From Lachnospiraceae bacterium (GTDB taxonomy: Bacteria; Bacillota; Clostridia; Lachnospirales; Lachnospiraceae), in the NCBI GenBank assembly GCA_017940415.1, contig JAGAYR010000022.1, forward strand, positions 1 through 64,000: DNA of 64,000 nt, given 5' to 3'. Of the stretch, positions 1 to 64,000 are shown in pieces; the first letter of the stretch is position 1, and the number at the start of each line of letters is the position of its first letter. A program made the translations under genes and the position numbers. The notes under the pieces were generated by a model. It did not search any database. It had not been told where the DNA came from and saw nothing but the letters and a program-made list of their open reading frames with translations.

Positions 1-5
1 GGCAT
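1..5 (-). CDS. 5' end of a gene that runs off the left edge
   Basis: Only the start codon and two more bases lie in the window. On the minus strand GGAGG stands four bases before an ATG whose first base is position 5. A TATAAT box lies about 40 bases upstream (48-43). Spacing and ribosome site make a real start likely, but nothing can be said about the product. Confidence 0.5.
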
Positions 6-71
6 AAATCCTCCGTTTTATATTTGGTTTCTAGTCAATTCCATTATAACAAAACGGAATGCATTTATGCC
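3..71 (-). promoter_or_regulatory. promoter and flanking inverted repeat before the left-edge gene
   Basis: On the minus strand the sequence TGTTATAAT (51-43) is an extended -10 box. No good -35 box is seen. The promoter lies between two inverted arms: GGCATAAAT (1-9) with ATTTATGCC (63-71), and CCGTTTT (13-19) with AAAACGG (51-57). The left arm overlaps the ribosome site and start codon and the right arm overlaps the -35 zone, so this could be a DNA operator or the ends of a small palindromic element; which one is not known. Confidence 0.45.
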
Positions 72-105
72 TATTTTGTTGGCTGAAATATTGATTTTTC
101 AAGGA

Positions 106-882
106 TCAGCACACCTTATTGGTGTGGGAAGTTTGAGTAAAGAACTCCTGCAGTTTCTCCAAAAGCTCGGGCTTCTTGATATTTTTCAAAAAATACCCCT
201 CGGGTTTTAAAGCTACAACCGCCATAACACTTTCCTTGTCACCCTTTCCTGTCAGGAACATTACGGGAATGGATGCGGTTTCGGGATCGCTCCTTAGCAT
301 TTCAAGCACCTGAGGTCCCGTTGTAACAGGCATATCGTGATCGAGCAGGATAAGATCCACCTTATTCTTGGCGAGCCATTTGATAGCCTGAAGTCCGGAA
401 TTTACCATTGCAACCTTATAGGTATCTTTGAGCCACTCTCTTACCGTTGTCAGATACTGGGGATCGTCATCAACGACAAGGATGCTCTTTTTGAACGCAC
501 CGGAATTGGCTTTTGTAAAATAATCGGTGACGCAATCGGCATATTCTTTGTTATCAACCGGTCTGGTGAAGGTTTTATAAACCGCTCCTTTTGCAAGCTG
601 ATCGGCAACATGCCGGGTATCGTTATTATCACCGATCAGGATTACCTGAATGGAATGCTCTTCAACATTATCGGCCAGATAATGAATTACCTCTTCGTCG
701 GGCATTGTACCGTCTTCGATAAAAATAGTGATGAGCGATGTCTCGGGCAAGTTGGCACTTATATCCTTCACGGTCCAGGGAACAAAATCACACTCCGCCC
801 CCGTATCCTTTATCTTTTTGATCAGCACCCTCGCTATGAATGCTTCCTTCTCACTAAGGAATATCATTCTGTTTTTCTGCAT
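106..882 (-). CDS. double-receiver response regulator without output domain
   Basis: This cytoplasmic protein of 258 residues has two receiver-like halves. The C-terminal half (about 132-250) is a full REC domain: acidic pocket VVDDD, phosphoacceptor Asp in LLDHDMP, the conserved Thr in FLTGKGD and Lys in YFLKN. The N-terminal half (about 5-120) has a similar alternating pattern but lacks the acidic pocket and looks like a degenerate receiver. There is no DNA-binding or enzymatic output domain, so it probably acts through protein contacts or as a phosphate sink. It starts two bases after the stop of the large hybrid kinase and is the last gene of that operon, so it is a likely phosphorelay partner. 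The partner is inferred from position only. Confidence 0.85.
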   Translation of the reverse strand: MQKNRMIFLSEKEAFIARVLIKKIKDTGAECDFVPWTVKDISANLPETSLITIFIEDGTMPDEEVIHYLADNVEEHSIQVILIGDNNDTRHVADQLAKGAVYKTFTRPVDNKEYADCVTDYFTKANSGAFKKSILVVDDDPQYLTTVREWLKDTYKVAMVNSGLQAIKWLAKNKVDLILLDHDMPVTTGPQVLEMLRSDPETASIPVMFLTGKGDKESVMAVVALKPEGYFLKNIKKPELLEKLQEFFTQTSHTNKVC

Positions 883-884
883 TT

Positions 885-3800
885 CTACTTTCCTCCAATC
901 TCACTGCGAACTTTTTCCATCCAGCTTTCCATTCCGTCCCAGTCGAAATTTCTGAGCAGTTTAGTAAGTTCTTTAATCTGCTCATCCTTATCGGAAGGCA
1001 GTGAGTATTCATTAAGATTATCTATGATCGTTTCAACCGAATCATAATCCATCTGAGGTATAACGTCGAACAAAGCGGTGAAGGCTTCTTTTAATTCCTC
1101 ATCGGAAATCACTTCTTTGTTATCCGACCGTTCTTCCTCATGAAGTCTTGAGAGTATTTCCTTATACTTCTCATATTCATAAAGCAGTTTTTCTGCTTTA
1201 TCCTCGATAAATGCCTTATCCTCTCTGTTTCCGGCATCTTCGAGTTCTGCCGCCATCTCGGAAAGCTTGCCCGCACCTATGATCCTCGCAGAGCTCTTAA
1301 GTGCATGCACCTTAATGGTAAAGAGCCTGATATTTCCGCTCCTGTAAGAATCCCTGATGACACCCGCATTGGCATCGATCGTATCCAGGAAAAGGTTAAG
1401 TGAGAAAATATAATTCATCACTCCACCGGAGTTATCTATTCCGGATGAAACATTAATTCCCTCGACATCGTTGATCCATGACAGGTTTTCGGGGATCTCT
1501 GTCAGTTCTTCATATACGGCATTTTCTTCCGGCTTTTCCATCATCTCTTCCGGAATATGCTTCATTATAGTCTTTTCAAGTGATTCACTGTCTACGGGCT
1601 TTGACAGATATCCGGTAAATCCCTTGGATATATAATATGCTTCATCAACTGCGGCGTTTGCGGTAAGAGCATATACGGGAAGATCGGGCATGGTCTCCCT
1701 GATCCTTTCCACGGTCTCCACGCCGTCCATTCCGGGCATCATATGATCCAGAAGCACAACATTATACTTGGTATCCTTGATAAGCTCCAGGCACTCTTCT
1801 CCGCTCGATGCGGTGGATACATAAACCTTGGTAGGTCTGAGAAGTCCTTTTATAACATTGAGATTCATGGGCGAATCATCAACAACAAGTATATCGGCTG
1901 CAGGGGCAATAAACTTAGGAACATAAGGTCCCTTTGCCTTGCTCTGATCGTGCTCCATAAATACACCGACGGGAGTTTTGTCGATTATCTTCTGATGGAG
2001 CTTTAAGATAAATTCGGAACCCTTTCCGTACTCACTTTCGCAGACAAGACTTCCGCCCATAAGCTCGGCAAATCTGCGGGAAATATCAAGTCCGAGACCC
2101 GTCCCCTGAATGCCGCTGTTCTTCTCTTCATCGAGACGTTCATATGCAGTGAAGAGTTTATCCATATCTTCTTCACGCACGCCTATACCGGTATCCTTGA
2201 CGGAAAAACGAATAAGGCAGTCATCATCTTTACGCTCTTCCATTGATACCAGAAGTGCAAATCCGCCGCTCTCGGTATATTTAACGGCGTTGGTAAGAAG
2301 GTTGATAAGGATCTGTTTTATTTTACCCGCATCACCGTAAAGTTTGGCGGGAAGAACCTCATCTATAACAACATCAAAAGAAAGCTCCTTCTCAACGCTT
2401 CTTGATCTGACCATTGAAACAATGGATCTGAACAGTTCCTGAGTGTCATACTCAAGCTCAACCAGATGCATCTTACCCGATTCGATCTTGGACATATCAA
2501 GAAGGTCATTGATAAGGGACAGAAGCGATTCGGAAGCATTCTTGATATCAAAAGCATAATTCATCATCGATAGGAAATAAGGCTTGGGTACACCCGTCGC
2601 ATCTTCCCTGAGCGTCATTTCATTCATACCCATGATGGTATTAATGGGTGTTCTTATCTCATGGGAAATATTGGCAAGGAATCTTGTTTTTGCGGAGTTT
2701 GCTCTTTCCGCCTCATCCTTGGCATGTTTTATCTCACTGTATTGTTTTCTTATGACAGTACCCTTGATTATCTGCCATGCGATAAAACCTGATATAAGTG
2801 CAACAATAATGATCAGAATTATCTTAAAGACAGGTCTTTCGGTTATCTGTCCTTTTTTTACTAGGTGATAGCTTGAATCGGATATCAGAGTCTGTCCGTT
2901 GGAATCATAGACCTGGATATGCAGTTTATAATCGCCGTATTTAAGTCCGGTATATTCCAGATCTGACAGATTGCTGAAGGGCACTACGATACCGTCTTCT
3001 TCCCTTCCGTCCAGGAATACCTTTACAAGAGGATTCTGAAGAGAATAATCCATTACGGAAGGTGTGATCCTGATTCTTCCGTCTGAAGTAGGCAGGTTAT
3101 ATACGCCATTTTCGTCGGGGAAGATCCTTACGTCATCAACATACACCGAAGAAAGCGATACGATAACGGGTATAAGCTCCTCGGAAAAAGTATTGATGTT
3201 AACTCTGCATATTCCGGTTCTTCCGGGGATATACAGATTTCCGAAATTATCGCTCGTTCCGTATGAATTGGATGTCGGAGTTCCCGGAAGTCCGTTAGCG
3301 ATAGTATAGAGTCTGTAATCGGATACACGGTCATAAAGCATTTCTTCCGCTTTTACTTTATACAGACCATATGATGAAACGATCCACATATATTCTGAAT
3401 CATCAAAGTAAAGATCATAGTTATTGTTATAGGGGAAGGATGTAACCTGATGTACGACGCCGTCTTCCAGATACTGTATCGAGTTTGAAGTAACGATCCA
3501 GTACACACCTCTGTAATCATCCTTGGCTATTCGCATGATGACATCACTGGTGAGGCCATCTTCTCTTCCTATCCTGCGGATCTCTCGGTTTCTTTTGAAA
3601 ACATAGATACCGTCTCCGTCAGTTCCTGCAAGTATCTCTTCATCGTCCGTTTCGCATACGGTCAGAAGAACGGTATTTTTAATACCCGAACTCTGGGTTA
3701 AGGTACTTACAAGTGTTCCGTCTTTGAATATTGCAAGTCCGCCGTTTGTTCCGACAAGCACAAGTCCCCGGTCGCCCAACGCGATGCATCTGGTCTGATT

Positions 3801-5111
3801 GCTGGGCATACCGTTTTTCTCGGTAAAGCTCTTTATCTCTCCGCCTCTTGTAAGGCATACCAGTCCCACATCATTTGTAAATGTAGCTACCCAGAGATTT
3901 CCTGCTTCATCGTTCTTAATGCAGCGAATTCTTGAATCCCCGATAAATTCCGTAAGATTGTTTTCCACAACCTCACCGAATCTGTTTATGACATATAATC
4001 CCTGATCTGTTCCGACGTAAAGATCATCGCCGTATACACATGCAGTGTTTGTGACCATATCCGGAAGGCCCGCATTCCAGGTCATATTAACGAAGTTGTT
4101 GGTGACAACTTTCATAACACCCTGTGTTGAAGATGCAACCCAGAGATTTCCCTGATAATCAGATGTCGTCATCTCGATCGCACTGTCCATAGGAAGTCCC
4201 GAAACGAGATGGAATTTATCCGTTGTATCGATGTAGCCGAGAGCTGTTGTCGATGAAATCCAGATCCTTCCACAGTCATAACTCAGCCAGTGAGTATTCT
4301 TAACCGGAGAAATATCTATTTTTTCCATCTTGGAAAAAGGATCACCGAAACTGCCGTAGTATATGGCACTTCCTTCGGTACCGAAATACAGTTTTCCGGA
4401 TCTTAAAGGATCGACAAGGATCGTTGTGATCTTCTCGCTTCCTAGATCTTCGCTTCTGTATACATCGGATACTTTATGATCGTATATAGAGAAAATAATG
4501 CCGGTATAGGTCTGACCGTATACCCTTCCCGCAAGATCGGTATCAAGTTTAAGAACGCGCTCTTCATTTATACGGCTGTCATTGATCACATGTATATCAA
4601 GGTTCTCATCCGCATAGCAGACTCCCGCTGTTGTCGAAATGTAGACATCACCGAATTTGTCCTCGGTAAATACTCTTATCGATGATGACGGAAGTCCGTT
4701 TTCATAAGTCAGATGAATGGTTTCATCCCCGTCGATCACAACAACTCCGTTGTCATTGGTACCAACCCATATCCTGCCCTTGCTGTCTTCAAACAAACCT
4801 CTTCCGCTTGTGAGACCGCCGGAAGTATCAAGTCTTTCAAAAGTAGTTCCGTCATATTTTATGATGCCGCTGTATCCGCCGATGTAAATATACCCCTCCC
4901 TTGAACCAAGGATGAAATTGGCACCGGATGTGGGCAACCCGTTAGTTGCATCATATATTTCGGATGTATAGGAAACATTAGGAATCTGTCCGCTTGCCGC
5001 ATATCCTCCGCCGAAATCATAAGCATAGGCATTACTAAATACTGCTGTCAGCAAAACTGCAGCAACAAACAGACCGGCAAAGAACCTGATTATTCCGATT
5101 TTTTTATGCAT
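885..5111 (-). CDS. propeller-containing hybrid histidine kinase (sensor-HisKA-HATPase-REC-Hpt)
   Basis: A one-protein phosphorelay of 1408 residues. A signal peptide or anchor (about 4-30) is followed by a long extracytoplasmic region of Reg_prop-type propeller repeats (about 40-680), a Y_Y_Y-like domain, a membrane helix near 761-783, HisKA with the phospho-His at about 817 (SHEIRTP), HATPase (NLLTNAVKYT, DTGIGV, GTGLGLDIS), a REC domain with Asp near 1122 (LLDHMMP) and an Hpt domain with His near 1269 (KVHALKSSAR). The layout resembles the hybrid two-component systems of Bacteroides that sense glycan fragments. The ATG at 5111 is chosen over one seven codons upstream because AAGGAGA stands eight bases before it and the signal peptide then begins properly. 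It lies 13 bases after an HD-GYP gene and 2 bases before a receiver gene. The ligand is unknown. Confidence 0.92.
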   Translation of the reverse strand: MHKKIGIIRFFAGLFVAAVLLTAVFSNAYAYDFGGGYAASGQIPNVSYTSEIYDATNGLPTSGANFILGSREGYIYIGGYSGIIKYDGTTFERLDTSGGLTSGRGLFEDSKGRIWVGTNDNGVVVIDGDETIHLTYENGLPSSSIRVFTEDKFGDVYISTTAGVCYADENLDIHVINDSRINEERVLKLDTDLAGRVYGQTYTGIIFSIYDHKVSDVYRSEDLGSEKITTILVDPLRSGKLYFGTEGSAIYYGSFGDPFSKMEKIDISPVKNTHWLSYDCGRIWISSTTALGYIDTTDKFHLVSGLPMDSAIEMTTSDYQGNLWVASSTQGVMKVVTNNFVNMTWNAGLPDMVTNTACVYGDDLYVGTDQGLYVINRFGEVVENNLTEFIGDSRIRCIKNDEAGNLWVATFTNDVGLVCLTRGGEIKSFTEKNGMPSNQTRCIALGDRGLVLVGTNGGLAIFKDGTLVSTLTQSSGIKNTVLLTVCETDDEEILAGTDGDGIYVFKRNREIRRIGREDGLTSDVIMRIAKDDYRGVYWIVTSNSIQYLEDGVVHQVTSFPYNNNYDLYFDDSEYMWIVSSYGLYKVKAEEMLYDRVSDYRLYTIANGLPGTPTSNSYGTSDNFGNLYIPGRTGICRVNINTFSEELIPVIVSLSSVYVDDVRIFPDENGVYNLPTSDGRIRITPSVMDYSLQNPLVKVFLDGREEDGIVVPFSNLSDLEYTGLKYGDYKLHIQVYDSNGQTLISDSSYHLVKKGQITERPVFKIILIIIVALISGFIAWQIIKGTVIRKQYSEIKHAKDEAERANSAKTRFLANISHEIRTPINTIMGMNEMTLREDATGVPKPYFLSMMNYAFDIKNASESLLSLINDLLDMSKIESGKMHLVELEYDTQELFRSIVSMVRSRSVEKELSFDVVIDEVLPAKLYGDAGKIKQILINLLTNAVKYTESGGFALLVSMEERKDDDCLIRFSVKDTGIGVREEDMDKLFTAYERLDEEKNSGIQGTGLGLDISRRFAELMGGSLVCESEYGKGSEFILKLHQKIIDKTPVGVFMEHDQSKAKGPYVPKFIAPAADILVVDDSPMNLNVIKGLLRPTKVYVSTASSGEECLELIKDTKYNVVLLDHMMPGMDGVETVERIRETMPDLPVYALTANAAVDEAYYISKGFTGYLSKPVDSESLEKTIMKHIPEEMMEKPEENAVYEELTEIPENLSWINDVEGINVSSGIDNSGGVMNYIFSLNLFLDTIDANAGVIRDSYRSGNIRLFTIKVHALKSSARIIGAGKLSEMAAELEDAGNREDKAFIEDKAEKLLYEYEKYKEILSRLHEEERSDNKEVISDEELKEAFTALFDVIPQMDYDSVETIIDNLNEYSLPSDKDEQIKELTKLLRNFDWDGMESWMEKVRSEIGGK

Positions 5112-5124
5112 GAATAATCTCTCC

Positions 5125-7254
5125 TTACACATCCTGATTATACTTTCTGAGTATTACCTTAACTTCATCGAGCGAATCCATAAATGCTTCAACAACCTTG
5201 GGATCGAACTGGCTTCCTTTTCCTTCGTCGATTATGGACAAAGCCTTCTCAAGAGGAAATGCGGGTTTATATACTCTGGGAGAAGTAAGTGCGTCGAATA
5301 CATCCGCAACCGCCATGATACGTGCGGAAAGAGGTATAACTTCACCGTGAATACCTTCGGGGTATCCTTTTCCGTCCCATCTTTCATGGTGATATGCAGC
5401 CATGTTTCTGGCTTCTTTGAGATAATTGTCTCCCTTGACCGTAAGTATTGCCTGTTCCATAATGCGTTTTCCGGCAGTTGTATGAGTCTTCATGATCTCA
5501 AACTCTTCATCCGTCAGCTTACCGGGCTTATTCAATACACCGTCGGGAATGTTTATCTTACCGACGTCATGAAGAGGTGCGGAACGTATCGTATCGGATA
5601 TGAATTTGGGAGTCAGCTTTTCGGCATAATATCCCTTTGCCTCCAATCCGGCTAAGATGATCTTTACATATGCAGCTGTCTTCTGAATATGTGCTCCCGT
5701 ATCGGAGTCGCGGTTTTCTACCATGTCCGCCATGGTAATGATCAGACCGTCCTGCATCTTTGCGGTTGAATCGGATAATCGCCTGATACTCCTGATCTGC
5801 TCGGTCTGATCGAGTGTCATACGGCAGAGCGAATTATAGAGTTTTTCTATTTCATCGCCGGTATGTACTCCGATCTTTCTGAATGCCTTAACATCATCAT
5901 CCATATTTTCCTGGGAATCGGATGAAAATGTATCGATGGTTTCGGTGATCGTTCTGATGGGATAGATGACATTATAGTCTGTAAGCCACATGACAAATGC
6001 GCACAGAAGGATGAAGAACGAGAGGAAAACGGATATCATTTCCATCAGGAAACTATTGACCTCCTCAATGATCATCTGAATATCCACTTCTGCGATCGCA
6101 TAGCATACACATTTACCGTTTGAATCAAATACGGGCTTCATTGCAGTGATAAGTTCACCATAATCATCACGTGTAATAACGGGATCAACTTCTTCTCCCG
6201 CAAGAAGGAAAGGCACAAGATCCGAGACCGTGCCTTCATATTCAACAATTTCGCCGATCTCATAAGCCGGTGTTTTCTCCGTATCTATATCAAGCACAAC
6301 ATGGTATCCGTCCTCTTCCATCTTACAAAAATACAGATACGAGATTTCAGAGGTACTGGACAGGATATCCCTCATGATGCTCTTTGTTTCTTCGTATCCC
6401 GTAACCCTGCCCCTTTTTGTGATATATTCATCTACCATGTTTCCGTCTATGATGCCTGCCGCGAGCGTTGCTGTTCCCTGTGCAAGCCTTTCATGATCTT
6501 CAATGCTGGTCTTGTAATATACCCTTACACTGATGACCGTACTTACTACCGCGACGGTTGTAAGAGAGAACAGCAGAACGATCAGCATTTTTATTCTCAG
6601 TGATACCAAACGGACGTTGGATCCGATCTGTATTTCTTTTCCTTGACCGGATTCCGGACTTTGCATCCACATACTGAATCCGCAGTAACGGTAGAATTTT
6701 TCGGGAATTATATACAAAAGAAAACGCACCAGTATAACCGTAACAAATTTGTCGGGAAGATCGGTTATAAGGCTCGAAAGAAGATGTGCGGGGAAAAGAT
6801 CGAAATGCCATTGTGTGTAAAGGACGCCGCTCAGAGATTCGCTGTCAAATTCGAGCCAGTCCATGAACCATGGAATAAGTGAACCGAGACCTCCCCCGAT
6901 AAGAGTAAATAAAAGTGCCGCAAAAATTTCTCCGCGAATGTTTTTGAAAAAACCGCGTCTTGCGAGGAAGGCAGCCGAACCGGCTATAAGAACGTTAAGA
7001 ACTCCGTAATAAAGTGAAGAAGAATCAAAGAAACCTTTTATGACGTTTGTTACGAATCCGACAAAAACTCCGGGCAGATATCCGCCGAGAACGGCTACGG
7101 TAACCGTACCGACGGTATCCAGGTATAAAGGCAGTCCGAACATGGAGACGATCTGTCCCAATACGATGTTGAGGACGATTCCTGCCACGCAGACCAATAA
7201 AGCGGTAATATTCTTTCTTTTTACGAATAACCTGCCAATACCTGTTCTACTCAT
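5125..7254 (-). CDS. membrane HD-GYP domain phosphodiesterase
   Basis: Predicted cyclic di-GMP phosphodiesterase of about 709 residues. The N-terminal ~200 residues hold several membrane helices that resemble an ECF-transporter S-component fold. A further helix near 225-250 leads to an extracytoplasmic sensor segment of CACHE type, another helix, a HAMP-like linker and a C-terminal HD-GYP domain. The catalytic motifs are intact: LHDVGKINIPD with the HD pair near residue 562, then HHERWDGKGYPEG. The ATG at 7254 is preferred to one seven codons upstream because GGGAG stands six bases before it. It is the first gene of a three-gene signalling operon with the hybrid kinase and the double receiver. 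Activity on cyclic di-GMP follows from the family and is not shown here. Confidence 0.9.
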   Translation of the reverse strand: MSRTGIGRLFVKRKNITALLVCVAGIVLNIVLGQIVSMFGLPLYLDTVGTVTVAVLGGYLPGVFVGFVTNVIKGFFDSSSLYYGVLNVLIAGSAAFLARRGFFKNIRGEIFAALLFTLIGGGLGSLIPWFMDWLEFDSESLSGVLYTQWHFDLFPAHLLSSLITDLPDKFVTVILVRFLLYIIPEKFYRYCGFSMWMQSPESGQGKEIQIGSNVRLVSLRIKMLIVLLFSLTTVAVVSTVISVRVYYKTSIEDHERLAQGTATLAAGIIDGNMVDEYITKRGRVTGYEETKSIMRDILSSTSEISYLYFCKMEEDGYHVVLDIDTEKTPAYEIGEIVEYEGTVSDLVPFLLAGEEVDPVITRDDYGELITAMKPVFDSNGKCVCYAIAEVDIQMIIEEVNSFLMEMISVFLSFFILLCAFVMWLTDYNVIYPIRTITETIDTFSSDSQENMDDDVKAFRKIGVHTGDEIEKLYNSLCRMTLDQTEQIRSIRRLSDSTAKMQDGLIITMADMVENRDSDTGAHIQKTAAYVKIILAGLEAKGYYAEKLTPKFISDTIRSAPLHDVGKINIPDGVLNKPGKLTDEEFEIMKTHTTAGKRIMEQAILTVKGDNYLKEARNMAAYHHERWDGKGYPEGIHGEVIPLSARIMAVADVFDALTSPRVYKPAFPLEKALSIIDEGKGSQFDPKVVEAFMDSLDEVKVILRKYNQDV

Positions 7255-7296
7255 CGGATTCTCCCATGAATACAAAACAACAATATTAATATAATA

Positions 7297-7333
7297 AAAG
7301 ACCTTCAGGTTTTACGTGAAGGTCTTTTATATT
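7297..7333 (-). terminator. rho-independent terminator after rubrerythrin
   Basis: On the minus strand the arms AAAAGACCTTCA and TGAAGGTCTTTT pair around a short loop and are followed by a T/A-rich run. It lies just after the rubrerythrin stop and before the HD-GYP gene, separating the two units. Confidence 0.85.
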
Positions 7334-7345
7334 GGTTATCACAGA

Positions 7346-8008
7346 TCAGAAATTGTCTTCGTGAACTTCGAAGAAGCTCTGGGGATGCTTACATACAGGG
7401 CATACCTCGGGTGCTTCGGTTCCGACTACGATATGTCCGCAGTTACGGCACTCCCAAACGGTAACGCCTGACTTCTTGAACACTTCCATAGCCTTAACGT
7501 TATTGAGCAGCTTACGATAACGCTCTTCGTGCATCTTCTCGATTGCAGCAACTCCTCTGAACTGCTCTGCAAGCTCGTGGAATCCCTCTTCGTCAGCTTC
7601 CTTAGCCATTCTTACATACATATCGGTCCACTCGTGGTTCTCACCGGTAGCTGCTGCAAGAAGGTTCTCTTCTGTGGTTCCGAGCTCGCCGAGAGCCTTG
7701 AACCAAAGCTTAGCGTGCTCTTTCTCATTCTCTGCAGTCTTAAGGAACAGAGCTGCAATCTGCTCATATCCGTTCTTTTTTGCAACAGATGCGAAATAGG
7801 TGTACTTATTTCTGGCCTGTGACTCACCTGCGAATGCCTCGCGAAGGTTCTTCTCTGTCTTGGTTCCTGCGTAAGGATTCTTGGAATCTTTTTCTACCTT
7901 TACGAAATCGGAAGCGGGATGATTGCATCTGGGGCAGGTGAAATCATCGGGAAGATTCTCTCCCTCATACTCATATCCGCATACTTTACATTTCCATACT
8001 GTAGCCAT
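7346..8008 (-). CDS. rubrerythrin with rubredoxin domains at both ends
   Basis: Peroxide-reducing non-haem iron protein of anaerobes, 220 residues, cytoplasmic. It has an N-terminal rubredoxin-like domain (C7, C10, C25, C28), a ferritin-like four-helix diiron domain (about 40-175, with the metal-ligand patterns [15 protein letters not shown] and EKMHEERY), and a second rubredoxin domain at the C-terminus (C187, C190, C203, C206). Classical rubrerythrins carry only the C-terminal domain and reverse rubrerythrins only the N-terminal one. The ATG at 8008 has AAGGAGGG seven bases upstream; an ATG 12 codons earlier has no such site. It is a single-gene unit with its own promoter and terminator. 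Confidence 0.95.
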
Positions 8009-8064
8009 AATACCCTCCTTTAGTTTATTTCCTATACATTTCAACCCTGTACGGTTACTTCTTG

Positions 8065-8093
8065 ATTATATCCGAAAGATGCACAGTTTCCAA
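8065..8093 (-). promoter_or_regulatory. sigma-A type promoter of rubrerythrin
   Basis: On the minus strand TTGGAA (8093-8088) and TATAAT (8070-8065) are separated by 17 bases. Transcription would start near 8058, giving a leader of about 50 bases. No clear PerR operator was recognised. Confidence 0.75.
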
Positions 8094-8145
8094 CATAATA
8101 AGACTTTGTTTGTCTTAAATAAATATAAAACTTACAAATTTTCCA

Positions 8146-8895
8146 TCACTCTCCGATTATTCCGGCCAATATATCTTTGAGGGCGGAATAATCATCAGAA
8201 AACTTCTTGTGATTGGCCGAAACAAATTCTTCATTGCCTTCACGGGACGCCTTTTCAAGTTCAAAAGCAACCTCGGCCAATTCGACTGCCCCTATAGTCC
8301 TTGAAACGCTCTTAACGGAATGTACGAGTGTCTCATAATCATTCATGTTATGAGATTCCAGATAACCGTTCAGATCAGAAACATTCGAATCATAAGATGA
8401 TATATACTCTTTCAGCATCTCGATGTAAAAGTCCTTATCTCCGCCTGCGAACCCCAGAGCAGCTTTTACATCCAGTCCTTCCATTGCAAGCTTTGCCAGA
8501 AGAACATCGGTGTTTTCCCGGTCGTTTTCTTTTACCTCCGGTGTCTGCAGATGAGTCAGGTTTTCGGGAAGATATTCCGAAAGCATGCATTCGAGATGCT
8601 CAATCTCGATGGGTTTCGACAGATAATCGTCAAATCCCGACTCCAGATAGAATTCCTTGGCTCCCACGACCGCATTTGCCGTAAGTGCGATCACAGCGGT
8701 ACCCTCAGGTATCAGTTTCTTCTCCTTAAGTATCTTAAGGGTCTCTATGCCGTCCATCTTGGGCATCATATGATCCAGAAATACGATGTGGTAAAACTTT
8801 ACGCTTAACTTGTTTATGCACTCCTCACCCGAAAATGCAAAATCAGGAACTATTCCGTTTTGCTTGAGCAAATGCTTTACAACCTTGCAGTTCAT
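8146..8895 (-). CDS. REC-Hpt part of a frameshifted hybrid kinase
   Basis: This frame holds most of a receiver domain (phosphoacceptor in FLDHMMPKMDG, Thr in IALTANA, Lys in YLSKP) and a C-terminal Hpt domain with the His in VHSVKS. From the ATG at 8895 the receiver would lack its first strand and acidic pair. Reading further upstream in the same frame gives YAPSARVLVVDDNEMNC, which is exactly the missing start of a REC domain, so the ATG is internal and the segment belongs to the kinase gene upstream. The frames join at an A4 run (8971-8974). It is either the second half of a broken gene, a product of frameshifting, or a sequencing error. Confidence 0.85.
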   Translation of the reverse strand: MNCKVVKHLLKQNGIVPDFAFSGEECINKLSVKFYHIVFLDHMMPKMDGIETLKILKEKKLIPEGTAVIALTANAVVGAKEFYLESGFDDYLSKPIEIEHLECMLSEYLPENLTHLQTPEVKENDRENTDVLLAKLAMEGLDVKAALGFAGGDKDFYIEMLKEYISSYDSNVSDLNGYLESHNMNDYETLVHSVKSVSRTIGAVELAEVAFELEKASREGNEEFVSANHKKFSDDYSALKDILAGIIGE

Positions 8896-10352
8896 CTCAT
8901 TGTCATCGACAACAAGAACCCTGGCTGAAGGAGCATAGATATAATCGTGGCTACTTCCTGCCTTACGGTCTTTTCGAAGCGCTCCGTATATTTACCTATG
9001 GGAGTATCGTCTTTGATCTCCTGACGTATCCTGAAAGAGAAAGATGAGCCTTTTCCGTACTCGCTCTTAACATCCAGCCTGCTTCCCATCATTTCCAGAA
9101 GCTTTGTTACGATTCCGATTCCGAGTCCGGTACCTTCTATGCCGCGATTTCTTTTATCTTCGATTCGTCCGAATGATTCAAACATCTTGGACATATCTTC
9201 CGGCTTGATTCCTATTCCCGTATCAGATACATCCACGTCAATAAAAATCTCTTTACCGTTTCTGGATGCTTCACGTACCGTAAAAGAAACCGAACCTTCC
9301 TCGGTGTATTTGATGGCATTGGTGAGAAGGTTCATAACAACCTGTGAGATTCTCAGATCATCACCGAAAAGTAATACGGGAAGACCCGGATCTATATCTA
9401 CCTTGAGCTCAAGTTTCTTGCCTTTGGTCATGGCAGCGGCGGAATTGATAAGATTGTTCAGAACGGAAGGAAAATCATACTCTGCGGGAACAATCTCCAT
9501 CTTACCGTCTTCTATCTTGGAAAAATCCAGAATGGTATTTATGATGGACAGAAGGTTTTTACCCGCAACCTGAATATCATCCGCATAATCTCTTACATTG
9601 GGGTCATTGGCTTCCCTGAGTATCATCTCATTCATGCCCAATACGGCATTTATGGGAGTTCTGATCTCATGGGACATCTGAGCAAGAAATCTGCTCTTGG
9701 CTTTATCCGCCGCAATGGCATCATTCATTGCATCCTGAAGTTTCTTCTCATACTCCATCTGCGTTACGGTAGATATCTGATATGAGCTCATAGTAATAAA
9801 TACAATGAAGGCATCAATAAGATACAGAAGGGGATATCTGTTCATGAACGTAACGCTATAGTACTGAGCCATGGAATCTCTTAAGGGAGTATAGAAAAGT
9901 ACAATAAACAGAAGCGCATAATAAAATGCGAGTATGATTCCGTATTTAGCACCTATCATAAAGCACACTGCCCAGGGAACAAGAAGTGTCCACAGTATTG
10001 CAAATCCGTCATTGGCACCAGTTACGGAATAGAATGTGAATATACCAAGGCCGATGACCATGACGCCAAAGACAACACTTTTACGCCTGTGCCTGAATTT
10101 GATCTCAAAGATCATTAACAGACCTATGAGAGCTATAACAGCGGTGGTAACGGTAATGATTCCCCTGCCGGTTAACAGGTTAATGATCGTCATTATTATC
10201 CCACCGATAAAAACGGATATACTCAGCATCGTCGATGCCCTGATATTACGGTCACCGCGTGCTCCGACGAATATATCCGTATTCATGTAACGCTTATAGT
10301 CTTTAGAAAAGAAAGGTATGACTTTGTTGTTTTCTTTTATAGGTTCTGACAT
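8892..10352 (-). CDS. membrane histidine kinase, front part of a frameshifted hybrid kinase
   Basis: About 486 residues: an N-terminal membrane domain with five or six helices (about 35-185), HisKA with the phospho-His near 228 (SHEIRTP) and a HATPase domain (NLLTNAIKYT, DTGIGI, GTGLGIGI). The normal reading ends after the kinase core with a tail unlike any family (from about residue 465). A one-base change in the A4 run at 8971-8974 would continue the protein as KDRKAGSSHDYIYAP and into the REC-Hpt frame, giving a standard hybrid kinase of roughly 740 residues. The ATG at 10352 overlaps the end of the AlaX gene; a TTG four codons earlier is possible. The ligand is unknown. Confidence 0.85.
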   Translation of the reverse strand: MSEPIKENNKVIPFFSKDYKRYMNTDIFVGARGDRNIRASTMLSISVFIGGIIMTIINLLTGRGIITVTTAVIALIGLLMIFEIKFRHRRKSVVFGVMVIGLGIFTFYSVTGANDGFAILWTLLVPWAVCFMIGAKYGIILAFYYALLFIVLFYTPLRDSMAQYYSVTFMNRYPLLYLIDAFIVFITMSSYQISTVTQMEYEKKLQDAMNDAIAADKAKSRFLAQMSHEIRTPINAVLGMNEMILREANDPNVRDYADDIQVAGKNLLSIINTILDFSKIEDGKMEIVPAEYDFPSVLNNLINSAAAMTKGKKLELKVDIDPGLPVLLFGDDLRISQVVMNLLTNAIKYTEEGSVSFTVREASRNGKEIFIDVDVSDTGIGIKPEDMSKMFESFGRIEDKRNRGIEGTGLGIGIVTKLLEMMGSRLDVKSEYGKGSSFSFRIRQEIKDDTPIGKYTERFEKTVRQEVATIISMLLQPGFLLSMTMR

Positions 10353-11539
10353 CTGGTTTTCCAAAATTCAAGGATACGGGCTTTAGTCTCTGCGGTTCGT
10401 CCCTGTATCATCTCGGAGCTTCCGCCGCCTTTTGCGGACAAATGCTCTTTCATCAATTCTCCGAGTTTTTTTGCATCGAGCCCTTTACCGCCCGCATAAT
10501 ATACGTATCCGGTTTCGTCATTTCCCGCAAAAACTCCGGTATATCCGTCGACTTCGGCAATAAGTTCATTAAAGATATTCTTCATATCGGCCGGTGATAA
10601 TTCCAGATCGGTTACCACGGGACCTACATGATCTCCGCATTTTACGCTTTCCAAAATGCTCCTTTGAAAAGAATCCGAAAGCTTTTCCCTGAGCACTCTG
10701 TTATCATCACGGAGTTTATCTATAAGTCCCGGAACATTTTCCTGATTCGTGGAAAAAGAATCCGCAAGACCTTTCAGAAGTCCGAGGCTTCGATCTATAT
10801 ATTCGAATGCCCTTCTTCCGCACAAAAAGCTGAGCTGTGTTCCGCCCTTTGCAGGTGCCGATGACAGGATCTTTATGACCCCTACCATTCCGGTAAATTC
10901 AACATGGGGTGCACAGCAGGCACAGACATCAAGAGGTTCGGCTTCATCTCCTATTGTGATAAGTCTTACCTGACCCGCTATATCAATCTTACTTCTGTAA
11001 GAAAGATTCTTTAATTCTTCTTTGTCCGGATAAGAATCGGTTATGGACAGATTATCACGAACAGCTTCGTTCGCTTTCTTTTCCAAAAGAGTGATCTGTT
11101 CCGAGGTGAGCTTTCCATCACATACAAGTGTAACGGGTTCGTCATCGCTCAAATGGAATCCGATATTGTTATATCCGAAAAGATTATGGATCAGACCGGA
11201 TAAAATATGCTCTCCGCTGTGGTTCTCCATTCTGTCCAAACGCTTATTCCAGTCAAGTTTCAAATGTACCTGACTGTCTTTTTCGATGGGAGAATCGACT
11301 TCATATCTGATATCGGTTTCACCTTCGGATGCATTTCCTATAAGCTCACCGTTCAGTACGCGTACTGTTTTTCCGCCACATTCGATCGTTCCCGTATCGG
11401 CATATTGTCCGCCTTCTTCCGGGAAAAATATCGTTTCTTTGAGCATTATGAAATTTTTACCGTCTTCCGAGAAACAGTCCGTAACCGTAGTGGTCAGTTC
11501 TCTCAGAAAACTCAGTTCTTCATAAGTTTTCTCAGTCAT
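10337..11539 (-). CDS. alanyl-tRNA editing protein, AlaX-L type with DHHA1 domain
   Basis: A free-standing relative of the editing part of alanyl-tRNA synthetase that hydrolyses mischarged Ser- or Gly-tRNA(Ala). The 400 residues comprise an N-terminal beta-barrel (about 1-95), the editing domain with its two zinc motifs (HSGEH near 110 and CACCAPH near 207) and a C-terminal DHHA1-like region ending in a glycine-rich segment (GGKGLD, KGGGSSEM). The aminoacylation domain is absent. It starts one base after the stop of the pilin gene and overlaps the start of the histidine kinase, so the three are probably co-transcribed. No functional link between them is evident. Confidence 0.9.
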   Translation of the reverse strand: MTEKTYEELSFLRELTTTVTDCFSEDGKNFIMLKETIFFPEEGGQYADTGTIECGGKTVRVLNGELIGNASEGETDIRYEVDSPIEKDSQVHLKLDWNKRLDRMENHSGEHILSGLIHNLFGYNNIGFHLSDDEPVTLVCDGKLTSEQITLLEKKANEAVRDNLSITDSYPDKEELKNLSYRSKIDIAGQVRLITIGDEAEPLDVCACCAPHVEFTGMVGVIKILSSAPAKGGTQLSFLCGRRAFEYIDRSLGLLKGLADSFSTNQENVPGLIDKLRDDNRVLREKLSDSFQRSILESVKCGDHVGPVVTDLELSPADMKNIFNELIAEVDGYTGVFAGNDETGYVYYAGGKGLDAKKLGELMKEHLSAKGGGSSEMIQGRTAETKARILEFWKTRCQNL

Positions 11540-11540
11540 A

Positions 11541-12221
11541 TTATTTCATCGCTTTAAGCCAATTCCAGAAACCCGTATCTCTTATGGTTTTTCCGACACC
11601 CTGATAAGCGGGATTGTGATTGGATATCAGATAATACTGAATCTTTACTCCTTTATATCTTCCGGTGATTATTTCATTGGACGCATTAAAAGCAAAATTG
11701 GTGTTGTTATATCTGGGATTGGTAGTGGTCCATTCACCGTTATAATAATACCATGCTTTAGAACTTGCGGTCTCCATGTATACGGCGTAATAAACCGTGT
11801 ATTTATCCTGTTCGGTAACCGTATGACCGTTTCTGACAGTTCCAACAGCATCACTGCAGCTTCCGACTCCTACCATGAACAGATAAGGAGTTCCGTCAGG
11901 TACACCTGCAAGCGTAAGCACATCCTTTGCAAACTGAGTATTGGTTATATCCTGATCTTTGTTTGCATTGTTTGATTCATCCATTGCTCCGGAAACTACG
12001 GGAGTTCCGACCGGAAGATTTTCATTAAGTCCGTATTGCTGGGAAAACATAGCCTGAGCTGCTTCAAGGCATGATCTTGCATTGGGCAGATATTTCTTAG
12101 CCCTGGCTTCATCGATGTAACCGATCAGCGCCGGTGCGATAAGAGCCGCAAGAATGGCAAGAATAATAAGAACAACGATCAATTCTACTAAAGTAAAACC
12201 TTTGTCGGATGATTTTTTCAT
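11541..12221 (-). CDS. type IV pilin-like / pseudopilin protein
   Basis: A 226-residue protein with a class III signal: short basic leader MKKSSDKG, then FTLVELIVVLIILAILAAL, with the expected prepilin peptidase cut between Gly8 and Phe9 and the conserved Glu at +5. The hydrophobic stretch (9-30) is followed by an amphipathic helix and a secreted globular part of about 180 residues rich in Asn, Thr and Tyr. No prepilin peptidase, ATPase or platform gene is in the window, so it depends on machinery encoded elsewhere. It is the first gene of a unit with the AlaX protein and the hybrid kinase. Confidence 0.85.
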   Translation of the reverse strand: MKKSSDKGFTLVELIVVLIILAILAALIAPALIGYIDEARAKKYLPNARSCLEAAQAMFSQQYGLNENLPVGTPVVSGAMDESNNANKDQDITNTQFAKDVLTLAGVPDGTPYLFMVGVGSCSDAVGTVRNGHTVTEQDKYTVYYAVYMETASSKAWYYYNGEWTTTNPRYNNTNFAFNASNEIITGRYKGVKIQYYLISNHNPAYQGVGKTIRDTGFWNWLKAMK

Positions 12222-12275
12222 AAGTCCTTTAATCTCCCCCTAAAGCATTATAAAAAAATCTGATCAATATGTATG

Positions 12276-12305
12276 ATTATAGCACAGACTATAAAGGGAT
12301 GTCAG
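12276..12305 (-). promoter_or_regulatory. promoter before the pilin-like gene
   Basis: On the minus strand TATAAT (12281-12276) is preceded by TGC, an extended -10, and CTGACA (12305-12300) lies 18 bases upstream. This gives a leader of about 45 bases before the pilin start. Confidence 0.6.
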
Positions 12306-12320
12306 TAGTGGAACCTGTGA

Positions 12321-12350
12321 CAAAAACGGAGAGTCCGTCAAGGACTCCCC
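12321..12350 (-). terminator. terminator after the sugar-binding lipoprotein
   Basis: On the minus strand GGGGAGTCC pairs with GGACTCTCC (nine pairs, one G-T) and is followed by GTTTTTG. It ends the chemoreceptor and binding-protein operon. A close relative of this hairpin ends ppdK. Confidence 0.85.
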
Positions 12351-12383
12351 GATATATATTTGATCTATGATTTTATAGATCCA

Positions 12384-13385
12384 TTATTTAAAAGAGTTAA
12401 CATTGCTCTTATCTACGGGAACATAAGGAACCCATACATAGAGACCATCCTCGGTTACACCCTCAACGCCTGAAGCAGATCCGCTTTTAACCAGTGCAAT
12501 GCATGCCTCGATTGCTGCAGCACCCTGACCTACAGCTGACTGATAAACGGTAAACTGCATACCGCCTTCACGGATAGAATCACATCCGCCGTCAGTTGCA
12601 TCGACACCGACTACAGGAATCTTCGATGTATCATATCCGTTATCCTGCATCGCATCTACAACTCCGATAGCCATGGAATCATTATTGCAGATAACGGCAT
12701 CGAAGGACTGATTCGTCTTCAGGAAAATGAGGAACTCATCATATGCCTTCTGTGTATCCCAATATGCGGTATCGTTGAACACATAAGTAACATTTACGTT
12801 GTTTTTCTTGAAGTAATCCTTTACACCGTTTGTTCTTGCAATCGCTGCGGGGTGTCCGGGCTGTCCCTGGAAGATTACCACATTCATAGAAGAAGGTTTT
12901 CCAAGTTTGTTCCAAACATATTCTGCCTGGAAGTATGCCGCGTCATTCTCATTACTGCCGACATACATGTATTTATCGGCTTCAAGCTTATCCTCTTCAG
13001 GCTGGGAGTTAATGAAGATAACGGGAAGATCTCCGGCAGCCACTTCAACCTGAAGTACCGTTTCACTGTCAACAAGGTTGCATATGATTATGTCGTAACC
13101 CGAAGAAGCAGCTTCACGGACCTGTTTGACCTGCTCATCTACGCTCGCACACTCTTCTCCAATTGTGACGGAAGCTCCGTATTTTGAGCCGGATTCTTTG
13201 ATTGCATTCAGTAGCAGTGCCTTGAAGTCATCCAATACAGGTGTTGTATAGAAAATTTTAACGCCGGATCCTGATGTTCCACCGCCCGATGCGGAACCGC
13301 CGGAACATCCGGCCATTGACATGATCATTAAAGCGCATGTCAGGACAGTTATGATAATTCTTTTTATTTTCATATTCCTAATCAT
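12384..13385 (-). CDS. sugar-type substrate-binding lipoprotein (Peripla_BP_4 family)
   Basis: A lipid-anchored extracellular binding protein of the ribose/galactose-binding family, 333 residues. A signal peptide ends in a lipobox (SMAGC, Cys near residue 27), followed by a Gly/Ser linker and the two-lobed binding fold: early lobe with IFYTTPVLDDF, hinge region FINSQPEED, and the motif GVDATDGG. The ATG at 13385 is chosen because AGGAGG lies eight bases upstream; the longer reading would prefix 30 residues without signal character. No permease or ATPase genes adjoin. Instead the gene follows a chemoreceptor by 13 bases, so it may present a sugar to the receptor rather than to a transporter. 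Confidence 0.88.
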   Translation of the reverse strand: MIRNMKIKRIIITVLTCALMIMSMAGCSGGSASGGGTSGSGVKIFYTTPVLDDFKALLLNAIKESGSKYGASVTIGEECASVDEQVKQVREAASSGYDIIICNLVDSETVLQVEVAAGDLPVIFINSQPEEDKLEADKYMYVGSNENDAAYFQAEYVWNKLGKPSSMNVVIFQGQPGHPAAIARTNGVKDYFKKNNVNVTYVFNDTAYWDTQKAYDEFLIFLKTNQSFDAVICNNDSMAIGVVDAMQDNGYDTSKIPVVGVDATDGGCDSIREGGMQFTVYQSAVGQGAAAIEACIALVKSGSASGVEGVTEDGLYVWVPYVPVDKSNVNSFK

Positions 13386-13398
13386 ATCCACGGCCTCC

Positions 13399-15378
13399 TC
13401 AAATCTTAAACTTCTGAACATAGGATGTAAGAGTCTGGCTTGTTTCTGCCAGCTCTCGTGAGTTATCTGCCACATCCTGACTGCTCTTCGTTATGTTGTT
13501 AGCCATTTCAACCATGTTCTGAGAGGTTGCCAGTATCTCGTCCGCACTTGCTGCCTGCTCCTCGGAAATAGCAGCTACGTTTGTAGATACATCCTCAACC
13601 TTCTGAATATCGGTGATCATGGATTCGATAAGGGCATTGCTGTCCTGAATGTTTGTGTATATCTGGTCAAAAGTATTAACCGCAACACCAATCAGTTCGC
13701 TGTTCTGTTTGATATTTTCAGTACTTGCGTTTGCCTGATTTACCGCATCGCCGATAAGCTTTCTGATCTCATCTATCAGATGTGAAATATTATTTGCACT
13801 CTCTGATGAGGTCTGTGCAAGCTTTGCAATCTGTGTAGCGACAACGGCAAAGCCTCGTCCGGCTTCACCTGCTCTGGCAGCTTCAATACTTGCATTAAGA
13901 GACAGAAGGTTTGTTTCCTCAGCGATGTCGCTGATCATTCCTACAATGTTGGTAATCTCCTGAGAAGCGGTTCCAACCTTGTTGATGGATTCAACAAGCT
14001 TTTCGTTTGCCGATGATATTCCGCCCATGGCAACGCTGAGCTGCTCCATATCGTCGCGGCCTTTTTGAGAAATTTCAACAGTCTCTTTCATGCTGTCGTG
14101 AGCCTTGTCGGAATTGTCTCTGGTAGTGGCAACAACACTTGCGAGAACGGTTGCGTTCTCCGCAATATCGTTAACCGCAAGTGCGAGCTGATCCACTGTT
14201 TCATTGAGCTGCTGCATGGCATCCGCCTGAGACTGTGAAGCTTCATACATGGTCTTTGATACTCTGTCTGAATTATCGGATTCCTCTTTAAGCTTTTCGG
14301 ATTCATCGCTGATGCTGGTAAGCATGTTCTTCATGCTGACAACGAATTCCGAAACCTTTGCTCCCATAAGACCGATCTCGTCGTTACTTGAAGAATCAAC
14401 TTCGATGGTAAAGTCGCCATCGGACATAGCTGAAATATTATCGGAAATATGGGTGAGAGGTGCAATTACTATTCTTACAACCCAAAGGATCAAAACGATT
14501 ATCAGAGCGATTGCAACAGCTCCGACTATAAACAGAAGTATTCCCATCTGGGATACAGACTTAAGTATTATGCTTGTGGGGATATAGGAAACCAGTACCC
14601 AGTCAGTTCCGGAAACGGAAGAAAAAGCAACCATGTTCCCATCGATTTCCTTGCTGGAAAGGTCACCGTTCATTATAGAACTTGCAGCACCCGCGAGAAG
14701 TTCATCTCCGGAGGACGCGGAAAGATTAGTACCGATCAGGCTTACATCTCTGTGAGCAAGAATCTTGTAATCGTTGGTATCTACAAGGAACGAACTTGCA
14801 CCGTTCATTTTGACACCGGAGTTTACTATTATGCTTATCTTATCAAGGGTAACGTCAGCGCCCAGAACCTTTATATTGTCGCTGCCGTCCAGATAAATAC
14901 CCGTAGCACTGATAACCGTTTCTCCGAGATCATTCTTATAAGCTGTACCGTAACCGATCCTGATTCTTGATAAGCCCTGCTTGAACCAGGTGCTGCCGGT
15001 GACGTTATCAACACTCATAGTTGATTCGGATGCTTTATAAAGCTTTCCGTCGGATGTTCCGATGTAGAATCCCTGCGGAGCATTGGAGTTGAATCCGTAA
15101 TAGGAATCGAGGAAAGCCACTATCTCTTTCTCGGATGGATTCTGTGATTCCATTGTGTGCTTAACCGTGTTGAAATACTCAAGATTCTCTTCAAGCCATG
15201 CTTCAATATTGTCCGCCTGGTTTGAGATCGAAGACTCGAGTGTTTCCGTTGCCATTTCCGTCATTCTGTTTTTCGAAATGGTTGCCGCAATGATAACTAA
15301 TGCAAGAACTGTAAGAACTACTACCGGAATGATGAATGTAAGAAGTTTGGAACTGATTTTTTTGGTCTTTCTCCCCAT
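13399..15378 (-). CDS. methyl-accepting chemotaxis protein with dCACHE sensor
   Basis: Chemoreceptor of about 659 residues. A first membrane helix (about 10-32) leads to a double-CACHE extracellular sensor (about 35-275), a second helix (about 280-305), a HAMP domain and a long cytoplasmic coiled coil. The signalling tip is canonical ([20 protein letters not shown]). The ATG at 15378 has AGGAG eight bases upstream; an in-frame ATG ten codons earlier has none. It forms a two-gene operon with the sugar-binding lipoprotein. No CheB/CheR binding pentapeptide is seen at the C-terminus (ends VQKFKI). Confidence 0.93.
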
Positions 15379-15513
15379 ATCTTTATCTCCTGTCAAAAAA
15401 TAGAACAAAAAAGACTATAGTATTTCCAAAACTGTGAACATTATACTCTAATTTTATAATAATTCATATAAATTTATACAATTATACAATCTGTCAATGG
15501 CCAAAAAAGAATA

Positions 15514-15544
15514 CAAAAACAGGGAGTCCGTAATGGACTCCCTG
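15514..15544 (-). terminator. terminator of ppdK
   Basis: On the minus strand CAGGGAGTCC and GGACTCCCTG form a perfect ten-base-pair stem with a five-base loop, followed by TTTTTG. It lies about 20 bases after the ppdK stop. Confidence 0.92.
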
Positions 15545-15563
15545 CAATGTATTTGACGTATGA

Positions 15564-18212
15564 TTATCTGTCAGCGATAGCTGCCTGAGCTGCTGCAAGT
15601 CTCGCGATGGGTACGCGGAAAGGTGAGCAGGATACATAGTCAAGTCCGATCTTGTGGCAGAACTCAACGGAAGAAGGATCTCCGCCGTGCTCACCGCAGA
15701 TACCGTAGTGAATGTTCTTGTTAACAGGCTTAGAAAGGCTGATAGCAGTCTTCATAAGGCTACCTACACCAACCTGGTCAAGCTTAACGAAGGGGTTAGC
15801 CTCGAGAATCTTGCGGTCGAAGTATGCAGGCATGAACTTAGATGCATCGTCTCTTGAGAAGCCGTAGGTCATCTGAGTAAGGTCGTTGGTTCCGAAGCAG
15901 AAGAAATCAGCTTCAGTTGCGATCTCGTCAGCGGTAACTGCTGCTCTGGGGATCTCGATCATGGTTCCAACCTTGTACTCAAGCTGAGCACCTGCTGCTG
16001 CGATTTCCTCGTCAGCGGTCTTAACTACGATGTCCTTAACGTACTTAAGCTCTTTAACTTCGCAGGTAAGAGGGATCATGATCTCAGGCATAACCTTCCA
16101 ACCGGGATGCTTCTTCTGAGTATTGATAGCTGCACGGATGACAGCCTTGGTCTGCATTCTTGCGATGCCGGGATAAGTAACATCGAGACGGCATCCTCTG
16201 TGACCCATCATAGGGTTGATCTCCTTAAGGCCGGAGATGATAGCCTTGATCTGCTGAACGGTCTTGCCCATTGCGTCTGCAACAGCCTTGATCTCTTCCT
16301 CAGTGTTGGGAACGAACTCGTGAAGAGGGGGATCAAGGAATCTGATGGTAACGGGATGTCCCTCAAGAGCATCGTAGAGATCCTCGAAATCCTGCTGCTG
16401 ATAAGGAAGGATCTTAGCAAGAGCCTTCTCTCTCTCTTCATCAGTGTCGGAGCAGATCATCTCACGGAATGCCTCGATACGGCCTTCCTGGAAGAACATG
16501 TGCTCGGTACGGCAAAGTCCGATACCTTCTGCGCCAAGCTCGAATGCTCTTCTTGCATCCTCAGGGTTATCAGCGTTGGTACGAACCTTGAGCTTACGAT
16601 ACTTGTCAGCCCAAGCCATAACTCTTCCGAACTCGCCTGCGATGGTAGCATCAACAGTGGGGATCTCTCCCTCGTATACATTACCGGTAGATCCGTCGAT
16701 TGAAACCCAGTCTCCCTCTTTGAAGGTCTTTCCGCCGAGAGTGAACTGCTTGTGCTCTTCGTCCATAACGATGGCGCCGCATCCGGTTACGCAGCACTCA
16801 CCCATTCCTCTTGCAACAACTGCTGCGTGAGAAGTCATACCACCACGAACGGTGAGGATTCCCTCTGCAGCCTTCATTCCCATGATGTCCTCGGGTGAAG
16901 TCTCAAGTCTTACGAGAACAACCTTCTCGCCTTTCTCTGCCCATTCAACTGCATCGTCAGCATTGAATACAACCTTACCTGCTGCAGCTCCGGGTGATGC
17001 TCCCATACCCTTTCCGAGAGGGGTAGCAGCCTTGAGTGCCTTAGCATCGAACTGAGGATGAAGAAGGGTGTCAAGGTTTCTGGGATCGATCATAGCAACA
17101 GCTTCCTGCTCGGTTCTCATGCCCTCATCAACGAGGTCACAAGCGATCTTAAGAGCAGCCTGTGCGGTTCTCTTACCATTTCTGGTCTGAAGCATATAGA
17201 GCTTTCCGTGCTCAACGGTGAACTCCATATCCTGCATGTCTCTGTAGTGCTTCTCGAGGGTAGCGCATACGTCCTTGAACTGTGCGAATGCCTCGGGGAA
17301 CTTCTCTTCCATCTCGGAGATGTGCATAGGGGTTCTTACACCTGCAACAACATCCTCGCCCTGTGCGTTGGTAAGGAACTCACCGAAGAGACCCTTAGCG
17401 CCGGTAGCGGGATCACGGGTGAAAGCAACACCGGTACCGCAATCGTCACCCATGTTACCGAATGCCATGGACTGAACGTTAACTGCGGTTCCCCAAGAAT
17501 AAGGGATATCATTGTCACGGCGGTATACGTTAGCACGAGGGTTGTCCCATGAACGGAATACTGCCTTGATTGCGCCGTAGAGCTGCTCCTTGGGATCGGT
17601 GGGGAAATCCTTGCCGATCTTGTTCTTGTACTCTTCCTTGAACTGGTTAGCAAGAGTCTTGAGATCCTCAGCATCAAGCTCAACGTCCTGGGTTACACCC
17701 TTCTTAGCCTTGAGCTGATCGATAAGCTCCTCGAAATATTTCTTTCCGACTTCCATAACAACGTCGGAATACATCTGAATGAATCTTCTGTAGCAGTCCC
17801 AAGCCCAACGGGGATTTCCTGACTTGGTAGCGATGGTATTAACAACCTCCTCGTTAAGTCCGAGGTTAAGGATGGTATCCATCATACCGGGCATGGAAGC
17901 TCTAGCTCCTGAACGTACGGATACGAGAAGGGGATTCTCCTTGTCTCCGAACTTCTTGCCGGTGATCTCTTCGAGCTTAACAATGTACTCTTCGATCTGG
18001 CCCATGATCTCATCGTTGATCTCACGGCCGTCCTCATAATACTGAGTGCAGGCTTCGGTGGTGATGGTAAAGCCCTGAGGAACGGGGAAAGACTCTCCTG
18101 ATCCGTCAAGCTTGATGTTTGACATCTCAGCAAGGTTAGCTCCCTTACCTCCGAGGAGTTCACGCATGTTTGCGTTACCCTCTGTGAACAGATAGACCCA
18201 TTTCTTACTCAT
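15564..18212 (-). CDS. ppdK: pyruvate, phosphate dikinase
   Basis: Converts PEP, AMP and PPi to pyruvate, ATP and phosphate, reversibly; cytoplasmic. The 882 residues match the family length. Domains: N-terminal ATP-grasp (about 1-340), the swivelling phosphohistidine domain with catalytic His near 462 in GGMTSHAAVVARG, and the C-terminal TIM-barrel PEP/pyruvate domain with the catalytic Cys near 839 in GICGEHGGDP. The start has an AAGGA-type site upstream. It is a single gene with its own promoter and strong terminator. Together with the PPi-type phosphofructokinase in this window it suggests pyrophosphate-linked glycolysis. Confidence 0.97.
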   Translation of the reverse strand: MSKKWVYLFTEGNANMRELLGGKGANLAEMSNIKLDGSGESFPVPQGFTITTEACTQYYEDGREINDEIMGQIEEYIVKLEEITGKKFGDKENPLLVSVRSGARASMPGMMDTILNLGLNEEVVNTIATKSGNPRWAWDCYRRFIQMYSDVVMEVGKKYFEELIDQLKAKKGVTQDVELDAEDLKTLANQFKEEYKNKIGKDFPTDPKEQLYGAIKAVFRSWDNPRANVYRRDNDIPYSWGTAVNVQSMAFGNMGDDCGTGVAFTRDPATGAKGLFGEFLTNAQGEDVVAGVRTPMHISEMEEKFPEAFAQFKDVCATLEKHYRDMQDMEFTVEHGKLYMLQTRNGKRTAQAALKIACDLVDEGMRTEQEAVAMIDPRNLDTLLHPQFDAKALKAATPLGKGMGASPGAAAGKVVFNADDAVEWAEKGEKVVLVRLETSPEDIMGMKAAEGILTVRGGMTSHAAVVARGMGECCVTGCGAIVMDEEHKQFTLGGKTFKEGDWVSIDGSTGNVYEGEIPTVDATIAGEFGRVMAWADKYRKLKVRTNADNPEDARRAFELGAEGIGLCRTEHMFFQEGRIEAFREMICSDTDEEREKALAKILPYQQQDFEDLYDALEGHPVTIRFLDPPLHEFVPNTEEEIKAVADAMGKTVQQIKAIISGLKEINPMMGHRGCRLDVTYPGIARMQTKAVIRAAINTQKKHPGWKVMPEIMIPLTCEVKELKYVKDIVVKTADEEIAAAGAQLEYKVGTMIEIPRAAVTADEIATEADFFCFGTNDLTQMTYGFSRDDASKFMPAYFDRKILEANPFVKLDQVGVGSLMKTAISLSKPVNKNIHYGICGEHGGDPSSVEFCHKIGLDYVSCSPFRVPIARLAAAQAAIADR

Positions 18213-18310
18213 GTTCTCTTCTTTCCTTTCTTCTACAAAAAAACCTTAAAACTAATGATGCGGGTCAAAATATAACTCGTCATCAAAATTTCCAAAAAGA
18301 CAGCTTAGAT

Positions 18311-18316
18311 ATTATA
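18311..18316 (-). promoter_or_regulatory. -10 element of the ppdK promoter
   Basis: On the minus strand TGTTATAAT is an extended -10 box about 95 bases before the ppdK start. The -35 region is weak (ATGCAA at 17-base spacing). The region 18213-18383 holds no gene; the rest is A/T-rich with no clear terminator for the gene upstream. Confidence 0.55.
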
Positions 18317-18383
18317 ACAAAAGACTATTTCTATTGCATCTGTTTTTTTTCAGAAAAGCAAAAAAATATCAAAAATCCGCAAA

Positions 18384-18938
18384 TTACCTGCTTCCAAGCT
18401 TATCATCCATGTATTTCGAGAATCTGGACCTGCCGTCAACATACACAGTCTTACCCGCAAGCTTCATATATGCGACCAGCTCGTTCCACCCTCTGTACAT
18501 ATTGTCATTTACGGACACTTTGGAATTATCCCCGTAATATATGACAGCCTTGGAAAAATGTTCCGTATGATACCTGGAACTGACGCTGAGATTCGTTACG
18601 ACCTCACACTTGTACACCTGATCCAGTGTGATAGCTTCCTGGATAAGAAAGAAATTCCTGATAACGATGCCTCTGCCCGAGACAACGATCTCTTTTCCGG
18701 CGTTCCAGAAAAGGAGAACAACCCCGCCAAAAAATGTCAGGATCATAAAGAATGTGAAAACAGTCTTGGGACCGGTAATCCCCACCGCCGCTAATGTATA
18801 CAGCATCGGCCAGGCAAGGTAATATGCCAGCGGAGGTATGATAAGGACAACAACATTTGCGATCAGTCTCCATGGAATGATCCTGACCTTAATGGCAGCA
18901 TTTTTAATTTCTTCTTCGACAAAGAAATTATCGTCCAT
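18384..18938 (-). CDS. membrane protein with PH-like domain, function unknown
   Basis: A 184-residue protein with two or three membrane helices (about 22-42, 45-60 and 62-80) followed by a cytoplasmic part. The pattern GKEIVVSGRGIVIRNFFLIQ with short alternating strands after it resembles the bacterial PH domain (bPH) found in small membrane proteins of Firmicutes. This is a fold guess from pattern, not a family match. Its ATG overlaps the stop of the PHP phosphoesterase gene by one base (TAATG), so it is translationally coupled as the last gene of the ABC-F/PHP unit. Confidence 0.75.
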   Translation of the reverse strand: MDDNFFVEEEIKNAAIKVRIIPWRLIANVVVLIIPPLAYYLAWPMLYTLAAVGITGPKTVFTFFMILTFFGGVVLLFWNAGKEIVVSGRGIVIRNFFLIQEAITLDQVYKCEVVTNLSVSSRYHTEHFSKAVIYYGDNSKVSVNDNMYRGWNELVAYMKLAGKTVYVDGRSRFSKYMDDKLGSR

Positions 18939-19798
18939 TATTTCGCCTTCTCCAGCGTATACCAGACCTCATCGGGTATGTTCAGGTTGCCGCAACCGGT
19001 TCCCAGCTCGATACCGGGTTTATTGCTTCCGTGGAAATCACTGCCTCCGGATATAAGAAGCCCCGTATCCGCAGCAAGATTTCTTACATATTTCTCATCC
19101 TCTTCGGAATGAGTGCTGTACATGGCCTCAATTCCCGCAAGACCCGCTTCTTTCATCATGGCGATGAGTTCACGCAGTTTTTCATCACCGAACTTATAGA
19201 TCATGGGATGGGCAAGTACCGGGATTCCTCCTGCTTCAAGGGTCATTTTAACAGCCTGTACGGGAGTTATCTTTTCCCTGGGAACATAGCAGGGTGCGTC
19301 GGGACCGAGGTATCTTTCAAAAGCCTCGTGAGTACTCTTTACGTATCCGTACTCATACAGATACTTGGCAAAATGAGCCCTGGTAAGAACACAATGGGGA
19401 AACATCTTGCAAAGACCTTCATAAGAAATACCTATTCCCACCTCTTTAAGCTTATCGGCCATCTTGCGGTTTCTTCCCTCTCTTGAATCGAGGAAAGCAT
19501 CCAGCTTGGAAGTAAAGGCCGTATTGTTATGATCTATGGACAGGCCTACAACATGTACATCCCTTCCGTTCCATTCGGTAGAAAACTCAATGCCGGGAAT
19601 GATCCGGGGGGCTTTTACAGTCGAAGAAGGGTCCGAATTGATATCTCGGGCCCTGTCCATAGCTTCCTGAATTCCTTCTATAGTATCGTGGTCCGTGATT
19701 GCAAGGATCGATATCCCTTTTGATGCAGCCAGGTCCACGATTTCTGAAGGATTCAGTGTTCCGTCTGATTTATTTGTATGTGAATGAAGGTCGATCAA
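18938..19798 (-). CDS. PHP-domain phosphoesterase
   Basis: A metal-dependent phosphoesterase of the PHP family, 286 residues, related to the TrpH/YciV group, whose studied members act on 3',5'-nucleoside bisphosphates and short RNA ends. Metal-binding motifs are in place: DLHSHTNKSDG at the N-terminus, ITDHDT near 36, GIEFS near 70, LAHP near 195 and GGSDFHG near 255. The start is TTG at 19798, overlapping the stop of the ABC-F gene by four bases; it fits because the PHP motif begins at residue 3. The real substrate cannot be told from sequence. Confidence 0.88.
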   Translation of the reverse strand: MIDLHSHTNKSDGTLNPSEIVDLAASKGISILAITDHDTIEGIQEAMDRARDINSDPSSTVKAPRIIPGIEFSTEWNGRDVHVVGLSIDHNNTAFTSKLDAFLDSREGRNRKMADKLKEVGIGISYEGLCKMFPHCVLTRAHFAKYLYEYGYVKSTHEAFERYLGPDAPCYVPREKITPVQAVKMTLEAGGIPVLAHPMIYKFGDEKLRELIAMMKEAGLAGIEAMYSTHSEEDEKYVRNLAADTGLLISGGSDFHGSNKPGIELGTGCGNLNIPDEVWYTLEKAK

Positions 19799-21432
19799 TC
19801 TTCGTCGTCTTCCTTATTAGCTGTAAATACAGTTCTCTTTCTTGCATTCTCGTCGTTAGCAAGATACTCGTCATAAGTGGTCATCTTGTCGATGATGCTT
19901 CCGCCGGGAAGGATCTCGATGATCCTGTTTGCGGTGGTCTCGGTGAGCTGGTGGTCTCTGCATGAGAACAGGATTACACCGGGGAACTTAACCATACCGG
20001 TATTGAGTGCGGTGATGGATTCCATGTCGAGATGGTTGGTGGGCTCATCGAAAACAAGACAGTTGGCACCGCTGATCATCATCTTGGAAAGAAGACATCT
20101 TACCTTCTCTCCTCCTGACAGGATCTTAACCTTCTTAACTCCGTCCTCTCCGGGGAAGAGCATTCTTCCGAGATATCCTCTTACATAGGTTGCATCCTTA
20201 ACGGGTGAGTATCCGGTAAGCCAGTCGGAAATGGTAAGATCATTGTCAAACTCTCTCGTATAATCCCTGGGGAAATAAGCCTGTGAAGTTGTAACTCCCC
20301 ACTTAAATGAACCGCTGTCGGGCTCAAGGTCTCCGATAAGGATTCTGAAAAGAGCAGTCTTAGCCTTCTCGCATCCGCCTACGAATGCGATCTTATCGCC
20401 ATGTCCCATGATGAATGAAACATTATCAAGAAGCTTCTCACCGTTTTCGGAATAGCAGATATTATCAACGGAAAGAACTTCGTTACCGATCTCTCTTTCG
20501 GGCTTGAAATCGATGTAAGGATATTTTCTGGATGAGGGCTTGATGGTGTCAAGCTCGATCTTCTCAAGAGCTCTCTTTCTTGAAGTAGCCTGCTTGGACT
20601 TGGAAGCGTTAGCGGAGAATCTGGAGATGAATTCCTGCAACTCCTTGATCTTCTCTTCTTTCTTTTTATTAGCTTCCTTCATCTGGCGGATCATGAGCTG
20701 TGAAGACTCATACCAGAAATCATAGTTACCTGCATAGAGCTGGATCTTACCATAGTCGATATCCGCAATCTGGGTACATACCTTGTTAAGGAAGTATCTG
20801 TCGTGGGATACGACGATGACGGTGTTGTTGAAGTCGATAAGGAACTCTTCAAGCCATCCGATAGCCTCAAGGTCAAGGTGGTTGGTAGGCTCGTCGAGGA
20901 GAAGGATATCGGGATCTCCGAAAAGTGCCTTGGCAAGGAGAACCTTGACCTTCTTGGAACCGTCGAGGTCTGCCATCTGTGCGTAGTGGTCCTCGGTTCC
21001 GATTCCGAGACCGTTGAGGAGCATAGCCGCATTGGACTCTGCTTCATATCCGTTCATCTCCGCAAATTCTGACTCGAGCTCTCCTGCTCTGATTCCGTCT
21101 TCATCGGAGAAATCTTCTTTCATATAGATGGCATCTTTTTCCTTCATGATGTCGTAAAGATGCTTGTTACCCATGATAACGGTATCCATTACGGAATACT
21201 CATCATATTTAAAGTGGTCCTGCTCGAGGACTGAAAGACGCTCTCCGGGAGTGATGACGATATCACCCTTGGTGGTGTCGAGTTCACCGGAAAGGATCTT
21301 AAGGAAGGTGGACTTTCCTGCTCCGTTTGCACCGATGAGGCCGTAGCAGTTGCCTTCCGTGAATTTAATGTTTACGTCCTCAAAGAGGGCTTTCTTTCCT
21401 ACTCTGTATGTTACGTTTACAGCTGAGATCAT
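19795..21432 (-). CDS. ABC-F family ATPase (YbiT/YkpA type)
   Basis: A ribosome-associated ABC-F protein, 545 residues, soluble, with two ATPase domains and a linker. The first domain has Walker A GANGAGKST and Walker B LLLDEPTNHLDL. The central linker (about 235-320) is basic and coiled. The second domain has a changed P-loop (VGGCEKAKTALF, which keeps only the Lys-Thr of the motif) but a normal LSGGEKVR signature and Walker B VFDEPTNHLDM. A changed second P-loop and an LDGS-type first signature are known in this subgroup. It may act in translation control or antibiotic protection; which is not known. It is the first gene of an operon with PHP and PH-like genes. Confidence 0.92.
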   Translation of the reverse strand: MISAVNVTYRVGKKALFEDVNIKFTEGNCYGLIGANGAGKSTFLKILSGELDTTKGDIVITPGERLSVLEQDHFKYDEYSVMDTVIMGNKHLYDIMKEKDAIYMKEDFSDEDGIRAGELESEFAEMNGYEAESNAAMLLNGLGIGTEDHYAQMADLDGSKKVKVLLAKALFGDPDILLLDEPTNHLDLEAIGWLEEFLIDFNNTVIVVSHDRYFLNKVCTQIADIDYGKIQLYAGNYDFWYESSQLMIRQMKEANKKKEEKIKELQEFISRFSANASKSKQATSRKRALEKIELDTIKPSSRKYPYIDFKPEREIGNEVLSVDNICYSENGEKLLDNVSFIMGHGDKIAFVGGCEKAKTALFRILIGDLEPDSGSFKWGVTTSQAYFPRDYTREFDNDLTISDWLTGYSPVKDATYVRGYLGRMLFPGEDGVKKVKILSGGEKVRCLLSKMMISGANCLVFDEPTNHLDMESITALNTGMVKFPGVILFSCRDHQLTETTANRIIEILPGGSIIDKMTTYDEYLANDENARKRTVFTANKEDDED

Positions 21433-21479
21433 TTTCTTTCTCCATTAAAATAAAACACATATGCCTACAAAACCCTAAT

Positions 21480-21508
21480 ATTATAACTGTCGATATTCAT
21501 TCGCGCAA
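21480..21508 (-). promoter_or_regulatory. promoter of the ABC-F operon
   Basis: On the minus strand TTGCGC (21508-21503) and TATAAT (21485-21480) are 17 bases apart. It lies between the ABC-F start and repeat element A, so the mRNA would not include the element. Confidence 0.7.
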
Positions 21509-21522
21509 GTGGATTGGAACAT

Positions 21523-21826
21523 GGGGACGGTTCTGTCGTTCCAGAAAGATCATAAATGCGAGGTGTGGATATGCCTGATGTTTTTATGCTCATGATCACT
21601 TCGTTAAGCTGTTCTAATGAGCACGTATATATCAATGCTCCATCCGGCGTCGCTCACATTCGACTTCCATGTCTCATGTTCGCTGATTTTTCCGTCCTGG
21701 AAAAATCCCGCCTGATTATTTATGTGCTCATAAGAACAGCTAAACTCGTTCAAATGTCGCATAAAAACATCAGGCATATCCACACCTCGCTACAGGAGTT
21801 TTAGTCGGAACGACAGAACCGTCCCC
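21523..21826 (-). repeat. structured repeat element A (subtype 1)
   Basis: A 304-bp imperfect palindrome. The outer arms are a 20-mer (GGGGACGGTTCTGTCGTTCC, 21523-21542) and its exact complement (21807-21826). Inside is a perfect 28-bp stem (21558-21585 with 21763-21790). Then comes the conserved module: AGCTGTTCT and TGAGCAC pairing with GTGCTCA and AGAACAGCT around a 2x2 internal loop, flanked by GAACGAGTTT and AACGAAGTGATCATGAG in the loop opposite. Innermost are a hairpin with arms GATTTTTCC and GGAAAAATC and a second with GAC/GTC. Orientation is set by the order of these parts and is minus here. It fills the gap upstream of the ABC-F promoter and abuts element B. Short open frames in it are not conserved. 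Confidence 0.85.
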
Positions 21827-22104
21827 CTGCCGACTAATCAGAAATGACGTCTGAAAGGCATGGACATATGTATTTTTTCGGGCGATTTTGAACGAGTTTA
21901 GCTGTTCTTAGGGATGTATCCCGGTAAGCACAATTTTGCCCGGATGGCAAAATTAGCAGGCATGAGACATGGATGTCGAACGCCTGCGGTGCGTAGTCAT
22001 CGGAGTACATACATCCCTTAGAACAGCTTAACGAAGTGATCATGAGCCCGGAAAAATACATATGTCCATGCCTTCAGACGGGAAAGATATCAATCGGCAG
22101 GGGG
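21823..22104 (+). repeat. structured repeat element B (subtype 2)
   Basis: A 282-bp palindromic element in the opposite sense to A and sharing its edge: the left arm CCCCCTGCCGA (21823-21833) overlaps the end of A and pairs with TCGGCAGGGGG (22094-22104). The P1 stem joins 21852-21878 to 22052-22079. The conserved module is GAACGAGTTTAGCTGTTCTTA (21890-21910) against AGAACAGCTTAACGAAGTG (22020-22038). The two inner hairpins are AATTTTGCC/GGCAAAATT (21932-21954, loop CGGAT) and GCAGGC/GCCTGC (21956-21987), which encloses GACA-TGGA-TGTC. It lies just past the pfp terminator. Nothing else is seen in the gap 21433-22168. Confidence 0.85.
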
Positions 22105-22120
22105 ATATTCGGTGGGACAT

Positions 22121-22152
22121 AAAAAGGCCTCCGCGTGATGCGGAGGCCTTTG
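22121..22152 (-). terminator. terminator of pfp
   Basis: On the minus strand AAAGGCCTCCGC and GCGGAGGCCTTTTT form a 12-bp stem with a five-base loop and T run, directly after the pfp stop. Confidence 0.92.
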
Positions 22153-22168
22153 AGTGTTTGGTGTAGGA

Positions 22169-23428
22169 TTAGAGGAGTTCCTGGAAGCCCTTGACGTAAA
22201 GGTGTCTGGGAATACCGTCTACCATGATGGGAGCAACATCACCCTGGATAAGAGGTCTTACGTAGGTGACGAACTCGGAAGTTACATATGTGCCTTCCTT
22301 GGTGATCCAGTCTCTGGGAACAAGTCTCTCATCGTTAGCGATCTTGTGTACGTCCTTAACCTCGGTACCTGCCTGATAAGGATCGTCGGAAAGTCTCTTG
22401 AAGACTACCATCTTACCTGAATCGCCTTCGTCAGCTGCCTTCATTGCGGCACCGCCTACCTCGTAAGCTTCGAGGATATCGATTCTGGATGCGCAGTGAG
22501 AAGCTGCTCTCTGAAGAGTTGAAAGCTCAATCGCTCTGGTCTTACATCCGATCTCTTTTGCAACTACGTTGGCAAGATAGGTTGCGGTTCCGGTGAGCTG
22601 CTTGTGTCCGAAAGCATCGACATACTCAACACCGTCGGTCATCTCGGATACATACTTGCCTTCTGCGGTGCGGATACCTTCGGATACACACATAACGATG
22701 GACGCTTTGGTTTTAAGAAGTTCCTTACACTTATCGACGAAAGACTGAACATCGAAAGGAATCTCGGGAAGATAGATTGCATCGGGACCGTCGCAGTCCT
22801 CGCTCTTTGCAAGAACGGAAGCTCCGGTAAGCCATCCTGCGTTACGTCCCATGATCTCAACGATGACAACCTGGCCGTGTGCGGTCTCAAGGCTCCAGCC
22901 GTCGCGGATGATCTCTTTTACGGAAGTACCGATGTACTTCGCGGCAGAGCCGTATCCGGGAGTGTGGTCGGTAAGAGCGAGGTCGTTATCAATGGTCTTG
23001 GGGCATCCGACGAAACGGATCTCGGAGCCGGAAATTATAGCATAATCGGAAAGCTTCTTGATGGTATCCATCGAATCGTTTCCGCCGATGTAGATAAAGC
23101 AGTCGATCTCAAGTTCATCGAGCATCTTGAAAATCTTCTCATAAAGCTCTCTGTCCTCATTGATATTGGGAAGCTTATAACGGCATGAGCCGAGATATGC
23201 GGAAGGAGTTCTCTTTAAAAGTTCAGCATCAAGTCCGGTCTGGATGTGCTCTGAAAGGTCTACATATCTTCCTTCCATGAAGCCCTGAATACCGTGGATC
23301 ATACCATAAACCTTGGCATATCCTCTGTCCTTAGCGGTACGGAACACACCGGCAAGAGAGGAATTGATTGCGGCGGTAGGACCGCCGGACTGACCGACAA
23401 TAACATTTCGTTTCTTTGTTTTACCCAT
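22169..23428 (-). CDS. pfp: 6-phosphofructokinase, predicted PPi-dependent
   Basis: Phosphorylates fructose 6-phosphate. The 419 residues have the PFK nucleotide-binding start (GQSGGPTAAINSS), the substrate motif PKTIDNDLALTDHTPGYGSA and MGRNAGWL. The Lys in PKTIDND (ATP enzymes have Gly) and the GGND motif in place of GGDG mark the pyrophosphate-using branch in established family comparisons. The ATG at 23428 is used because AAGGAA lies a few bases upstream and the glycine-rich motif starts 12 residues later; the longer frame adds 41 unrelated residues. It is a single gene with its own -10 box and terminator. PPi use would match ppdK in this window, which consumes PPi in the PEP-to-pyruvate direction. 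Confidence 0.93.
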   Translation of the reverse strand: MGKTKKRNVIVGQSGGPTAAINSSLAGVFRTAKDRGYAKVYGMIHGIQGFMEGRYVDLSEHIQTGLDAELLKRTPSAYLGSCRYKLPNINEDRELYEKIFKMLDELEIDCFIYIGGNDSMDTIKKLSDYAIISGSEIRFVGCPKTIDNDLALTDHTPGYGSAAKYIGTSVKEIIRDGWSLETAHGQVVIVEIMGRNAGWLTGASVLAKSEDCDGPDAIYLPEIPFDVQSFVDKCKELLKTKASIVMCVSEGIRTAEGKYVSEMTDGVEYVDAFGHKQLTGTATYLANVVAKEIGCKTRAIELSTLQRAASHCASRIDILEAYEVGGAAMKAADEGDSGKMVVFKRLSDDPYQAGTEVKDVHKIANDERLVPRDWITKEGTYVTSEFVTYVRPLIQGDVAPIMVDGIPRHLYVKGFQELL

Positions 23429-23483
23429 TTTCATTTCCTTTCTCGAACTTGATATTTTTGAGGAAATACACCCCATGTGCAAC

Positions 23484-23489
23484 ATTATA
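23484..23489 (-). promoter_or_regulatory. -10 element of pfp promoter
   Basis: TATAAT on the minus strand, preceded by CTG, about 55 bases before the pfp start. The -35 region is poor (TGATTT at 17 bases). Confidence 0.5.
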
Positions 23490-23536
23490 CAGAATACGGC
23501 CTTAAAAATCACGAAATATTCTGAATATTTCCGCAC

Positions 23537-23576
23537 AAAAAAAGGGAGCATTTTCTGTGCGAAAATGCCCCCTTTT
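23537..23576 (-). terminator. terminator after the small membrane protein
   Basis: On the minus strand AAAGGGGGCATTTTC pairs with GAAAATGCTCCCTTT around GCACA and runs into seven T. It closes the gene ending at 23588. Confidence 0.92.
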
Positions 23577-23587
23577 ACCGTTTCTTA

Positions 23588-23905
23588 TCAGAGTTGAGAA
23601 AGTGCGGTTACGATAGCTGCACCAAAGACCGTCAAAACGATGATGATGATAACAAAAATGATAAGCATTGCAAGAAGATATGATCTGGCAAAATTCTTAA
23701 CATTCTTATTCTCGGGTGCAAATGCCATGATTATGGTGATAATGAATCCTACTAAAGGAAGAGCGAAAAGCAGCTCATATCCAAGGTATCCCCATACAGA
23801 AATAGGCTTGTATTCATCAGGAATCTGATTCTGATAATAATTGTTGTAGACGGGCTGCTGATAGGGCTGCTGATAGTTCTGATTGTTCATGTTATTGGAA
23901 TCCAT
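23588..23905 (-). CDS. small membrane protein with Gln/Asn/Tyr-rich N-terminus
   Basis: A 105-residue protein not assigned to a named family. Residues 1-33 are rich in Asn, Gln, Tyr and Pro and probably disordered. Two hydrophobic segments follow (about 38-62 and 74-102), separated by a charged loop (PENKNVKNFARS). The layout is like small membrane proteins common in Lachnospiraceae. It has its own promoter and strong terminator, so it is expressed as a single gene. The role is unknown. Confidence 0.8.
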   Translation of the reverse strand: MDSNNMNNQNYQQPYQQPVYNNYYQNQIPDEYKPISVWGYLGYELLFALPLVGFIITIIMAFAPENKNVKNFARSYLLAMLIIFVIIIIVLTVFGAAIVTALSQL

Positions 23906-23954
23906 TTTTAAATTCTCCTCTCAAGAATCAAAATCGGGTAAACCCGTAAATAAA

Positions 23955-23983
23955 AATATAACGACGGATATAAACCCCGTCAA
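23955..23983 (-). promoter_or_regulatory. promoter of the small membrane protein gene
   Basis: On the minus strand TTGACG (23983-23978) and TATATT (23960-23955) are 17 bases apart. The same stretch contains a nine-pair stem (ACGGATGTA with TATATCCGT) followed by a T-rich run that may be a weak terminator for the glycosylase gene upstream. Confidence 0.7.
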
Positions 23984-24001
23984 TACCATACATCCGTTGG
24001 T

Positions 24002-24838
24002 TTAAAGCTGTCCGCGATATGCAAAGATGTACTGCTGCATTATTCCATTGTAGGGATGATATTTTTCCAGCGGGAATGTACCGTCGTAATAAGTATCAAG
24101 GGCTCTTTGGATCCAGACATCTATGGGGAAAAGATCCAGTCTGTGAAATCCGAAAAGTGCGGTACAGTTTGCCACCTTCACTCCCACTCCTTTTAGAGAC
24201 ATCAGAGTGCCGATAAGCGCCTCATCATCCAGTCCGCTCAGATACTCTGCATCGAATTCTCCCCTTGCAAAAACCTCCGCCGTCTCATGAATGTAAGAAG
24301 CCCTGTATCCAAGTCCGCATGCAGATAGCTCATCGGAAGACAGTTTCTTAAGTTCATCCGGCGTGGGAAAATCATAGACATCGGTTCCGGGTATCTTACG
24401 CCCTGCGGTCTCGCATATCCTCTCCACACTCGTCTTGATGGCCGGAATACTTTTCCTCTGGGAAATGATAAACGTAATAAGAGTCTCGAAAGAATCCTGA
24501 TAAATGATCCTTATACCGGCTCCGCTTTCCGCTGCCTCGGATAAAAACTTATCCTTCTTGTCAGGCATCTTACGAATCTTAGAATAATCAAGACCTGCAT
24601 CAAAATATTTACTCCATATTTCCGCAAGAGACTTAGGATCAGTTTTCTTTTTCGGGGAAGACAATAATTCAAGATCAATTCCCCCACGGGCTTCGGACAC
24701 TTTCACCAGCATACCGAAAGCGGGGATGATAAATGCATCCCCGTCTTTGATCCATCTGAAGCATTGGCCCGACTTCTCTGTTTTATCAAGATCAATGCCG
24801 CCCTTCAGTTCAATGTAAAATTTTTCTACGGATTTCAT
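24002..24838 (-). CDS. 8-oxoguanine DNA glycosylase / AP lyase (OGG type)
   Basis: A bifunctional base-excision repair enzyme that removes 8-oxoguanine. The 278 residues contain an N-terminal OGG-like beta domain (GQCFRW near 24) and a helix-hairpin-helix/GPD domain. The motif SLKGVGVKVANC holds the catalytic Lys (near 222, equal to Lys249 of human OGG1), and the conserved Asp is in FPIDVWIQR. There is no C-terminal iron-sulfur cluster motif. It is preceded by the lipase-like gene with five bases between, so it is probably the last gene of that unit. Confidence 0.9.
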   Translation of the reverse strand: MKSVEKFYIELKGGIDLDKTEKSGQCFRWIKDGDAFIIPAFGMLVKVSEARGGIDLELLSSPKKKTDPKSLAEIWSKYFDAGLDYSKIRKMPDKKDKFLSEAAESGAGIRIIYQDSFETLITFIISQRKSIPAIKTSVERICETAGRKIPGTDVYDFPTPDELKKLSSDELSACGLGYRASYIHETAEVFARGEFDAEYLSGLDDEALIGTLMSLKGVGVKVANCTALFGFHRLDLFPIDVWIQRALDTYYDGTFPLEKYHPYNGIMQQYIFAYRGQL

Positions 24839-24843
24839 TTAGG

Positions 24844-26217
24844 TCAGAATCCTTTTCTCTTCAGATCTGCTACAAGCTGAACATAGAATTCCCTGACATC
24901 ATAGCCGGGAATGTTTTCACGGTTAAGATCAATGACATCACCGTGTGAGATACCTCTTTTGCCGGTCGGTTCTATCAGATGGAAATCACTTCCCCAGGGA
25001 AAAGACTTCTCTCCTACAAGACCGTCGTTTCTTCCGTCAAACGCATTTACAAGACCATAAGACATATTCAGAGGGAACTGTCCCCCACGATTATTCTTGA
25101 GATAAGAGCCGTAGCTCTGAATGTAAACACCCTGGGGATCTTTGACCCTCTCGTTAAACTCGGTGCAGAATTCATGAGTGAGATTTCTGCATGCAACTAT
25201 AAAATCAGGATTATAATCACCGAGTTTGGAAAGCGCCTTATTGTATGCCTTGGCAACAACCTGCTGAGGCTTTTCCGGAATCTTGTTAAGCAGATAGTCC
25301 GCAAACTCACACCCTCTGTGAGGAGTATTTATGGTTGTAAGAGATGCAACTCTTCTTGCGATATCGGGATCCGTCATGGCACTTCTCGCATCGAGTCCGC
25401 CCTTGGAATGTGCGATGATATTAACCTTCTCGCAACCTGTCATCTCGGTTATCTCTTTGATCTTACGGGCAACTTCAAGTCCGCAGGATTCAACAGATGC
25501 CGCAGACTGCTGCTCTCCGTAGAAGAAAGTACAGCCGTTTGCAAAAAGCTCTCCGGGTACACGTCCCCAATAATCGAAATACTTGAAGTCCCTGAAAAAG
25601 ACACCGTGGAGAAGAAGCACCGGATACTTGGTGGCACAGATCTTTTCATCTTTTCTCTGCTCGTTGAGAATATCCTTGTCATTCTCGAACTTAACCTCTT
25701 CCAGTGTGGTACGTATCATGATACCCAGGACAATCAGATTAAAAGGAAAAAGAAGACCGCAGAGAATTCCAATCACTCTCATCTTGATGCCAAGCTGAAC
25801 GCTTGTCAGGTAAATTCTGATAATACCTATCCAGAATGTGATTGACAGGAAAACTATGGCAATGACCGCATGTGATCCGAACTTTTTCCAGGGAAAATCT
25901 CCGCCTGCTCCGGCTACGTTTTTAAGCACCGCAAGCTCAAGTATCGTATACACGATGGTGATGACAAGCGATTCAAGAAAAACTCTCAGCTGAATGTTAC
26001 CGAACCAGAGCTGCTTTATCCTGCCGTCTCTGATGTCTTTGGTGCACGCTCCCGGCCACAGCCAAAAGAAAAAACACATGCACATAGCGACGATCATGAC
26101 TATGGAATCATAGGCTCCCGAGGCAAGCAGAAACACAGAGTTTGCGGCAAGAGTCAGCACAAACAAAAATAAAAGATGATAAATGATCCTGATTGTTGTA
26201 TGAATAGGATTTTTCAC
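24844..26217 (-). CDS. membrane-anchored lipase-like alpha/beta hydrolase
   Basis: A 457-residue protein with about five N-terminal membrane helices (about 10-185) and a C-terminal alpha/beta hydrolase domain (about 205-450). The start of the fold is PVLLLHGVFFRDF, and the nucleophile elbow is AHSKGG, of the lipase type GxSxG with Ala in the first place. The sequence TINTPHRG after it matches the TPHxG pattern of triacylglycerol lipases. A late Asp (NAFDGRNDGLV) and His (GISHGDVIDL) could complete the triad. The substrate is unknown. It starts one base after the stop of a small gene and is followed after five bases by the glycosylase. Confidence 0.85.
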   Translation of the reverse strand: MKNPIHTTIRIIYHLLFLFVLTLAANSVFLLASGAYDSIVMIVAMCMCFFFWLWPGACTKDIRDGRIKQLWFGNIQLRVFLESLVITIVYTILELAVLKNVAGAGGDFPWKKFGSHAVIAIVFLSITFWIGIIRIYLTSVQLGIKMRVIGILCGLLFPFNLIVLGIMIRTTLEEVKFENDKDILNEQRKDEKICATKYPVLLLHGVFFRDFKYFDYWGRVPGELFANGCTFFYGEQQSAASVESCGLEVARKIKEITEMTGCEKVNIIAHSKGGLDARSAMTDPDIARRVASLTTINTPHRGCEFADYLLNKIPEKPQQVVAKAYNKALSKLGDYNPDFIVACRNLTHEFCTEFNERVKDPQGVYIQSYGSYLKNNRGGQFPLNMSYGLVNAFDGRNDGLVGEKSFPWGSDFHLIEPTGKRGISHGDVIDLNRENIPGYDVREFYVQLVADLKRKGF

Positions 26218-26218
26218 T

Positions 26219-26509
26219 TTACTTCACTTCTTCATAACGCTCGAAGATCTTATCTTCACCGCAGACGTGCTTGGTGCCGTCCGAATCAACGATGATGTAA
26301 TCTCCCTCGCTTATGAAAGTCTTTCCCCTTCTGTGAGATATATAAGGGCACACAATGGAACCGTCGGGGCGTGTTACCTGAACCAGGTTACTCGCTACGA
26401 TCCAGGTCTTGGTAATGACGTCGCTGTAAAGCTCGTATCCGTCCTCCAATCCCTTTCCCAACTCAAACTTAAAAACATCAGCCTCAAGAGGTACTCTTCT
26501 GCACTTCAT
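26219..26509 (-). CDS. small protein of unknown function (PGD-type strand motif)
   Basis: A 96-residue acidic soluble protein. It has no signal peptide or membrane segment. The pattern with an early aromatic residue (TWIVASN), a Pro-Tyr-Ile-Ser segment and SEGDYIIVDSDGTKHVC resembles short phage-like or housekeeping proteins that carry an EGDWII-type motif, but no family can be named. It has a Shine-Dalgarno (AAAGGAG) just before the ATG and sits at the head of the lipase-glycosylase unit. Confidence 0.75.
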   Translation of the reverse strand: MKCRRVPLEADVFKFELGKGLEDGYELYSDVITKTWIVASNLVQVTRPDGSIVCPYISHRRGKTFISEGDYIIVDSDGTKHVCGEDKIFERYEEVK

Positions 26510-26573
26510 GTTTTGCTCCTTTCAGAGTCTGTTTACGGGGAACAAATGCCTGATATTATTATACCATTGTCAC

Positions 26574-27665
26574 TCAAAATAATACTTCAAAAAACTTTCC
26601 AACCTCTATCCAAGCCTTTTTGGATTCGGGTATTGCAGTATATGCCATCTGGAAAACATGGAACATGCCTTCGTATACGTGAAGTCTCACTTTTACTCCT
26701 TCATCGCGGGCTTTTGCAGCCACGACTTCCGAATCCGATAAAAGCATTTCATTTCCGCCCACCTGTATGAGCATGGGAGGGAAATCTTTGAAGCTTCCGA
26801 AAAGCGGTGATATATAAGGATCTGTTTTATCGTGGTCTCCGGGATAAGCGTTGATATAGATCAGACTTTCTCTGGTTCCGCCAAACAGGGGATCCTTGTC
26901 AAAATTCTCTTCATAGGATGCACCGGATGCCGTAAGATCCGTCCAGGGACTCATCGCAATAATTCCGCCGGGCATGGGCAAACCGTTGTCCCTGAGATAC
27001 ATGCAAAGAGCCATAGCAAGACCGCCTCCCGCACTGTCTCCGGCAACAACGATGTTCCCTGCTTTATAGCCTCTGGTAAGAAGCCACTTGTAAGAAGCCA
27101 CCGCATCTTCAAGAGCCGCGGGATAAGGATTTTCGGGTGCAACTCTGTAATCGGGGCATAGCACGTTCATGCCGTGACTTATCTCGTTGTAAAGCCCTGC
27201 AAACACATAGTATGCATTTCTGATGGCACCCATGTATCCGCCGCCGTGAAGCTGTAATATCACATGATCGAGATCCGGGTTTTCTTTGGAAGAAAGCATC
27301 TTCATGGAAAATCCGTCCATCTCAAAACTTGTTAGATTAAAAGGTTCGGGCACGTTCCAAGCGGGCTCTTTCATCTTCTTTCTGAGTTCACCCGTTTTAA
27401 GGCTCTTGCCCATCTTGGATTCGTTGGAGATATAAGAGATCATCCTGGAGACAACCTTACCGCGCTGTGATACGCCTGCTGCCTCGCTTTCCTCTTCAGC
27501 CTCATCCTCATCACTCAATTCATTCAGCTTTTCAGCTTCCTCTACGGCATCATCAGCATCAACAACCTCTTCAGGCGCCTCAGCCTCTTCGGCCTCATCC
27601 CCCATAGTAAGTTCCCTGTACTGACGTTCAAATATTTTTACCCAGTGATTTGAAAATAAAGCCAT
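26574..27665 (-). CDS. HSL-type alpha/beta hydrolase with acidic N-terminal insert
   Basis: An esterase of the hormone-sensitive lipase family, 363 residues, cytoplasmic. The oxyanion motif HGGGYMG is near 140, the nucleophile elbow GDSAGGG near 210, a likely acid residue follows (GGNEMLLSDSE) and the His is in GMFHVF. Between residues 20 and 66 lies an insert made almost wholly of Glu, Asp and Ala, unusual for the family and likely disordered. It starts on the last base of the stop of the DUF6320-like gene (TGATG) and is the third gene of an acyltransferase operon, so it may remove or edit the acyl group that the operon handles. The substrate is unknown. Confidence 0.88.
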   Translation of the reverse strand: MALFSNHWVKIFERQYRELTMGDEAEEAEAPEEVVDADDAVEEAEKLNELSDEDEAEEESEAAGVSQRGKVVSRMISYISNESKMGKSLKTGELRKKMKEPAWNVPEPFNLTSFEMDGFSMKMLSSKENPDLDHVILQLHGGGYMGAIRNAYYVFAGLYNEISHGMNVLCPDYRVAPENPYPAALEDAVASYKWLLTRGYKAGNIVVAGDSAGGGLAMALCMYLRDNGLPMPGGIIAMSPWTDLTASGASYEENFDKDPLFGGTRESLIYINAYPGDHDKTDPYISPLFGSFKDFPPMLIQVGGNEMLLSDSEVVAAKARDEGVKVRLHVYEGMFHVFQMAYTAIPESKKAWIEVGKFFEVLF

Positions 27666-28330
27666 CAGATAAAAAATCTCCTCTTAAGCTCTTCTTTTGC
27701 TCTTTGTCCCCCGAATATAACCGTTCCGATAAATATAAGTCCCGAAAGAGCCATTGCTATAAGCACCAGAACCGGCTCCCTGATAACATCAAGTCTCAGA
27801 AGTATAAACAGAACTATGCTCCATACTATGTTAAACAGCTGAAGTGATATGTAGCTCTGCCAGTTTCTGTGATTAATTATCATCAGTCCTATGCAGCTTG
27901 CGTTCAGGAATATGACCGATGAAGGAAGTGTGTAGTCCAGCGACCACCTGTTGTATCCCGTGAAATAATCGATGCCGATCAGTATCAGCACAACGGATAT
28001 GGTCAGGAACAGCGTTTTAAACATATAACCTATCTTATCCGTGATGGACATATATATGGTCACGTTCACATATAAGAGGATCAGTCCAACAACTATGGTC
28101 CAGTTGAATATATCTGCTCCCATATAGAGTGCTATCAGCATTCCGCCCATTGCGCATATGGATAAAAAGAGAACGATTCTTCTGATGTTCCTCCATACCT
28201 TAACGGTAGCTTCGGGGTCCGGATATACATTTACTCCTTTTATTCCGTCATCATCGAGTACGCATCTGCAGAAAGGACATCTGTCCGTATCGTCCGTGAT
28301 ATGTACTCTGCATTTTTTACACTCAGCCAT
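27665..28330 (-). CDS. DUF6320-type zinc-ribbon membrane protein
   Basis: A 221-residue protein that begins with a four-Cys zinc ribbon (CKKC and CPFC within residues 4-23), a linker, and six to seven closely spaced membrane helices to the C-terminus. The layout matches a Lachnospiraceae-rich family without known function that is often next to condensation-type acyltransferases. The ATG at 28330 has GGAG six bases upstream; an ATG ten codons earlier lacks one. It overlaps the end of the acyltransferase gene by eight bases and is coupled to the hydrolase gene downstream. Confidence 0.82.
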   Translation of the reverse strand: MAECKKCRVHITDDTDRCPFCRCVLDDDGIKGVNVYPDPEATVKVWRNIRRIVLFLSICAMGGMLIALYMGADIFNWTIVVGLILLYVNVTIYMSITDKIGYMFKTLFLTISVVLILIGIDYFTGYNRWSLDYTLPSSVIFLNASCIGLMIINHRNWQSYISLQLFNIVWSIVLFILLRLDVIREPVLVLIAMALSGLIFIGTVIFGGQRAKEELKRRFFI

Positions 28331-29588
28331 AAAATACTCCGTTCGTTGTAACAGTAACATTAATGCCGTCTTCCGCGAGCTGCTTTACGAGGCTTCTTTC
28401 GATGGAAGTATCTTCAAGTATCGTGGAGAATGTATATACAAAATCATCGCCGTAAGAAAGCACGGTACCCTTTATCTCCTGTCCGATACTCATGGCGATA
28501 TTGGCGGTAAAGCCCTTAACATACTTACGGTATTCTTCAAGTATCTTGATATTACCGATATTGGTAACGGTAGTGGTATTTGCCGTAGCAGACCTGGTAT
28601 ATACGAATCTGATGGCAAGATTCTTGATACCCAAAGGAACCGCCCTCAGGAAAGGATTCATCTGGTTTGATACAGAGTAACTGAAAAGATCCTCCAGATG
28701 TTCTTTGGTGATCTGCTCCCTGAGAGTTGTCTTACAGATATCAAGTACCTCCGCAAAGGTGTACTCTTTTTCCACATCCGCAACTTCCGCCGAAACAACG
28801 GCAAAGAAATTCTTGGTGGTAAAGGAATCAAAGTAAGGCCTTAAGTTAACGGGTACCGCAACTCTGATAGGTCTTCCTTTACTCCTTCCCCTGAATCCGT
28901 TCTTGTAAATGCTGTATGCCGTAAGAGCCACCATGTATTCGTTGATGGATACTCCGTAGGCATGAGTAACCTTCTTAAGCTCCTGAACGGACATGGTAAG
29001 ATGCATAAGTCCGAACTCTCCGTCGGGCAGATGTTTTCCTTTAACCAGATATGCTTTCTTAGCCACAAATCCGTTGGGCTTGGCCGATTTATAATTCCTT
29101 ACGAAACTGTCTTCCTTGTTCAGCGATGTATCGGAACTGAGTCCGTCGCCATCAAATTCACCGGGATGTGCAAGCCTTAAATACTGATAAGCAAGCTCCC
29201 TTAAGAAATTGATGCCTCCCATTCCGTCAGTAAGAGCATGGAATACTTCAAGATTGATCCTGCATCCGAAATAAGTAACCCTGAACAGATACGAATGATT
29301 TCTGTTGGGCCTTATAAATCTGCAGGGGAAACCTGTCTCCTCCGTAACTCTCGGAGCAGGCTTTCCGTTCTCCTCAAAATAAAACCAAAAGAACCCCTTC
29401 CTGAGTCTTACGTTGAAACCGTCAATCTTAGGAAGAAGTATATCCAATGCTTTTTGAAGGGTGGCTTTATCTATTTCCTCCGACAGGATTATGGATATCC
29501 TGTAGGTACTTGTCATGTTTTCACCGGCTATCGAAGGAAATAGATATCCCGTATTATCCAATCTGTCCCATCTGATATGTTTTCCCAC
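28323..29588 (-). CDS. condensation/alcohol-acetyltransferase-like acyltransferase
   Basis: A 421-residue protein of the CoA-dependent acyltransferase superfamily (condensation domain, PapA, alcohol acetyltransferase). The active-site motif HxxxDG appears as FHALTDGMGG near residue 118. A second family motif is present near 265 (PVNLRPYF). There is no carrier protein or adenylation gene nearby, so it probably works alone on an acyl-CoA and a small alcohol or glycolipid. The start is GTG at 29588 with AAGGA upstream. It is the first gene of a three-gene overlapping unit with the DUF6320-like membrane protein and an esterase. Confidence 0.82.
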   Translation of the reverse strand: MGKHIRWDRLDNTGYLFPSIAGENMTSTYRISIILSEEIDKATLQKALDILLPKIDGFNVRLRKGFFWFYFEENGKPAPRVTEETGFPCRFIRPNRNHSYLFRVTYFGCRINLEVFHALTDGMGGINFLRELAYQYLRLAHPGEFDGDGLSSDTSLNKEDSFVRNYKSAKPNGFVAKKAYLVKGKHLPDGEFGLMHLTMSVQELKKVTHAYGVSINEYMVALTAYSIYKNGFRGRSKGRPIRVAVPVNLRPYFDSFTTKNFFAVVSAEVADVEKEYTFAEVLDICKTTLREQITKEHLEDLFSYSVSNQMNPFLRAVPLGIKNLAIRFVYTRSATANTTTVTNIGNIKILEEYRKYVKGFTANIAMSIGQEIKGTVLSYGDDFVYTFSTILEDTSIERSLVKQLAEDGINVTVTTNGVFYG

Positions 29589-29593
29589 GGTTA

Positions 29594-29857
29594 TTATCCT
29601 TCCACGATAAGGTATCTTCCGTCCCCAATCTCAAATACCTCATCTGCGCTTAATATATCCCCGGCTTCAGGGCTGTCAAGATCGACGCCCTCTTCTTCGA
29701 AATACTCCTTAACTTCATCTGCGGAATTCACGACCTGTGCCATGAGTTCCTCAAGGAAGTCTCTCGCTTCCTCCTTGGTAGTTGCAACTTCTTCGTCAAA
29801 TAACTGATTCTGGTTTTTCAGGAAAACTTCGAGAACTTTGTCATCATACATTTCCAT
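29594..29857 (-). CDS. small acidic protein, function unknown
   Basis: An 87-residue strongly acidic protein, mostly helical by pattern (KEEARDFLEELMAQVVNSADEVKEYFEEEG) with a short C-terminal strand region (DEVFEIGDGRYLIVEG). The ATG at 29857 follows GAGGGGG by seven bases; an upstream in-frame ATG lies inside the dihydrouridine synthase gene. It overlaps the end of that gene (29872) only if the longer start is used. No family was recognised. It may be co-transcribed with maf and dus upstream and the acyltransferase downstream. Confidence 0.75.
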   Translation of the reverse strand: MEMYDDKVLEVFLKNQNQLFDEEVATTKEEARDFLEELMAQVVNSADEVKEYFEEEGVDLDSPEAGDILSADEVFEIGDGRYLIVEG

Positions 29858-29871
29858 AAAAATCCCCCTCT

Positions 29872-30837
29872 TTATAATAGCTTTGAATTTCTTATAAACT
29901 GCCTCATGCATACCCTGTAGCTTTCAATGGTATCTGCCTTGCTCATATCTTTAAATCCTTTTTCATTACCCGAAAAGGCGGGCTTTGCCAGGTTCCAGAG
30001 ATCCTTCATCTTGGCAAGGATATGTTTGTCGTTTCCCAGCTGCTCGGCATATCCGTTAAGAAGAGCCTCCATATAGCTCAGGTACTCTTCATTATCGACA
30101 CACTTTCCGCCCTTTATCCTGCGGGCGAGTGAGGGATCGCTCAAAAGTCCCCTTCCTATCATCACCGCATCAAGATCAGGATAATCTTTCGAAATCCTTT
30201 CATAGTCTTCGGGCGTTTTGATATCACCGTTATATACAACTCCTATCCCCGCGCTCTTAAGGGCATCATACATGTAAGTAAACGCATCAAGGTTGGTACT
30301 TCCCTCATACATCCTTACTCGGCTTCTGGGATGGATTATAACCTGCTTGACGGGATGGGCCATTATAAGGTCCGTAAGTTCTTTGTGCTCATCCTCGGAA
30401 TAAAAACCTATTCTGGTCTTGATCGAGATATCCGGCACGTTTTCTTTTCCGTCGTAAAGAAAAGAAAACAGTTCATCCATATACTCTTCCAAAAATTTCT
30501 TATCCTTCAGCATTCCCGAGCCCTTGTTCTTGGAAACAACGGTACCCGAAGGACATCCCATGTTGATATTAATCTCTTTGTATCCGTACTTACCGGAAAT
30601 GTTCATGATATATCCGGCACTCTGCTCCGCTGAATTCGATATTATCTGCGGAACAAGGTTCAGCCCTTTGTTGAGTTCGGGATCAATATCCTTCTTCTCC
30701 TTCTGATTAAGGCTGTAATTTTCGTTGGTCGATATAAAAGGAGTAAAGTATTTATCGCATCCGCCGAAGAACTCGTTGTGCAACGTTCTTAAAAGGGGCG
30801 GAGTCATTCCTTCCATAGGGGCAAAATAAATATCCAT
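29872..30837 (-). CDS. tRNA-dihydrouridine synthase
   Basis: An FMN enzyme that reduces uridines in the tRNA D-loop; 321 residues. The TIM barrel starts with YFAPMEGMT; the catalytic Cys is in INMGCPSGTVVSKNKGSG; the phosphate-binding end of the barrel shows VVYNGDI and VMIGRGLL. The subtype (DusA, B or C) cannot be assigned safely. The start at 30837 is an ATG that shares one base with the maf stop; GGGGA lies seven bases upstream. Confidence 0.92.
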   Translation of the reverse strand: MDIYFAPMEGMTPPLLRTLHNEFFGGCDKYFTPFISTNENYSLNQKEKKDIDPELNKGLNLVPQIISNSAEQSAGYIMNISGKYGYKEININMGCPSGTVVSKNKGSGMLKDKKFLEEYMDELFSFLYDGKENVPDISIKTRIGFYSEDEHKELTDLIMAHPVKQVIIHPRSRVRMYEGSTNLDAFTYMYDALKSAGIGVVYNGDIKTPEDYERISKDYPDLDAVMIGRGLLSDPSLARRIKGGKCVDNEEYLSYMEALLNGYAEQLGNDKHILAKMKDLWNLAKPAFSGNEKGFKDMSKADTIESYRVCMRQFIRNSKLL

Positions 30838-31451
30838 CAAACTATCCCCAGTGATTTTAATTCTTTGTAGAGGTGAGAAGCGGGAAGTCCCACAACATTC
30901 AGATAATCTCCCTCTATTCCGTCTATGTATCTGGCACAGAATCCCTGGATTCCGTAAGCACCTGCTTTATCCATGGGATCGCCTGTCTTTATATATTCGA
31001 GTATCTCTTCGTCTGTCATCTCGGAGAAGTGAACCGCGGTCCTTTCCCAGAAACTTCTCTTAATCGGAGTTTTAAGTCCGCTTACAAGTACTGTCACTCC
31101 CGAGTACACCTCATGCACTCCGCCCTGCAGTGCCGAAAGCATTTCAAATGCCTCAGCCTCACTGTGGGGCTTTCCGAGGATACCGTTTCCCTTCTCCCGG
31201 TAAACCAGTGTATCACATCCGATAACGCAAAAGCTCTCCGTCTCAGGATCGACGTCAAGTCCGCTCTTTCCGCTCTCCAGTGCCTTAAGAACCGCCATTG
31301 CTTTTCTCTCGCTCAGAAGCATTACCAGCTTCTTGGGGTCCTTCTCTATAGAGTGCTCATCGACTTCGCTGACGCACACATCGTATTTAATTCCAATCTG
31401 CTCAAGAATCTCCCTTCTTCTCGGAGACGCAGATGCTAACACAATCCTCAT
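30837..31451 (-). CDS. maf: Maf-family nucleotide pyrophosphatase
   Basis: A house-cleaning pyrophosphatase that hydrolyses modified or canonical NTPs (dTTP/UTP type or m7GTP type); 204 residues. Family motifs: LASASPRRREIL at the N-terminus, SERKA near 48 and GCDTLV near 73 (the catalytic Asp). KAGAYGIQG near 163 closes the site. It is the first gene of a unit with dus. Only about 24 bases separate its start from repeat element F and no promoter is visible there, so the element may form its mRNA leader. Confidence 0.93.
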   Translation of the reverse strand: MRIVLASASPRRREILEQIGIKYDVCVSEVDEHSIEKDPKKLVMLLSERKAMAVLKALESGKSGLDVDPETESFCVIGCDTLVYREKGNGILGKPHSEAEAFEMLSALQGGVHEVYSGVTVLVSGLKTPIKRSFWERTAVHFSEMTDEEILEYIKTGDPMDKAGAYGIQGFCARYIDGIEGDYLNVVGLPASHLYKELKSLGIV

Positions 31452-31474
31452 TTCAAAATCCTTCTTCGGTTACG

Positions 31475-31698
31475 GCTCCATGCAGGCCATGTATAATTTA
31501 ACGCTCATGCAGAATTCGCTAAGCTGTTCTAAGGGACGTATGTACTCCGATGACTTCGCACCGCAGGCATTCGACATCCTGTCTCAGTGCCTGCTAATTT
31601 CGCCGTCAGGGCGAAATTGTGCTTACCTTGATACATCCCTAAGAACAGCTAAGCTCATTCTAAAATCGCGTCAAATTATACATGGCCCACACAGAGCC
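31475..31698 (-). repeat. structured repeat element F (subtype 2)
   Basis: A shorter copy (about 224 bp) in minus sense. Outer arms GGCTC and GAGCC are followed by the P1 stem 31485-31504 with 31668-31687 (two mismatches in 20). Then come the module AAGCTGTTCT with AGGGACGTAT against ATACATCCCT with AGAACAGCTTAG, the hairpin AATTTCGCC/GGCGAAATT and GCAGGC/GCCTGC-type stem with GACA/TGTC. The flanking loop is altered (GAATTCGCTAAG in place of GATCACTTCGTTAAG). It lies directly upstream of maf. Confidence 0.8.
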
Positions 31699-31757
31699 TG
31701 TATCAAGCAACTTTATAATGATGTATTCCTAAGGACGAACCGCCATTGTACATTCAC

Positions 31758-31998
31758 AGCGCTACTTACGTAGTTATGATTATTTTCTGCGAATTTGTCC
31801 GAGCCTTACAGTTCTTGAAATGCGTTCTCCAGCGGAACGGTTTTGCCCGGATGGCAAAACCAGCTCGCCTGAGCAATGGATTGCGAATGCGAGCGGTGTA
31901 GCGTCAAGACCACGGAATAGGCTATTAATAGCATTTCATAGAACTGTATGGTGCAGGACGCATGAGCGGAAAACAATCATAACTACGTAAGGTCAGCG
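31758..31998 (+). repeat. structured repeat element G (diverged subtype 3)
   Basis: A diverged copy in plus sense that keeps the fold with different bases. P1 joins 31766-31786 to 31969-31990. The central stem is ACAGTTCT with GAAATGC against GCATTTC and AGAACTGT where other copies have AGCTGTTCT/AGAACAGCT. The first hairpin is GGTTTTGCC-CGGAT-GGCAAAACC, the second GCTCGC/GCGAGC enclosing GCAA-TGGA-TTGC (others GCAGGC/GCCTGC and GACA/TGTC). It ends nine bases from the ppk stop and may serve as its transcript end. The 70 bases between F and G contain possible back-to-back -10 boxes near 31712-31719. Confidence 0.75.
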
Positions 31999-32006
31999 CG
32001 TAACTG

Positions 32007-34151
32007 TCACTTAGCGGGTTTGGTCTTAGGGATGAAGACTCTGCTTTCGGAGGTCTTCTTGGGTGTGGCTGCCTTGGCCATGTCGACTGCTTCCTTTACG
32101 GCAATGAGCTGAGAGTCAACTGCCTTCTTCTGGCGCGCGCCTTCCTTGACATAGTCGCATCCGAGAGGCTGCAGGATCTGTGCCCTGCGATTGTCCTTGA
32201 GCTCTGTCTCAAGCACATGCCAAAGCCTTGCTTTCAGCGTATCATCGGTTATCGGAAATACAATCTCAACACGGCGGTCAAGATTTCTCGACATCCAGTC
32301 CGCACTTCCGCAGAACACTTCAGGATTCTCATCATTCTTAAACCAGAAGATCCTTGCATGCTCCAGGAAATTGCCCGTGATAGATCTGACCGATATGTTT
32401 TCGCTTACGCCTTTGATGCCGGTCTTAAGACAGCATATTCCTCTTACGATAAGCTGAATCTTTACGCCTGCTGCCGACGCCTTGTAAAGTGCTTCGATAA
32501 TGTCCGGATCCGAAAGCGAATTCATCTTCGCAACGATTCTTCCTTCTTTTCCGCTTGATGCGATCTTGGCTTCGCGGTCTATCAGATACAGGAATCTCTC
32601 CTTTAACCACAAAGGAGCAAGGATAAGTCTGTTCCACGCCTTGGGTTCGGAATATCCGCTGAGCATGTTAAAGACAGCAGTGGCATCTTCTCCTATCTGC
32701 TCGTTACAGGTAAGGAGACCCACGTCGGTATAAATCCGCGCAGTGGCATCGTTATAGTTACCTGTTCCGAGATGTACATATCTTCTGATGCCGTCGTTCT
32801 CGTGTCTTACCACAAGTGTTATCTTCGAGTGAGTCTTCAGACCCACAAGTCCGTAGATAACATGGCATCCCGCTTTCTCAAGCATCTTCGCCCATACTAT
32901 ATTGTGCTCTTCATCAAAACGGGCTTTGAGTTCTACAAGAACCGTTACCTGCTTTCCGTTTTCCGCAGCCTGGGCAAGTGCTGCAATGATGGGTGAATTT
33001 CCGCTGACTCTGTAGAGAGTCTGCTTTATTGCAAGCACGTCCGGATCCGTTGCAGCCTGTCTTACGAAATCAACGACAGGCTCAAATGTCTGGTACGGAT
33101 GGAACAGCATGATGTCTTTCTTACGTATCTGTGAAAAGATATCACACCCCGAGGGAAGTTCGGGAACCGCCGCAGGATTAAAGGGCGAATTCTTAAGTGA
33201 TTCGAATCCCGGAAGTGAGATGATCTTAAAAAGCGCAGTAAGATCAAGAGGTCCGTCTATCGAAAATATTTCCGAGTCGTCTATGCTCAGTTCTTTTTTC
33301 AGAATGCTCACAAGTCTCTTATCCGCCCTGTGCTCTATCTCCAGGCGGAGAGCCTGTCCTCTTTTACGTGCTTTAACAGACTTTTCTATTTCTTTTAACA
33401 GATCTTCCGCATCATCCTCATCAATGGACATATCACCGTTTCTGGTTATCCTGTATGGATGAGAACAAACGATGTCATAATTCAAAAATAGTGATTTCAT
33501 GTTCCTTTCGATTATTTCTTCGAGAAGGATCACTCTCTTGAGATTCGAACTTCCGGGAAGAAGCACGACTCTGGGAAGGACGGAAGGAACCTGAACAGTG
33601 GCAAATACCAGTTCCTTGCTTCCTTCTTTTTTACGGACAAGTGCACCGATGTTAAGTGACTTGTTCAAGATAAGAGGGAAAGGTCTGGACGAGTCCACTG
33701 CCATGGGAGTAAGTACGGGATATACAAGTGTACGGAAATATTCATCCGCAAATTTGCACTCGGCAGCGGTCATATTCTCGTGACCCTTTACAAGCTCAAG
33801 ACCGTTTGACTTGAGTTCGGGAAGAAGCTTGGTGCGTAATGCTTTGTACTGATCGTAGACCAGTTCATGAAGAGCGGCGGATACGGCTTCAAGCTGCCTG
33901 GCGGGAGTCAGTCCCGCTATATCGGGCTTATCGTATCCCGCCTGGTTCATGTCATACAAAGAGCCGACTCTTACCATTACGAATTCATCAAGATTGGATG
34001 AAACGATGGCAAGGAATTTAAGCCTCTCAAAAAGAGAAGTTGCCGGGTCCGTTGCTTCGGACAGAATTCTTTTGTCGAATTCCACCCAGCTGAGTTCTCT
34101 GTTTGTATAATACTGCGGGTCTCTGAAATTGATATTTTTCTTAGCAGCCAT
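32007..34151 (-). CDS. ppk: polyphosphate kinase 1
   Basis: Makes polyphosphate from ATP, reversibly, with a phosphohistidine intermediate. The 714 residues show the four-domain layout: N-terminal helical domain (NRELSWVEFDKRIL), head domain, and two phospholipase D-like catalytic domains. The catalytic His is near 441 in LKTHSKITLVVRHE, followed by HLGTGNYND, another family signature. The start has AGGGA upstream and lies ten bases after ppx. It is the last gene of a pheA-ppx-ppk unit. Confidence 0.96.
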   Translation of the reverse strand: MAAKKNINFRDPQYYTNRELSWVEFDKRILSEATDPATSLFERLKFLAIVSSNLDEFVMVRVGSLYDMNQAGYDKPDIAGLTPARQLEAVSAALHELVYDQYKALRTKLLPELKSNGLELVKGHENMTAAECKFADEYFRTLVYPVLTPMAVDSSRPFPLILNKSLNIGALVRKKEGSKELVFATVQVPSVLPRVVLLPGSSNLKRVILLEEIIERNMKSLFLNYDIVCSHPYRITRNGDMSIDEDDAEDLLKEIEKSVKARKRGQALRLEIEHRADKRLVSILKKELSIDDSEIFSIDGPLDLTALFKIISLPGFESLKNSPFNPAAVPELPSGCDIFSQIRKKDIMLFHPYQTFEPVVDFVRQAATDPDVLAIKQTLYRVSGNSPIIAALAQAAENGKQVTVLVELKARFDEEHNIVWAKMLEKAGCHVIYGLVGLKTHSKITLVVRHENDGIRRYVHLGTGNYNDATARIYTDVGLLTCNEQIGEDATAVFNMLSGYSEPKAWNRLILAPLWLKERFLYLIDREAKIASSGKEGRIVAKMNSLSDPDIIEALYKASAAGVKIQLIVRGICCLKTGIKGVSENISVRSITGNFLEHARIFWFKNDENPEVFCGSADWMSRNLDRRVEIVFPITDDTLKARLWHVLETELKDNRRAQILQPLGCDYVKEGARQKKAVDSQLIAVKEAVDMAKAATPKKTSESRVFIPKTKPAK

Positions 34152-34161
34152 TATTAATCCC

Positions 34162-35691
34162 TTATTCTCTGATTATCACGGGTCTGATCGAATATATCTC
34201 TTCAAAAAAGTCCGAAGCTTCCGGGAAGAATGCTTCCTCAAGAAGGAATGTCTGAGGAGTGTTTACCTTCAGTGAAAGTTCTCCTTCCGAAAGCGTTGCC
34301 TTAACTTCCTTCATTCTCTGTTTGTGACTTCGGTCAAGGCTGTTGGCAAGTCTTAAGATGGCAGTGAGCTTTGCGATCTTTATATAACCGTCTTTACCCA
34401 GATCCGCATCAATGCTGTGCTCAAATACGGAATATGCAAAATCGGAATGATTGAACCTTACGATGTTTGCAACAATCTCTCTTTCGTAGTGTGACAGTCC
34501 TATGATCTCTGTTGCCATTACGATGTCATAAGATCTTTCTCCTATATCCGTCATGGCAATGTATTTTCCGCAATCATGAAGTATGGATGCTATATCCAGA
34601 TACAGTCTGTCCCTTTGGCTCAGTCCGCTTATCTTCCTGATGGAATCAAATATGGTTCCGGATATCTGTCTTAATGTCTCCGCTCTTGACTGGGAACCTT
34701 TATATCTTCTGCTTATGTTCAAAGCACAGGCAGTGATATCTTTTTCAAAATCATGCTCGGGCTTTATGATCTTATTATTTTCCGCAAATTCATAGGCGAT
34801 ACCGTCGGATAAAGTAACACCGGGAGCATATATGGTCTCGCTCTTTAAGATATCGCAGAGGCACTTTACAAGAAGTCCCGATATTCTCATGAGGGGAACC
34901 TTCTCTTCGGGAACTCCGAATGCCTGAGCGGTCTCAAATGTTCCGCCGTTTGAAAGCTTCTCCAAAAGCGCATCGTATTCTTTTCTGGAGAGGACTCCGT
35001 CGTCGTTTTTCTTACTGCCTCGTCTGAAACAGTTGCTGATGTAATCATCCATTACGATCAGATTCTTGACGGTGCCAGTAAGGAAAAGCTTTTTATATGT
35101 ATTTAGACTTGCGTCTATCAGCTCTTCTTCCAAAAGCCTCATTCTGTAGGGATCCGCACCGAGGCTTTCCACTCTTTCTCGGATTCTCAATACGCCGAGC
35201 TTAAGGTTCTGTGTACTGACCAGAGAATCTTCGTCGAAAAGAGAGATCTGAATGCTTCCACCGCCGATATCCAGTATTGCGGCACTTCCCTGGATTGCGT
35301 TATAGAAAATATCTCCCGCACCGGCGATAGCTTTGTAATCAAGGAATCTCTGCTCCGAATTGGAGAGGGTATCGATCCTTATTCCCGTTCTTGTTTCAAT
35401 GAGGTCCAACAGAATATCGGAGTTTACGGTTTCTCTTATGGCACTGGTTCCGTACGCTTTATAACTTTCGACCTTGTAGGAACGCATTACGGATGAAAAA
35501 TGCTGAAGTACTCTGCAGAGCTCATCTACCTTTTCCTTGGAGATCTTACCTGTTGCATAAGTATCCGCCCCCAGTGAAAGACCCGTAACAAGGCAGTCAA
35601 TCTCCTTCATGGGCTTTCGTCCGCCGTATTCGAAGATTTTCATTGTAAGTTCAAAGCTTCCCACATCTATGGCAGCAAATGTGTGTACCAT
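34162..35691 (-). CDS. ppx: exopolyphosphatase / guanosine pentaphosphatase family with HD domain
   Basis: Degrades polyphosphate from its ends or hydrolyses pppGpp; 509 residues. The N-terminal actin-like ASKHA fold has FAAIDVGSFELTMKIFE and AILDIGGGSIQISLF (phosphate loops). The C-terminal half carries an HD-type helical domain with HDCGKYI near 395 as in longer Ppx proteins. The ATG at 35691 follows GGAGGG by four bases; the ATG eight codons earlier does not. Adjacent to ppk, so polyphosphate turnover is the likely role; a pppGpp role cannot be excluded. Confidence 0.92.
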   Translation of the reverse strand: MVHTFAAIDVGSFELTMKIFEYGGRKPMKEIDCLVTGLSLGADTYATGKISKEKVDELCRVLQHFSSVMRSYKVESYKAYGTSAIRETVNSDILLDLIETRTGIRIDTLSNSEQRFLDYKAIAGAGDIFYNAIQGSAAILDIGGGSIQISLFDEDSLVSTQNLKLGVLRIRERVESLGADPYRMRLLEEELIDASLNTYKKLFLTGTVKNLIVMDDYISNCFRRGSKKNDDGVLSRKEYDALLEKLSNGGTFETAQAFGVPEEKVPLMRISGLLVKCLCDILKSETIYAPGVTLSDGIAYEFAENNKIIKPEHDFEKDITACALNISRRYKGSQSRAETLRQISGTIFDSIRKISGLSQRDRLYLDIASILHDCGKYIAMTDIGERSYDIVMATEIIGLSHYEREIVANIVRFNHSDFAYSVFEHSIDADLGKDGYIKIAKLTAILRLANSLDRSHKQRMKEVKATLSEGELSLKVNTPQTFLLEEAFFPEASDFFEEIYSIRPVIIRE

Positions 35692-35711
35692 AATACCCTC
35701 CGAAAAGTGTA

Positions 35712-36836
35712 TCAATAGTTTCCGAGAACTCTTAAATACTTAGCCTCTTCTCTGAGTCCGGTAAGTGCGCATCTTACGCTGGGGTCTGAGAGATTTCCGT
35801 CGAAATCAAGGAAGAATCTGTACTCCCAGGTGCGTCCTTCTATGGGACGGGACTCAATCTTGGTTATGTTAAGTCCGTTAAAAATAAAATGTCCCAGGCA
35901 GTTATACAAAGATCCGCTCTCATGGGTTACTTCAAAGCAGATGCTTATCTTGCCTGCGTTTTCCCTGTAAACTTTCTGTCCGGTTATGATGATGAATCTG
36001 GTGGAATTATTTTCTGCGGAATTAACTCCTTTTTCGAGAATGTCCAGACCGTAAACCGAAGCCGCAAGTTCACTTGCTATGGCAGCCTGGCTCTTATCGC
36101 CGTCTTTTGATACCTTGTTGGCCGCAAATGCATTATTTGGCATGGATATCTGTTTCCAGTCATGATCATCAAGATACCTTGCCGACTGCATAAGGGACTG
36201 GGGATGAGAAAAGACAGTTTTGATGTCTTCGATCTTCGCACCCTTAACGCCCATGAGACAGTGCTCTATCCTAAGCACCTGCTCTCCGACAATGTAATTT
36301 TCATACTCCGCAAGAAGATCGTATATCTCACTTACGATACCCGCAGTGGAATTCTCTATGGGAAGAACGGCATAATCCGCGCTGCCTTCTGAGATTGCGC
36401 ACATAGCCGCACGGAACGTGGGAACATGTATGGAATCCACATCGTCACCGAAAAACTTCTTCATGGCAAGCTGGGAATATGCTCCCTCATCTCCCTGGAA
36501 CACGACTCTGGGAGAACCCTCCCTGATATCGCCTACTGGAATGAAAGGGATATTGATATGTCTTCCGCTCTCAAGGAGCTTTTTATACTGGAGCTTTCTG
36601 CTCATGCTCATAAGGAGCTTGAACATTTCCTTTGCTCCGCCTTCGAATTCTTTATTTTCTACGGATGCGGCAACCGAAGCCAGCTTCGCCTTCTCTCTGT
36701 CCTTATCAAGAACAGCCTTTCCGGTTTCAAGCTTTGTCTTGGCAACCTCTTCCGCAAGCTTCATTCTGCGCTCGTAGAGTGCCACAAGTTCCTTGTCGCA
36801 TTCGTCAAGCTGTAATCTGATTTCCGATAAATCCAT
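35712..36836 (-). CDS. pheA: bifunctional chorismate mutase / prephenate dehydratase
   Basis: Two steps of phenylalanine synthesis: chorismate to prephenate to phenylpyruvate. The 374 residues hold an AroQ-type mutase domain (1-90, with the helical pattern LDECDKELVALYERRMKLAEEVA), a dehydratase domain (about 108-285; FQGDEGAYSQLA, ENSTAGIV, and NNSTRFIII with the catalytic Thr) and a C-terminal ACT domain (about 295-372; ESRPIEGRTWEYRFFLDF), the phenylalanine-feedback site. It is transcribed with ppx and ppk with 20 and 10 bases between the genes. Confidence 0.95.
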   Translation of the reverse strand: MDLSEIRLQLDECDKELVALYERRMKLAEEVAKTKLETGKAVLDKDREKAKLASVAASVENKEFEGGAKEMFKLLMSMSRKLQYKKLLESGRHINIPFIPVGDIREGSPRVVFQGDEGAYSQLAMKKFFGDDVDSIHVPTFRAAMCAISEGSADYAVLPIENSTAGIVSEIYDLLAEYENYIVGEQVLRIEHCLMGVKGAKIEDIKTVFSHPQSLMQSARYLDDHDWKQISMPNNAFAANKVSKDGDKSQAAIASELAASVYGLDILEKGVNSAENNSTRFIIITGQKVYRENAGKISICFEVTHESGSLYNCLGHFIFNGLNITKIESRPIEGRTWEYRFFLDFDGNLSDPSVRCALTGLREEAKYLRVLGNY

Positions 36837-36963
36837 TCCGGGGTACTCCTACATTTTTCTCATATATCACCCGGCAGGAAAAAACACTTTGCCCGATGAT
36901 ACCTTAACCAAGATATTTTACTCCGAAACTGCGGATTTTACAATGTTTTAAGGGTTCCGTGCC

Positions 36964-36993
36964 TTGATTTAAAGCGGTATACGGGGGTACAAT
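36964..36993 (+). promoter_or_regulatory. promoter of the DUF5050 gene
   Basis: TTGATT (36964-36969) and TACAAT (36988-36993) are 18 bases apart, about 37 bases before the start. The 36837-37029 gap holds nothing else clear. Confidence 0.6.
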
Positions 36994-37029
36994 ATTTTTG
37001 TATAAAGAAGTATTTCGAAGGGAGTAAAA

Positions 37030-38103
37030 ATGGCGAAGAAGTTAAAGAAAAAGGATAAGAAAAATCTTATAATCGCCACCTCCGTAATTGTATCCATGAT
37101 TGCGCTGCTGACAGTGGCAGCGGTCTTTTCCAGAAGAGGCGAAAAGGTACCTCCGAATCCCGAGGGAACAATAGGAAACCTGCCCGGAAACATGAATACG
37201 GGCGGCCTTGTCTGTGAATCGGACGGTAAGATCTATTTTTCCAACCCTTATGACGGCGGATCACTGTACGTCATGAACTCGGATGAAACCGATTGTAAAA
37301 AGCTTTCAACAGCTGTTGCAACATCCATCAACGTAACCGGCGACTACATCTACTATTTCCAGTCCGGAAGTTCGGGAGCCGCAGGCCTCGGCGGTATAAG
37401 GATCCCTCTTTCCTACATCAGAATGCATGTGAACGGCAAAAGAGGATTTACCATGACAAGAAGCGTCATAGTAAGGGCGCAGGTCGTAGGTGACTGGGTC
37501 TATATGGAAGGCACGGCGGATAAAGAGCACAACGCTCCGTATCTCATCAGAATGGATACCAACGGCACCACCACGGAGACTGTCGCAAACTTTGCACTTA
37601 ATCCCGCTTGTGCAGTCGGTGATCTGATCTATTACAACAATGTACTGGAAAATCACAATCTGATGTGTCTGAATACCAATACAGGAACCTCTACGCTTGT
37701 TCTTGAAGGAAATATCTGGAATCCCGCATATGACAACGGATATCTCTATTACATGGCACCCGCGGATAATTATCAGCTCAGACGCTATTCTCTCTCGGAC
37801 GGAACCATAGAGATCCTTACGGATGAGAAAGTAGAAAGCTTCAACGTATACAACGGATATATCTATTATCAGACCTTCGGTGATAATCCACACCTGGCCT
37901 TCATGTATACCGACGGAAGCGGACAAACGATCCTTACGAACGGAAATTACAATTCCATTTCAATGACAAGCGGATATGTATATTTCATGGATTACTGGAA
38001 CGAAACGTCCCTCTATCACACATATTACGGCAGCACATATTACGAACCCGTAAATGCCGCACTCGAAGCCGCCATCGAAGAAATCAAAAAGCAAAACAAA
38101 TAA
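37030..38103 (+). CDS. anchored beta-propeller protein, DUF5050 type
   Basis: A 357-residue surface protein. A very basic start (AKKLKKKDKKN) is followed by a membrane helix (about 13-34) acting as an uncleaved anchor, a short Pro/Gly linker and a domain of repeated strands (about 55-345) with the recurrent pattern of Asp/Asn-Gly-x-Ile/Leu-Tyr-Tyr, as in GDYIYYFQ, GDLIYYNN, NGYLYYM, NGYIYYQT and SGYVYFMD. This is the DUF5050 type six-to-seven-bladed propeller common in Lachnospiraceae. The ligand and role are not known. It is a single plus-strand gene with its own promoter and terminator. Confidence 0.85.
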   Translation: MAKKLKKKDKKNLIIATSVIVSMIALLTVAAVFSRRGEKVPPNPEGTIGNLPGNMNTGGLVCESDGKIYFSNPYDGGSLYVMNSDETDCKKLSTAVATSINVTGDYIYYFQSGSSGAAGLGGIRIPLSYIRMHVNGKRGFTMTRSVIVRAQVVGDWVYMEGTADKEHNAPYLIRMDTNGTTTETVANFALNPACAVGDLIYYNNVLENHNLMCLNTNTGTSTLVLEGNIWNPAYDNGYLYYMAPADNYQLRRYSLSDGTIEILTDEKVESFNVYNGYIYYQTFGDNPHLAFMYTDGSGQTILTNGNYNSISMTSGYVYFMDYWNETSLYHTYYGSTYYEPVNAALEAAIEEIKKQNK

Positions 38104-38111
38104 TCGTTTAA

Positions 38112-38140
38112 AGGAGCTTGTTCATACAGGCTCCTTTTTT
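38112..38140 (+). terminator. terminator of the DUF5050 gene
   Basis: GGAGCTTG pairs with CAGGCTCC around TTCATA and is followed by six T. The 24-base hairpin 38112-38135 recurs as an exact inverted copy at 38469-38492. Confidence 0.9.
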
Positions 38141-38152
38141 GTTTCACTCACC

Positions 38153-38453
38153 GGGGACGGTTCTTTCCTGCTCCTCATAAAAAATGTCACCTCAAAAGGC
38201 GTGAACACATAAATGTTTTTCTGCGATTTTGAACGAGTTTAGCTGTTCTTGGGGATGTATCCCCGTAAGCACAATTTCACCCGGATGGTGAAATTAGCAG
38301 GCATGAGACATGGATGTCGAACGCCTGCGGTGCGAAGTCATCGCTGTACGTACATCCCCTAGAACAGCTTAACGAAGTGATCATGAGCGGAAAAAAATTT
38401 ATGTGTTTATGCCTTTGATGACATGCCCCAGAGAGCCGGCAAGAACCTTCCCC
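38153..38453 (+). repeat. structured repeat element C (subtype 2)
   Basis: The only unpaired copy, in plus sense, between convergent genes. Outer arms (38153-38176 and 38431-38453) pair with a few mismatches and carry GGGGACGGTTCTT. P1 pairs AACACATAAAT with ATTTATGTGTT and beyond. The module is GAACGAGTTTAGCTGTTCTTGGGGATGTA-like (from 38231) against TACATCCCCTAGAACAGCTTAACGAAGTGATCATGAG-like (to 38388), with hairpins AATTTCACC-CGGAT-GGTGAAATT (38273-38295) and GCAGGC/GCCTGC. Inverted copies of one terminator lie just outside it. Nothing else was seen in the gap 38104-38497. Confidence 0.85.
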
Positions 38454-38460
38454 AAGGCCG

Positions 38461-38492
38461 AAAAAAATAGGAGCCTGTATGAACAAGCTCCT
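38461..38492 (-). terminator. terminator of the ArsR/apbE unit
   Basis: On the minus strand the 24-base hairpin (arms AGGAGCTTG and CAGGCTCCT) is followed by ATTTTTTT. It is the exact inverted copy of the terminator at 38112-38135. Confidence 0.88.
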
Positions 38493-38497
38493 AAGTA

Positions 38498-38818
38498 TTA
38501 CTCTTCTATGTGGTCTATTCCGGTTGATAGGATGGTTGCGATGTGGTCATCGGCAAGGGAATAGTAGATTGTCTTGCCGTCTCGTCTTGCTTTTACGAGG
38601 TCCTGCTGCTTCAAAACCTTGAGCTGGTGAGATATGGCCGACTGCGTCATGGAAAGTGCCTCTGCAATGTCCATTACGCAAAGCTCACTCTGCTGAAGCG
38701 CAAGCATTATCTTAAGTCTGGTGATATCCCCGAACATCTTGAAGAAATCCGCAACGGAATCAAGTTCCTCATCGGGCGGAGTCGCATCGGATATCTTTTT
38801 AAGAATAGTCTTGTCCAT
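38498..38818 (-). CDS. ArsR/SmtB-family metal-responsive regulator
   Basis: A 106-residue winged-helix repressor. The recognition helix region is LSMTQSAISHQLKVLKQQDLV, the wing RRDGKTIYYSL. At the C-terminal helix the sequence DDHIATILSTGIDH lines up with the alpha-5 zinc/cobalt site of CzrA and SmtB: the Asp, the first His and the second His are kept, while the last His is replaced by Glu. The alpha-3 helix has ELCVMDI with a Cys-Val rather than the ELCVC arsenic motif. It is 11 bases after apbE. No metal transporter gene is in the window, so its target is elsewhere or is its own operon. Confidence 0.9.
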   Translation of the reverse strand: MDKTILKKISDATPPDEELDSVADFFKMFGDITRLKIMLALQQSELCVMDIAEALSMTQSAISHQLKVLKQQDLVKARRDGKTIYYSLADDHIATILSTGIDHIEE

Positions 38819-38829
38819 TTAAATTCCCC

Positions 38830-39897
38830 TTACTTAAACCTGAAGATCAATCTGTCTTCATCAGTAGCTATTATACCATCCGAGGTGATATACGTGCCAT
38901 CATTCATGATATAAATGACCTCCGCTCCGAACTTTTTCGCATATTCCAAGCCCATACCCGGCTCCAGTACAAAGCATGCGGTGGATAGCGCATCGGATAA
39001 AAATCCCTCATCAGCTATGACTGTTACGGACACAGGGTAAACATCCTTGTAGGGATAAGGAGAAGACAAAAAAACAGCAGGTATGGTCTGTCTGCGCTCT
39101 ATATCTTCGGGAGTCCATGCAGGATAGCCCGTGAAAGGATCAAGAATATGATGATACCTTACTCCGCCGGATTCAAAATACCGTTCGTAACTTCCGGATG
39201 TTGAAACAAAATGACATGCATTTAATTCGATCACTCCGAAAGGGGCATCCGAAGTCCCAAACGGATCTTTTATTCCGACTTTAAAAGGCGAACCGTCATC
39301 TTTAAAGCCATATACGAGAATACTGCCGCCGGCGCTTATAACAGCTCCGCTCACTCCTTTGTCATCAAGGATTTCTTTTACCAGATCCAGATAAATACCC
39401 TTTCCTACGCTTCCGAGATCGGTTACGGAATTATCTTCCATAGCATCGGCAATCAAGCTTTCGGATGGAAGGGAAAATTCGCTTTCTCCCTTAACCGCGC
39501 CTTCTATATTCCAAAGATCGCACAGCGCTCCTATATGAACATCAAAGGCTCCGAAAGACGAATCACGTATCTCATCGCATCTGTCCAGATATGTATTCAG
39601 ATCCACGGTGTGACCTTCTATATCATATTTCAGATCACCGGGATTTCCCGACATATAGGAACATATAAGAGACTGATCGGAAAAACGGGAAAGAACCTTT
39701 TCATCCAAAGACTGTCCGGCATTCAAAAGATCTGTAGGAGTCACTTCATTTCCATATACGGTCACGGTAAAAACCGTATCCATAACCAGTCCCGAACCGG
39801 TCATAGCCGTATTTTTCCCGCAGCCGGAAAGCATGCCGGCCATCAGAATACCGGTCAGAATTGTAGAAATGTATTTTTTTAATCTGCTGAAAAGCAC
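38830..39897 (-). CDS. apbE: FAD:protein FMN transferase, lipoprotein
   Basis: Attaches FMN to a Thr/Ser of extracytosolic redox proteins. The 355 residues start with a lipoprotein signal ending in LSGC (Cys near 26). The family motifs are MDTVFTVTVYG, DLGSVGKGIYLD (FAD-binding), SAGGSILVYG and HHILDPFTGYPA near 245. The start is GTG at 39897 with AAAGGA nine bases upstream. It is divergent from the NusG_II/Gx pair with only 38 bases between starts, so both directions probably share control. Confidence 0.93.
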   Translation of the reverse strand: MLFSRLKKYISTILTGILMAGMLSGCGKNTAMTGSGLVMDTVFTVTVYGNEVTPTDLLNAGQSLDEKVLSRFSDQSLICSYMSGNPGDLKYDIEGHTVDLNTYLDRCDEIRDSSFGAFDVHIGALCDLWNIEGAVKGESEFSLPSESLIADAMEDNSVTDLGSVGKGIYLDLVKEILDDKGVSGAVISAGGSILVYGFKDDGSPFKVGIKDPFGTSDAPFGVIELNACHFVSTSGSYERYFESGGVRYHHILDPFTGYPAWTPEDIERRQTIPAVFLSSPYPYKDVYPVSVTVIADEGFLSDALSTACFVLEPGMGLEYAKKFGAEVIYIMNDGTYITSDGIIATDEDRLIFRFK

Positions 39898-39935
39898 AGA
39901 ATGTATCCTTTCTTCAAACGTGATAAAATGCCATT

Positions 39936-40379
39936 ATGTCGATAAAGAAATCAAAACAAAATACCGCGCCCTTTATCATGACGGGGATACTGCTGATTCT
40001 TACTGCCCTGTCCGTGCTTTGGATCTTTATGGCCAAAACCGGTAAAGGCGAAAAAGTAGAAATCGTATCAAACGGTGTATGTGTATGGACGTGTGATCTT
40101 TCCGGGATAAACGGAGAACTTTTTCTTACCGTGATAAACGATCCGGCGGACGAAAACTCTCCTTATGTCATTGAAGGAAACATCCCTTCCGGAAGTCATT
40201 ACAATGTCATCCGTATAACAAGTGAAGGCGCATGTATCATAGATTCCGACTGTGCCACTCACATCTGCATTCACGAAGGCATCACATCATCGCCCTCAAA
40301 GCCTCTGGTATGTCTTCCCAACAAACTCCTGATAACCGTAACCGGAGAAAGCTCCGATACCGACGCCATAACTTATTAA
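39936..40379 (+). CDS. NusG domain II-containing membrane protein (EetA-like)
   Basis: A 147-residue protein: an N-terminal membrane helix (about 12-33) and an extracytosolic NusG domain II-like fold of about 100 residues. Its motifs are typical of the family: VCVWTCDLSG near 48, the Cys-containing segment IDSDCATHICIHEG near 103 and PLVCLPNKLLITV. This family is found beside ApbE and Gx membrane proteins and, in Listeria, in the extracellular electron transfer locus as EetA; that correspondence is from memory. No strong Shine-Dalgarno precedes the ATG. It is two bases from the start of the next gene. Confidence 0.82.
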   Translation: MSIKKSKQNTAPFIMTGILLILTALSVLWIFMAKTGKGEKVEIVSNGVCVWTCDLSGINGELFLTVINDPADENSPYVIEGNIPSGSHYNVIRITSEGACIIDSDCATHICIHEGITSSPSKPLVCLPNKLLITVTGESSDTDAITY

Positions 40380-40381
40380 GC

Positions 40382-40882
40382 ATGAAAAAAGACACCCGCA
40401 AAATCGTAACACTCGGACTTCTTGCAGCACTGTCTCTTGCGATATACGCATTTGAAAGTGTGCTTCCTCCGCTCCTTCCGATTCCCGGAATAAAGCCCGG
40501 ACTGTCCAATATCATCATCCTGTATGCATTAAAGAGATTCGGAAAAAAAGAAGCAGGATCAGTCCTGCTTGTGCGTCTCCTTCTCTCCGCCTTCCTCTTC
40601 GGAAATGCGATATCTTTACTTTATTCGGCAGCCGGAGGATTCATGGCTCTTCTTATCGAGATTGTCTGCGATAAGATCCTGTCCGGTAAAAACCTGCAGA
40701 TCACCGGAGCATTCGGCGGTCTGTTTCATAACATCTCACAGCTTCTTACAGCCATGATGATCATGCAGACTGCTGCAGTCATCTCCTATGCTCCGTATCT
40801 GTTCATAGCAGGTATAGTCACGGGACTCTTCACCGGATATGCAGCACATTTCCTGCTCAAGATAAAGATTCCCGAAACCTGA
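40382..40882 (+). CDS. Gx transporter family membrane protein (EetB-like)
   Basis: A 166-residue membrane protein with five or six helices, of the family formerly annotated as heptaprenyl diphosphate synthase component I and resembling ECF S-components. Typical pattern: PGIKPGLSNIIILYAL near 35 and GGFMALLIEI. The ATG at 40382 is right because the family begins with a short basic leader (MKKDTRK); the longer open frame runs through the preceding gene. The start is two bases after that gene's stop and has no clear ribosome site, so coupling is likely. Its stop directly abuts the stop of folBK on the other strand. Confidence 0.82.
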   Translation: MKKDTRKIVTLGLLAALSLAIYAFESVLPPLLPIPGIKPGLSNIIILYALKRFGKKEAGSVLLVRLLLSAFLFGNAISLLYSAAGGFMALLIEIVCDKILSGKNLQITGAFGGLFHNISQLLTAMMIMQTAAVISYAPYLFIAGIVTGLFTGYAAHFLLKIKIPET

Positions 40883-41734
40883 TCAGTTTTCTTTTTCCTT
40901 TAATTCGTTCAAAAGCTGTAAAACCGTTCTGTTAAACACCGGATGTCTGTAACCCGGTTCTATTTCGCATACGGGTTCAAGTACGAAGAACCTGTTCTGC
41001 ATATCTATGTGAGGTATCTGAAGAGAAGAATCTCCGTATACCAGATCGTCATAGAAAATAATATCGATATCGAGAGTTCTGGGTCCCCAGTGAATCTCTC
41101 TTACTCTGTTATGTTTTGCTTCTATACTCTGTGAAAAAACAAGAAGATCCTTGGGCTCGAGAATCGTTGAAACAGTGACAGCACAGTTAATGAACTTGGC
41201 CTGATCAGTGTATCCGTAAGGCTCCGTCTCAAGCATTCCCGACACTTTGATAACATTGGTCGCGGGATCTTCATCAAGTTCCGCGATAGCTTCTCTTATG
41301 TGCTTTTCCCTGTCTTCCATGTTGGATCCCAGGCTCAGCACTGCCTTGTGCCTGCTCATCCTGCGGACAACGGAAACATAATCAAATTCATGAGCAATGG
41401 GAGCTTCGGGCTTTTTGATCTCAACAAGTACCGAAGACAGCAGAGAATATTTCAAAAGAATACTCTTACTGAGTTCCTCTGCAGCTGTTTCGATAAGCTT
41501 GAAGGTATTCTCCGTAAGAAACGACACAATATGATCGCACATATCGGCATAGTTGGTGGTGAGCATAAGTTCATCCATGCTCGCCGCAGCCTTTATGTCC
41601 TGATACGCATCAACGCATACATAGAAGTTCTGACCTTTTTCGGTCTCTTCGGGAAGTACACCGTGGTGTCCGAAAACCTTCAGATCTCTGATCCTTATGA
41701 GAGAGTAATCTTTGTCATTTATCTCCTGTGCCAT
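40883..41734 (-). CDS. folBK: dihydroneopterin aldolase / HPPK fusion
   Basis: Two steps of folate synthesis in one chain of 283 residues. The N-terminal FolB domain (about 10-125) shows LKVFGHHGVLPEE with its active-site Glu and a Lys near 106 (EIKKP). The C-terminal FolK domain (about 130-282) begins LSLGSNMEDRE and has WGPRTLDIDI, the pyrophosphokinase signature. The start overlaps the end of folP by 20 bases with GGAAGGA upstream. It is the last gene of the folE-folP-folBK operon. Fusion of these two activities is common in Firmicutes. Confidence 0.94.
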   Translation of the reverse strand: MAQEINDKDYSLIRIRDLKVFGHHGVLPEETEKGQNFYVCVDAYQDIKAAASMDELMLTTNYADMCDHIVSFLTENTFKLIETAAEELSKSILLKYSLLSSVLVEIKKPEAPIAHEFDYVSVVRRMSRHKAVLSLGSNMEDREKHIREAIAELDEDPATNVIKVSGMLETEPYGYTDQAKFINCAVTVSTILEPKDLLVFSQSIEAKHNRVREIHWGPRTLDIDIIFYDDLVYGDSSLQIPHIDMQNRFFVLEPVCEIEPGYRHPVFNRTVLQLLNELKEKEN

Positions 41735-42527
41735 ACATTATTCCTTCCGTCATACGAATGGCCATTGCGTTCATTTTAACATTGTGAACTCTGACAAATC
41801 TTGCTCCTGCCTGAGCTGACATAACGGAGATTGCGCAGGTGGCAGGATCTCCCTCGGCAGGCTTGATACCGAGTGTCTTGAATATAACGGATTTTCTGCT
41901 TGCTCCCACCAGTATGGGATATCCCATGTTGGTGAAATCGGAAAGATGTCTTATTACTTCCAGATTCTGCTCAAGTGTTTTACCGAAGCCGATACCGGGA
42001 TCGAGAATGATACGGTCTTTTCTTACACCGGCCTCAAGTGCGATCCTTACGGACTCTCCGAGTTCTCTTGCAACATCAGTGATCAGATCACCGTAAAATG
42101 TGTCATCGCTGTTATGCATCAGCACGCATAAAGCTCCGTACTCTGCGGCAATCTTAGCCATCTGAGGATCCTGTCTGAAGCCCCAGATATCGTTGATGAT
42201 ATCGGCACCTGCATCAAGTGCTTTCTTAGCAACGGATGCTTTGTATGTATCGACGGAAATAGGGATATTGAGATATTTCCTGATCTCTTTAATGACAGGA
42301 ATTACTCTGTCCGCTTCCTCATCGGCATCAACGGGGGTATAACCGGGTCTGGTGGACTCACCGCCGATATCGATGATATCAACTCCCTCGGAAACCATTT
42401 CTTCGGCTCTTCTGAGAGCACTGTTTAAATCTGTATAGCTGCCACCGTCGGAAAAAGAATCCGGAGTGACATTCAAGATTCCCATTATATATGTCTTATG
42501 GGGATCACCGAAATTTGAAATATCCAT
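41715..42527 (-). CDS. folP: dihydropteroate synthase
   Basis: Joins p-aminobenzoate to hydroxymethyl-dihydropterin pyrophosphate; the target of sulfonamides. The 270 residues form a TIM barrel with the two signatures GILNVTPDSFSDGG and DIGGESTRPGYTPV, and DPGIGFGKT in the pterin pocket. The Ser/Arg segment GASRKSVIFKTLG is also present. It starts four bases after folE and overlaps folBK. Confidence 0.95.
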   Translation of the reverse strand: MDISNFGDPHKTYIMGILNVTPDSFSDGGSYTDLNSALRRAEEMVSEGVDIIDIGGESTRPGYTPVDADEEADRVIPVIKEIRKYLNIPISVDTYKASVAKKALDAGADIINDIWGFRQDPQMAKIAAEYGALCVLMHNSDDTFYGDLITDVARELGESVRIALEAGVRKDRIILDPGIGFGKTLEQNLEVIRHLSDFTNMGYPILVGASRKSVIFKTLGIKPAEGDPATCAISVMSAQAGARFVRVHNVKMNAMAIRMTEGIMYGTGDK

Positions 42528-42531
42528 CTTA

Positions 42532-43098
42532 TCAATTACCGCCCTGTGTCATTAATGCTAAATATCTGTCCGTAAGCGCTGCATCCTCTGCAAACACGCC
42601 CCTTGTAGCTATGGTAAGGGTACGGCTTCCGGGCTTTTTGATGCCTCTCATGGTCATGCAAGTATGCTCCGCATCAAGCACAACCAAAACTCCCTTAGGA
42701 TCGAGAGCTTCCTCAATGGCATCCGCGATCTGCATGGTCATATGTTCCTGAATCTGAAGGCGTCTTGCATAGATCTCGACGCATCTGGCAAGCTTGCTTA
42801 TACCCACAACTTTTCCGTTGGGAATATATGCGATATGCGCCTTGCCGAAGAAAGGGAGCATATGATGTTCGCACATCGAATAAAAGGTTATGTCTTTTTC
42901 AATAACCGGTGAATCTTCCTCTACGGTAAAGAAAGTATTGAGGACATCTTCGGGCTTCTTAGCATAACCCGCCATTATCTCCTCATACATACGTCCTATC
43001 CTGTCGGGGGTAGCCTTAAGGCCCTCTCTGTCCGGATCTTCACCGATAGCTTCTATGATAAGCTTTGCAGCTTCTTTTATTTTATCCTGATCGATCAT
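42532..43098 (-). CDS. folE: GTP cyclohydrolase I
   Basis: First step of folate synthesis, GTP to dihydroneopterin triphosphate. The 188 residues have the zinc ligands in MCEHHMLPF (Cys and His) and a second Cys in [10 protein letters not shown], with the GTP-binding patterns TPDRIGRM and [16 protein letters not shown]. The ATG at 43098 is used because the family starts here; an earlier TTG in the same frame lies within the neighbouring gene. Its beginning overlaps the 3' end of the PH-domain gene (43115) only if the longer frame is taken. Confidence 0.95.
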
Positions 43099-43114
43099 TT
43101 TTTCTGCCGTAAGA

Positions 43115-43513
43115 TCACTGAAGATCAATATCGTCAACGTCGCCTACATCACCTGATCCGATGTCGAGCATGTTAACGGTACGTCTCTTGATCCTTGCCT
43201 CCTCGGAAGTCTTAAGGAGGTAATTCTTTATCTCCTCGGAATTTTTGATATGCTTTAATACAAGCTCTTTGTCGGTAGTATCACCGGTATAGCAGGTGAT
43301 GGTGCCGAGTCCGCAAATTCTCTCCATAAATGTCTGGGTAAGCTTTACGTCAACGATCTTGTACATGTAACAGTCATCCTGAACAAGCTTGAAAAAGCCG
43401 CTTTTTACGTTAAGCATGTCTTCTTTCATGCGATAAACCGTAAATGTCCAGGGAAGGCCGAGGAACAAAAGGCGCTTTCTCTCAACGTGATCATATCCTT
43501 CAGTCTGTTTCAT
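43115..43513 (-). CDS. PH-domain protein (bacterial PH, YdbS/YdbT-like)
   Basis: A 132-residue soluble protein that fits the bacterial PH domain: strands in [53 protein letters not shown], then TITCYTGD and a final helix ([17 protein letters not shown]). The pattern after the middle (short strand, DV, then a fixed Gly-x-Gly and a helix at the end) is that of YdbT-type domains, but membrane helices are absent. GGAGG precedes the ATG by six bases. It is the first gene of the folate unit; a link to folate is not evident. Confidence 0.8.
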
Positions 43514-43672
43514 AATTATCCTCCATACCGTGAAAAAAATACGTACCGCTATATTTTATCATCTTACCCAACCGTTTTCCAATTATTTATACAGTCCATC
43601 CAACCGGGCCGGTTCCTGCTGACTCCCACCGTTTCCAAGTAAGGCATGGATATGCCCGTCCAAAGGCCCGGT

Positions 43673-43951
43673 CCCGCCGATTCCAATATACTGTACGCCC
43701 GGAGGTACCGGCATAGGTGTTTTTCTAAGCTCGTGATCACTTCGTTAAGCTGTTCTAAGGGATGTATGTACAGCAATGACTTCGCACCGCAGGCGTTCGA
43801 CATCCATGTCTCATGCCTGCTAATTTCACCGTCCTGGTGAAATTGTGCTTATGGGGATACATCCCTAAGAACAGCTAAACTCGTTCAAAATCGCTAAGAA
43901 AAACACCTATGCCGGTACCCCACTGGCGTTATTGTCTATAAGTACGGCGGG
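43673..43951 (-). repeat. structured repeat element D (subtype 2)
   Basis: A 279-bp copy in minus sense. Outer arms CCCGCCG (43673-43679) and CGGCGGG (43945-43951) flank a perfect 21-bp P1 stem (43704-43724 with 43899-43919). The module is AAGCTGTTCTAAGGGATGTA-like (from 43746) against ATACATCCCTAAGAACAGCT (43858-43877), hairpin AATTTCACC/GGTGAAATT (43822-43844, loop GTCCT), and GCAGGC/GCCTGC enclosing GACA/TGTC. It abuts element E and lies upstream of the PH/folate operon. Confidence 0.85.
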
Positions 43952-44247
43952 ACGGTTTCTGCCGGCTCATAAAACCTCGGATGCAAGGTGTGGGTATGCC
44001 TGCTGTTTTATGCGACATTTGAACGAGTTTAGCTGTTCTTATGAACACATAATAAACAAGGCGGGATTTTTCCCGGATGGAAAAATCAGCGAACATGAGA
44101 CAGGGAAGTCGAATGTGAGCGACGCCGAATGAAAGAATATACTATGCGTGTTCATTAGAACAGCTTAACGAAGTGGTCATGAGCAGAAAACAGCAGGCAT
44201 ATCCATACATTGCGCTGAAGCTGAAACAGTCGGCAGGAACCGTCCCC
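43949..44247 (+). repeat. structured repeat element E (subtype 1)
   Basis: A 299-bp copy in plus sense sharing its left edge with D. Outer arms GGGACGGTTTCTGCCG (43949-43964) and CGGCAGGAACCGTCCC (44231-44246) pair with one bulge. P1 holds GGTATGCCTGCTGTTTT-like arms. The module matches A, with TGAACAC/GTGTTCA where A has TGAGCAC/GTGCTCA: a compensatory pair change. GGCG and CGCC close the inner multiloop. It ends 62 bases before the lipid kinase start; no clear promoter was seen in those 62 bases, so E is probably transcribed in that leader. Nothing else is seen in the gap 43514-44308. Confidence 0.85.
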
Positions 44248-44308
44248 ATAGCTCTATGCAGAAGGTGGATTTTGGAGTAGAATTGAAGGAGTTGGAGGCA
44301 GACTAAAC

Positions 44309-45232
44309 ATGATACACGTAATCATCAACTCTTCATCGGGCTCTGAAAAGGGTTCCGTGATTGAAAAAGTCGTTAAGCCCTATCTCTCACAGCCAGGTGA
44401 GAAATTCGAGATCCACTACTCCGAAAAGCCCGGCGACATCGCAAGGATCGGTGAAGAAATCACCAAAGACGCCACATCCAAAGTAAGAATACTTCTCATC
44501 GGAGGCGACGGTTCCATCAACGAACTCCTCTCCGGTATCGAGGACACCTCAAATATCATCTTAAGCATAATCCCCACCGGTTCCGGCAACGATTTTGCAA
44601 GATCCGTAGGAATCCCCTTTGATATCAGACTCGCTCTTGATATCGCAGTAAAAAGAGGACGTACCAGCATCATAGATCTTGGTGAAGTCAGATATAACGA
44701 CGGTACATCAAGAAAGTTCATAATCAGTGCGGGTATCGGCTTTGATGCTGCGGTATGCGAAGAAGCAATGCATTCAAAGCTCAAGAAAGTCCTCAACAAA
44801 GTAGGTCTGGGAAAACTCTCCTACGGCGCTATAGCCGTAAAACAGATATTCGGAGCAGAAAAGCCCGATGCGATGATTTCTTTTGACGGAGGTGAGGAAA
44901 TTCCCGTAAAGAAAATCCTGTTCTCCGCATTTATGAACGAGCCTTTTGAAGGAGGCGGTTTCAAGTTCGGACCTAAAGCTTCTCATACCGACGGTAAACT
45001 TGATATCTGTACGGCCAATGATATCTCCTGTGCAAAAGTATTTCTGGTCCTTCCCTTTGCAATGAGCGGAAAACACTTCATGTTCAAGGAAGTGCACGGA
45101 GAAAAAGCCTCAAAGATTCATATCAAGCTCACATCTCCCGTATGGGTTCACACGGACGGTGAAGTCACAAGACAGGCAGACGAGCTTACTGTAAAAGTTC
45201 TTAAATCAGCCATAAACATAACACTACCCTGA
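44309..45232 (+). CDS. diacylglycerol kinase family lipid kinase (YegS/BmrU type)
   Basis: A 307-residue cytoplasmic or membrane-associated lipid kinase that phosphorylates diacylglycerol or a related lipid. Family motifs are clear: GGDGSINELLSG near 72, PTGSGNDFARSVG near 91 and the C-terminal SPVWVHTDGEV (usual form xxxxDGE). GGAGG lies ten bases before the ATG. It is a single plus-strand gene between repeat element E and the phosphonate operon. It could supply phosphatidic acid for recycling lipid from a polymer-anchoring pathway, but no sequence evidence ties it to the operon next to it. Confidence 0.92.
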   Translation: MIHVIINSSSGSEKGSVIEKVVKPYLSQPGEKFEIHYSEKPGDIARIGEEITKDATSKVRILLIGGDGSINELLSGIEDTSNIILSIIPTGSGNDFARSVGIPFDIRLALDIAVKRGRTSIIDLGEVRYNDGTSRKFIISAGIGFDAAVCEEAMHSKLKKVLNKVGLGKLSYGAIAVKQIFGAEKPDAMISFDGGEEIPVKKILFSAFMNEPFEGGGFKFGPKASHTDGKLDICTANDISCAKVFLVLPFAMSGKHFMFKEVHGEKASKIHIKLTSPVWVHTDGEVTRQADELTVKVLKSAINITLP

Positions 45233-45257
45233 TCTTTCGATCAGGGTAGTTCTTTTA
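45223..45257 (+). terminator. terminator of the lipid kinase gene
   Basis: ACTACCCTGATC and GATCAGGGTAGT form a perfect 12-bp stem with a four-base loop and TTCTTTTA tail. The stem begins before the stop codon, so the TGA is inside the hairpin. Confidence 0.9.
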
Positions 45258-45264
45258 TAAGGCT

Positions 45265-47976
45265 CTATTCATATCCGAGATATTCCCAGTTATCAAGATC
45301 ATAGGGTGAACCGGTAACGCTGTACCAGTCATCGGGGATGAAGGTATTTCCGTTATTGTAACTGATGTCCCAGTTTCCGGATAAAAATACTCTGTGTATA
45401 TCTTCATACTTTTCATGACCGTCCAGAGGATTTCCGGTAAAAGGATTGACCGGATTGTCTATAACTCCCTCTACCGCCATGGGGCAAGTGTCCGCATTGG
45501 TCATGAATTCAAACGATGATTCAAATCCGTGGGCATCAAAATCCTTGACCATCAGAAGGGGAAGATACCATTCCACAGATTCATCTCTGACATCCAGTTT
45601 AAAACCGTCAAACCATCCCAGTCCGATACCGTGATCCGCAACTATGATGATCCTGGTATTATCATATATTCCTTCTTCTCTCAGATAATCAAACCACTCT
45701 CCCAGCTTGATCAATGCCGCCATATTAACGTGATAATTGGTGACCTTCTGTGCATCGGAAAGGTTCATGGCCTGACCGAGAAGATAATAATACGGTCCGG
45801 TGTAATACTCGGTATTATCAACATGCTCCTGAGGCACATAATCAGGAAGCTGAAGCAGCGTGGGCTCATGAGCGGTGCAGTTATACATCATCAGGAATTC
45901 ACCGTTTTCATTGTCGCTGAACTCGGTGATCTCATCCATATTATCGAGAACGGTATACCATGACATAAATGAATTGGAGATTCCGTCAGCCATCAGAGTT
46001 CCTTCCCAATTCTGCTCTGAATCCTCGGTAAAATCATCCGGGGTGATCTGATTGACCGCATGGGATTTCATGTACTCTTTATTGTAATTTCCACCGTCGT
46101 ACAAAAGACCCTGCAGGAAAAGCGGAACCGTCTTCATTTCACCGAAATAGAAGATATTCCTCTTGAGATCCTCAATGGTCCTTGTTCCCATCAAAGCAGG
46201 ATTATCCAGGAATTTATCCTTGGAAATATAAGTGTTGATCTCGGGATGATCATCATAAATGCTCAAGTCGGGTATCTGAGAATAACCCGCAAGAGGAGGA
46301 TCCATTACTGTAACGCCGTATCCGTTTTCGGAAAAGAGAACAGGAAGCACTCTGAGCGCCTCATTGGTCTTGTCTTCAAGCAGCATGTCATCTCTTTGAT
46401 TCATTTCATAGGGAGTATATTCATATCCGCCGAAAACCGAAGGCATTCCGAAATTGGTTGCTCTTCCGTAGGAAATGGTGTCGTGATAATAGGTAAATCC
46501 GTCAAAAGAATTCACAAGTTCGGGACGCTCATTGATTAGGAAAGGTACGGCAGGTCCCATTGCACGGTCCAGCATTATGATCACAACATTTTTGCCGGTC
46601 TTTGAAAGGGATATTTTAGGCATATCCTCATAATCGGCAGATGCGTTGTACATATCAGTAAACTTTGCATACTCAGCATTTATACCGTGGACATTTACAG
46701 CGGATATACAGATAAATGCAACACATCCCGCTGCCGCAAGAGTACCTGCAAATGCAGACTTAAACTTGTAAACAACAATCACTGCAATCGCTGCGACAAG
46801 CATCAGCAAAATATCTTTGACTATAAGTCCCGTAGCAAAAGAAGGAGCTACATCATACTTAAGATCGGTGGAAATGGTTCCGAGTCCGGAACCGGATAAC
46901 ATGTAATTAACCACGGAACAGCCGCAGCATACGGTATAGATTAGTGCAAATATCTTTCTGGTCCTGTCCGTTGAAAAGAGATAATAGATCCCTATCCAGA
47001 CAACATAAAAACCGATACCGAGAGCCAGAGAATATATCAGATACCTTGAAGGATTAAATATATCCATGGAGCTGATAAATTCCGTAGCAGATGCGGCAAG
47101 CACGTTTGAAGGAATATACAAACCGGTCATTACTGCCATGAGAAATGCACACGACATGAAAATACGGTTATAACCTTTTACCGCTTCTTTATCCTTCTTA
47201 CTTACAACAGGCTCTGTATCAGCTTCGGCCTTAGTCTTAAGGGCAGGTATTTTAATCTTTCTGCTTTCAACAAATTTCTGCACCGCATTCTTGAGAAGCG
47301 AAAACATATTGTTGAAAGTCCAATAGATAACAAGTCCTGCGGGAGAATTATATAAGAGCACCAGGAATACAAGTGCTGTCACATAAAGCTGGATCTTCTC
47401 CTTACGAAGATGTCCCTTGGAATAAATGGTTCCGGACACGATATTGATGAGAGTCATCAGGATGGGAAGGAAATTTATGCTATGTCCGAAAAGCTTAATG
47501 ATTCCGTCAGGTGCACCCAGATCGTTAATCAGATAAACGGGACCGTAAGGGTTGTGAACAAAGCTTAAGAGAATCGAAGGTGTTCCCTTAAGAACGGTAA
47601 CTCCCGACAAAAATCTGAATGCAGAAATGAAAAAAGGAATCTGGAGAAAGAGTGATGAAACGCCGCGCAAAGCATACACAGGCTTGTAATCACAGATCCT
47701 GTAATATGCCTGAAGCATCATTACTTTTTCATCGCCTTTGAAAGTCTTTTTGATATGTGAGATACGGCTCTCCATGGCCTTCTCACGCTCTCTCTGCTCC
47801 GACTGAAGCTTATCTGCTCTCTTATAAAGAGGAAATACCAGTATATTTACGATCAGGCTCAGTGCAAAAAGAGTTGTAAAAGGTTTGCCCACCCATCTGT
47901 ATACGATGAAGAATACTGTTTCAAACAGTATTTCAAGAGGACGTATTGTAAGAAAATAAAGTATATCCGTAAACAT
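45265..47976 (-). CDS. fusion of YidC-like membrane domain and sulfatase-type phosphotransferase
   Basis: A 903-residue protein with two normally separate parts. Residues 1-240 resemble YidC/Oxa1 insertases: same helix spacing and a charged loop, then LYNSPAGLVIYWTFNNMFSLL, a strong family signature. The helix that carries the essential groove Arg in true insertases reads SLIVNILVFPLYKR, with Asn44 in that place. More helices follow (about 268-440). Residues about 455-880 form an extracellular alkaline-phosphatase/sulfatase fold: NVVIIMLDRAMG (metal Asp), the nucleophile area YGRATNFGMPS, and IIIVADHGIG (second metal Asp-His). This class includes LtaS and phosphoethanolamine transferases. It is the last gene of the phosphonate operon and starts directly after the TagF-like stop. 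Likely role: adding a phospho-group or polymer at the cell surface; substrate unproven. Confidence 0.85.
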   Translation of the reverse strand: MFTDILYFLTIRPLEILFETVFFIVYRWVGKPFTTLFALSLIVNILVFPLYKRADKLQSEQREREKAMESRISHIKKTFKGDEKVMMLQAYYRICDYKPVYALRGVSSLFLQIPFFISAFRFLSGVTVLKGTPSILLSFVHNPYGPVYLINDLGAPDGIIKLFGHSINFLPILMTLINIVSGTIYSKGHLRKEKIQLYVTALVFLVLLYNSPAGLVIYWTFNNMFSLLKNAVQKFVESRKIKIPALKTKAEADTEPVVSKKDKEAVKGYNRIFMSCAFLMAVMTGLYIPSNVLAASATEFISSMDIFNPSRYLIYSLALGIGFYVVWIGIYYLFSTDRTRKIFALIYTVCCGCSVVNYMLSGSGLGTISTDLKYDVAPSFATGLIVKDILLMLVAAIAVIVVYKFKSAFAGTLAAAGCVAFICISAVNVHGINAEYAKFTDMYNASADYEDMPKISLSKTGKNVVIIMLDRAMGPAVPFLINERPELVNSFDGFTYYHDTISYGRATNFGMPSVFGGYEYTPYEMNQRDDMLLEDKTNEALRVLPVLFSENGYGVTVMDPPLAGYSQIPDLSIYDDHPEINTYISKDKFLDNPALMGTRTIEDLKRNIFYFGEMKTVPLFLQGLLYDGGNYNKEYMKSHAVNQITPDDFTEDSEQNWEGTLMADGISNSFMSWYTVLDNMDEITEFSDNENGEFLMMYNCTAHEPTLLQLPDYVPQEHVDNTEYYTGPYYYLLGQAMNLSDAQKVTNYHVNMAALIKLGEWFDYLREEGIYDNTRIIIVADHGIGLGWFDGFKLDVRDESVEWYLPLLMVKDFDAHGFESSFEFMTNADTCPMAVEGVIDNPVNPFTGNPLDGHEKYEDIHRVFLSGNWDISYNNGNTFIPDDWYSVTGSPYDLDNWEYLGYE

Positions 47977-49275
47977 TTATGCAGACTCCTTCATATCTGA
48001 AGGCTTATCACCTGCAGAAACCAGTTCGTTATATTTTGAAACAACATACTCGGCGGTACGCTCTGCGCCTTCTCCGAAATGAGCCCATGTCTCACGTCTT
48101 GCCCTGTCACGGCCTTCGGAATATTCGTTACACTCAAGACATTCGTCGATAACCTTCTTCATATCGTCAAGATCACTCTTCTCGAGTTTTCTTCCGATGG
48201 AAGGAAGGATCTTAATGGTCCAGAGGTCATCGTCAATCCACGATGCATCATAAGGAGCTTTATCCATCTCAGCTCCCGTGTAGATAACAGGCTTATCGTA
48301 AACAAGGGTAAAGTCAAAGATAACTCCGGAGAAATCGGAGATCATGATATCGCTCTTCATAAGTACATCAAAGTTATCATTGTCACGGTTCCAGGTAACT
48401 CCGCTGCCCTCGCCGTACTTATTCATGAGTTTATCCATCAGTTCCTTTTCCGATGCAAAAGACTGAGGATGAGGTCTGATTATAACGTCATAACCGGTTT
48501 TCAAAAGAGCATCGATAAGCTTTTCCCCATACATACTTAAAGCTCCGCTCTTTCCCCATGAAGGTGCCAGAAGAACGGTTTTCTTATCGGATGTATTCTT
48601 TTTAAATCCGGGATCTTCCTTGGCTTTCTTGATTCTCTCCGCCATCACATCCATATAAGGAATACCGACAATCTCTATATCCTTGGCAGGTTCGTTTCTG
48701 AGTCTTTCAAGTTCTCTTATCTGGTCCTTCTGATAATCTCCGGATAAAAGAATGGCATCATAAAAATCTATTCCGAACATCCTGTAAAGAGTGATGTCAC
48801 TGGATGCGTGAGGAATATGGATATAATACTGAGCGTTCCCCGATCTCTTCCACTGGAAAACATCAAGGCTGGGAGTGGTGGAAAGAACTATAACTGCATT
48901 TACAAGATTCATCTTTGCAAATGCCCTGTTTCCCTCCCCGATAAATTCGGCTGTGATATTCTCATACTTTTTCTCGAGAGCGGGATCGTCGGGAGACATG
49001 GTGTAATAGACACATTTAATGTTCTTTTTTTCAAGCCTGTCGCAAATGGGCTCGAAAATATTCCAATATCTCTTATGGTCCGAAAAGATAACCACTGGAA
49101 TTCTCTCATCCATGGTCTTTTCCAGCTTTCCTACTCCGATCCTGTACTTAAGCTTAACCCAGTAAGCACGTATAAAAAGCATAGCGGATCCGAACAGGCC
49201 AAACAGAACGGAAAAGATCATTCCGCCCGTTCCGGGATCTATATATGCCGGTGTTATTATGTGAAATGAAAACAT
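47977..49275 (-). CDS. CDP-glycerol glycerophosphotransferase family protein (TagF-like)
   Basis: A 432-residue protein with an N-terminal membrane segment (about 5-38, with YIDPGTGG) and a GT-B type transferase domain of the teichoic-acid glycerophosphotransferase family. The nucleotide-side motif is IMISDFSGVIFDFTLVYDKPVIYTG-like (given here in part; near 308) and RPHPQSF near 267. Family members move glycerol phosphate or ribitol phosphate from a CDP donor. With a CTP-activating enzyme for 2-aminoethylphosphonate in the same operon, the donor may instead be CMP-aminoethylphosphonate; this is inference. It abuts the YidC-sulfatase gene with no gap. Confidence 0.9.
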   Translation of the reverse strand: MFSFHIITPAYIDPGTGGMIFSVLFGLFGSAMLFIRAYWVKLKYRIGVGKLEKTMDERIPVVIFSDHKRYWNIFEPICDRLEKKNIKCVYYTMSPDDPALEKKYENITAEFIGEGNRAFAKMNLVNAVIVLSTTPSLDVFQWKRSGNAQYYIHIPHASSDITLYRMFGIDFYDAILLSGDYQKDQIRELERLRNEPAKDIEIVGIPYMDVMAERIKKAKEDPGFKKNTSDKKTVLLAPSWGKSGALSMYGEKLIDALLKTGYDVIIRPHPQSFASEKELMDKLMNKYGEGSGVTWNRDNDNFDVLMKSDIMISDFSGVIFDFTLVYDKPVIYTGAEMDKAPYDASWIDDDLWTIKILPSIGRKLEKSDLDDMKKVIDECLECNEYSEGRDRARRETWAHFGEGAERTAEYVVSKYNELVSAGDKPSDMKESA

Positions 49276-49308
49276 TGAATCTCTCCTTGGAACTGATATC
49301 TAAATATC

Positions 49309-50430
49309 TCAGACTGTTTTGAGATATTCGATAAATGCATTCTTATTTTCCAATGCGGTAGTTGTGGGACGGCCGAGATCCTCCCTTGCTCCGATGGAGC
49401 ATTTAACTTCTATGAGGGTAAGTTCATTACCTGCCTTAGCTGCTTTAAGTTCGGCATCAAGCTCTTCATATGTACTTACGGAAACAGCCTTTGGATAACC
49501 GCATGCCTTTGCAATCTCAACAATATTTATATTTGATGCAACTGTAGGCATACCGCCTACGGTCTCGTGTGCGCCGTTGTTGATAACTACATGAATAAGA
49601 TTTGTGGGCTTATTTGATCCGATAACAGCCATTGCACCCATGTGCATGAGTACTGCTCCATCCCCGTCTATACACCATACCCTGGTATCTTTCTTATTAA
49701 GTGCAACACCAAGCGCAATAGAGGATGAGTGTCCCATGGAACCTACGGTAAGGAAATCATATTTATGATCCTGTCCCTTTGCGGTCCTGATCTCGAAAAG
49801 TTCTCTGCTGGCCTTACCCGTTGTGGATACTATCGGGTCTTCTCCGCTTACTTCAACGATATGTCTGATGATCTCTTCTCTGAGCATCTTGTTATCATTT
49901 GAATACTTAACGGAAGGAGCATCCGTAAGAGCACCCTTCCTGATAACAAACGCAACATCCTTACCTGTAGCAAGTACCTTTCTGTACTCTTCCATCTTGG
50001 ATCTGAGTTCATCTTCAGTGGTATCCTTATCAACTACAAATGCCTGTATGTCCATATCCTCAAGAAGTTTAAGAGTAACTTCTCCCTGATAGATATGCTG
50101 GGGTTCATCATGAACTCCGGGCTCTCCGCGCCAGCCCACAACAAATATAACCGGGATCGCATAAACCTTATCATTAAGGAGCGATGCAACAGGATTGATG
50201 ATATTTCCCTCACCGGAATTCTGCATGTAAACAACAGGAACCTTACCTGTAGCAAGATGATATCCTGCAGCAAGTGCCGTACAGTTTCCCTCATTTGCGG
50301 CTATCATGTGATGCTCGGGGGAAATTCCGTATTTATCCATCAGATAATTACAAAGTGCTTTGAGCTGTGAATCGGGAACACCGGTGTAAAAATCAGATCC
50401 CAGTATTTCCGCAAAACTATCTACTTTCAT
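49309..50430 (-). CDS. aepY: phosphonopyruvate decarboxylase
   Basis: A thiamine-diphosphate enzyme that removes CO2 from phosphonopyruvate to give phosphonoacetaldehyde, the step that pulls the PEP mutase equilibrium forward. The 373 residues have the Pyr domain with FYTGVPDSQLKAL and ANEGNCTALAAGYHLATG (the catalytic Glu) and the PP domain with the ThDP motif GDGAVLMHMGAM...INNGAHE. The ATG at 50430 follows AGGAA by seven bases; a 20-residue extension upstream is basic and unlikely. It lies ten bases after the cytidylyltransferase gene. Confidence 0.94.
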   Translation of the reverse strand: MKVDSFAEILGSDFYTGVPDSQLKALCNYLMDKYGISPEHHMIAANEGNCTALAAGYHLATGKVPVVYMQNSGEGNIINPVASLLNDKVYAIPVIFVVGWRGEPGVHDEPQHIYQGEVTLKLLEDMDIQAFVVDKDTTEDELRSKMEEYRKVLATGKDVAFVIRKGALTDAPSVKYSNDNKMLREEIIRHIVEVSGEDPIVSTTGKASRELFEIRTAKGQDHKYDFLTVGSMGHSSSIALGVALNKKDTRVWCIDGDGAVLMHMGAMAVIGSNKPTNLIHVVINNGAHETVGGMPTVASNINIVEIAKACGYPKAVSVSTYEELDAELKAAKAGNELTLIEVKCSIGAREDLGRPTTTALENKNAFIEYLKTV

Positions 50431-50440
50431 TTTCGTATTC

Positions 50441-51154
50441 CTATGCTTTGTTTTCAGCGATCTTTTCTTCGACTGCTTTAAGTTCGTCAACGGTATCTAT
50501 CTCAATGATGTCACCGTCTTTAATGGGATGAACCGTAATGTCTATCTTATCCAGAATGCTGTGTACTACTTCATCCCAGAACAGTTCTTCATATCCGGGT
50601 TTTCCCCATGCTTCGTCTACGGCATCCGCAATTGCTTCGGATTCTTCCTCGTAAAAATAGGAAATTCCGCACATGTTATAGACACTGTCTCCGCCTTTTC
50701 CTATTCGGGTTATCCTGCCGGATGCATCCTGTTCGAATACCCAGTCGTCGGAATGACCTTCAACCATTCTTCCGAAATAGCAGGATTTATCTATCTTCCC
50801 GCAAAGAACGTCAGGATCGGGTATATAGAGATCCGCTTCACAGACAAACACTTTGAGGCCTCTCATAAAATCCGTAACCGCATGTATTGAAGAGATATTA
50901 TTTATGGTCTCATAATGTTCATTTATGATTATGGTGATGTTGTCGTACTTTTCGTTAAGATAATCAAACCTGTCTCCGAGGTAACCTGCGACAACAAATA
51001 TGTGAGACACGCCTCTTTTTTCAAGGGCATCTATGACCGTTTCGATCATAGGCTTACCGCCTACCTCTATAAGAGGCTTGGGCTTATCGAGAGTAAGCGG
51101 TCTCATCCTGGTGCCTAGTCCGGCAGCCATAAGTATTGCCATTTCATCATTCAT
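50441..51154 (-). CDS. pntC: nucleotidyltransferase of LicC/PntC type, predicted CTP:2-aminoethylphosphonate cytidylyltransferase
   Basis: A 237-residue sugar-nucleotidyltransferase fold protein. The N-terminal motif is MAAGLGTRMRPLTLDKPKPL, with the catalytic Arg and Lys, then VCEADLYIPDPDVL (metal Asp) and SYFYEEESEAI. Its closest named types are LicC (phosphocholine) and PntC (2-aminoethylphosphonate). The neighbouring genes make 2-aminoethylphosphonate, so PntC is the better guess and the product CMP-AEP. It starts 13 bases after the transaminase. Confidence 0.82.
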   Translation of the reverse strand: MNDEMAILMAAGLGTRMRPLTLDKPKPLIEVGGKPMIETVIDALEKRGVSHIFVVAGYLGDRFDYLNEKYDNITIIINEHYETINNISSIHAVTDFMRGLKVFVCEADLYIPDPDVLCGKIDKSCYFGRMVEGHSDDWVFEQDASGRITRIGKGGDSVYNMCGISYFYEEESEAIADAVDEAWGKPGYEELFWDEVVHSILDKIDITVHPIKDGDIIEIDTVDELKAVEEKIAENKA

Positions 51155-51167
51155 AATTACTGTCTTC

Positions 51168-52298
51168 TCACTTATCGTATCTGACGGGAATGCTTACGCC
51201 TGTTGCTTTCAGTGCTTCTTCAAACACTTTCCAGAATTCCCTGATATCATCATCCGTGATCACGCCAAGTGCACAGAGCCTGAAAGTTCCTCTGCTTTCT
51301 ATTTTGCCGGGATAAATGGTAAATCCGCGCTCATATACATAATCGTGGACCTTCTCAAAATTCCAGTTGGGATCATCGGGATAAACAATGGCAGAGACAA
51401 GACCTGCCTGAACGAATCTGTCCAATGCTTCCTTAAATCCCAGTCTGTCCACTCCATCACGGATCGCATTCATAACCTTCGTGTGACGCTCCCACTTTGC
51501 CGCTTCACCCTCTTCGAAATATTCGATAAGAGCCTGCTTTGCGGCGTATACGGTCTGTACGGGAGGGGTAAAATGCATCTCACCCGTACGCTCGAAGAAA
51601 TCGTACTGCATGAACAGATTGCAGTAATAGGATCTTACGGGGAAGTCCTTACTCTTTTCGATGATGTCCTTTCTTCCGACTATGAAAGAAAGACCGGTCA
51701 TTCCCTGTATTCCTTTCTGTGCGGAAGCCATACAGAAATCAATGTTCTCGTCATATACATTGATAGGTCTCAAAGCATATGCACTGGTGGTATCCGTTAT
51801 CAAAAAAACACCGTACCTGTGAGCAATCTCACCGATCTCCTTAACGGGATTGAGAAGACCTGTTCCTGTCTCATGGTACGTTACATAGACATATCCGATG
51901 TCACTGTTTGCCTTAAATACATCCTCGATCTCCGTCAGTGAAGGAACCTTATCGATGGGCTGCTTAAGCTCGATAAGAGGCAGGTTATATGCTTTGCAGA
52001 CATCGACGGCTCTCTGTGAATAAGAACCGTTGTTGATCACAAAAGCCTTCTTTCCCGCATCGAGAAGTGAGTTAAGTGTTATATCGATACAAATGGTTCC
52101 CGATCCGCAGAAAAGAACCGAAGTATAATCCTCTTTTTTTCCGTGAACTATACGCACGAGATCTTCTCTCATGGGAGCCATGATGGACCGGAACTCCTTC
52201 TCACGAGGACATATATCCGGAACCACCTGTGCCATCTTTACGGTATCCGTAGTGGTTGAGGGGCCGGGATTAAGCAAAACATTTCTTTTTATTTCCAT
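51168..52298 (-). CDS. phnW: 2-aminoethylphosphonate-pyruvate transaminase
   Basis: A class V, PLP-dependent aminotransferase, 376 residues, that interconverts phosphonoacetaldehyde and 2-aminoethylphosphonate. Motifs: LLNPGPSTTTDTVK at the N-terminus, CGSGTICIDITLNSLL, ITDTTSAYALRP (the Asp that binds the PLP nitrogen), and ASAQKGIQGM with the PLP Lys near 197. The direction in this operon would be synthesis. It is 30 bases after pepM. Confidence 0.94.
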   Translation of the reverse strand: MEIKRNVLLNPGPSTTTDTVKMAQVVPDICPREKEFRSIMAPMREDLVRIVHGKKEDYTSVLFCGSGTICIDITLNSLLDAGKKAFVINNGSYSQRAVDVCKAYNLPLIELKQPIDKVPSLTEIEDVFKANSDIGYVYVTYHETGTGLLNPVKEIGEIAHRYGVFLITDTTSAYALRPINVYDENIDFCMASAQKGIQGMTGLSFIVGRKDIIEKSKDFPVRSYYCNLFMQYDFFERTGEMHFTPPVQTVYAAKQALIEYFEEGEAAKWERHTKVMNAIRDGVDRLGFKEALDRFVQAGLVSAIVYPDDPNWNFEKVHDYVYERGFTIYPGKIESRGTFRLCALGVITDDDIREFWKVFEEALKATGVSIPVRYDK

Positions 52299-52328
52299 AT
52301 TTAAATCTCCGTACTTAAAAACTCTTCA

Positions 52329-53627
52329 TCAGATCTCATCGATCAGAGTGATAATGTCTTTGATCGGCATAAGCCTGTCATCAACTTCCTTGGCTCTGTG
52401 ATATCTGAGAATATCTTCCGCTGTTTTCTGCATGGCGGGAAAAGCCGCTCTCGTAAGCTGATTGGCGTAGATAACGATATTGACTCCGTGTGCCACAAGC
52501 TCATTTTCCGTGATGGTGTTATAACTGCTGGGAACAACTACGATGGGAGTGGTCTTATCCTTTTCCCTGAACTTGTCGCAGAATTCAAGAATCTCATCGG
52601 GAGTCTTTCTTCTGCTGTGGATCATGATACCGTCTGCGCCTGCAGCCACAAAGGCCTCGGCTCTCTTAAGAGCATCTTCCATTCCGTGCTCGAGTATCAG
52701 GCTCTCTATCCTGGCTATGATCATGAAATCATCGGTTAGCTGAGCCTTTTTACCCGCACTGATCTTGGCGGAAAACTCTTCGATATCCGCCTGAGTCTGT
52801 TCCACTTCAGTTCCGAAAAGAGAATTCTTCTTAAGTCCGGTCTTATCTTCTATGATGACTGCACTGACGCCCAGTCTTTCAAGAGTTCTTACGGTATATA
52901 CAAAGTGCTCCGCGAGTCCGCCGGTATCACCGTCAAAGATTATGGGCTTGGTGGTAACCTCAGTGATATCCTCAATGGTCCTGAAACGGCTGGTCATATC
53001 AACCAGCTCAATATCCGGCTTACCCTTTGCGGTACTGTCACACAGACTTGAGATCCACATGGCATCGAACTGGTCGAGTTTTCCGTTATCACCTTCCACG
53101 ACAGTCTTCTCAACTATAAGTCCGGTAAGTCCGCTGTGGGCTTCCATGGCTTTTACGATATCCGTCATGGATATCAGCTGTCTCAATCTCTTTCTTCTGT
53201 ATTCCGGCATGGACAGCTTCTCTTTGATCTGCATGTCCACTTTTCTGACTTCTTCATTAAAAGTGTAAGGCACGTCAATAACTTCTCCGCCGTATGCGGA
53301 AACCAGTTCGATGACACGTGCCCTGATTGAGCTTTCCGGCCCCCTGCACCAGTTATCTCCGTGAATAACATAGTCGGGATGAAGGGATTCAATGACATCC
53401 TCATAAAACATGTCATTCTGAAGTATCACGGAATCCACACCGTCTATCTCTCCGTAGATCCTGATCCTCTGTTCCTCCGATACGGTAGGAAATCTGTTAT
53501 ATCTTATGGAAGCTTTGTCGCTGAGACATCCCACAACAACTCTTCCGTACTTTTTTGCTTCATTAATGATATTTATATGTCCCGCATGTATGACATCCGT
53601 CGCAAAACATGTATAAACGGTTTTCAT
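52329..53627 (-). CDS. pepM: PEP phosphomutase with N-terminal cytidylyltransferase-like domain
   Basis: Forms the carbon-phosphorus bond by converting PEP to phosphonopyruvate. The 432 residues are in two parts: a cytidylyltransferase-like fold (1-135) with HxGH as HAGH near 15 and a GDNWCRGPESSIR end motif, and a PEP mutase barrel (about 145-430). The barrel has the hallmark EDKTGLKKNS that separates mutases from isocitrate lyases. Fusion of these parts is known in phosphonate operons of glycan type. It is the first gene of the operon. The role of the cytidylyltransferase part next to a separate PntC-like enzyme is not clear. Confidence 0.95.
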   Translation of the reverse strand: MKTVYTCFATDVIHAGHINIINEAKKYGRVVVGCLSDKASIRYNRFPTVSEEQRIRIYGEIDGVDSVILQNDMFYEDVIESLHPDYVIHGDNWCRGPESSIRARVIELVSAYGGEVIDVPYTFNEEVRKVDMQIKEKLSMPEYRRKRLRQLISMTDIVKAMEAHSGLTGLIVEKTVVEGDNGKLDQFDAMWISSLCDSTAKGKPDIELVDMTSRFRTIEDITEVTTKPIIFDGDTGGLAEHFVYTVRTLERLGVSAVIIEDKTGLKKNSLFGTEVEQTQADIEEFSAKISAGKKAQLTDDFMIIARIESLILEHGMEDALKRAEAFVAAGADGIMIHSRRKTPDEILEFCDKFREKDKTTPIVVVPSSYNTITENELVAHGVNIVIYANQLTRAAFPAMQKTAEDILRYHRAKEVDDRLMPIKDIITLIDEI

Positions 53628-53665
53628 ATTCGATCCTCATTATCCAAAATTGTGCATACTTAGTC

Positions 53666-53671
53666 ATTATA
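53666..53671 (-). promoter_or_regulatory. -10 element of the phosphonate operon
   Basis: TATAAT on the minus strand about 40 bases before the pepM start; TGGAAA stands 17 bases upstream as a weak -35 box. The divergent gap 53628-53868 contains no other gene. Confidence 0.55.
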
Positions 53672-53787
53672 GTACTTTGGGTACTTTATTTCCACCGAGC
53701 CGGATCATGCTTATGCCAAAAACGGATTTTATACATAAATCACGACAGGAAAAACGTTTTTCATGCAGAAAATGATCAAACTGACTA

Positions 53788-53815
53788 TTGAAGATTGTAA
53801 CTATTACGTTATACT
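53788..53815 (+). promoter_or_regulatory. promoter of the PAP2 gene
   Basis: TTGAAG (53788-53793) and TATACT (53810-53815) are 16 bases apart, about 53 bases before the start at 53869. Confidence 0.65.
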
Positions 53816-53868
53816 AGAGTTTGTCGACTGTACGAGGGGTAAATTCTTGCAGTCCAAAAGGGCAAAAA

Positions 53869-54582
53869 ATGAAAGTTATTAAGAACCTGTATTTCAAAGT
53901 TAATGATTTTGTACATGCACACAAGGAAGGTGTTCCGTTTCTTGTGTACACAGTGTTTTATCTCACATGGTTTTCGATTCTTGAAAATAACGTGACATTT
54001 CCCAAGTACCTGATACACATAGAAGCGGATAACCACATTCCCTTCCTGCCGGCATTCATAATCCCCTACGAGATCTGGTTTGTATATGTACTGGGAACCA
54101 TCCTCTTTTTCCTCTTTACCAGCAAAAATGATTATTGGAAGCTGTTCCTCTTCCTGGTAACCGGAATGACACTCTTCCTTATCATCTCCACCATATGGCC
54201 CAACGGTCAGGACCTGAGACCGAGCCTCAAGGGAACGGAAGGATTTTTCGAAGCCTGGGTATTGCATCTGTATCAGACGGATACACCCACAAACATCTGT
54301 CCCAGCATTCACGTATATAATTCACTCGGTGTTGAATTTGCCATCGCAAGAAGCGAAAAGCTCAAGAAGTATAAATGGATACAGATATCAAGTTTTATCC
54401 TCTGCGTCCTGATCATACTTTCCACCATGTTCCTCAAACAGCACTCTGTATTCGATGTGGCAACCGCTTTGGTTCTCGGAATCTTAATGTACTACCTGAT
54501 CTACTATCTCGACATAGTTCAGGCATTCAGAACTTCCAAGGCAAAGAGACAGGCAGAAAAAGAATACGTCAGAAAGAATTAA
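53869..54582 (+). CDS. PAP2-family membrane phosphatase
   Basis: A 237-residue membrane protein with about six helices. The PAP2 catalytic motifs are present: CPSIHVYNS (PSxH type) near 145 and KQHSVFDV (HxxxxD) near 190; the first motif (KxxxxxxRP) is read as GQDLRPSLKG. The family removes phosphate from undecaprenyl pyrophosphate or phosphatidic acid. The ATG at 53869 has AAAGGG six bases upstream; the longer frame begins with TTG. It is divergent from the phosphonate operon, so it may recycle lipid carrier for it; inference from position only. Confidence 0.87.
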   Translation: MKVIKNLYFKVNDFVHAHKEGVPFLVYTVFYLTWFSILENNVTFPKYLIHIEADNHIPFLPAFIIPYEIWFVYVLGTILFFLFTSKNDYWKLFLFLVTGMTLFLIISTIWPNGQDLRPSLKGTEGFFEAWVLHLYQTDTPTNICPSIHVYNSLGVEFAIARSEKLKKYKWIQISSFILCVLIILSTMFLKQHSVFDVATALVLGILMYYLIYYLDIVQAFRTSKAKRQAEKEYVRKN

Positions 54583-54585
54583 ACA

Positions 54586-54622
54586 AAACCCTCTCTACCG
54601 AATCGGTAAAGAGGGTTTTTTA
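54586..54622 (+). terminator. terminator, probably bidirectional, between PAP2 and TPR genes
   Basis: AAACCCTCT and AGAGGGTTT form the stem with an inner CTACCGAATCGGTA palindrome and a run of six T on the plus strand. On the minus strand TTTTGTTT follows, so it may also end the MoxR operon. Confidence 0.88.
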
Positions 54623-55480
54623 TTACCATATTTCTCCGGACTGACCTCCGGATCCGCCATCGCCTTCTTCCGAAGAATCGCCATCATCTCCTCCGAATCC
54701 GTAATAGTTTTCGTAGAACTGCTGCTCTTCGGCTCTTTCCTGCTGAGATTCTTCCTTCTGATCCTGGATGTGGTCCATTATCTCATCTTCTCTTGATGAG
54801 TGGTCCTGGTCTCCATCGCCGCCGTCATCATTGTTTTGATCATCATTGTCGTCCTGATCTTCATCCTGATCGTCGTCGCTGTCATCGTCATCATCTTCGT
54901 CGTCTTCGTCATCCTGCAAAAGCTCATCAATCTCATCCTTGAGAGTCTGAGCATCCTCATAATGACCGTCCTCATCGTCCTCGTGAGCACATCCATCCTC
55001 GATAAGGATTGACCTTGCAGTCATGAGTATCTTCTCAACGTTTCTTGCCTCGGGTGACATCTCATCGGAATCGGATTCCAAAAATGCTTCCCACTCTTCG
55101 TCGGTGATCTGCTCTATCATGGCAAGAGCAAGATTTACTTTGACCGGACATTCCTTCTCATAAGGTATGCCGCATTCTATGGCCCTGTAATAATCAGACT
55201 CCGCTTCCTCAAAATTCCCACAGTGATAATGATAATTTCCTATGTTGTACCAGACCACATATCCGTCGGGGAAATTTAAGGTAGTAAGCATCTTTTCGAC
55301 ACTGTAATGATATCTGCCTTTCCCTGCCTCAGCGACGAAATATGCGTTAAGGCACCACCTTGTGATCAAAAAGAGGGCGCAGACAAGAGCCGCGATGGCT
55401 GAAACAAGGATCGTGTACCAGAGCCATCTTTCCATCACGGGCCGTTTTTTATTGGTTTTACTTTTTGGATTTTTTGCCAT
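54623..55480 (-). CDS. membrane-anchored TPR protein with long acidic tail (BatC-like)
   Basis: A 285-residue protein: one membrane helix (about 20-42), then a short TPR-like pair of helices (WYNIGNYHYHCGNFEEAESDY near 78), a region of negative residues and a low-complexity tail (about 188-235) of Asp and Glu with some Gln and Asn, ending in a Gly/Ser-rich segment. The TPR after a helix and its place at the end of the moxR-DUF58-VWA operon match BatC proteins. The tail may bind calcium or be disordered; family members rarely have so long an acidic tail. It overlaps the gene upstream by 23 bases. Confidence 0.8.
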   Translation of the reverse strand: MAKNPKSKTNKKRPVMERWLWYTILVSAIAALVCALFLITRWCLNAYFVAEAGKGRYHYSVEKMLTTLNFPDGYVVWYNIGNYHYHCGNFEEAESDYYRAIECGIPYEKECPVKVNLALAMIEQITDEEWEAFLESDSDEMSPEARNVEKILMTARSILIEDGCAHEDDEDGHYEDAQTLKDEIDELLQDDEDDEDDDDDSDDDQDEDQDDNDDQNNDDGGDGDQDHSSREDEIMDHIQDQKEESQQERAEEQQFYENYYGFGGDDGDSSEEGDGGSGGQSGEIW

Positions 55481-56453
55481 TTTTTCTACGTACTTTTACG
55501 TTTTCTCTGATGTCTATAATAAGTTCCAGAAGAAGAAGTCCGGCCATATAAGGAACATATTTAAAATATGTATCCTGATAGGTTATAAAATCGTTTCTTC
55601 TCTCCTTGACGGTACCGCTGGATGCTTTTATCTGAGTTATGATGGGAGTAAGAAGCGTGGACTTTTGTCTGTGAACATATTCGATTCCCAGCTGATCCGC
55701 AATATCTTCCAAAGAATCCTCATCTATACATGACACGGCTTTCTCAAAAGTCGCCATGTTATAGATCTCACCGTACTCATCTTTGATGGTCGCACCTTTT
55801 TCGGTGCCGTATCCGAGAACCGCTCCGCCATCCACAAGATCAGCCAAAACTTCATAATCGTAAGGCTCTCCGGTAGCGGATGTTACTTCTCCGTCGGATA
55901 AAAAGAAAACAATAGTCTGCCTGTTTTCTTTTCTGTCGGAAGAGATAAGCATGTTCTCAAGGTCGTAACAAGGGGTATCCATGTTGCTTCCCTGGGCATA
56001 ATATCTGTCCGGCATCTGGATGGACTTAAGCAGTCCCAGAAGTGTTTCCTCATCCTGTGTAAAAGGAGCAAGTACCACCGCTCTGTTCTGGAAAGTGATA
56101 AGTCCGAAATTCGCACCCGAAAGTCCGTCCATGATATCTTCTATATCATTTTGGGCAGCCTTGAATCTTGTGCCGCCTCCCGGACCGTCTTCCGCCCACA
56201 TACTTAAAGTGGTATCAAGGACGAAAAGAACATCGAGATTGCTGAGCTGAACCTCTGCACCACGCTCTTCTCTCATGGGCCTTAACGCAATGATAAAAGC
56301 AAGTGCGGCTATGGCGATTCTTCTGACAAGAGCAAAAGTGCTTTTTATTCTGTTTTCCCTGCTTACAATCCATACAAACAGCATTATCAGCAATGCTATT
56401 ACAAAGATCGCGATAAGAGCAGGAATCGGAATGACCGGATTAAAATTCCTCAT
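55458..56453 (-). CDS. von Willebrand factor A domain membrane protein (BatB-like)
   Basis: A 331-residue protein with two N-terminal helices (about 10-28, 38-58), a VWA domain (about 72-270) and a C-terminal helix (about 300-318). The metal-adhesion (MIDAS) site is DTTLS near 80 with a later Thr/Asp in FFLSDGE. It sits beside a second VWA gene with one base between, a DUF58 gene and moxR: the Bat (aerotolerance) type gene set. The function of such sets in Firmicutes is not settled; assembly or chaperoning of secreted proteins has been suggested. Confidence 0.88.
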   Translation of the reverse strand: MRNFNPVIPIPALIAIFVIALLIMLFVWIVSRENRIKSTFALVRRIAIAALAFIIALRPMREERGAEVQLSNLDVLFVLDTTLSMWAEDGPGGGTRFKAAQNDIEDIMDGLSGANFGLITFQNRAVVLAPFTQDEETLLGLLKSIQMPDRYYAQGSNMDTPCYDLENMLISSDRKENRQTIVFFLSDGEVTSATGEPYDYEVLADLVDGGAVLGYGTEKGATIKDEYGEIYNMATFEKAVSCIDEDSLEDIADQLGIEYVHRQKSTLLTPIITQIKASSGTVKERRNDFITYQDTYFKYVPYMAGLLLLELIIDIRENVKVRRKNGKKSKK

Positions 56454-56454
56454 C

Positions 56455-57567
56455 TTATTTTCCCTTTAAAAACGACATGCAGATCATGGAACCCGCAAGA
56501 CTTATCAACAAAGCGATGGTAGGTATTACAGGCATATCCGTTGTCTGCTCCGTTATAATGTCATCAACAGTCATTGCTTCATGGTCTCTGATCTCTTCAA
56601 CTATCGAAGAAACCGTATCTTCCTGACTTTGAACATAAAGTTCTCCACCGGTCACTTCAACAGCTTCTTCAAGCTGGTTCTGAAATCCGGCATAATCGGA
56701 ATCGTTATACAGATAGTAATGTGCATCCTCGGACGGGAAGATGGCAAACACGGTAATATCGTTTTTCTTGCAAAGCTCACTTGCCTCTTCAAGATCCGGA
56801 ACTTCCCTTACCATTGCCGCATCCGCATTATCAGTTGCAAAGATGATGACTCTGGTTCTGGAAGAATCACCGATGGAAGGGAAGCTGTAAAGGCATGATG
56901 CAAGTCCCTCACCTATCAACGAACTTCCTCTGTATGTATTGTTTACGAGAGTTCCCGCTTCGATATAATCAAGCTTCGCGCATACCTCGTAATATCTTTC
57001 ACGTTCTTCATCATTGTCAAAATAGACATACTCTTCGTTTCCGGTTATATCAAAGTATTCTTTTTGCAGAGTGAAATATTCCTTGAGTTCCTCAAGTCTG
57101 GTAACCACATAATCATAGTCATCCGTCATGGGAACATATACAACGGATGAAGTGTTGAAGATCGTAATTCCGAATCTGTCTCCCTTAAGTTCACTGACAA
57201 CCTGCTCAAGATAGTCGGTAAGCTCATAGTTAAGCTCGTACAGGGAATAGGATACATCCATGCATAGGAATATATCCCTCTTCTGAACTCCTGTCTTAAC
57301 GGTCTGGACCTTGTAAGGTCTGGCAATCAGGAAAAGGGATGCGATTATTGCAGCGATCACAAATGCTTCATTTACAAAAGCAAGAATTCTGCTGCGTTTA
57401 TAGATCTTGGAATATATGGGAAGTGACTTGACTATGGATGCCGCACCGGTTCTTATTCCTCCGGTGAAATCCTTTTTGCCGCGTGTGGGGATGACGTGAA
57501 GAATGACCACCGCAAGCACGAGGATCGGAATTCCAAATTTTATGACATATGGATACATTAACTCCAT
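56455..57567 (-). CDS. von Willebrand factor A domain membrane protein (BatA-like)
   Basis: A 370-residue protein with an N-terminal helix (about 4-22), a helix near 62-82 and a VWA domain (about 95-320) with MIDAS site DVSYS near 109 and IIFATDNAD; a C-terminal helix ends the chain. The start is uncertain: ATG at 57567 (GGTGA upstream) or 57582; both overlap the end of the preceding gene (57558). It is paired with the BatB-like gene. Confidence 0.85.
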   Translation of the reverse strand: MELMYPYVIKFGIPILVLAVVILHVIPTRGKKDFTGGIRTGAASIVKSLPIYSKIYKRSRILAFVNEAFVIAAIIASLFLIARPYKVQTVKTGVQKRDIFLCMDVSYSLYELNYELTDYLEQVVSELKGDRFGITIFNTSSVVYVPMTDDYDYVVTRLEELKEYFTLQKEYFDITGNEEYVYFDNDEERERYYEVCAKLDYIEAGTLVNNTYRGSSLIGEGLASCLYSFPSIGDSSRTRVIIFATDNADAAMVREVPDLEEASELCKKNDITVFAIFPSEDAHYYLYNDSDYAGFQNQLEEAVEVTGGELYVQSQEDTVSSIVEEIRDHEAMTVDDIITEQTTDMPVIPTIALLISLAGSMICMSFLKGK

Positions 57568-58031
57568 GTTTTCACCATCCATTTTGCCTTCTCGGCATCT
57601 GACTTAAAATCTGCCTCTGTCTTTAATGCAAACTCGGGAGCATAGCAGTTTTCGATAAGTCCGGCAAGAGAACCCAGTCCCATTTTCTTAAGTTCCGAAA
57701 GAGTAAGGGAAGTAAAATTTCTTCCTGTCATCTCGGAGACAAATGTCCTCATGATCAGGCTGAGTCTCTGATAACTCTCTCTGGTATCGATACCTGATTT
57801 GGACAAGTCAAAAGCAACCTTGTCTATCGAGATCAGAGCCTTCTGTCTGATATAGAATGACGTAGGTTTACTTACGGGTTTGGGTGCCTTGGGTTTTACT
57901 GTTTTGGGAGCTTTCTTATAAATGAAAACTAATGCGAACAAAATTGCGGAGACTAAAAGGATCGCGCCTCCGAGTATAATCCACCCGGGACTCATTCCAA
58001 GCTCCGGCTGCATATTAACCGAAAATTCCAC
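57558..58031 (-). CDS. small membrane protein of a MoxR operon (DUF4381-like)
   Basis: A 157-residue protein with an early membrane helix (about 14-38), a Lys/Pro-rich linker (KAPKTVKPKAPKPVSKP) and a cytoplasmic helical domain (RESYQRLSLIMRTFVSEMTG). The size and position between DUF58 and VWA genes fit DUF4381-type proteins. GTG at 58031 is taken as the start: AGGGG lies five bases upstream, and the frame before it lies within the DUF58 gene. It overlaps the DUF58 stop (58015) by 17 bases. Confidence 0.75.
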   Translation of the reverse strand: MEFSVNMQPELGMSPGWIILGGAILLVSAILFALVFIYKKAPKTVKPKAPKPVSKPTSFYIRQKALISIDKVAFDLSKSGIDTRESYQRLSLIMRTFVSEMTGRNFTSLTLSELKKMGLGSLAGLIENCYAPEFALKTEADFKSDAEKAKWMVKTWS

Positions 58032-58899
58032 TGTGTCCCCTCTCAAACAAATGCAACACCGTGTCCACAACATCCGGAGCCGTCTGAACTCTTTCAAGTA
58101 CAACACGGTTTCTGAGTGCATCAAGTTTAAAACGATTTAAAATATTATTTCTTTCGGCCTCTTCGGCTTTCTTCAGAGAACGGCTTCCTGCCAGAAATCT
58201 GTCGATGTATTCCTCTCCGACCCTGTCATATACTCTTCCGCCGGTAAGGGTGGCATCATCCACACAGATGAAATAAGCGTCATTTCTCTCTGTCAATCTG
58301 GAAAGCGTCTCGTTCCTGACAGTCTTGAGACCGCTCAGATCGGTGATCACGAAAACGATCATGCGGCGGGTAGGAAACGACCTCAGCATGTTCATGATAA
58401 GCTCGTTCATATCCGATGAAGGATTTTCAAATATGGAGCTTCCGTATGTACGAAGGAGTTCCTCAACACATATTCCGCCGGATTTGAAAGGAGTATTCGT
58501 TATTCCGCGCTCTCCGGAACAGGCAAATCCTACATCGGATCCCTGTCTTCCGAGAAGATAACCGATGACGCCGAGTGACATGAGGGCAATATCCGCCTTA
58601 TAGTCACCCGTAGGAGTATCGGCATCCATCTTGGCGCCGGTATCACCGATGATAAGCACGCTGTGTTTTTTTTCTGCAATGTATCTTCTGACCAGAAGCC
58701 TGTCCGTCCTCGAAGAGGATTTCCAGTCTATGGATGTGATGTCGTCTCCCTGGGAATACTCCTTGAGATCCTGGAACTCATGGCTCTTTCCGAGGTAAAC
58801 CGAATTATATCCTCCGTCAAGAATATTGGTAGTCTTGCGTGAGGTATAAAGCACCGCATCCTTACTGATCCTGGCCAGATATTCGTAATCTATTTCCAT
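58015..58899 (-). CDS. DUF58 domain protein
   Basis: A 294-residue soluble protein of the DUF58 family, a VWA-like fold. The family motif is GDDITSIDWKSSSRTDRLLVRRY (in part, near 50-72), and a degenerate MIDAS is seen in LIIGDTGAKMD; a long helix follows. It starts two bases after moxR and precedes the membrane and VWA genes. DUF58 proteins work with MoxR ATPases; the precise function is unknown. Confidence 0.9.
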   Translation of the reverse strand: MEIDYEYLARISKDAVLYTSRKTTNILDGGYNSVYLGKSHEFQDLKEYSQGDDITSIDWKSSSRTDRLLVRRYIAEKKHSVLIIGDTGAKMDADTPTGDYKADIALMSLGVIGYLLGRQGSDVGFACSGERGITNTPFKSGGICVEELLRTYGSSIFENPSSDMNELIMNMLRSFPTRRMIVFVITDLSGLKTVRNETLSRLTERNDAYFICVDDATLTGGRVYDRVGEEYIDRFLAGSRSLKKAEEAERNNILNRFKLDALRNRVVLERVQTAPDVVDTVLHLFERGHSGIFG

Positions 58900-58901
58900 A
58901 A

Positions 58902-59903
58902 TCAGGGTGTCTTCAAAGTAGATGTGATAGCATCAATGATATTTTCAACAGTGACTCTGTCGGCTATTGCGGAATAATTGAGTGCAATACGATGACGGAG
59001 TACAAGATGAGCCATCTGTTTAACGTCATCGGGTACCACATAAGTTCTTCCGTTCAAAAGAGCGGTTGCTTTGGCAGTACGCATGAATGCAATCGAAGCT
59101 CTGGGGCTGGCGCCCATCTTAACATATCCCGCCATCTGGGGTCCGAGAAGTCTTTCGGGTCCTCTGGTTGCCGTTACGATTGCTGAGATATACCACTTGA
59201 TACTATCATCCACATAAACCTTCTCGGTGATCTCCTGAAGTCTGTCGATATCGGCAATGGTCATTACGGGAGGTTTCTTTTCAAACGCATGGTTCTCAAT
59301 TCTGTTAAGAACCTCAACCTCTTCTGCCGCAATGGGATAAGTGATGACTTCTTTTATCATGAATCTGTCGGTCTGAGCCTCTGAAAGAGGATAGGTACCC
59401 TCCTGCTCGATGGGGTTCTGGGTAGCTATAACTATGAAGACATCTTCAGGCATATTGTAGCTTTCGGTACCGATGGTAACCTGATGCTCCTGCATGGCTT
59501 CAAGCATAGCGGACTGAGTCTTGGCAGATGATCTGTTAACCTCGTCAAGAAGTACGAAATTGGCAAATACGGGACCAAAGACAGTATCAAACTTTGATGT
59601 CTGTCTGTTGTAGATCTGTGTTCCGATGATATCGCTGGGGAGAAGATCGGGAGTACACTGAATCCTGGAGAATTTGCCGTCGACTGCCTCGGCAATTGCT
59701 TTTGCAGCCGTGGTTTTCGCAAGTCCGGGAACGGACTCGATAAGAACATGGCCGTCAGCTAAGATGGCCGTAAGAAGCGATGCCTCGAGGCTCTTCTGTC
59801 CTACAACAACACTTTCGAAATAACCGGACAATTTGGCGATCATTTCACGGCTGTACTCGAACTCCTCCTGAGACACCTTGGACTGATTAGTATCGTAAGG
59901 CAT
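58902..59903 (-). CDS. MoxR-type AAA+ ATPase
   Basis: A 333-residue chaperone-like ATPase that remodels partner VWA proteins. Walker A reads SVPGLAKTTAAK near 60; Walker B is FVLLDEVNRSSAKTQSAMLEAMQE near 115; sensor I is VIATQNPIEQEGTYPL, a MoxR hallmark. The C-terminal lid has ASPRASIAFMRTAKA. It is the first gene of the moxR-DUF58-DUF4381-VWA-VWA-TPR unit. Confidence 0.95.
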   Translation of the reverse strand: MPYDTNQSKVSQEEFEYSREMIAKLSGYFESVVVGQKSLEASLLTAILADGHVLIESVPGLAKTTAAKAIAEAVDGKFSRIQCTPDLLPSDIIGTQIYNRQTSKFDTVFGPVFANFVLLDEVNRSSAKTQSAMLEAMQEHQVTIGTESYNMPEDVFIVIATQNPIEQEGTYPLSEAQTDRFMIKEVITYPIAAEEVEVLNRIENHAFEKKPPVMTIADIDRLQEITEKVYVDDSIKWYISAIVTATRGPERLLGPQMAGYVKMGASPRASIAFMRTAKATALLNGRTYVVPDDVKQMAHLVLRHRIALNYSAIADRVTVENIIDAITSTLKTP

Positions 59904-60003
59904 TTTTATTTCCCTCTCAAAAAAATAATGATGTAGTATATTATACTACATAAATCCGCAATCACAAAATATGACGGAGTTTTACCCCGGCAGGTCACAA
60001 AGA

Positions 60004-60050
60004 TGACAACGGGGACGCTACCATTTTGTAATCTGTAGCGTCCCCACTGT
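60004..60050. repeat. short palindrome with GGGGACG arms
   Basis: GGGGACGCTAC (60011-60021) pairs with GTAGCGTCCCC (60035-60045) and outside with TGACA/TGTCA. The GGGGACG edge is like the outer arms of elements A, C and E and of the palindrome at 62069. It is in the gap between the ABC permease and moxR and may end transcription of one of them, though no T run follows. Confidence 0.75.
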
Positions 60051-60068
60051 CACTCTATACGTCAAATT

Positions 60069-60734
60069 TTAAAATTCTCTTTTTTGCATCACCCTGATAC
60101 TGTACATCATGGAAATCGACAGGAAGATAATGGCGATTGCAAACAATCCTATGATCAGAACCGCGGGTGAAACAGTCTCAAAAGGATTGGGACGGGAGAA
60201 AAAAACCATTCCGAATTTATCGGAAAGTATCCCCATAACTGCCTTTCCTGCCAATACACCGGCCATAATGATACCGAAGATGATAAACATTACGACTCTG
60301 ACCTTTTCGGGAGAAAATCTGATGTCGATGGGAAGCAGTACAGACAGGATCACCAGAAACAATGCCAGCATGCTTACATCGAGAAGAACGGTATCACTTA
60401 AAACATAAGACTCTTTCTGTATTGCTAATACCGCAAACTGGATTACCAGAGATATAAGCCAGAAAAGAGTCACTCCCATTATGGAGAATACGTACTTTGC
60501 AACCGCATAATCTCCGGGCTTTATGGGCAGAGTCATCAGGAACGAGAATCCGTCATCATTGTAATCATATGCGATGGTTGAAAGCATCATGATAAGTCCG
60601 ATCATGGAAATATAGCTGACTACAAATGTAGAATCCATGGAAAAACTGAGGATGACAGCCAAACATATAAACATTAAAAGAAATCTTTTCTGATTCAAAA
60701 GGATCTTAAAATCTTTTATCAATAAGCCTTTCAT
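60069..60734 (-). CDS. ABC-2 type permease
   Basis: A 221-residue membrane protein with six helices, the transport part of an export-type ABC system. The N-terminus MKGLLIKDFKILLNQKRFLL is typical of ABC-2 permeases in YtrA-controlled operons. Its ATG overlaps the stop of the ATPase gene by one base. The substrate is not known; relatives in Firmicutes respond to cell-wall-active compounds. Confidence 0.88.
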   Translation of the reverse strand: MKGLLIKDFKILLNQKRFLLMFICLAVILSFSMDSTFVVSYISMIGLIMMLSTIAYDYNDDGFSFLMTLPIKPGDYAVAKYVFSIMGVTLFWLISLVIQFAVLAIQKESYVLSDTVLLDVSMLALFLVILSVLLPIDIRFSPEKVRVVMFIIFGIIMAGVLAGKAVMGILSDKFGMVFFSRPNPFETVSPAVLIIGLFAIAIIFLSISMMYSIRVMQKREF

Positions 60735-61582
60735 TATTTATCACCTCCGAGAATGAGGACTATGATATCGTCGATATGGGCATTTTCAACTACAATCTTG
60801 GGATAGTTTTCGGCATAAAACTGCTTTTCCGAAGTAAGACAGGTTACACTGAAGTTGTCTTTTCTGGTTCCGACGATATACTTCTTATCAAGGGTTTCGT
60901 ACTCTTCTTTGCTTACCTTCACGATTCCGTATTTTCCGAGAAGTGCATCCGTATCCTCATGAAGGATGATCCTGCCGTCATTTATCATGTAGATATCGTC
61001 ACAAAGCCCTTCAAGGTCAGTGGAAATATGGGAACTGATTATGACGGATCTGTTAGGGTCTTCCTCGAGATATGCTCTTATAAGATCCAGAACATCATTT
61101 CTCGCAATAACATCAAGTCCGGCTGTAGGCTCATCCAGAATAAGAAGCTTAGCGCTGTGACTCATGGCTATGAGTACCCTCAGCTTCGCAACCATACCTG
61201 TTGAAAAATCCTTGATCTGCTTATCAAAGGGAAGCTCCTGATCCTTGCACTTTTTCCTGAAGTCATCCTCATTAAAATCATCATAGAAACCTTTGAGGAT
61301 CTGGATAATGTCGCTTATCGTAAAGACCTTGCTGAAGCAGGATGATGAAAGTGCGACACCGATCTGCTTCTTATCCTCTGCGGAAAACTCCATTGGCTTT
61401 TTTCCCAGAACTTCTATCTCACCCGATGCAGGCCTGATAAGTCCGAGGATTGCCTTCAGTGTCGTTGTTTTACCGGCACCGTTTCTTCCGATGAGTCCCG
61501 TAACTCTTCCTTCGGGGATTTCCATAGTTATATCAAGTTTAAAACCTTTGTATTCTTTTCTAAGATCAGTTAATCTAACCAT
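60734..61582 (-). CDS. ABC transporter ATP-binding protein
   Basis: A 282-residue ATPase. Walker A GRNGAGKTT near 33; the signature is changed from LSGGQ to FSTGMVAK near 135; Walker B LLILDEPTAGLD near 155; the H-loop His is in ISSHIS near 187. A C-terminal extension of about 70 residues is common in the BcrA-like exporters. It lies 21 bases after the GntR regulator and is coupled to the permease. Confidence 0.93.
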   Translation of the reverse strand: MVRLTDLRKEYKGFKLDITMEIPEGRVTGLIGRNGAGKTTTLKAILGLIRPASGEIEVLGKKPMEFSAEDKKQIGVALSSSCFSKVFTISDIIQILKGFYDDFNEDDFRKKCKDQELPFDKQIKDFSTGMVAKLRVLIAMSHSAKLLILDEPTAGLDVIARNDVLDLIRAYLEEDPNRSVIISSHISTDLEGLCDDIYMINDGRIILHEDTDALLGKYGIVKVSKEEYETLDKKYIVGTRKDNFSVTCLTSEKQFYAENYPKIVVENAHIDDIIVLILGGDK

Positions 61583-61603
61583 CTCTTTACCTTTCGTATC
61601 CGG

Positions 61604-61978
61604 TTAAGCATCCTCCAGCAGAATCTCGATGATCTCGCGGATCTCATCATCCTTAAGGCCTGCGGAGCGTGCTTTTGACACAGCTGAGGAAAATTCTTCC
61701 TCAACCAGCTTTCTTCTGGCTTCAAGTGCCAGAGGTATATCAGGGGCCGCAACGTAACTTCCTTTTCCGTGTACTGTTACGGTGAAGCCGTCTTCTTCCA
61801 GTTTGTCATAGGCTTTCTTAACAGTCAGTGCACTGATCTTAAGTTCGCCTGCCAGGTTTCGTACCGAAGGGAGGGCGTCCCCTTCCTTAAGTCCTCCGCC
61901 TATGATCTCCTGCTTGATCTGATCCATGAGCTGCTCGTAAACAGGGATCATTGAAGTGTTGTTAATGATGATCTTCAT
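61604..61978 (-). CDS. GntR-family regulator, YtrA type
   Basis: A 124-residue repressor: winged helix with the GntR signature (QEIIGGGLKEGDALPSVR then LKISALTVKKAYDKLEEDG) and only a short C-terminal helix for dimerisation, as in the YtrA subfamily. It is the first gene of the GntR-ATPase-permease unit and probably represses it. The short inverted tract with ACAGTTATAAACTG-like sequence just upstream (about 61998-62037) could be the operator. Confidence 0.92.
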   Translation of the reverse strand: MKIIINNTSMIPVYEQLMDQIKQEIIGGGLKEGDALPSVRNLAGELKISALTVKKAYDKLEEDGFTVTVHGKGSYVAAPDIPLALEARRKLVEEEFSSAVSKARSAGLKDDEIREIIEILLEDA

Positions 61979-61994
61979 TATGTATCTCCTTCAC

Positions 61995-62040
61995 TGTAAA
62001 CAGTGTATAACAGTTTATAACTGTTGTCAACTGTTATACG
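61995..62040. promoter_or_regulatory. possible YtrA-type operator upstream of gntR
   Basis: The plus strand reads AACAGTGTATAACAG then TTTATAACTG then TTGTCAACTGTTATACGG. CAGTGTATAACAG, CAGTTTATAACTG and the last CTGTTATAC give three overlapping inverted or direct copies of a TATAACWG unit. This fits the repeated, palindromic sites of GntR/YtrA repressors and lies at the expected promoter position. Confidence 0.55.
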
Positions 62041-62068
62041 GTGTTTATTTTGAAAACATTTATAAGTG

Positions 62069-62139
62069 GGTGAAACAGGGGACGGTTCTGTCGTTCCGCA
62101 AAATTTATGCGGAACGACAGAACCGTCCCCTGTTTCACC
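62069..62139. repeat. perfect palindrome with 32-bp arms, GGGGACGG type
   Basis: Arms 62069-62100 and 62108-62139 are exact reverse complements of 32 bases with the loop AAATTTA. The core GGGGACGGTTCTGTCGTTCC is the same 20-mer that forms the outer arms of element A at 21523 and 21807. It is a REP-like sequence by its look. It lies between gntR and the TetR gene, with no other feature. Confidence 0.92.
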
Positions 62140-62162
62140 ACCGTTATCATGTGTTGAAATAT

Positions 62163-62753
62163 TTAAGGTTTTATTCCCAGCTGGTCAAGGAGCAGCTCTC
62201 CCATTCTGTACATCATCTTATAGGCTTTTTCCTTGGACAGTTTATTATGGTCGGTCATCATCATAAGTGCGAGACCGTGGGTATATATAACAGTATCTCT
62301 TACGGCTTCACCCAAAAGTTTGGGTGAGACATCGTATTCTTTTGACAGAAGCTGGAACGCATGCTTGTCAAACTGGAATTCAAAAAGACTCTTGCCCTCA
62401 TACGGATCTTCTCCGATGGTCTCCATGGGATCGTCCACACATATGAATTTAAATACGTGAGGGTGATCGCATGCTCCGGACAGATAGATCTTACCGGATA
62501 TAAAGAAAGCATCTATGGCGTTCTTCCCTTTCATCGCTTCTTCCATGGGCCCGAAGAGCTGTTTTCCCGCATACATCATCAGCTCTTTTTTCAGATCCGT
62601 CATGCTGCCGAATTGCCAGGAAACAGGCTGAGTCGAACAGCCCAGTGAAGCGGCTATGGACTTAATGCCCACAGCACCCAACCCCGATTCGTCCAGAAGC
62701 TTATAAGCGGCTTCCAGTATCATCTCTTTTGTGACTTGCGTTTTTCTGCCCAT
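62163..62753 (-). CDS. TetR-family regulator
   Basis: A 196-residue repressor. The N-terminal HTH shows RKTQVTKEMILEAAYKLLDESG, IKSIAASLGCSTQPVSWQFG and TDLKKELMMYA, as in TetR proteins; the C-terminal part is a ligand-binding helical domain with several Met and Cys. The ATG at 62753 follows AAGGA by seven bases; a longer frame overlaps the flavoprotein gene. It is the third gene of the unit and may bind the palindromes at 63952-63975. Confidence 0.9.
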   Translation of the reverse strand: MGRKTQVTKEMILEAAYKLLDESGLGAVGIKSIAASLGCSTQPVSWQFGSMTDLKKELMMYAGKQLFGPMEEAMKGKNAIDAFFISGKIYLSGACDHPHVFKFICVDDPMETIGEDPYEGKSLFEFQFDKHAFQLLSKEYDVSPKLLGEAVRDTVIYTHGLALMMMTDHNKLSKEKAYKMMYRMGELLLDQLGIKP

Positions 62754-62763
62754 GCATTTGTCC

Positions 62764-63414
62764 TTATGAATAAGGTTTGTAATCAAGCGGTCTTGTACAT
62801 CCGAGACTTTCTCCGTCTCTTATGAAGTTTTTTCTGACCGCGGTCTTGAAAAAGAAACCGACAAGAACTCTTACGGGTGCAGGGAATATTTCGGGACCTG
62901 TAAACGCCTTGCACTTATCGGAATTAAAATTCCCGCAAGCAGCAAATTCTCTTCCCATATCTGCATAAGGGCTTGTAGCCTTCGCCCTGTTCTCATCATT
63001 CAAGAATCTTATCTCAAAATTGCCGCCTTTGACAAGCGTACCGCCATATTCGCACCCAAGATTCTTTGCAAGTCTTTCAAGATAAGCTTCTCCGCATCTG
63101 AGCTGAACGCCCTCTGCAAATCCGCTCTGAAGTATGAAAGACATCTTCGCATTTCCTGTTTTTGGAGTAAGTGTTTCAAGAAACTCCATAAGCAGTCCCG
63201 GAATGCATTCAACGTAAAGAGGAATCGCTATGAGAATATTATCGCTTTCATCATAGGCTTTTCTTATAGCATCCCATGAAGCTTTGTCCGATATCTCGTA
63301 CCTGTCACAGGTATTACCGCCTTCACACATACCTTTTGTGAATTCATCAAGGATCTTATCCGTATTACTGAATTTCTTTATTCTGGGGCTTCCGTTGATT
63401 ATCAGCACATGCAT
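62764..63414 (-). CDS. flavodoxin-like NAD(P)H-dependent FMN oxidoreductase
   Basis: A 216-residue flavoprotein of the FMN-reductase/flavodoxin fold: phosphate loop INGSPRIKKFSNTDK, then the strand ILIAIPLYVECIPGLLMEFLE that contacts the flavin. A C-terminal segment with several Cys (CRYEI, FAACGNFNSDKCKAF) has no clear cluster motif. It overlaps the previous gene by 13 bases. Confidence 0.87.
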   Translation of the reverse strand: MHVLIINGSPRIKKFSNTDKILDEFTKGMCEGGNTCDRYEISDKASWDAIRKAYDESDNILIAIPLYVECIPGLLMEFLETLTPKTGNAKMSFILQSGFAEGVQLRCGEAYLERLAKNLGCEYGGTLVKGGNFEIRFLNDENRAKATSPYADMGREFAACGNFNSDKCKAFTGPEIFPAPVRVLVGFFFKTAVRKNFIRDGESLGCTRPLDYKPYS

Positions 63415-63911
63415 GATACCGCCTCCTTTATCTTACTTTCATCGAATACTCCGAGAGACTTGCTTTCAAGATTGAGAGCCGCTCTCTCCACCCATCTTTC
63501 AAGATACTCTTTATCAGCTGCGTCTCCTCTGATGATGAGACCAACATCGGCATTCTTCCCGTATCTTGAAATATGACGCATCTGCCCTTTCACAAACTTG
63601 AGATTCATGGTCAGTATCGGAAGTATGCGGTCGAATACATTCTTTCCTTTATGATCGATAAAACCGAGTGCCGTATCGGATATTACCCAGTACTGATCCG
63701 CATGAATAAGCTTCTTCAAAATCATCTCGTAATCATCTTTGATGGCGCATTCACCGGGAGTTTTAAGCCAGCAATAATTACATCCGATGCAGTGGCTTAT
63801 CTTGAGTGAGCCGGCTTCCACGATATCAACATCAACATTTCCCGCTTCAGCCTGTTTACGTAATTCTTCGGTAACCGAAGTATCCGAAGTCGTATTGACT
63901 ATAAGGATCAT
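63402..63911 (-). CDS. iron-sulfur flavoprotein-like FMN reductase
   Basis: A 169-residue flavodoxin-fold protein. Residues 39-54 read HCIGCNYCWLKTPGEC: the Cys spacing matches the compact cluster motif of iron-sulfur flavoproteins in anaerobes, with CAIKDDYEMILKKLIHADQ after it. The phosphate loop at the N-terminus (IVNTTSDTS) is unusual in lacking GSPR. The ATG at 63911 is preceded by AGGAGG. It is the first gene of a flavoprotein-flavoprotein-TetR operon. Confidence 0.85.
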   Translation of the reverse strand: MILIVNTTSDTSVTEELRKQAEAGNVDVDIVEAGSLKISHCIGCNYCWLKTPGECAIKDDYEMILKKLIHADQYWVISDTALGFIDHKGKNVFDRILPILTMNLKFVKGQMRHISRYGKNADVGLIIRGDAADKEYLERWVERAALNLESKSLGVFDESKIKEAVSCMC

Positions 63912-63951
63912 GATATTCCTCCTACACTTAAACGAAAAAAATAATATAAAA

Positions 63952-64000
63952 ATGTTTATATAAACATGTTTATATTATATCGAATATATACTTGTGTCAA
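63952..64000 (-). promoter_or_regulatory. promoter with TetR-like operator for the flavoprotein operon
   Basis: On the minus strand TTGACA (64000-63995) is followed after 15 bases by TATAAT, or after 17 by TAATAT. Next come two overlapping perfect palindromes: ATATAAACATGTTTATAT (63958-63975) and ATGTTTATATAAACAT (63952-63967), which give a direct repeat of ATGTTTATAT at 14-base period. The operator covers the start of transcription, the usual place for a repressor of the TetR type. Confidence 0.75.

What the first reader, a model, noticed from the sequence alone, without database searches (positions are those of the whole stretch)
21523..44247. A family of seven structured intergenic elements with compensatory base changes
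Seven copies (21523-21826, 21823-22104, 31475-31698, 31758-31998, 38153-38453, 43673-43951, 43949-44247) share one fold: outer stem P1, an asymmetric internal loop with GAACGAGTTT opposite AACGAAGTGATCATGAG, stem P2 (AGCTGTTCT/AGAACAGCT, then a TA/TT internal loop), an inner multiloop and two hairpins. Stem bases vary but pairing is kept: first hairpin AATTTTGCC/GGCAAAATT, AATTTCACC/GGTGAAATT, GATTTTTCC/GGAAAAATC, GGTTTTGCC/GGCAAAACC; second GACA/TGTC or GCAA/TTGC; closing stem GCAC/GTGC or GGCG/CGCC; P2 TGAGCAC/GTGCTCA or TGAACAC/GTGTTCA. Loop CGGAT, AGGAC or CTGAC and TGGA-type loops are kept. This is what selection on an RNA (or extruded DNA) structure would leave. I do not recognise it as a named class.
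Basis: partly seen in the sequence, partly recalled or inferred. Interest (0 to 1): 0.9.

Follow-up and report, generated by a model that had tools for sequence, protein, structure and literature searches.

The report
TwoAYGGAY hairpins inside mobile DNA palindromes
The seven look-alike structures are copies of a known but unexplained bacterial RNA motif, and copies of that motif turn out to sit inside small mobile DNA palindromes found mostly in bacteria that also have the RNA-binding regulator CsrA, whose preferred binding hairpins they resemble.

Summary
The seven elements are real, structured and covarying, but the class is named: Rfam TwoAYGGAY (RF01731). Six of seven exceed its cut-off; the seventh scores 41.2 against 43. 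What I add: (1) The motif is the centre of a larger mobile palindrome. 119 of 122 copies examined lie in outer inverted repeats beyond the Rfam model. One syntenic relative lacks e1/e2. In four related genomes the elements show terminal inverted repeats, a 7-bp target duplication (9 of 33 exact; none exact at the other lengths tested) and core-less derivatives. (2) The stem covariation lacks an RNA signature: G-U and A-C mismatches are about equally common. (3) Loops keep GGA on one strand (201 GGA, 1 TCC), resembling CsrA's preferred site, and the motif co-occurs with CsrA (44 of 45 carriers, 110 of 254 others), also outside the family (25 of 30, 86 of 345), uncorrected for phylogeny. Best reading: non-autonomous transposable elements carrying a two-hairpin, CsrA-site-like cargo. 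Transcription, CsrA binding and the transposase are not shown.

The parts
21593..21755 (-). e1, TwoAYGGAY core
   Evidence: RF01731 73.4 bits, cut-off 43
21886..22042 (+). e2, TwoAYGGAY core
   Evidence: RF01731 68.8 bits
31508..31664 (-). e3, TwoAYGGAY core; hairpin 1 loop has no GGA (CTGAC)
   Evidence: RF01731 65.6 bits
31796..31959 (+). e4, divergent TwoAYGGAY core
   Evidence: RF01731 41.2 bits, E 2.3e-5, just under the cut-off of 43
38227..38383 (+). e5, TwoAYGGAY core
   Evidence: RF01731 66.4 bits
43734..43890 (-). e6, TwoAYGGAY core
   Evidence: RF01731 75.1 bits
44017..44179 (+). e7, TwoAYGGAY core
   Evidence: RF01731 71.3 bits
21558..21790 (.). outer palindrome of e1, arms 21558-21589 and 21759-21790, 100% complementary
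   Evidence: pair I13
21855..22074 (.). outer palindrome of e2, arms 21855-21883 and 22046-22074, 97%
   Evidence: pair I19
31474..31698 (.). palindrome of e3, arms 31474-31541 and 31631-31698, 78% (includes the core helix)
   Evidence: pair I8
31765..31991 (.). outer palindrome of e4, arms 31765-31800 and 31956-31991, 83%
   Evidence: pair I15
43704..43919 (.). outer palindrome of e6, arms 43704-43730 and 43893-43919, 96%
   Evidence: pair I21
43983..44213 (.). outer palindrome of e7, arms 43983-44013 and 44183-44213, 87%
   Evidence: pair I20
38112..38492 (.). e5 flanks: terminator-like hairpin 38112-38143 recurs inverted at 38461-38492 (94%), so the palindrome reaches into flanking sequence
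   Evidence: pair I16
21523..21542 (+). REP-like end GGGGACGGTTCTGTCGTTCC of e1; exact inverted partner at 21807-21826
   Evidence: same kind of end
38153..38171 (+). REP-like end GGGGACGGTTCTTTCCTGC of e5; degenerate inverted partner at 38433-38452
44227..44246 (-). REP-like end of e7, GGGACGGTTCCTGCCGACTG on the minus strand; partner 43949-43968 on the plus strand

Best explanation
The elements are non-autonomous mobile palindromes (MITE-like, in this genus with REP-like ends), and the TwoAYGGAY motif is their conserved central cargo. Shown here: Rfam membership, outer inverted repeats, multi-copy and patchy distribution, one syntenic locus without e1/e2, terminal inverted repeats with 7-bp target duplications and core-less derivatives in related genomes, strand-specific GGA loops, and co-occurrence with CsrA. 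Inferred: a transposase supplied in trans moves the whole palindrome; its arms stay self-complementary through DNA-level processes (hairpin extrusion and template switching) more than through RNA selection on each copy; the core is transcribed and its two hairpins bind a CsrA dimer, so that each insertion adds a small CsrA decoy or a CsrA site in a transcript.
For: Family. Mobility: patchy and multi-copy, 45 of 299 family genomes including the own one (43 over the cut-off), at most 9 hits scored per genome; 119 of 122 copies with flanks, from a set of 124 in 31 genomes taken from the listed hits, in outer inverted repeats scoring above the shuffled maximum; arms match within a copy (mean 0.83) but in 11 of 17 genomes hardly between copies (0.59-0.68; random 0.56); syntenic relative L042 lacks e1/e2; ends of the type GATTCRGGTGTCAAAAGG, derivatives of 87-181 bp, and 7-bp target duplications in 9 of 33 exact (8 of the 22 full-length ones) and 14 of 33 with at most one mismatch, with no exact match at 3-6 or 8-10 bp; end hairpins without core in the own genome; of 11 RAYT-type loci in relatives, 4 (G116, G083, G190, G252) have GGGGACGGT palindromes beside the gene and 8 the shorter GGGACGG. 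DNA-like stems: G-U about equal to A-C; one copy with an inverted hairpin loop (L255). CsrA: GGA in 33 of 39 loops of each hairpin, GGA 201 and TCC 1, GGA in 137 of 164 element loops and 14 of 132 control loops; reported CsrA preference RUACARGGAUGU, mostly six-base loops closed by AC/GU (passages of PMC7652899); CsrA co-occurrence.
Against: No transposase was found: no Y1 transposase in the own genome, no positive association with it (21 of 45 carriers, 153 of 254 others, p 0.10), and none of 14 inspected G176 stretches showed an autonomous element by its ends. The 7-bp duplication was tested only in G176, G122, G060 and G042, not for the window's copies. No transcription evidence. CsrA co-occurrence is not corrected for phylogeny, and FliW co-occurs almost as well (42 of 45, 107 of 254), so a general link to flagellated lineages would also explain it. 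Carriers without a CsrA hit: G168 in the family sample; G472, G513, G552, G570, G612 in the class sample. Some cores lack GGA in one or both loops. CsrA's SELEX ligands mostly had four or fewer contiguous pairs, whereas these stems are long. Against neutral decay of single copies: in 16 G176 copies the core stems diverge less (0.012-0.022 per site) than the left arm (0.047) and the ends (0.07-0.11), though copies were found with a core probe.
Confidence: 0.6

Rival explanations
1. Dispersed chromosomal CsrA-sequestering sRNA genes (the Gardner and Eldai proposal): each copy is a functional sRNA kept by RNA-level selection, and the copies multiplied by ordinary duplication.
For: GGA hairpin pairs, strand-specific; CsrA co-occurrence; core less diverged than arms in 16 G176 copies; proposal in PMC4333381 (passages).
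Against: Terminal repeats, 7-bp target duplications and core-less derivatives; no G-U excess; hypervariable arms; no promoter or transcript shown.
Confidence: 0.2
2. A purely DNA-level element: the hairpins are recognised as single-stranded or cruciform DNA by a transposase, GGA loops are its contact points, and CsrA co-occurrence reflects shared lineages.
For: G-U about equal to A-C; RAYT-type palindromes at the ends in this genus; loop inversion in L255; FliW co-occurs nearly as well as CsrA.
Against: Core-less derivatives share the ends, so the core may not be needed for movement; Y1 transposases do not co-occur; the CsrA association recurs outside the family.
Confidence: 0.2
3. Covariation without selection: template switching at quasi-palindromes copies mutations between arms, and the fold has no function.
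For: Few one-side changes, hypervariable self-complementary arms, G-U about equal to A-C.
Against: Loops cannot be kept by arm-to-arm copying, yet GGA is kept on one strand (201 GGA, 1 TCC), and the motif is found in several bacterial families.
Confidence: 0.07
4. A cis-regulatory RNA (the Rfam type label) acting on the neighbouring gene.
For: Rfam type Cis-reg; position between genes in the window.
Against: Among 62 codirectional sites the element runs with the genes in 29 and against them in 33.
Confidence: 0.03

Closest known systems
TwoAYGGAY RNA, Rfam RF01731 (Weinberg et al. 2010)
   Same: Same model over full length (positions 1-168), two GGA hairpins in a multiloop on a long helix.
   Different: The literature seen here (7 papers hold the word, 5 listed, passages read in 3) showed no mobile context, outer palindrome or target duplication.
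MITEs (bacterial miniature inverted-repeat transposable elements)
   Same: Short, no long gene of their own, multi-copy, terminal inverted repeats, direct target duplication and deletion derivatives in G176, G122, G060 and G042 taken together.
   Different: Carry a conserved structured core with strand-specific loops; arms vary between copies in many genomes; no autonomous partner found.
REPINs and REP sequences moved by RAYT transposases
   Same: Own-genome elements end in inverted GGGGACGGTTCTT-type hairpins; such pairs also occur without core; 4 of 11 RAYT-type loci in relatives have GGGGACGGT beside the gene.
   Different: No Y1 transposase in the own genome; a 7-bp target duplication, seen in the GATTC-ended group, does not fit RAYT movement as I recall it.
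CsrB/RsmY-type CsrA-binding sRNAs
   Same: Paired GGA hairpins close to the CsrA SELEX consensus.
   Different: Only two hairpins, long stems, dispersed and mobile copies, no transcript known to me.

Membership tests
TwoAYGGAY RF01731 | score at or above the gathering cut-off of 43 bits | tested here: met
   6 of 7 window copies 65.6-75.1 bits; the seventh 41.2, just under
TwoAYGGAY RF01731 | two hairpins with AYGGAY-type loops | tested here: met
   GGA in 33 of 39 loops of each hairpin in an alignment with all seven (counted by eye); e3 lacks it in hairpin 1
MITE | terminal inverted repeats | tested here: met
   119 of 122 copies have outer inverted repeats; sequence-conserved ends in G176, G122 and G060, diverged in G042
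MITE | target-site duplication of fixed length | tested here: met
   7 bp, 9 of 33 exact, in G176, G122, G060, G042; not tested for the window's own copies
MITE | autonomous transposon with the same ends | tested here: not met
   not found in 14 G176 stretches; it may exist elsewhere
MITE | empty orthologous site | tested here: met
   one locus, L042 against the window between phosphofructokinase and the ABC transporter gene; two other relatives carry a different element there
REPIN/RAYT | inverted pair of REP-like hairpins | tested here: met
   not all window copies show both ends
REPIN/RAYT | RAYT (Y1) gene in the genome | tested here: not met
   0 hits in G000, 84% complete; 2 in congener G116
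CsrA-binding RNA | GGA in hairpin loops resembling the SELEX site | tested here: met
CsrA-binding RNA | CsrA encoded in the same genome | tested here: met
   own genome one CsrA; 44 of 45 carriers; 25 of 30 outside the family
CsrA-binding RNA | transcribed and bound by CsrA | not testable with these tools
   no expression or binding data
HEARO or IS605-linked omega RNA | match to the Rfam models at their cut-offs | tested here: not met
   the window scan lists only RF01731

The most novel reading that the evidence does not exclude
Selfish palindromic transposons that travel as CsrA decoys: each insertion adds a two-site CsrA-binding RNA, so transposon copy number tunes the global regulator CsrA in FliW-containing Clostridia, giving these bacteria both protein and RNA antagonists of CsrA.
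Probability: 0.25. Interest if true: 0.78.

Novelty: new variant of a known kind. Interest (0 to 1): 0.55.

Why it matters
A curated RNA family of unknown function appears to be the cargo of transposable DNA palindromes, so covariation alone was a weak guide to RNA function here. The strong link to CsrA makes a published proposal, for which I saw no test in the held library, directly testable. It also bears on a question that a 2020 review calls undetermined, whether FliW and sRNAs act together on CsrA in any species (passages).

Tried and rejected
HEARO, omega RNA and IS605-linked RNAs: no Rfam match at cut-off. Cis-regulation: no orientation bias. RAYT as the general mover: absent from the own assembly and not associated. 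Autonomous partner of the GATTC-ended elements: not found in 14 stretches. Copies on plasmids or phages: one element tried in each collection, no match. The other palindromic element in L040, L041 and L124: no Rfam match. A tRNA control for G-U (42 of 652 pairs in 30 distinct tRNAs, no non-standard pair) is weak because ARAGORN decides the pairs. In one search the row labelled GGA1 fell on the wrong GGA and is replaced by the loop rows of the same call and. Literature: the searches listed no paper that I recognised as describing TwoAYGGAY mobility; papers outside the held library, and all supplements, were not seen. A phylogeny-corrected co-occurrence test was not done.
Full report
What was checked. 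Rfam names them: six reach the gathering score of TwoAYGGAY, RF01731, at 65.6 to 75.1 bits against 43, and the seventh, 31796-31959, has 41.2 bits and E 2.3e-5 when scanned alone. The assembly (2.69 Mb, 48 contigs, 84% complete) holds three more over the cut-off. Seven of ten known copies therefore lie in about 23 kb, as three head-to-head pairs and one single copy.

Covariation. A 39-sequence alignment (all seven plus 32 relatives) has 87.2% of cells paired and 330 cells changed on both sides, against 103.5 in shuffles and at most 131 in slid controls. One-side changes are few. By hand, G-U cells number 23 and A-C cells 29 of 1042. Counting mismatches with symmetric scoring over 124 elements gave G-U and A-C counts of 250 and 275 in the outer arms (7122 columns, 122 elements with flanks), 45 and 39 in the core helix (3544 columns), and 3 and 9 in the hairpins with GGA (1968 columns); other mismatches number 638, 313 and 128. 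RNA selection on each copy should favour G-U over A-C. It does not show, so the palindromes look as if kept, or decaying, as DNA. The copies are not independent of each other. A tRNA control from the same loci had 42 G-U of 652 pairs, with the caveat that ARAGORN chooses the pairs.

The element is larger than the Rfam model. I assembled 124 elements from 31 genomes (10 from the own genome, the rest from the hits listed, which lists the best and not all). In 119 of 122 with flanks, the sequences beyond the model form an inverted repeat scoring above the maximum of shuffled controls; the median aligned arm was 62 nt of 90 searched. The three that do not are G168_C18_235, G031_C9_37730 and G060_C40_82358. 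Over 34 nt, arms agree within a copy (mean 0.83) but in 11 of the 17 genomes with three or more copies scarcely between copies (0.59 to 0.68 in the own genome, G143, G241, G037, G086, G157, G115, G288, G004, G008 and G208; random 0.56), while cores agree at 0.66 to 0.83 there. In the other six, G176, G066, G122, G042, G268 and G060, the arms are more alike between copies (0.73 to 0.94).

Mobility. The family-wide scan found the motif in 45 of 299 genomes including the own one (43 over the cut-off), in several at the nine-hit limit of that scan, and several copies lie at contig ends. Between phosphofructokinase and the ABC transporter gene, relative L042 has a short intergenic region without element where the window has e1 and e2; L040 and L041 have a different palindromic element there. 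Four genomes were examined for ends. G176, G122 and G060 carry the 18-nt end GATTNRGGTGTCAAAAGG; G176 has 69 sites (31 forward, 38 reverse) with at most one mismatch, against 0 for the reversed control pattern; G042 has only diverged forms and no hit in that search. Paired ends enclose either 303-316 bp (22 of 33 insertions; the TwoAYGGAY core was read or matched in these) or shorter interiors: 87, 103, 105, 106, 159 and 181 bp in G176 and 135 bp in G122 keep the arms but lack all or most of the core, and others (38, 92, 121, 193 bp) have other or unexamined interiors. Of the 33 distinct insertions, 9 show an exact 7-bp direct duplication (8 of the 22 full-length ones; G176, G122 and G042) and 14 have at most one mismatch; no exact duplication was seen at 3-6 or 8-10 bp; mean identity at 7 bp is 0.684, with a maximum of 0.511 in 200 re-pairings. 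That is a transposition signature. No autonomous element turned up in 14 further G176 stretches.

Ends in the window's genus are different: inverted hairpins of the type GAGTCAGC-GGGACGGTTCTT-GCTGACTC, in several copies degenerate, which also occur in the own genome without a core. Of 11 RAYT-type loci printed from relatives, 4 (G116, G083, G190, G252) have GGGGACGGT beside the gene and 8 the shorter GGGACGG. The own assembly has no Y1 transposase and Y1 transposases are not associated with the motif (21 of 45 carriers, 153 of 254 others). I did not demonstrate a target duplication for the window's own copies.

Function of the core. Hairpin loops carry GGA in 33 of 39 sequences for each hairpin (counted by eye). 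Over 124 elements, hairpin loops with GGA number 201 and with TCC 1. With a stricter perfect-stem rule, 137 of 164 loops hold GGA (23 of 124 elements gave no hairpin under that rule), against 14 of 132 control loops from hairpins of 8 or more pairs elsewhere in the same loci, both strands read. One G176 copy of 16, L255, has hairpin 1's loop inverted, so inversion happens but is not common in the family. The published CsrA consensus is RUACARGGAUGU, mostly in six-base loops closed by AC/GU (passages), and Gardner and Eldai proposed TwoAYGGAY as a CsrA-binding sRNA (passages). I tested a prediction of that: CsrA is present in 44 of 45 carriers and 110 of 254 non-carriers in the family sample (Fisher p 1.7e-13), and in 25 of 30 carriers and 86 of 345 non-carriers outside the family (p 2.7e-10). 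Of those 30 carriers 21 are over the Rfam cut-off. FliW gives 42 of 45 and 107 of 254, so the flagellar lineage confound stays; G023 and G143 have CsrA but no FliW match. No correction for phylogeny was made.

Selection. Loop conservation on one strand points to selection on the lineage of elements. Whether single copies are also under selection is open: the stems' mismatch types look neutral, but in 16 G176 copies the core stems diverge less (0.012 to 0.022 per site) than the left arm (0.047) and the ends (0.07 to 0.11), the right arm being at 0.018; these copies were found with a core probe, which favours intact cores.

Context. Element orientation shows no preference: of 62 codirectional gene pairs, 29 with and 33 against; convergent sites number 34 and divergent 18, 114 elements placed of 124; by mechanical ORF calls of 80 or more codons 35 of 124 overlap an open frame. 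Among pairs closer than 500 bp in the listed hits, a hand count gives 8 divergent (three in the window, two in G008, one each in G037, G208, G472), 2 tandem (G166, and G515 below the cut-off) and none convergent; I cannot explain this.

Judgement. New here, as far as I could see, are the mobile-palindrome context, the DNA-like mismatch pattern and the CsrA co-occurrence. The CsrA step and transcription remain inference.

Noticed in passing
L040, L041 (downstream of the phosphofructokinase gene) and L124 near position 1500: A different palindromic intergenic element with a hairpin like GGCCTGAACGAAGTGAATGGCC; in L040 and L041 it sits at the site where the window has TwoAYGGAY elements; no Rfam match.
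   Followed up: partly
window 38112-38143 and 38461-38492: A terminator-like hairpin, loop included, is repeated in inverted orientation on both sides of e5, as if flanking sequence had been duplicated inversely.
   Followed up: no
window 21523-44247: Seven of ten known genome copies lie within about 23 kb, as three head-to-head pairs plus one; the e1/e2 pair resembles the e6/e7 pair turned around (pairs I1 and I3).
   Followed up: partly
L255 (G176 C3): Hairpin 1 loop is inverted (TCC instead of GGA) inside an otherwise intact stem, a possible trace of strand switching at a palindrome.
   Followed up: yes
L120 and L123 (G000 C40, C19): Inverted pairs of GAGTCAGC-GGGACGGTTCTT-type hairpins without TwoAYGGAY core, REPIN-like.
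   Followed up: partly
L144, L160, L189, L195 (G143): Copies sit within about 350 bases of contig ends, two within 2 bases, so these repeats may break assemblies and copy numbers in draft genomes may be underestimates.
   Followed up: no
L300, L313 (G176): Further AT-rich inverted repeats (GCAATTGCCTA type) beside the GATTC-ended elements, perhaps another miniature element family.
   Followed up: no
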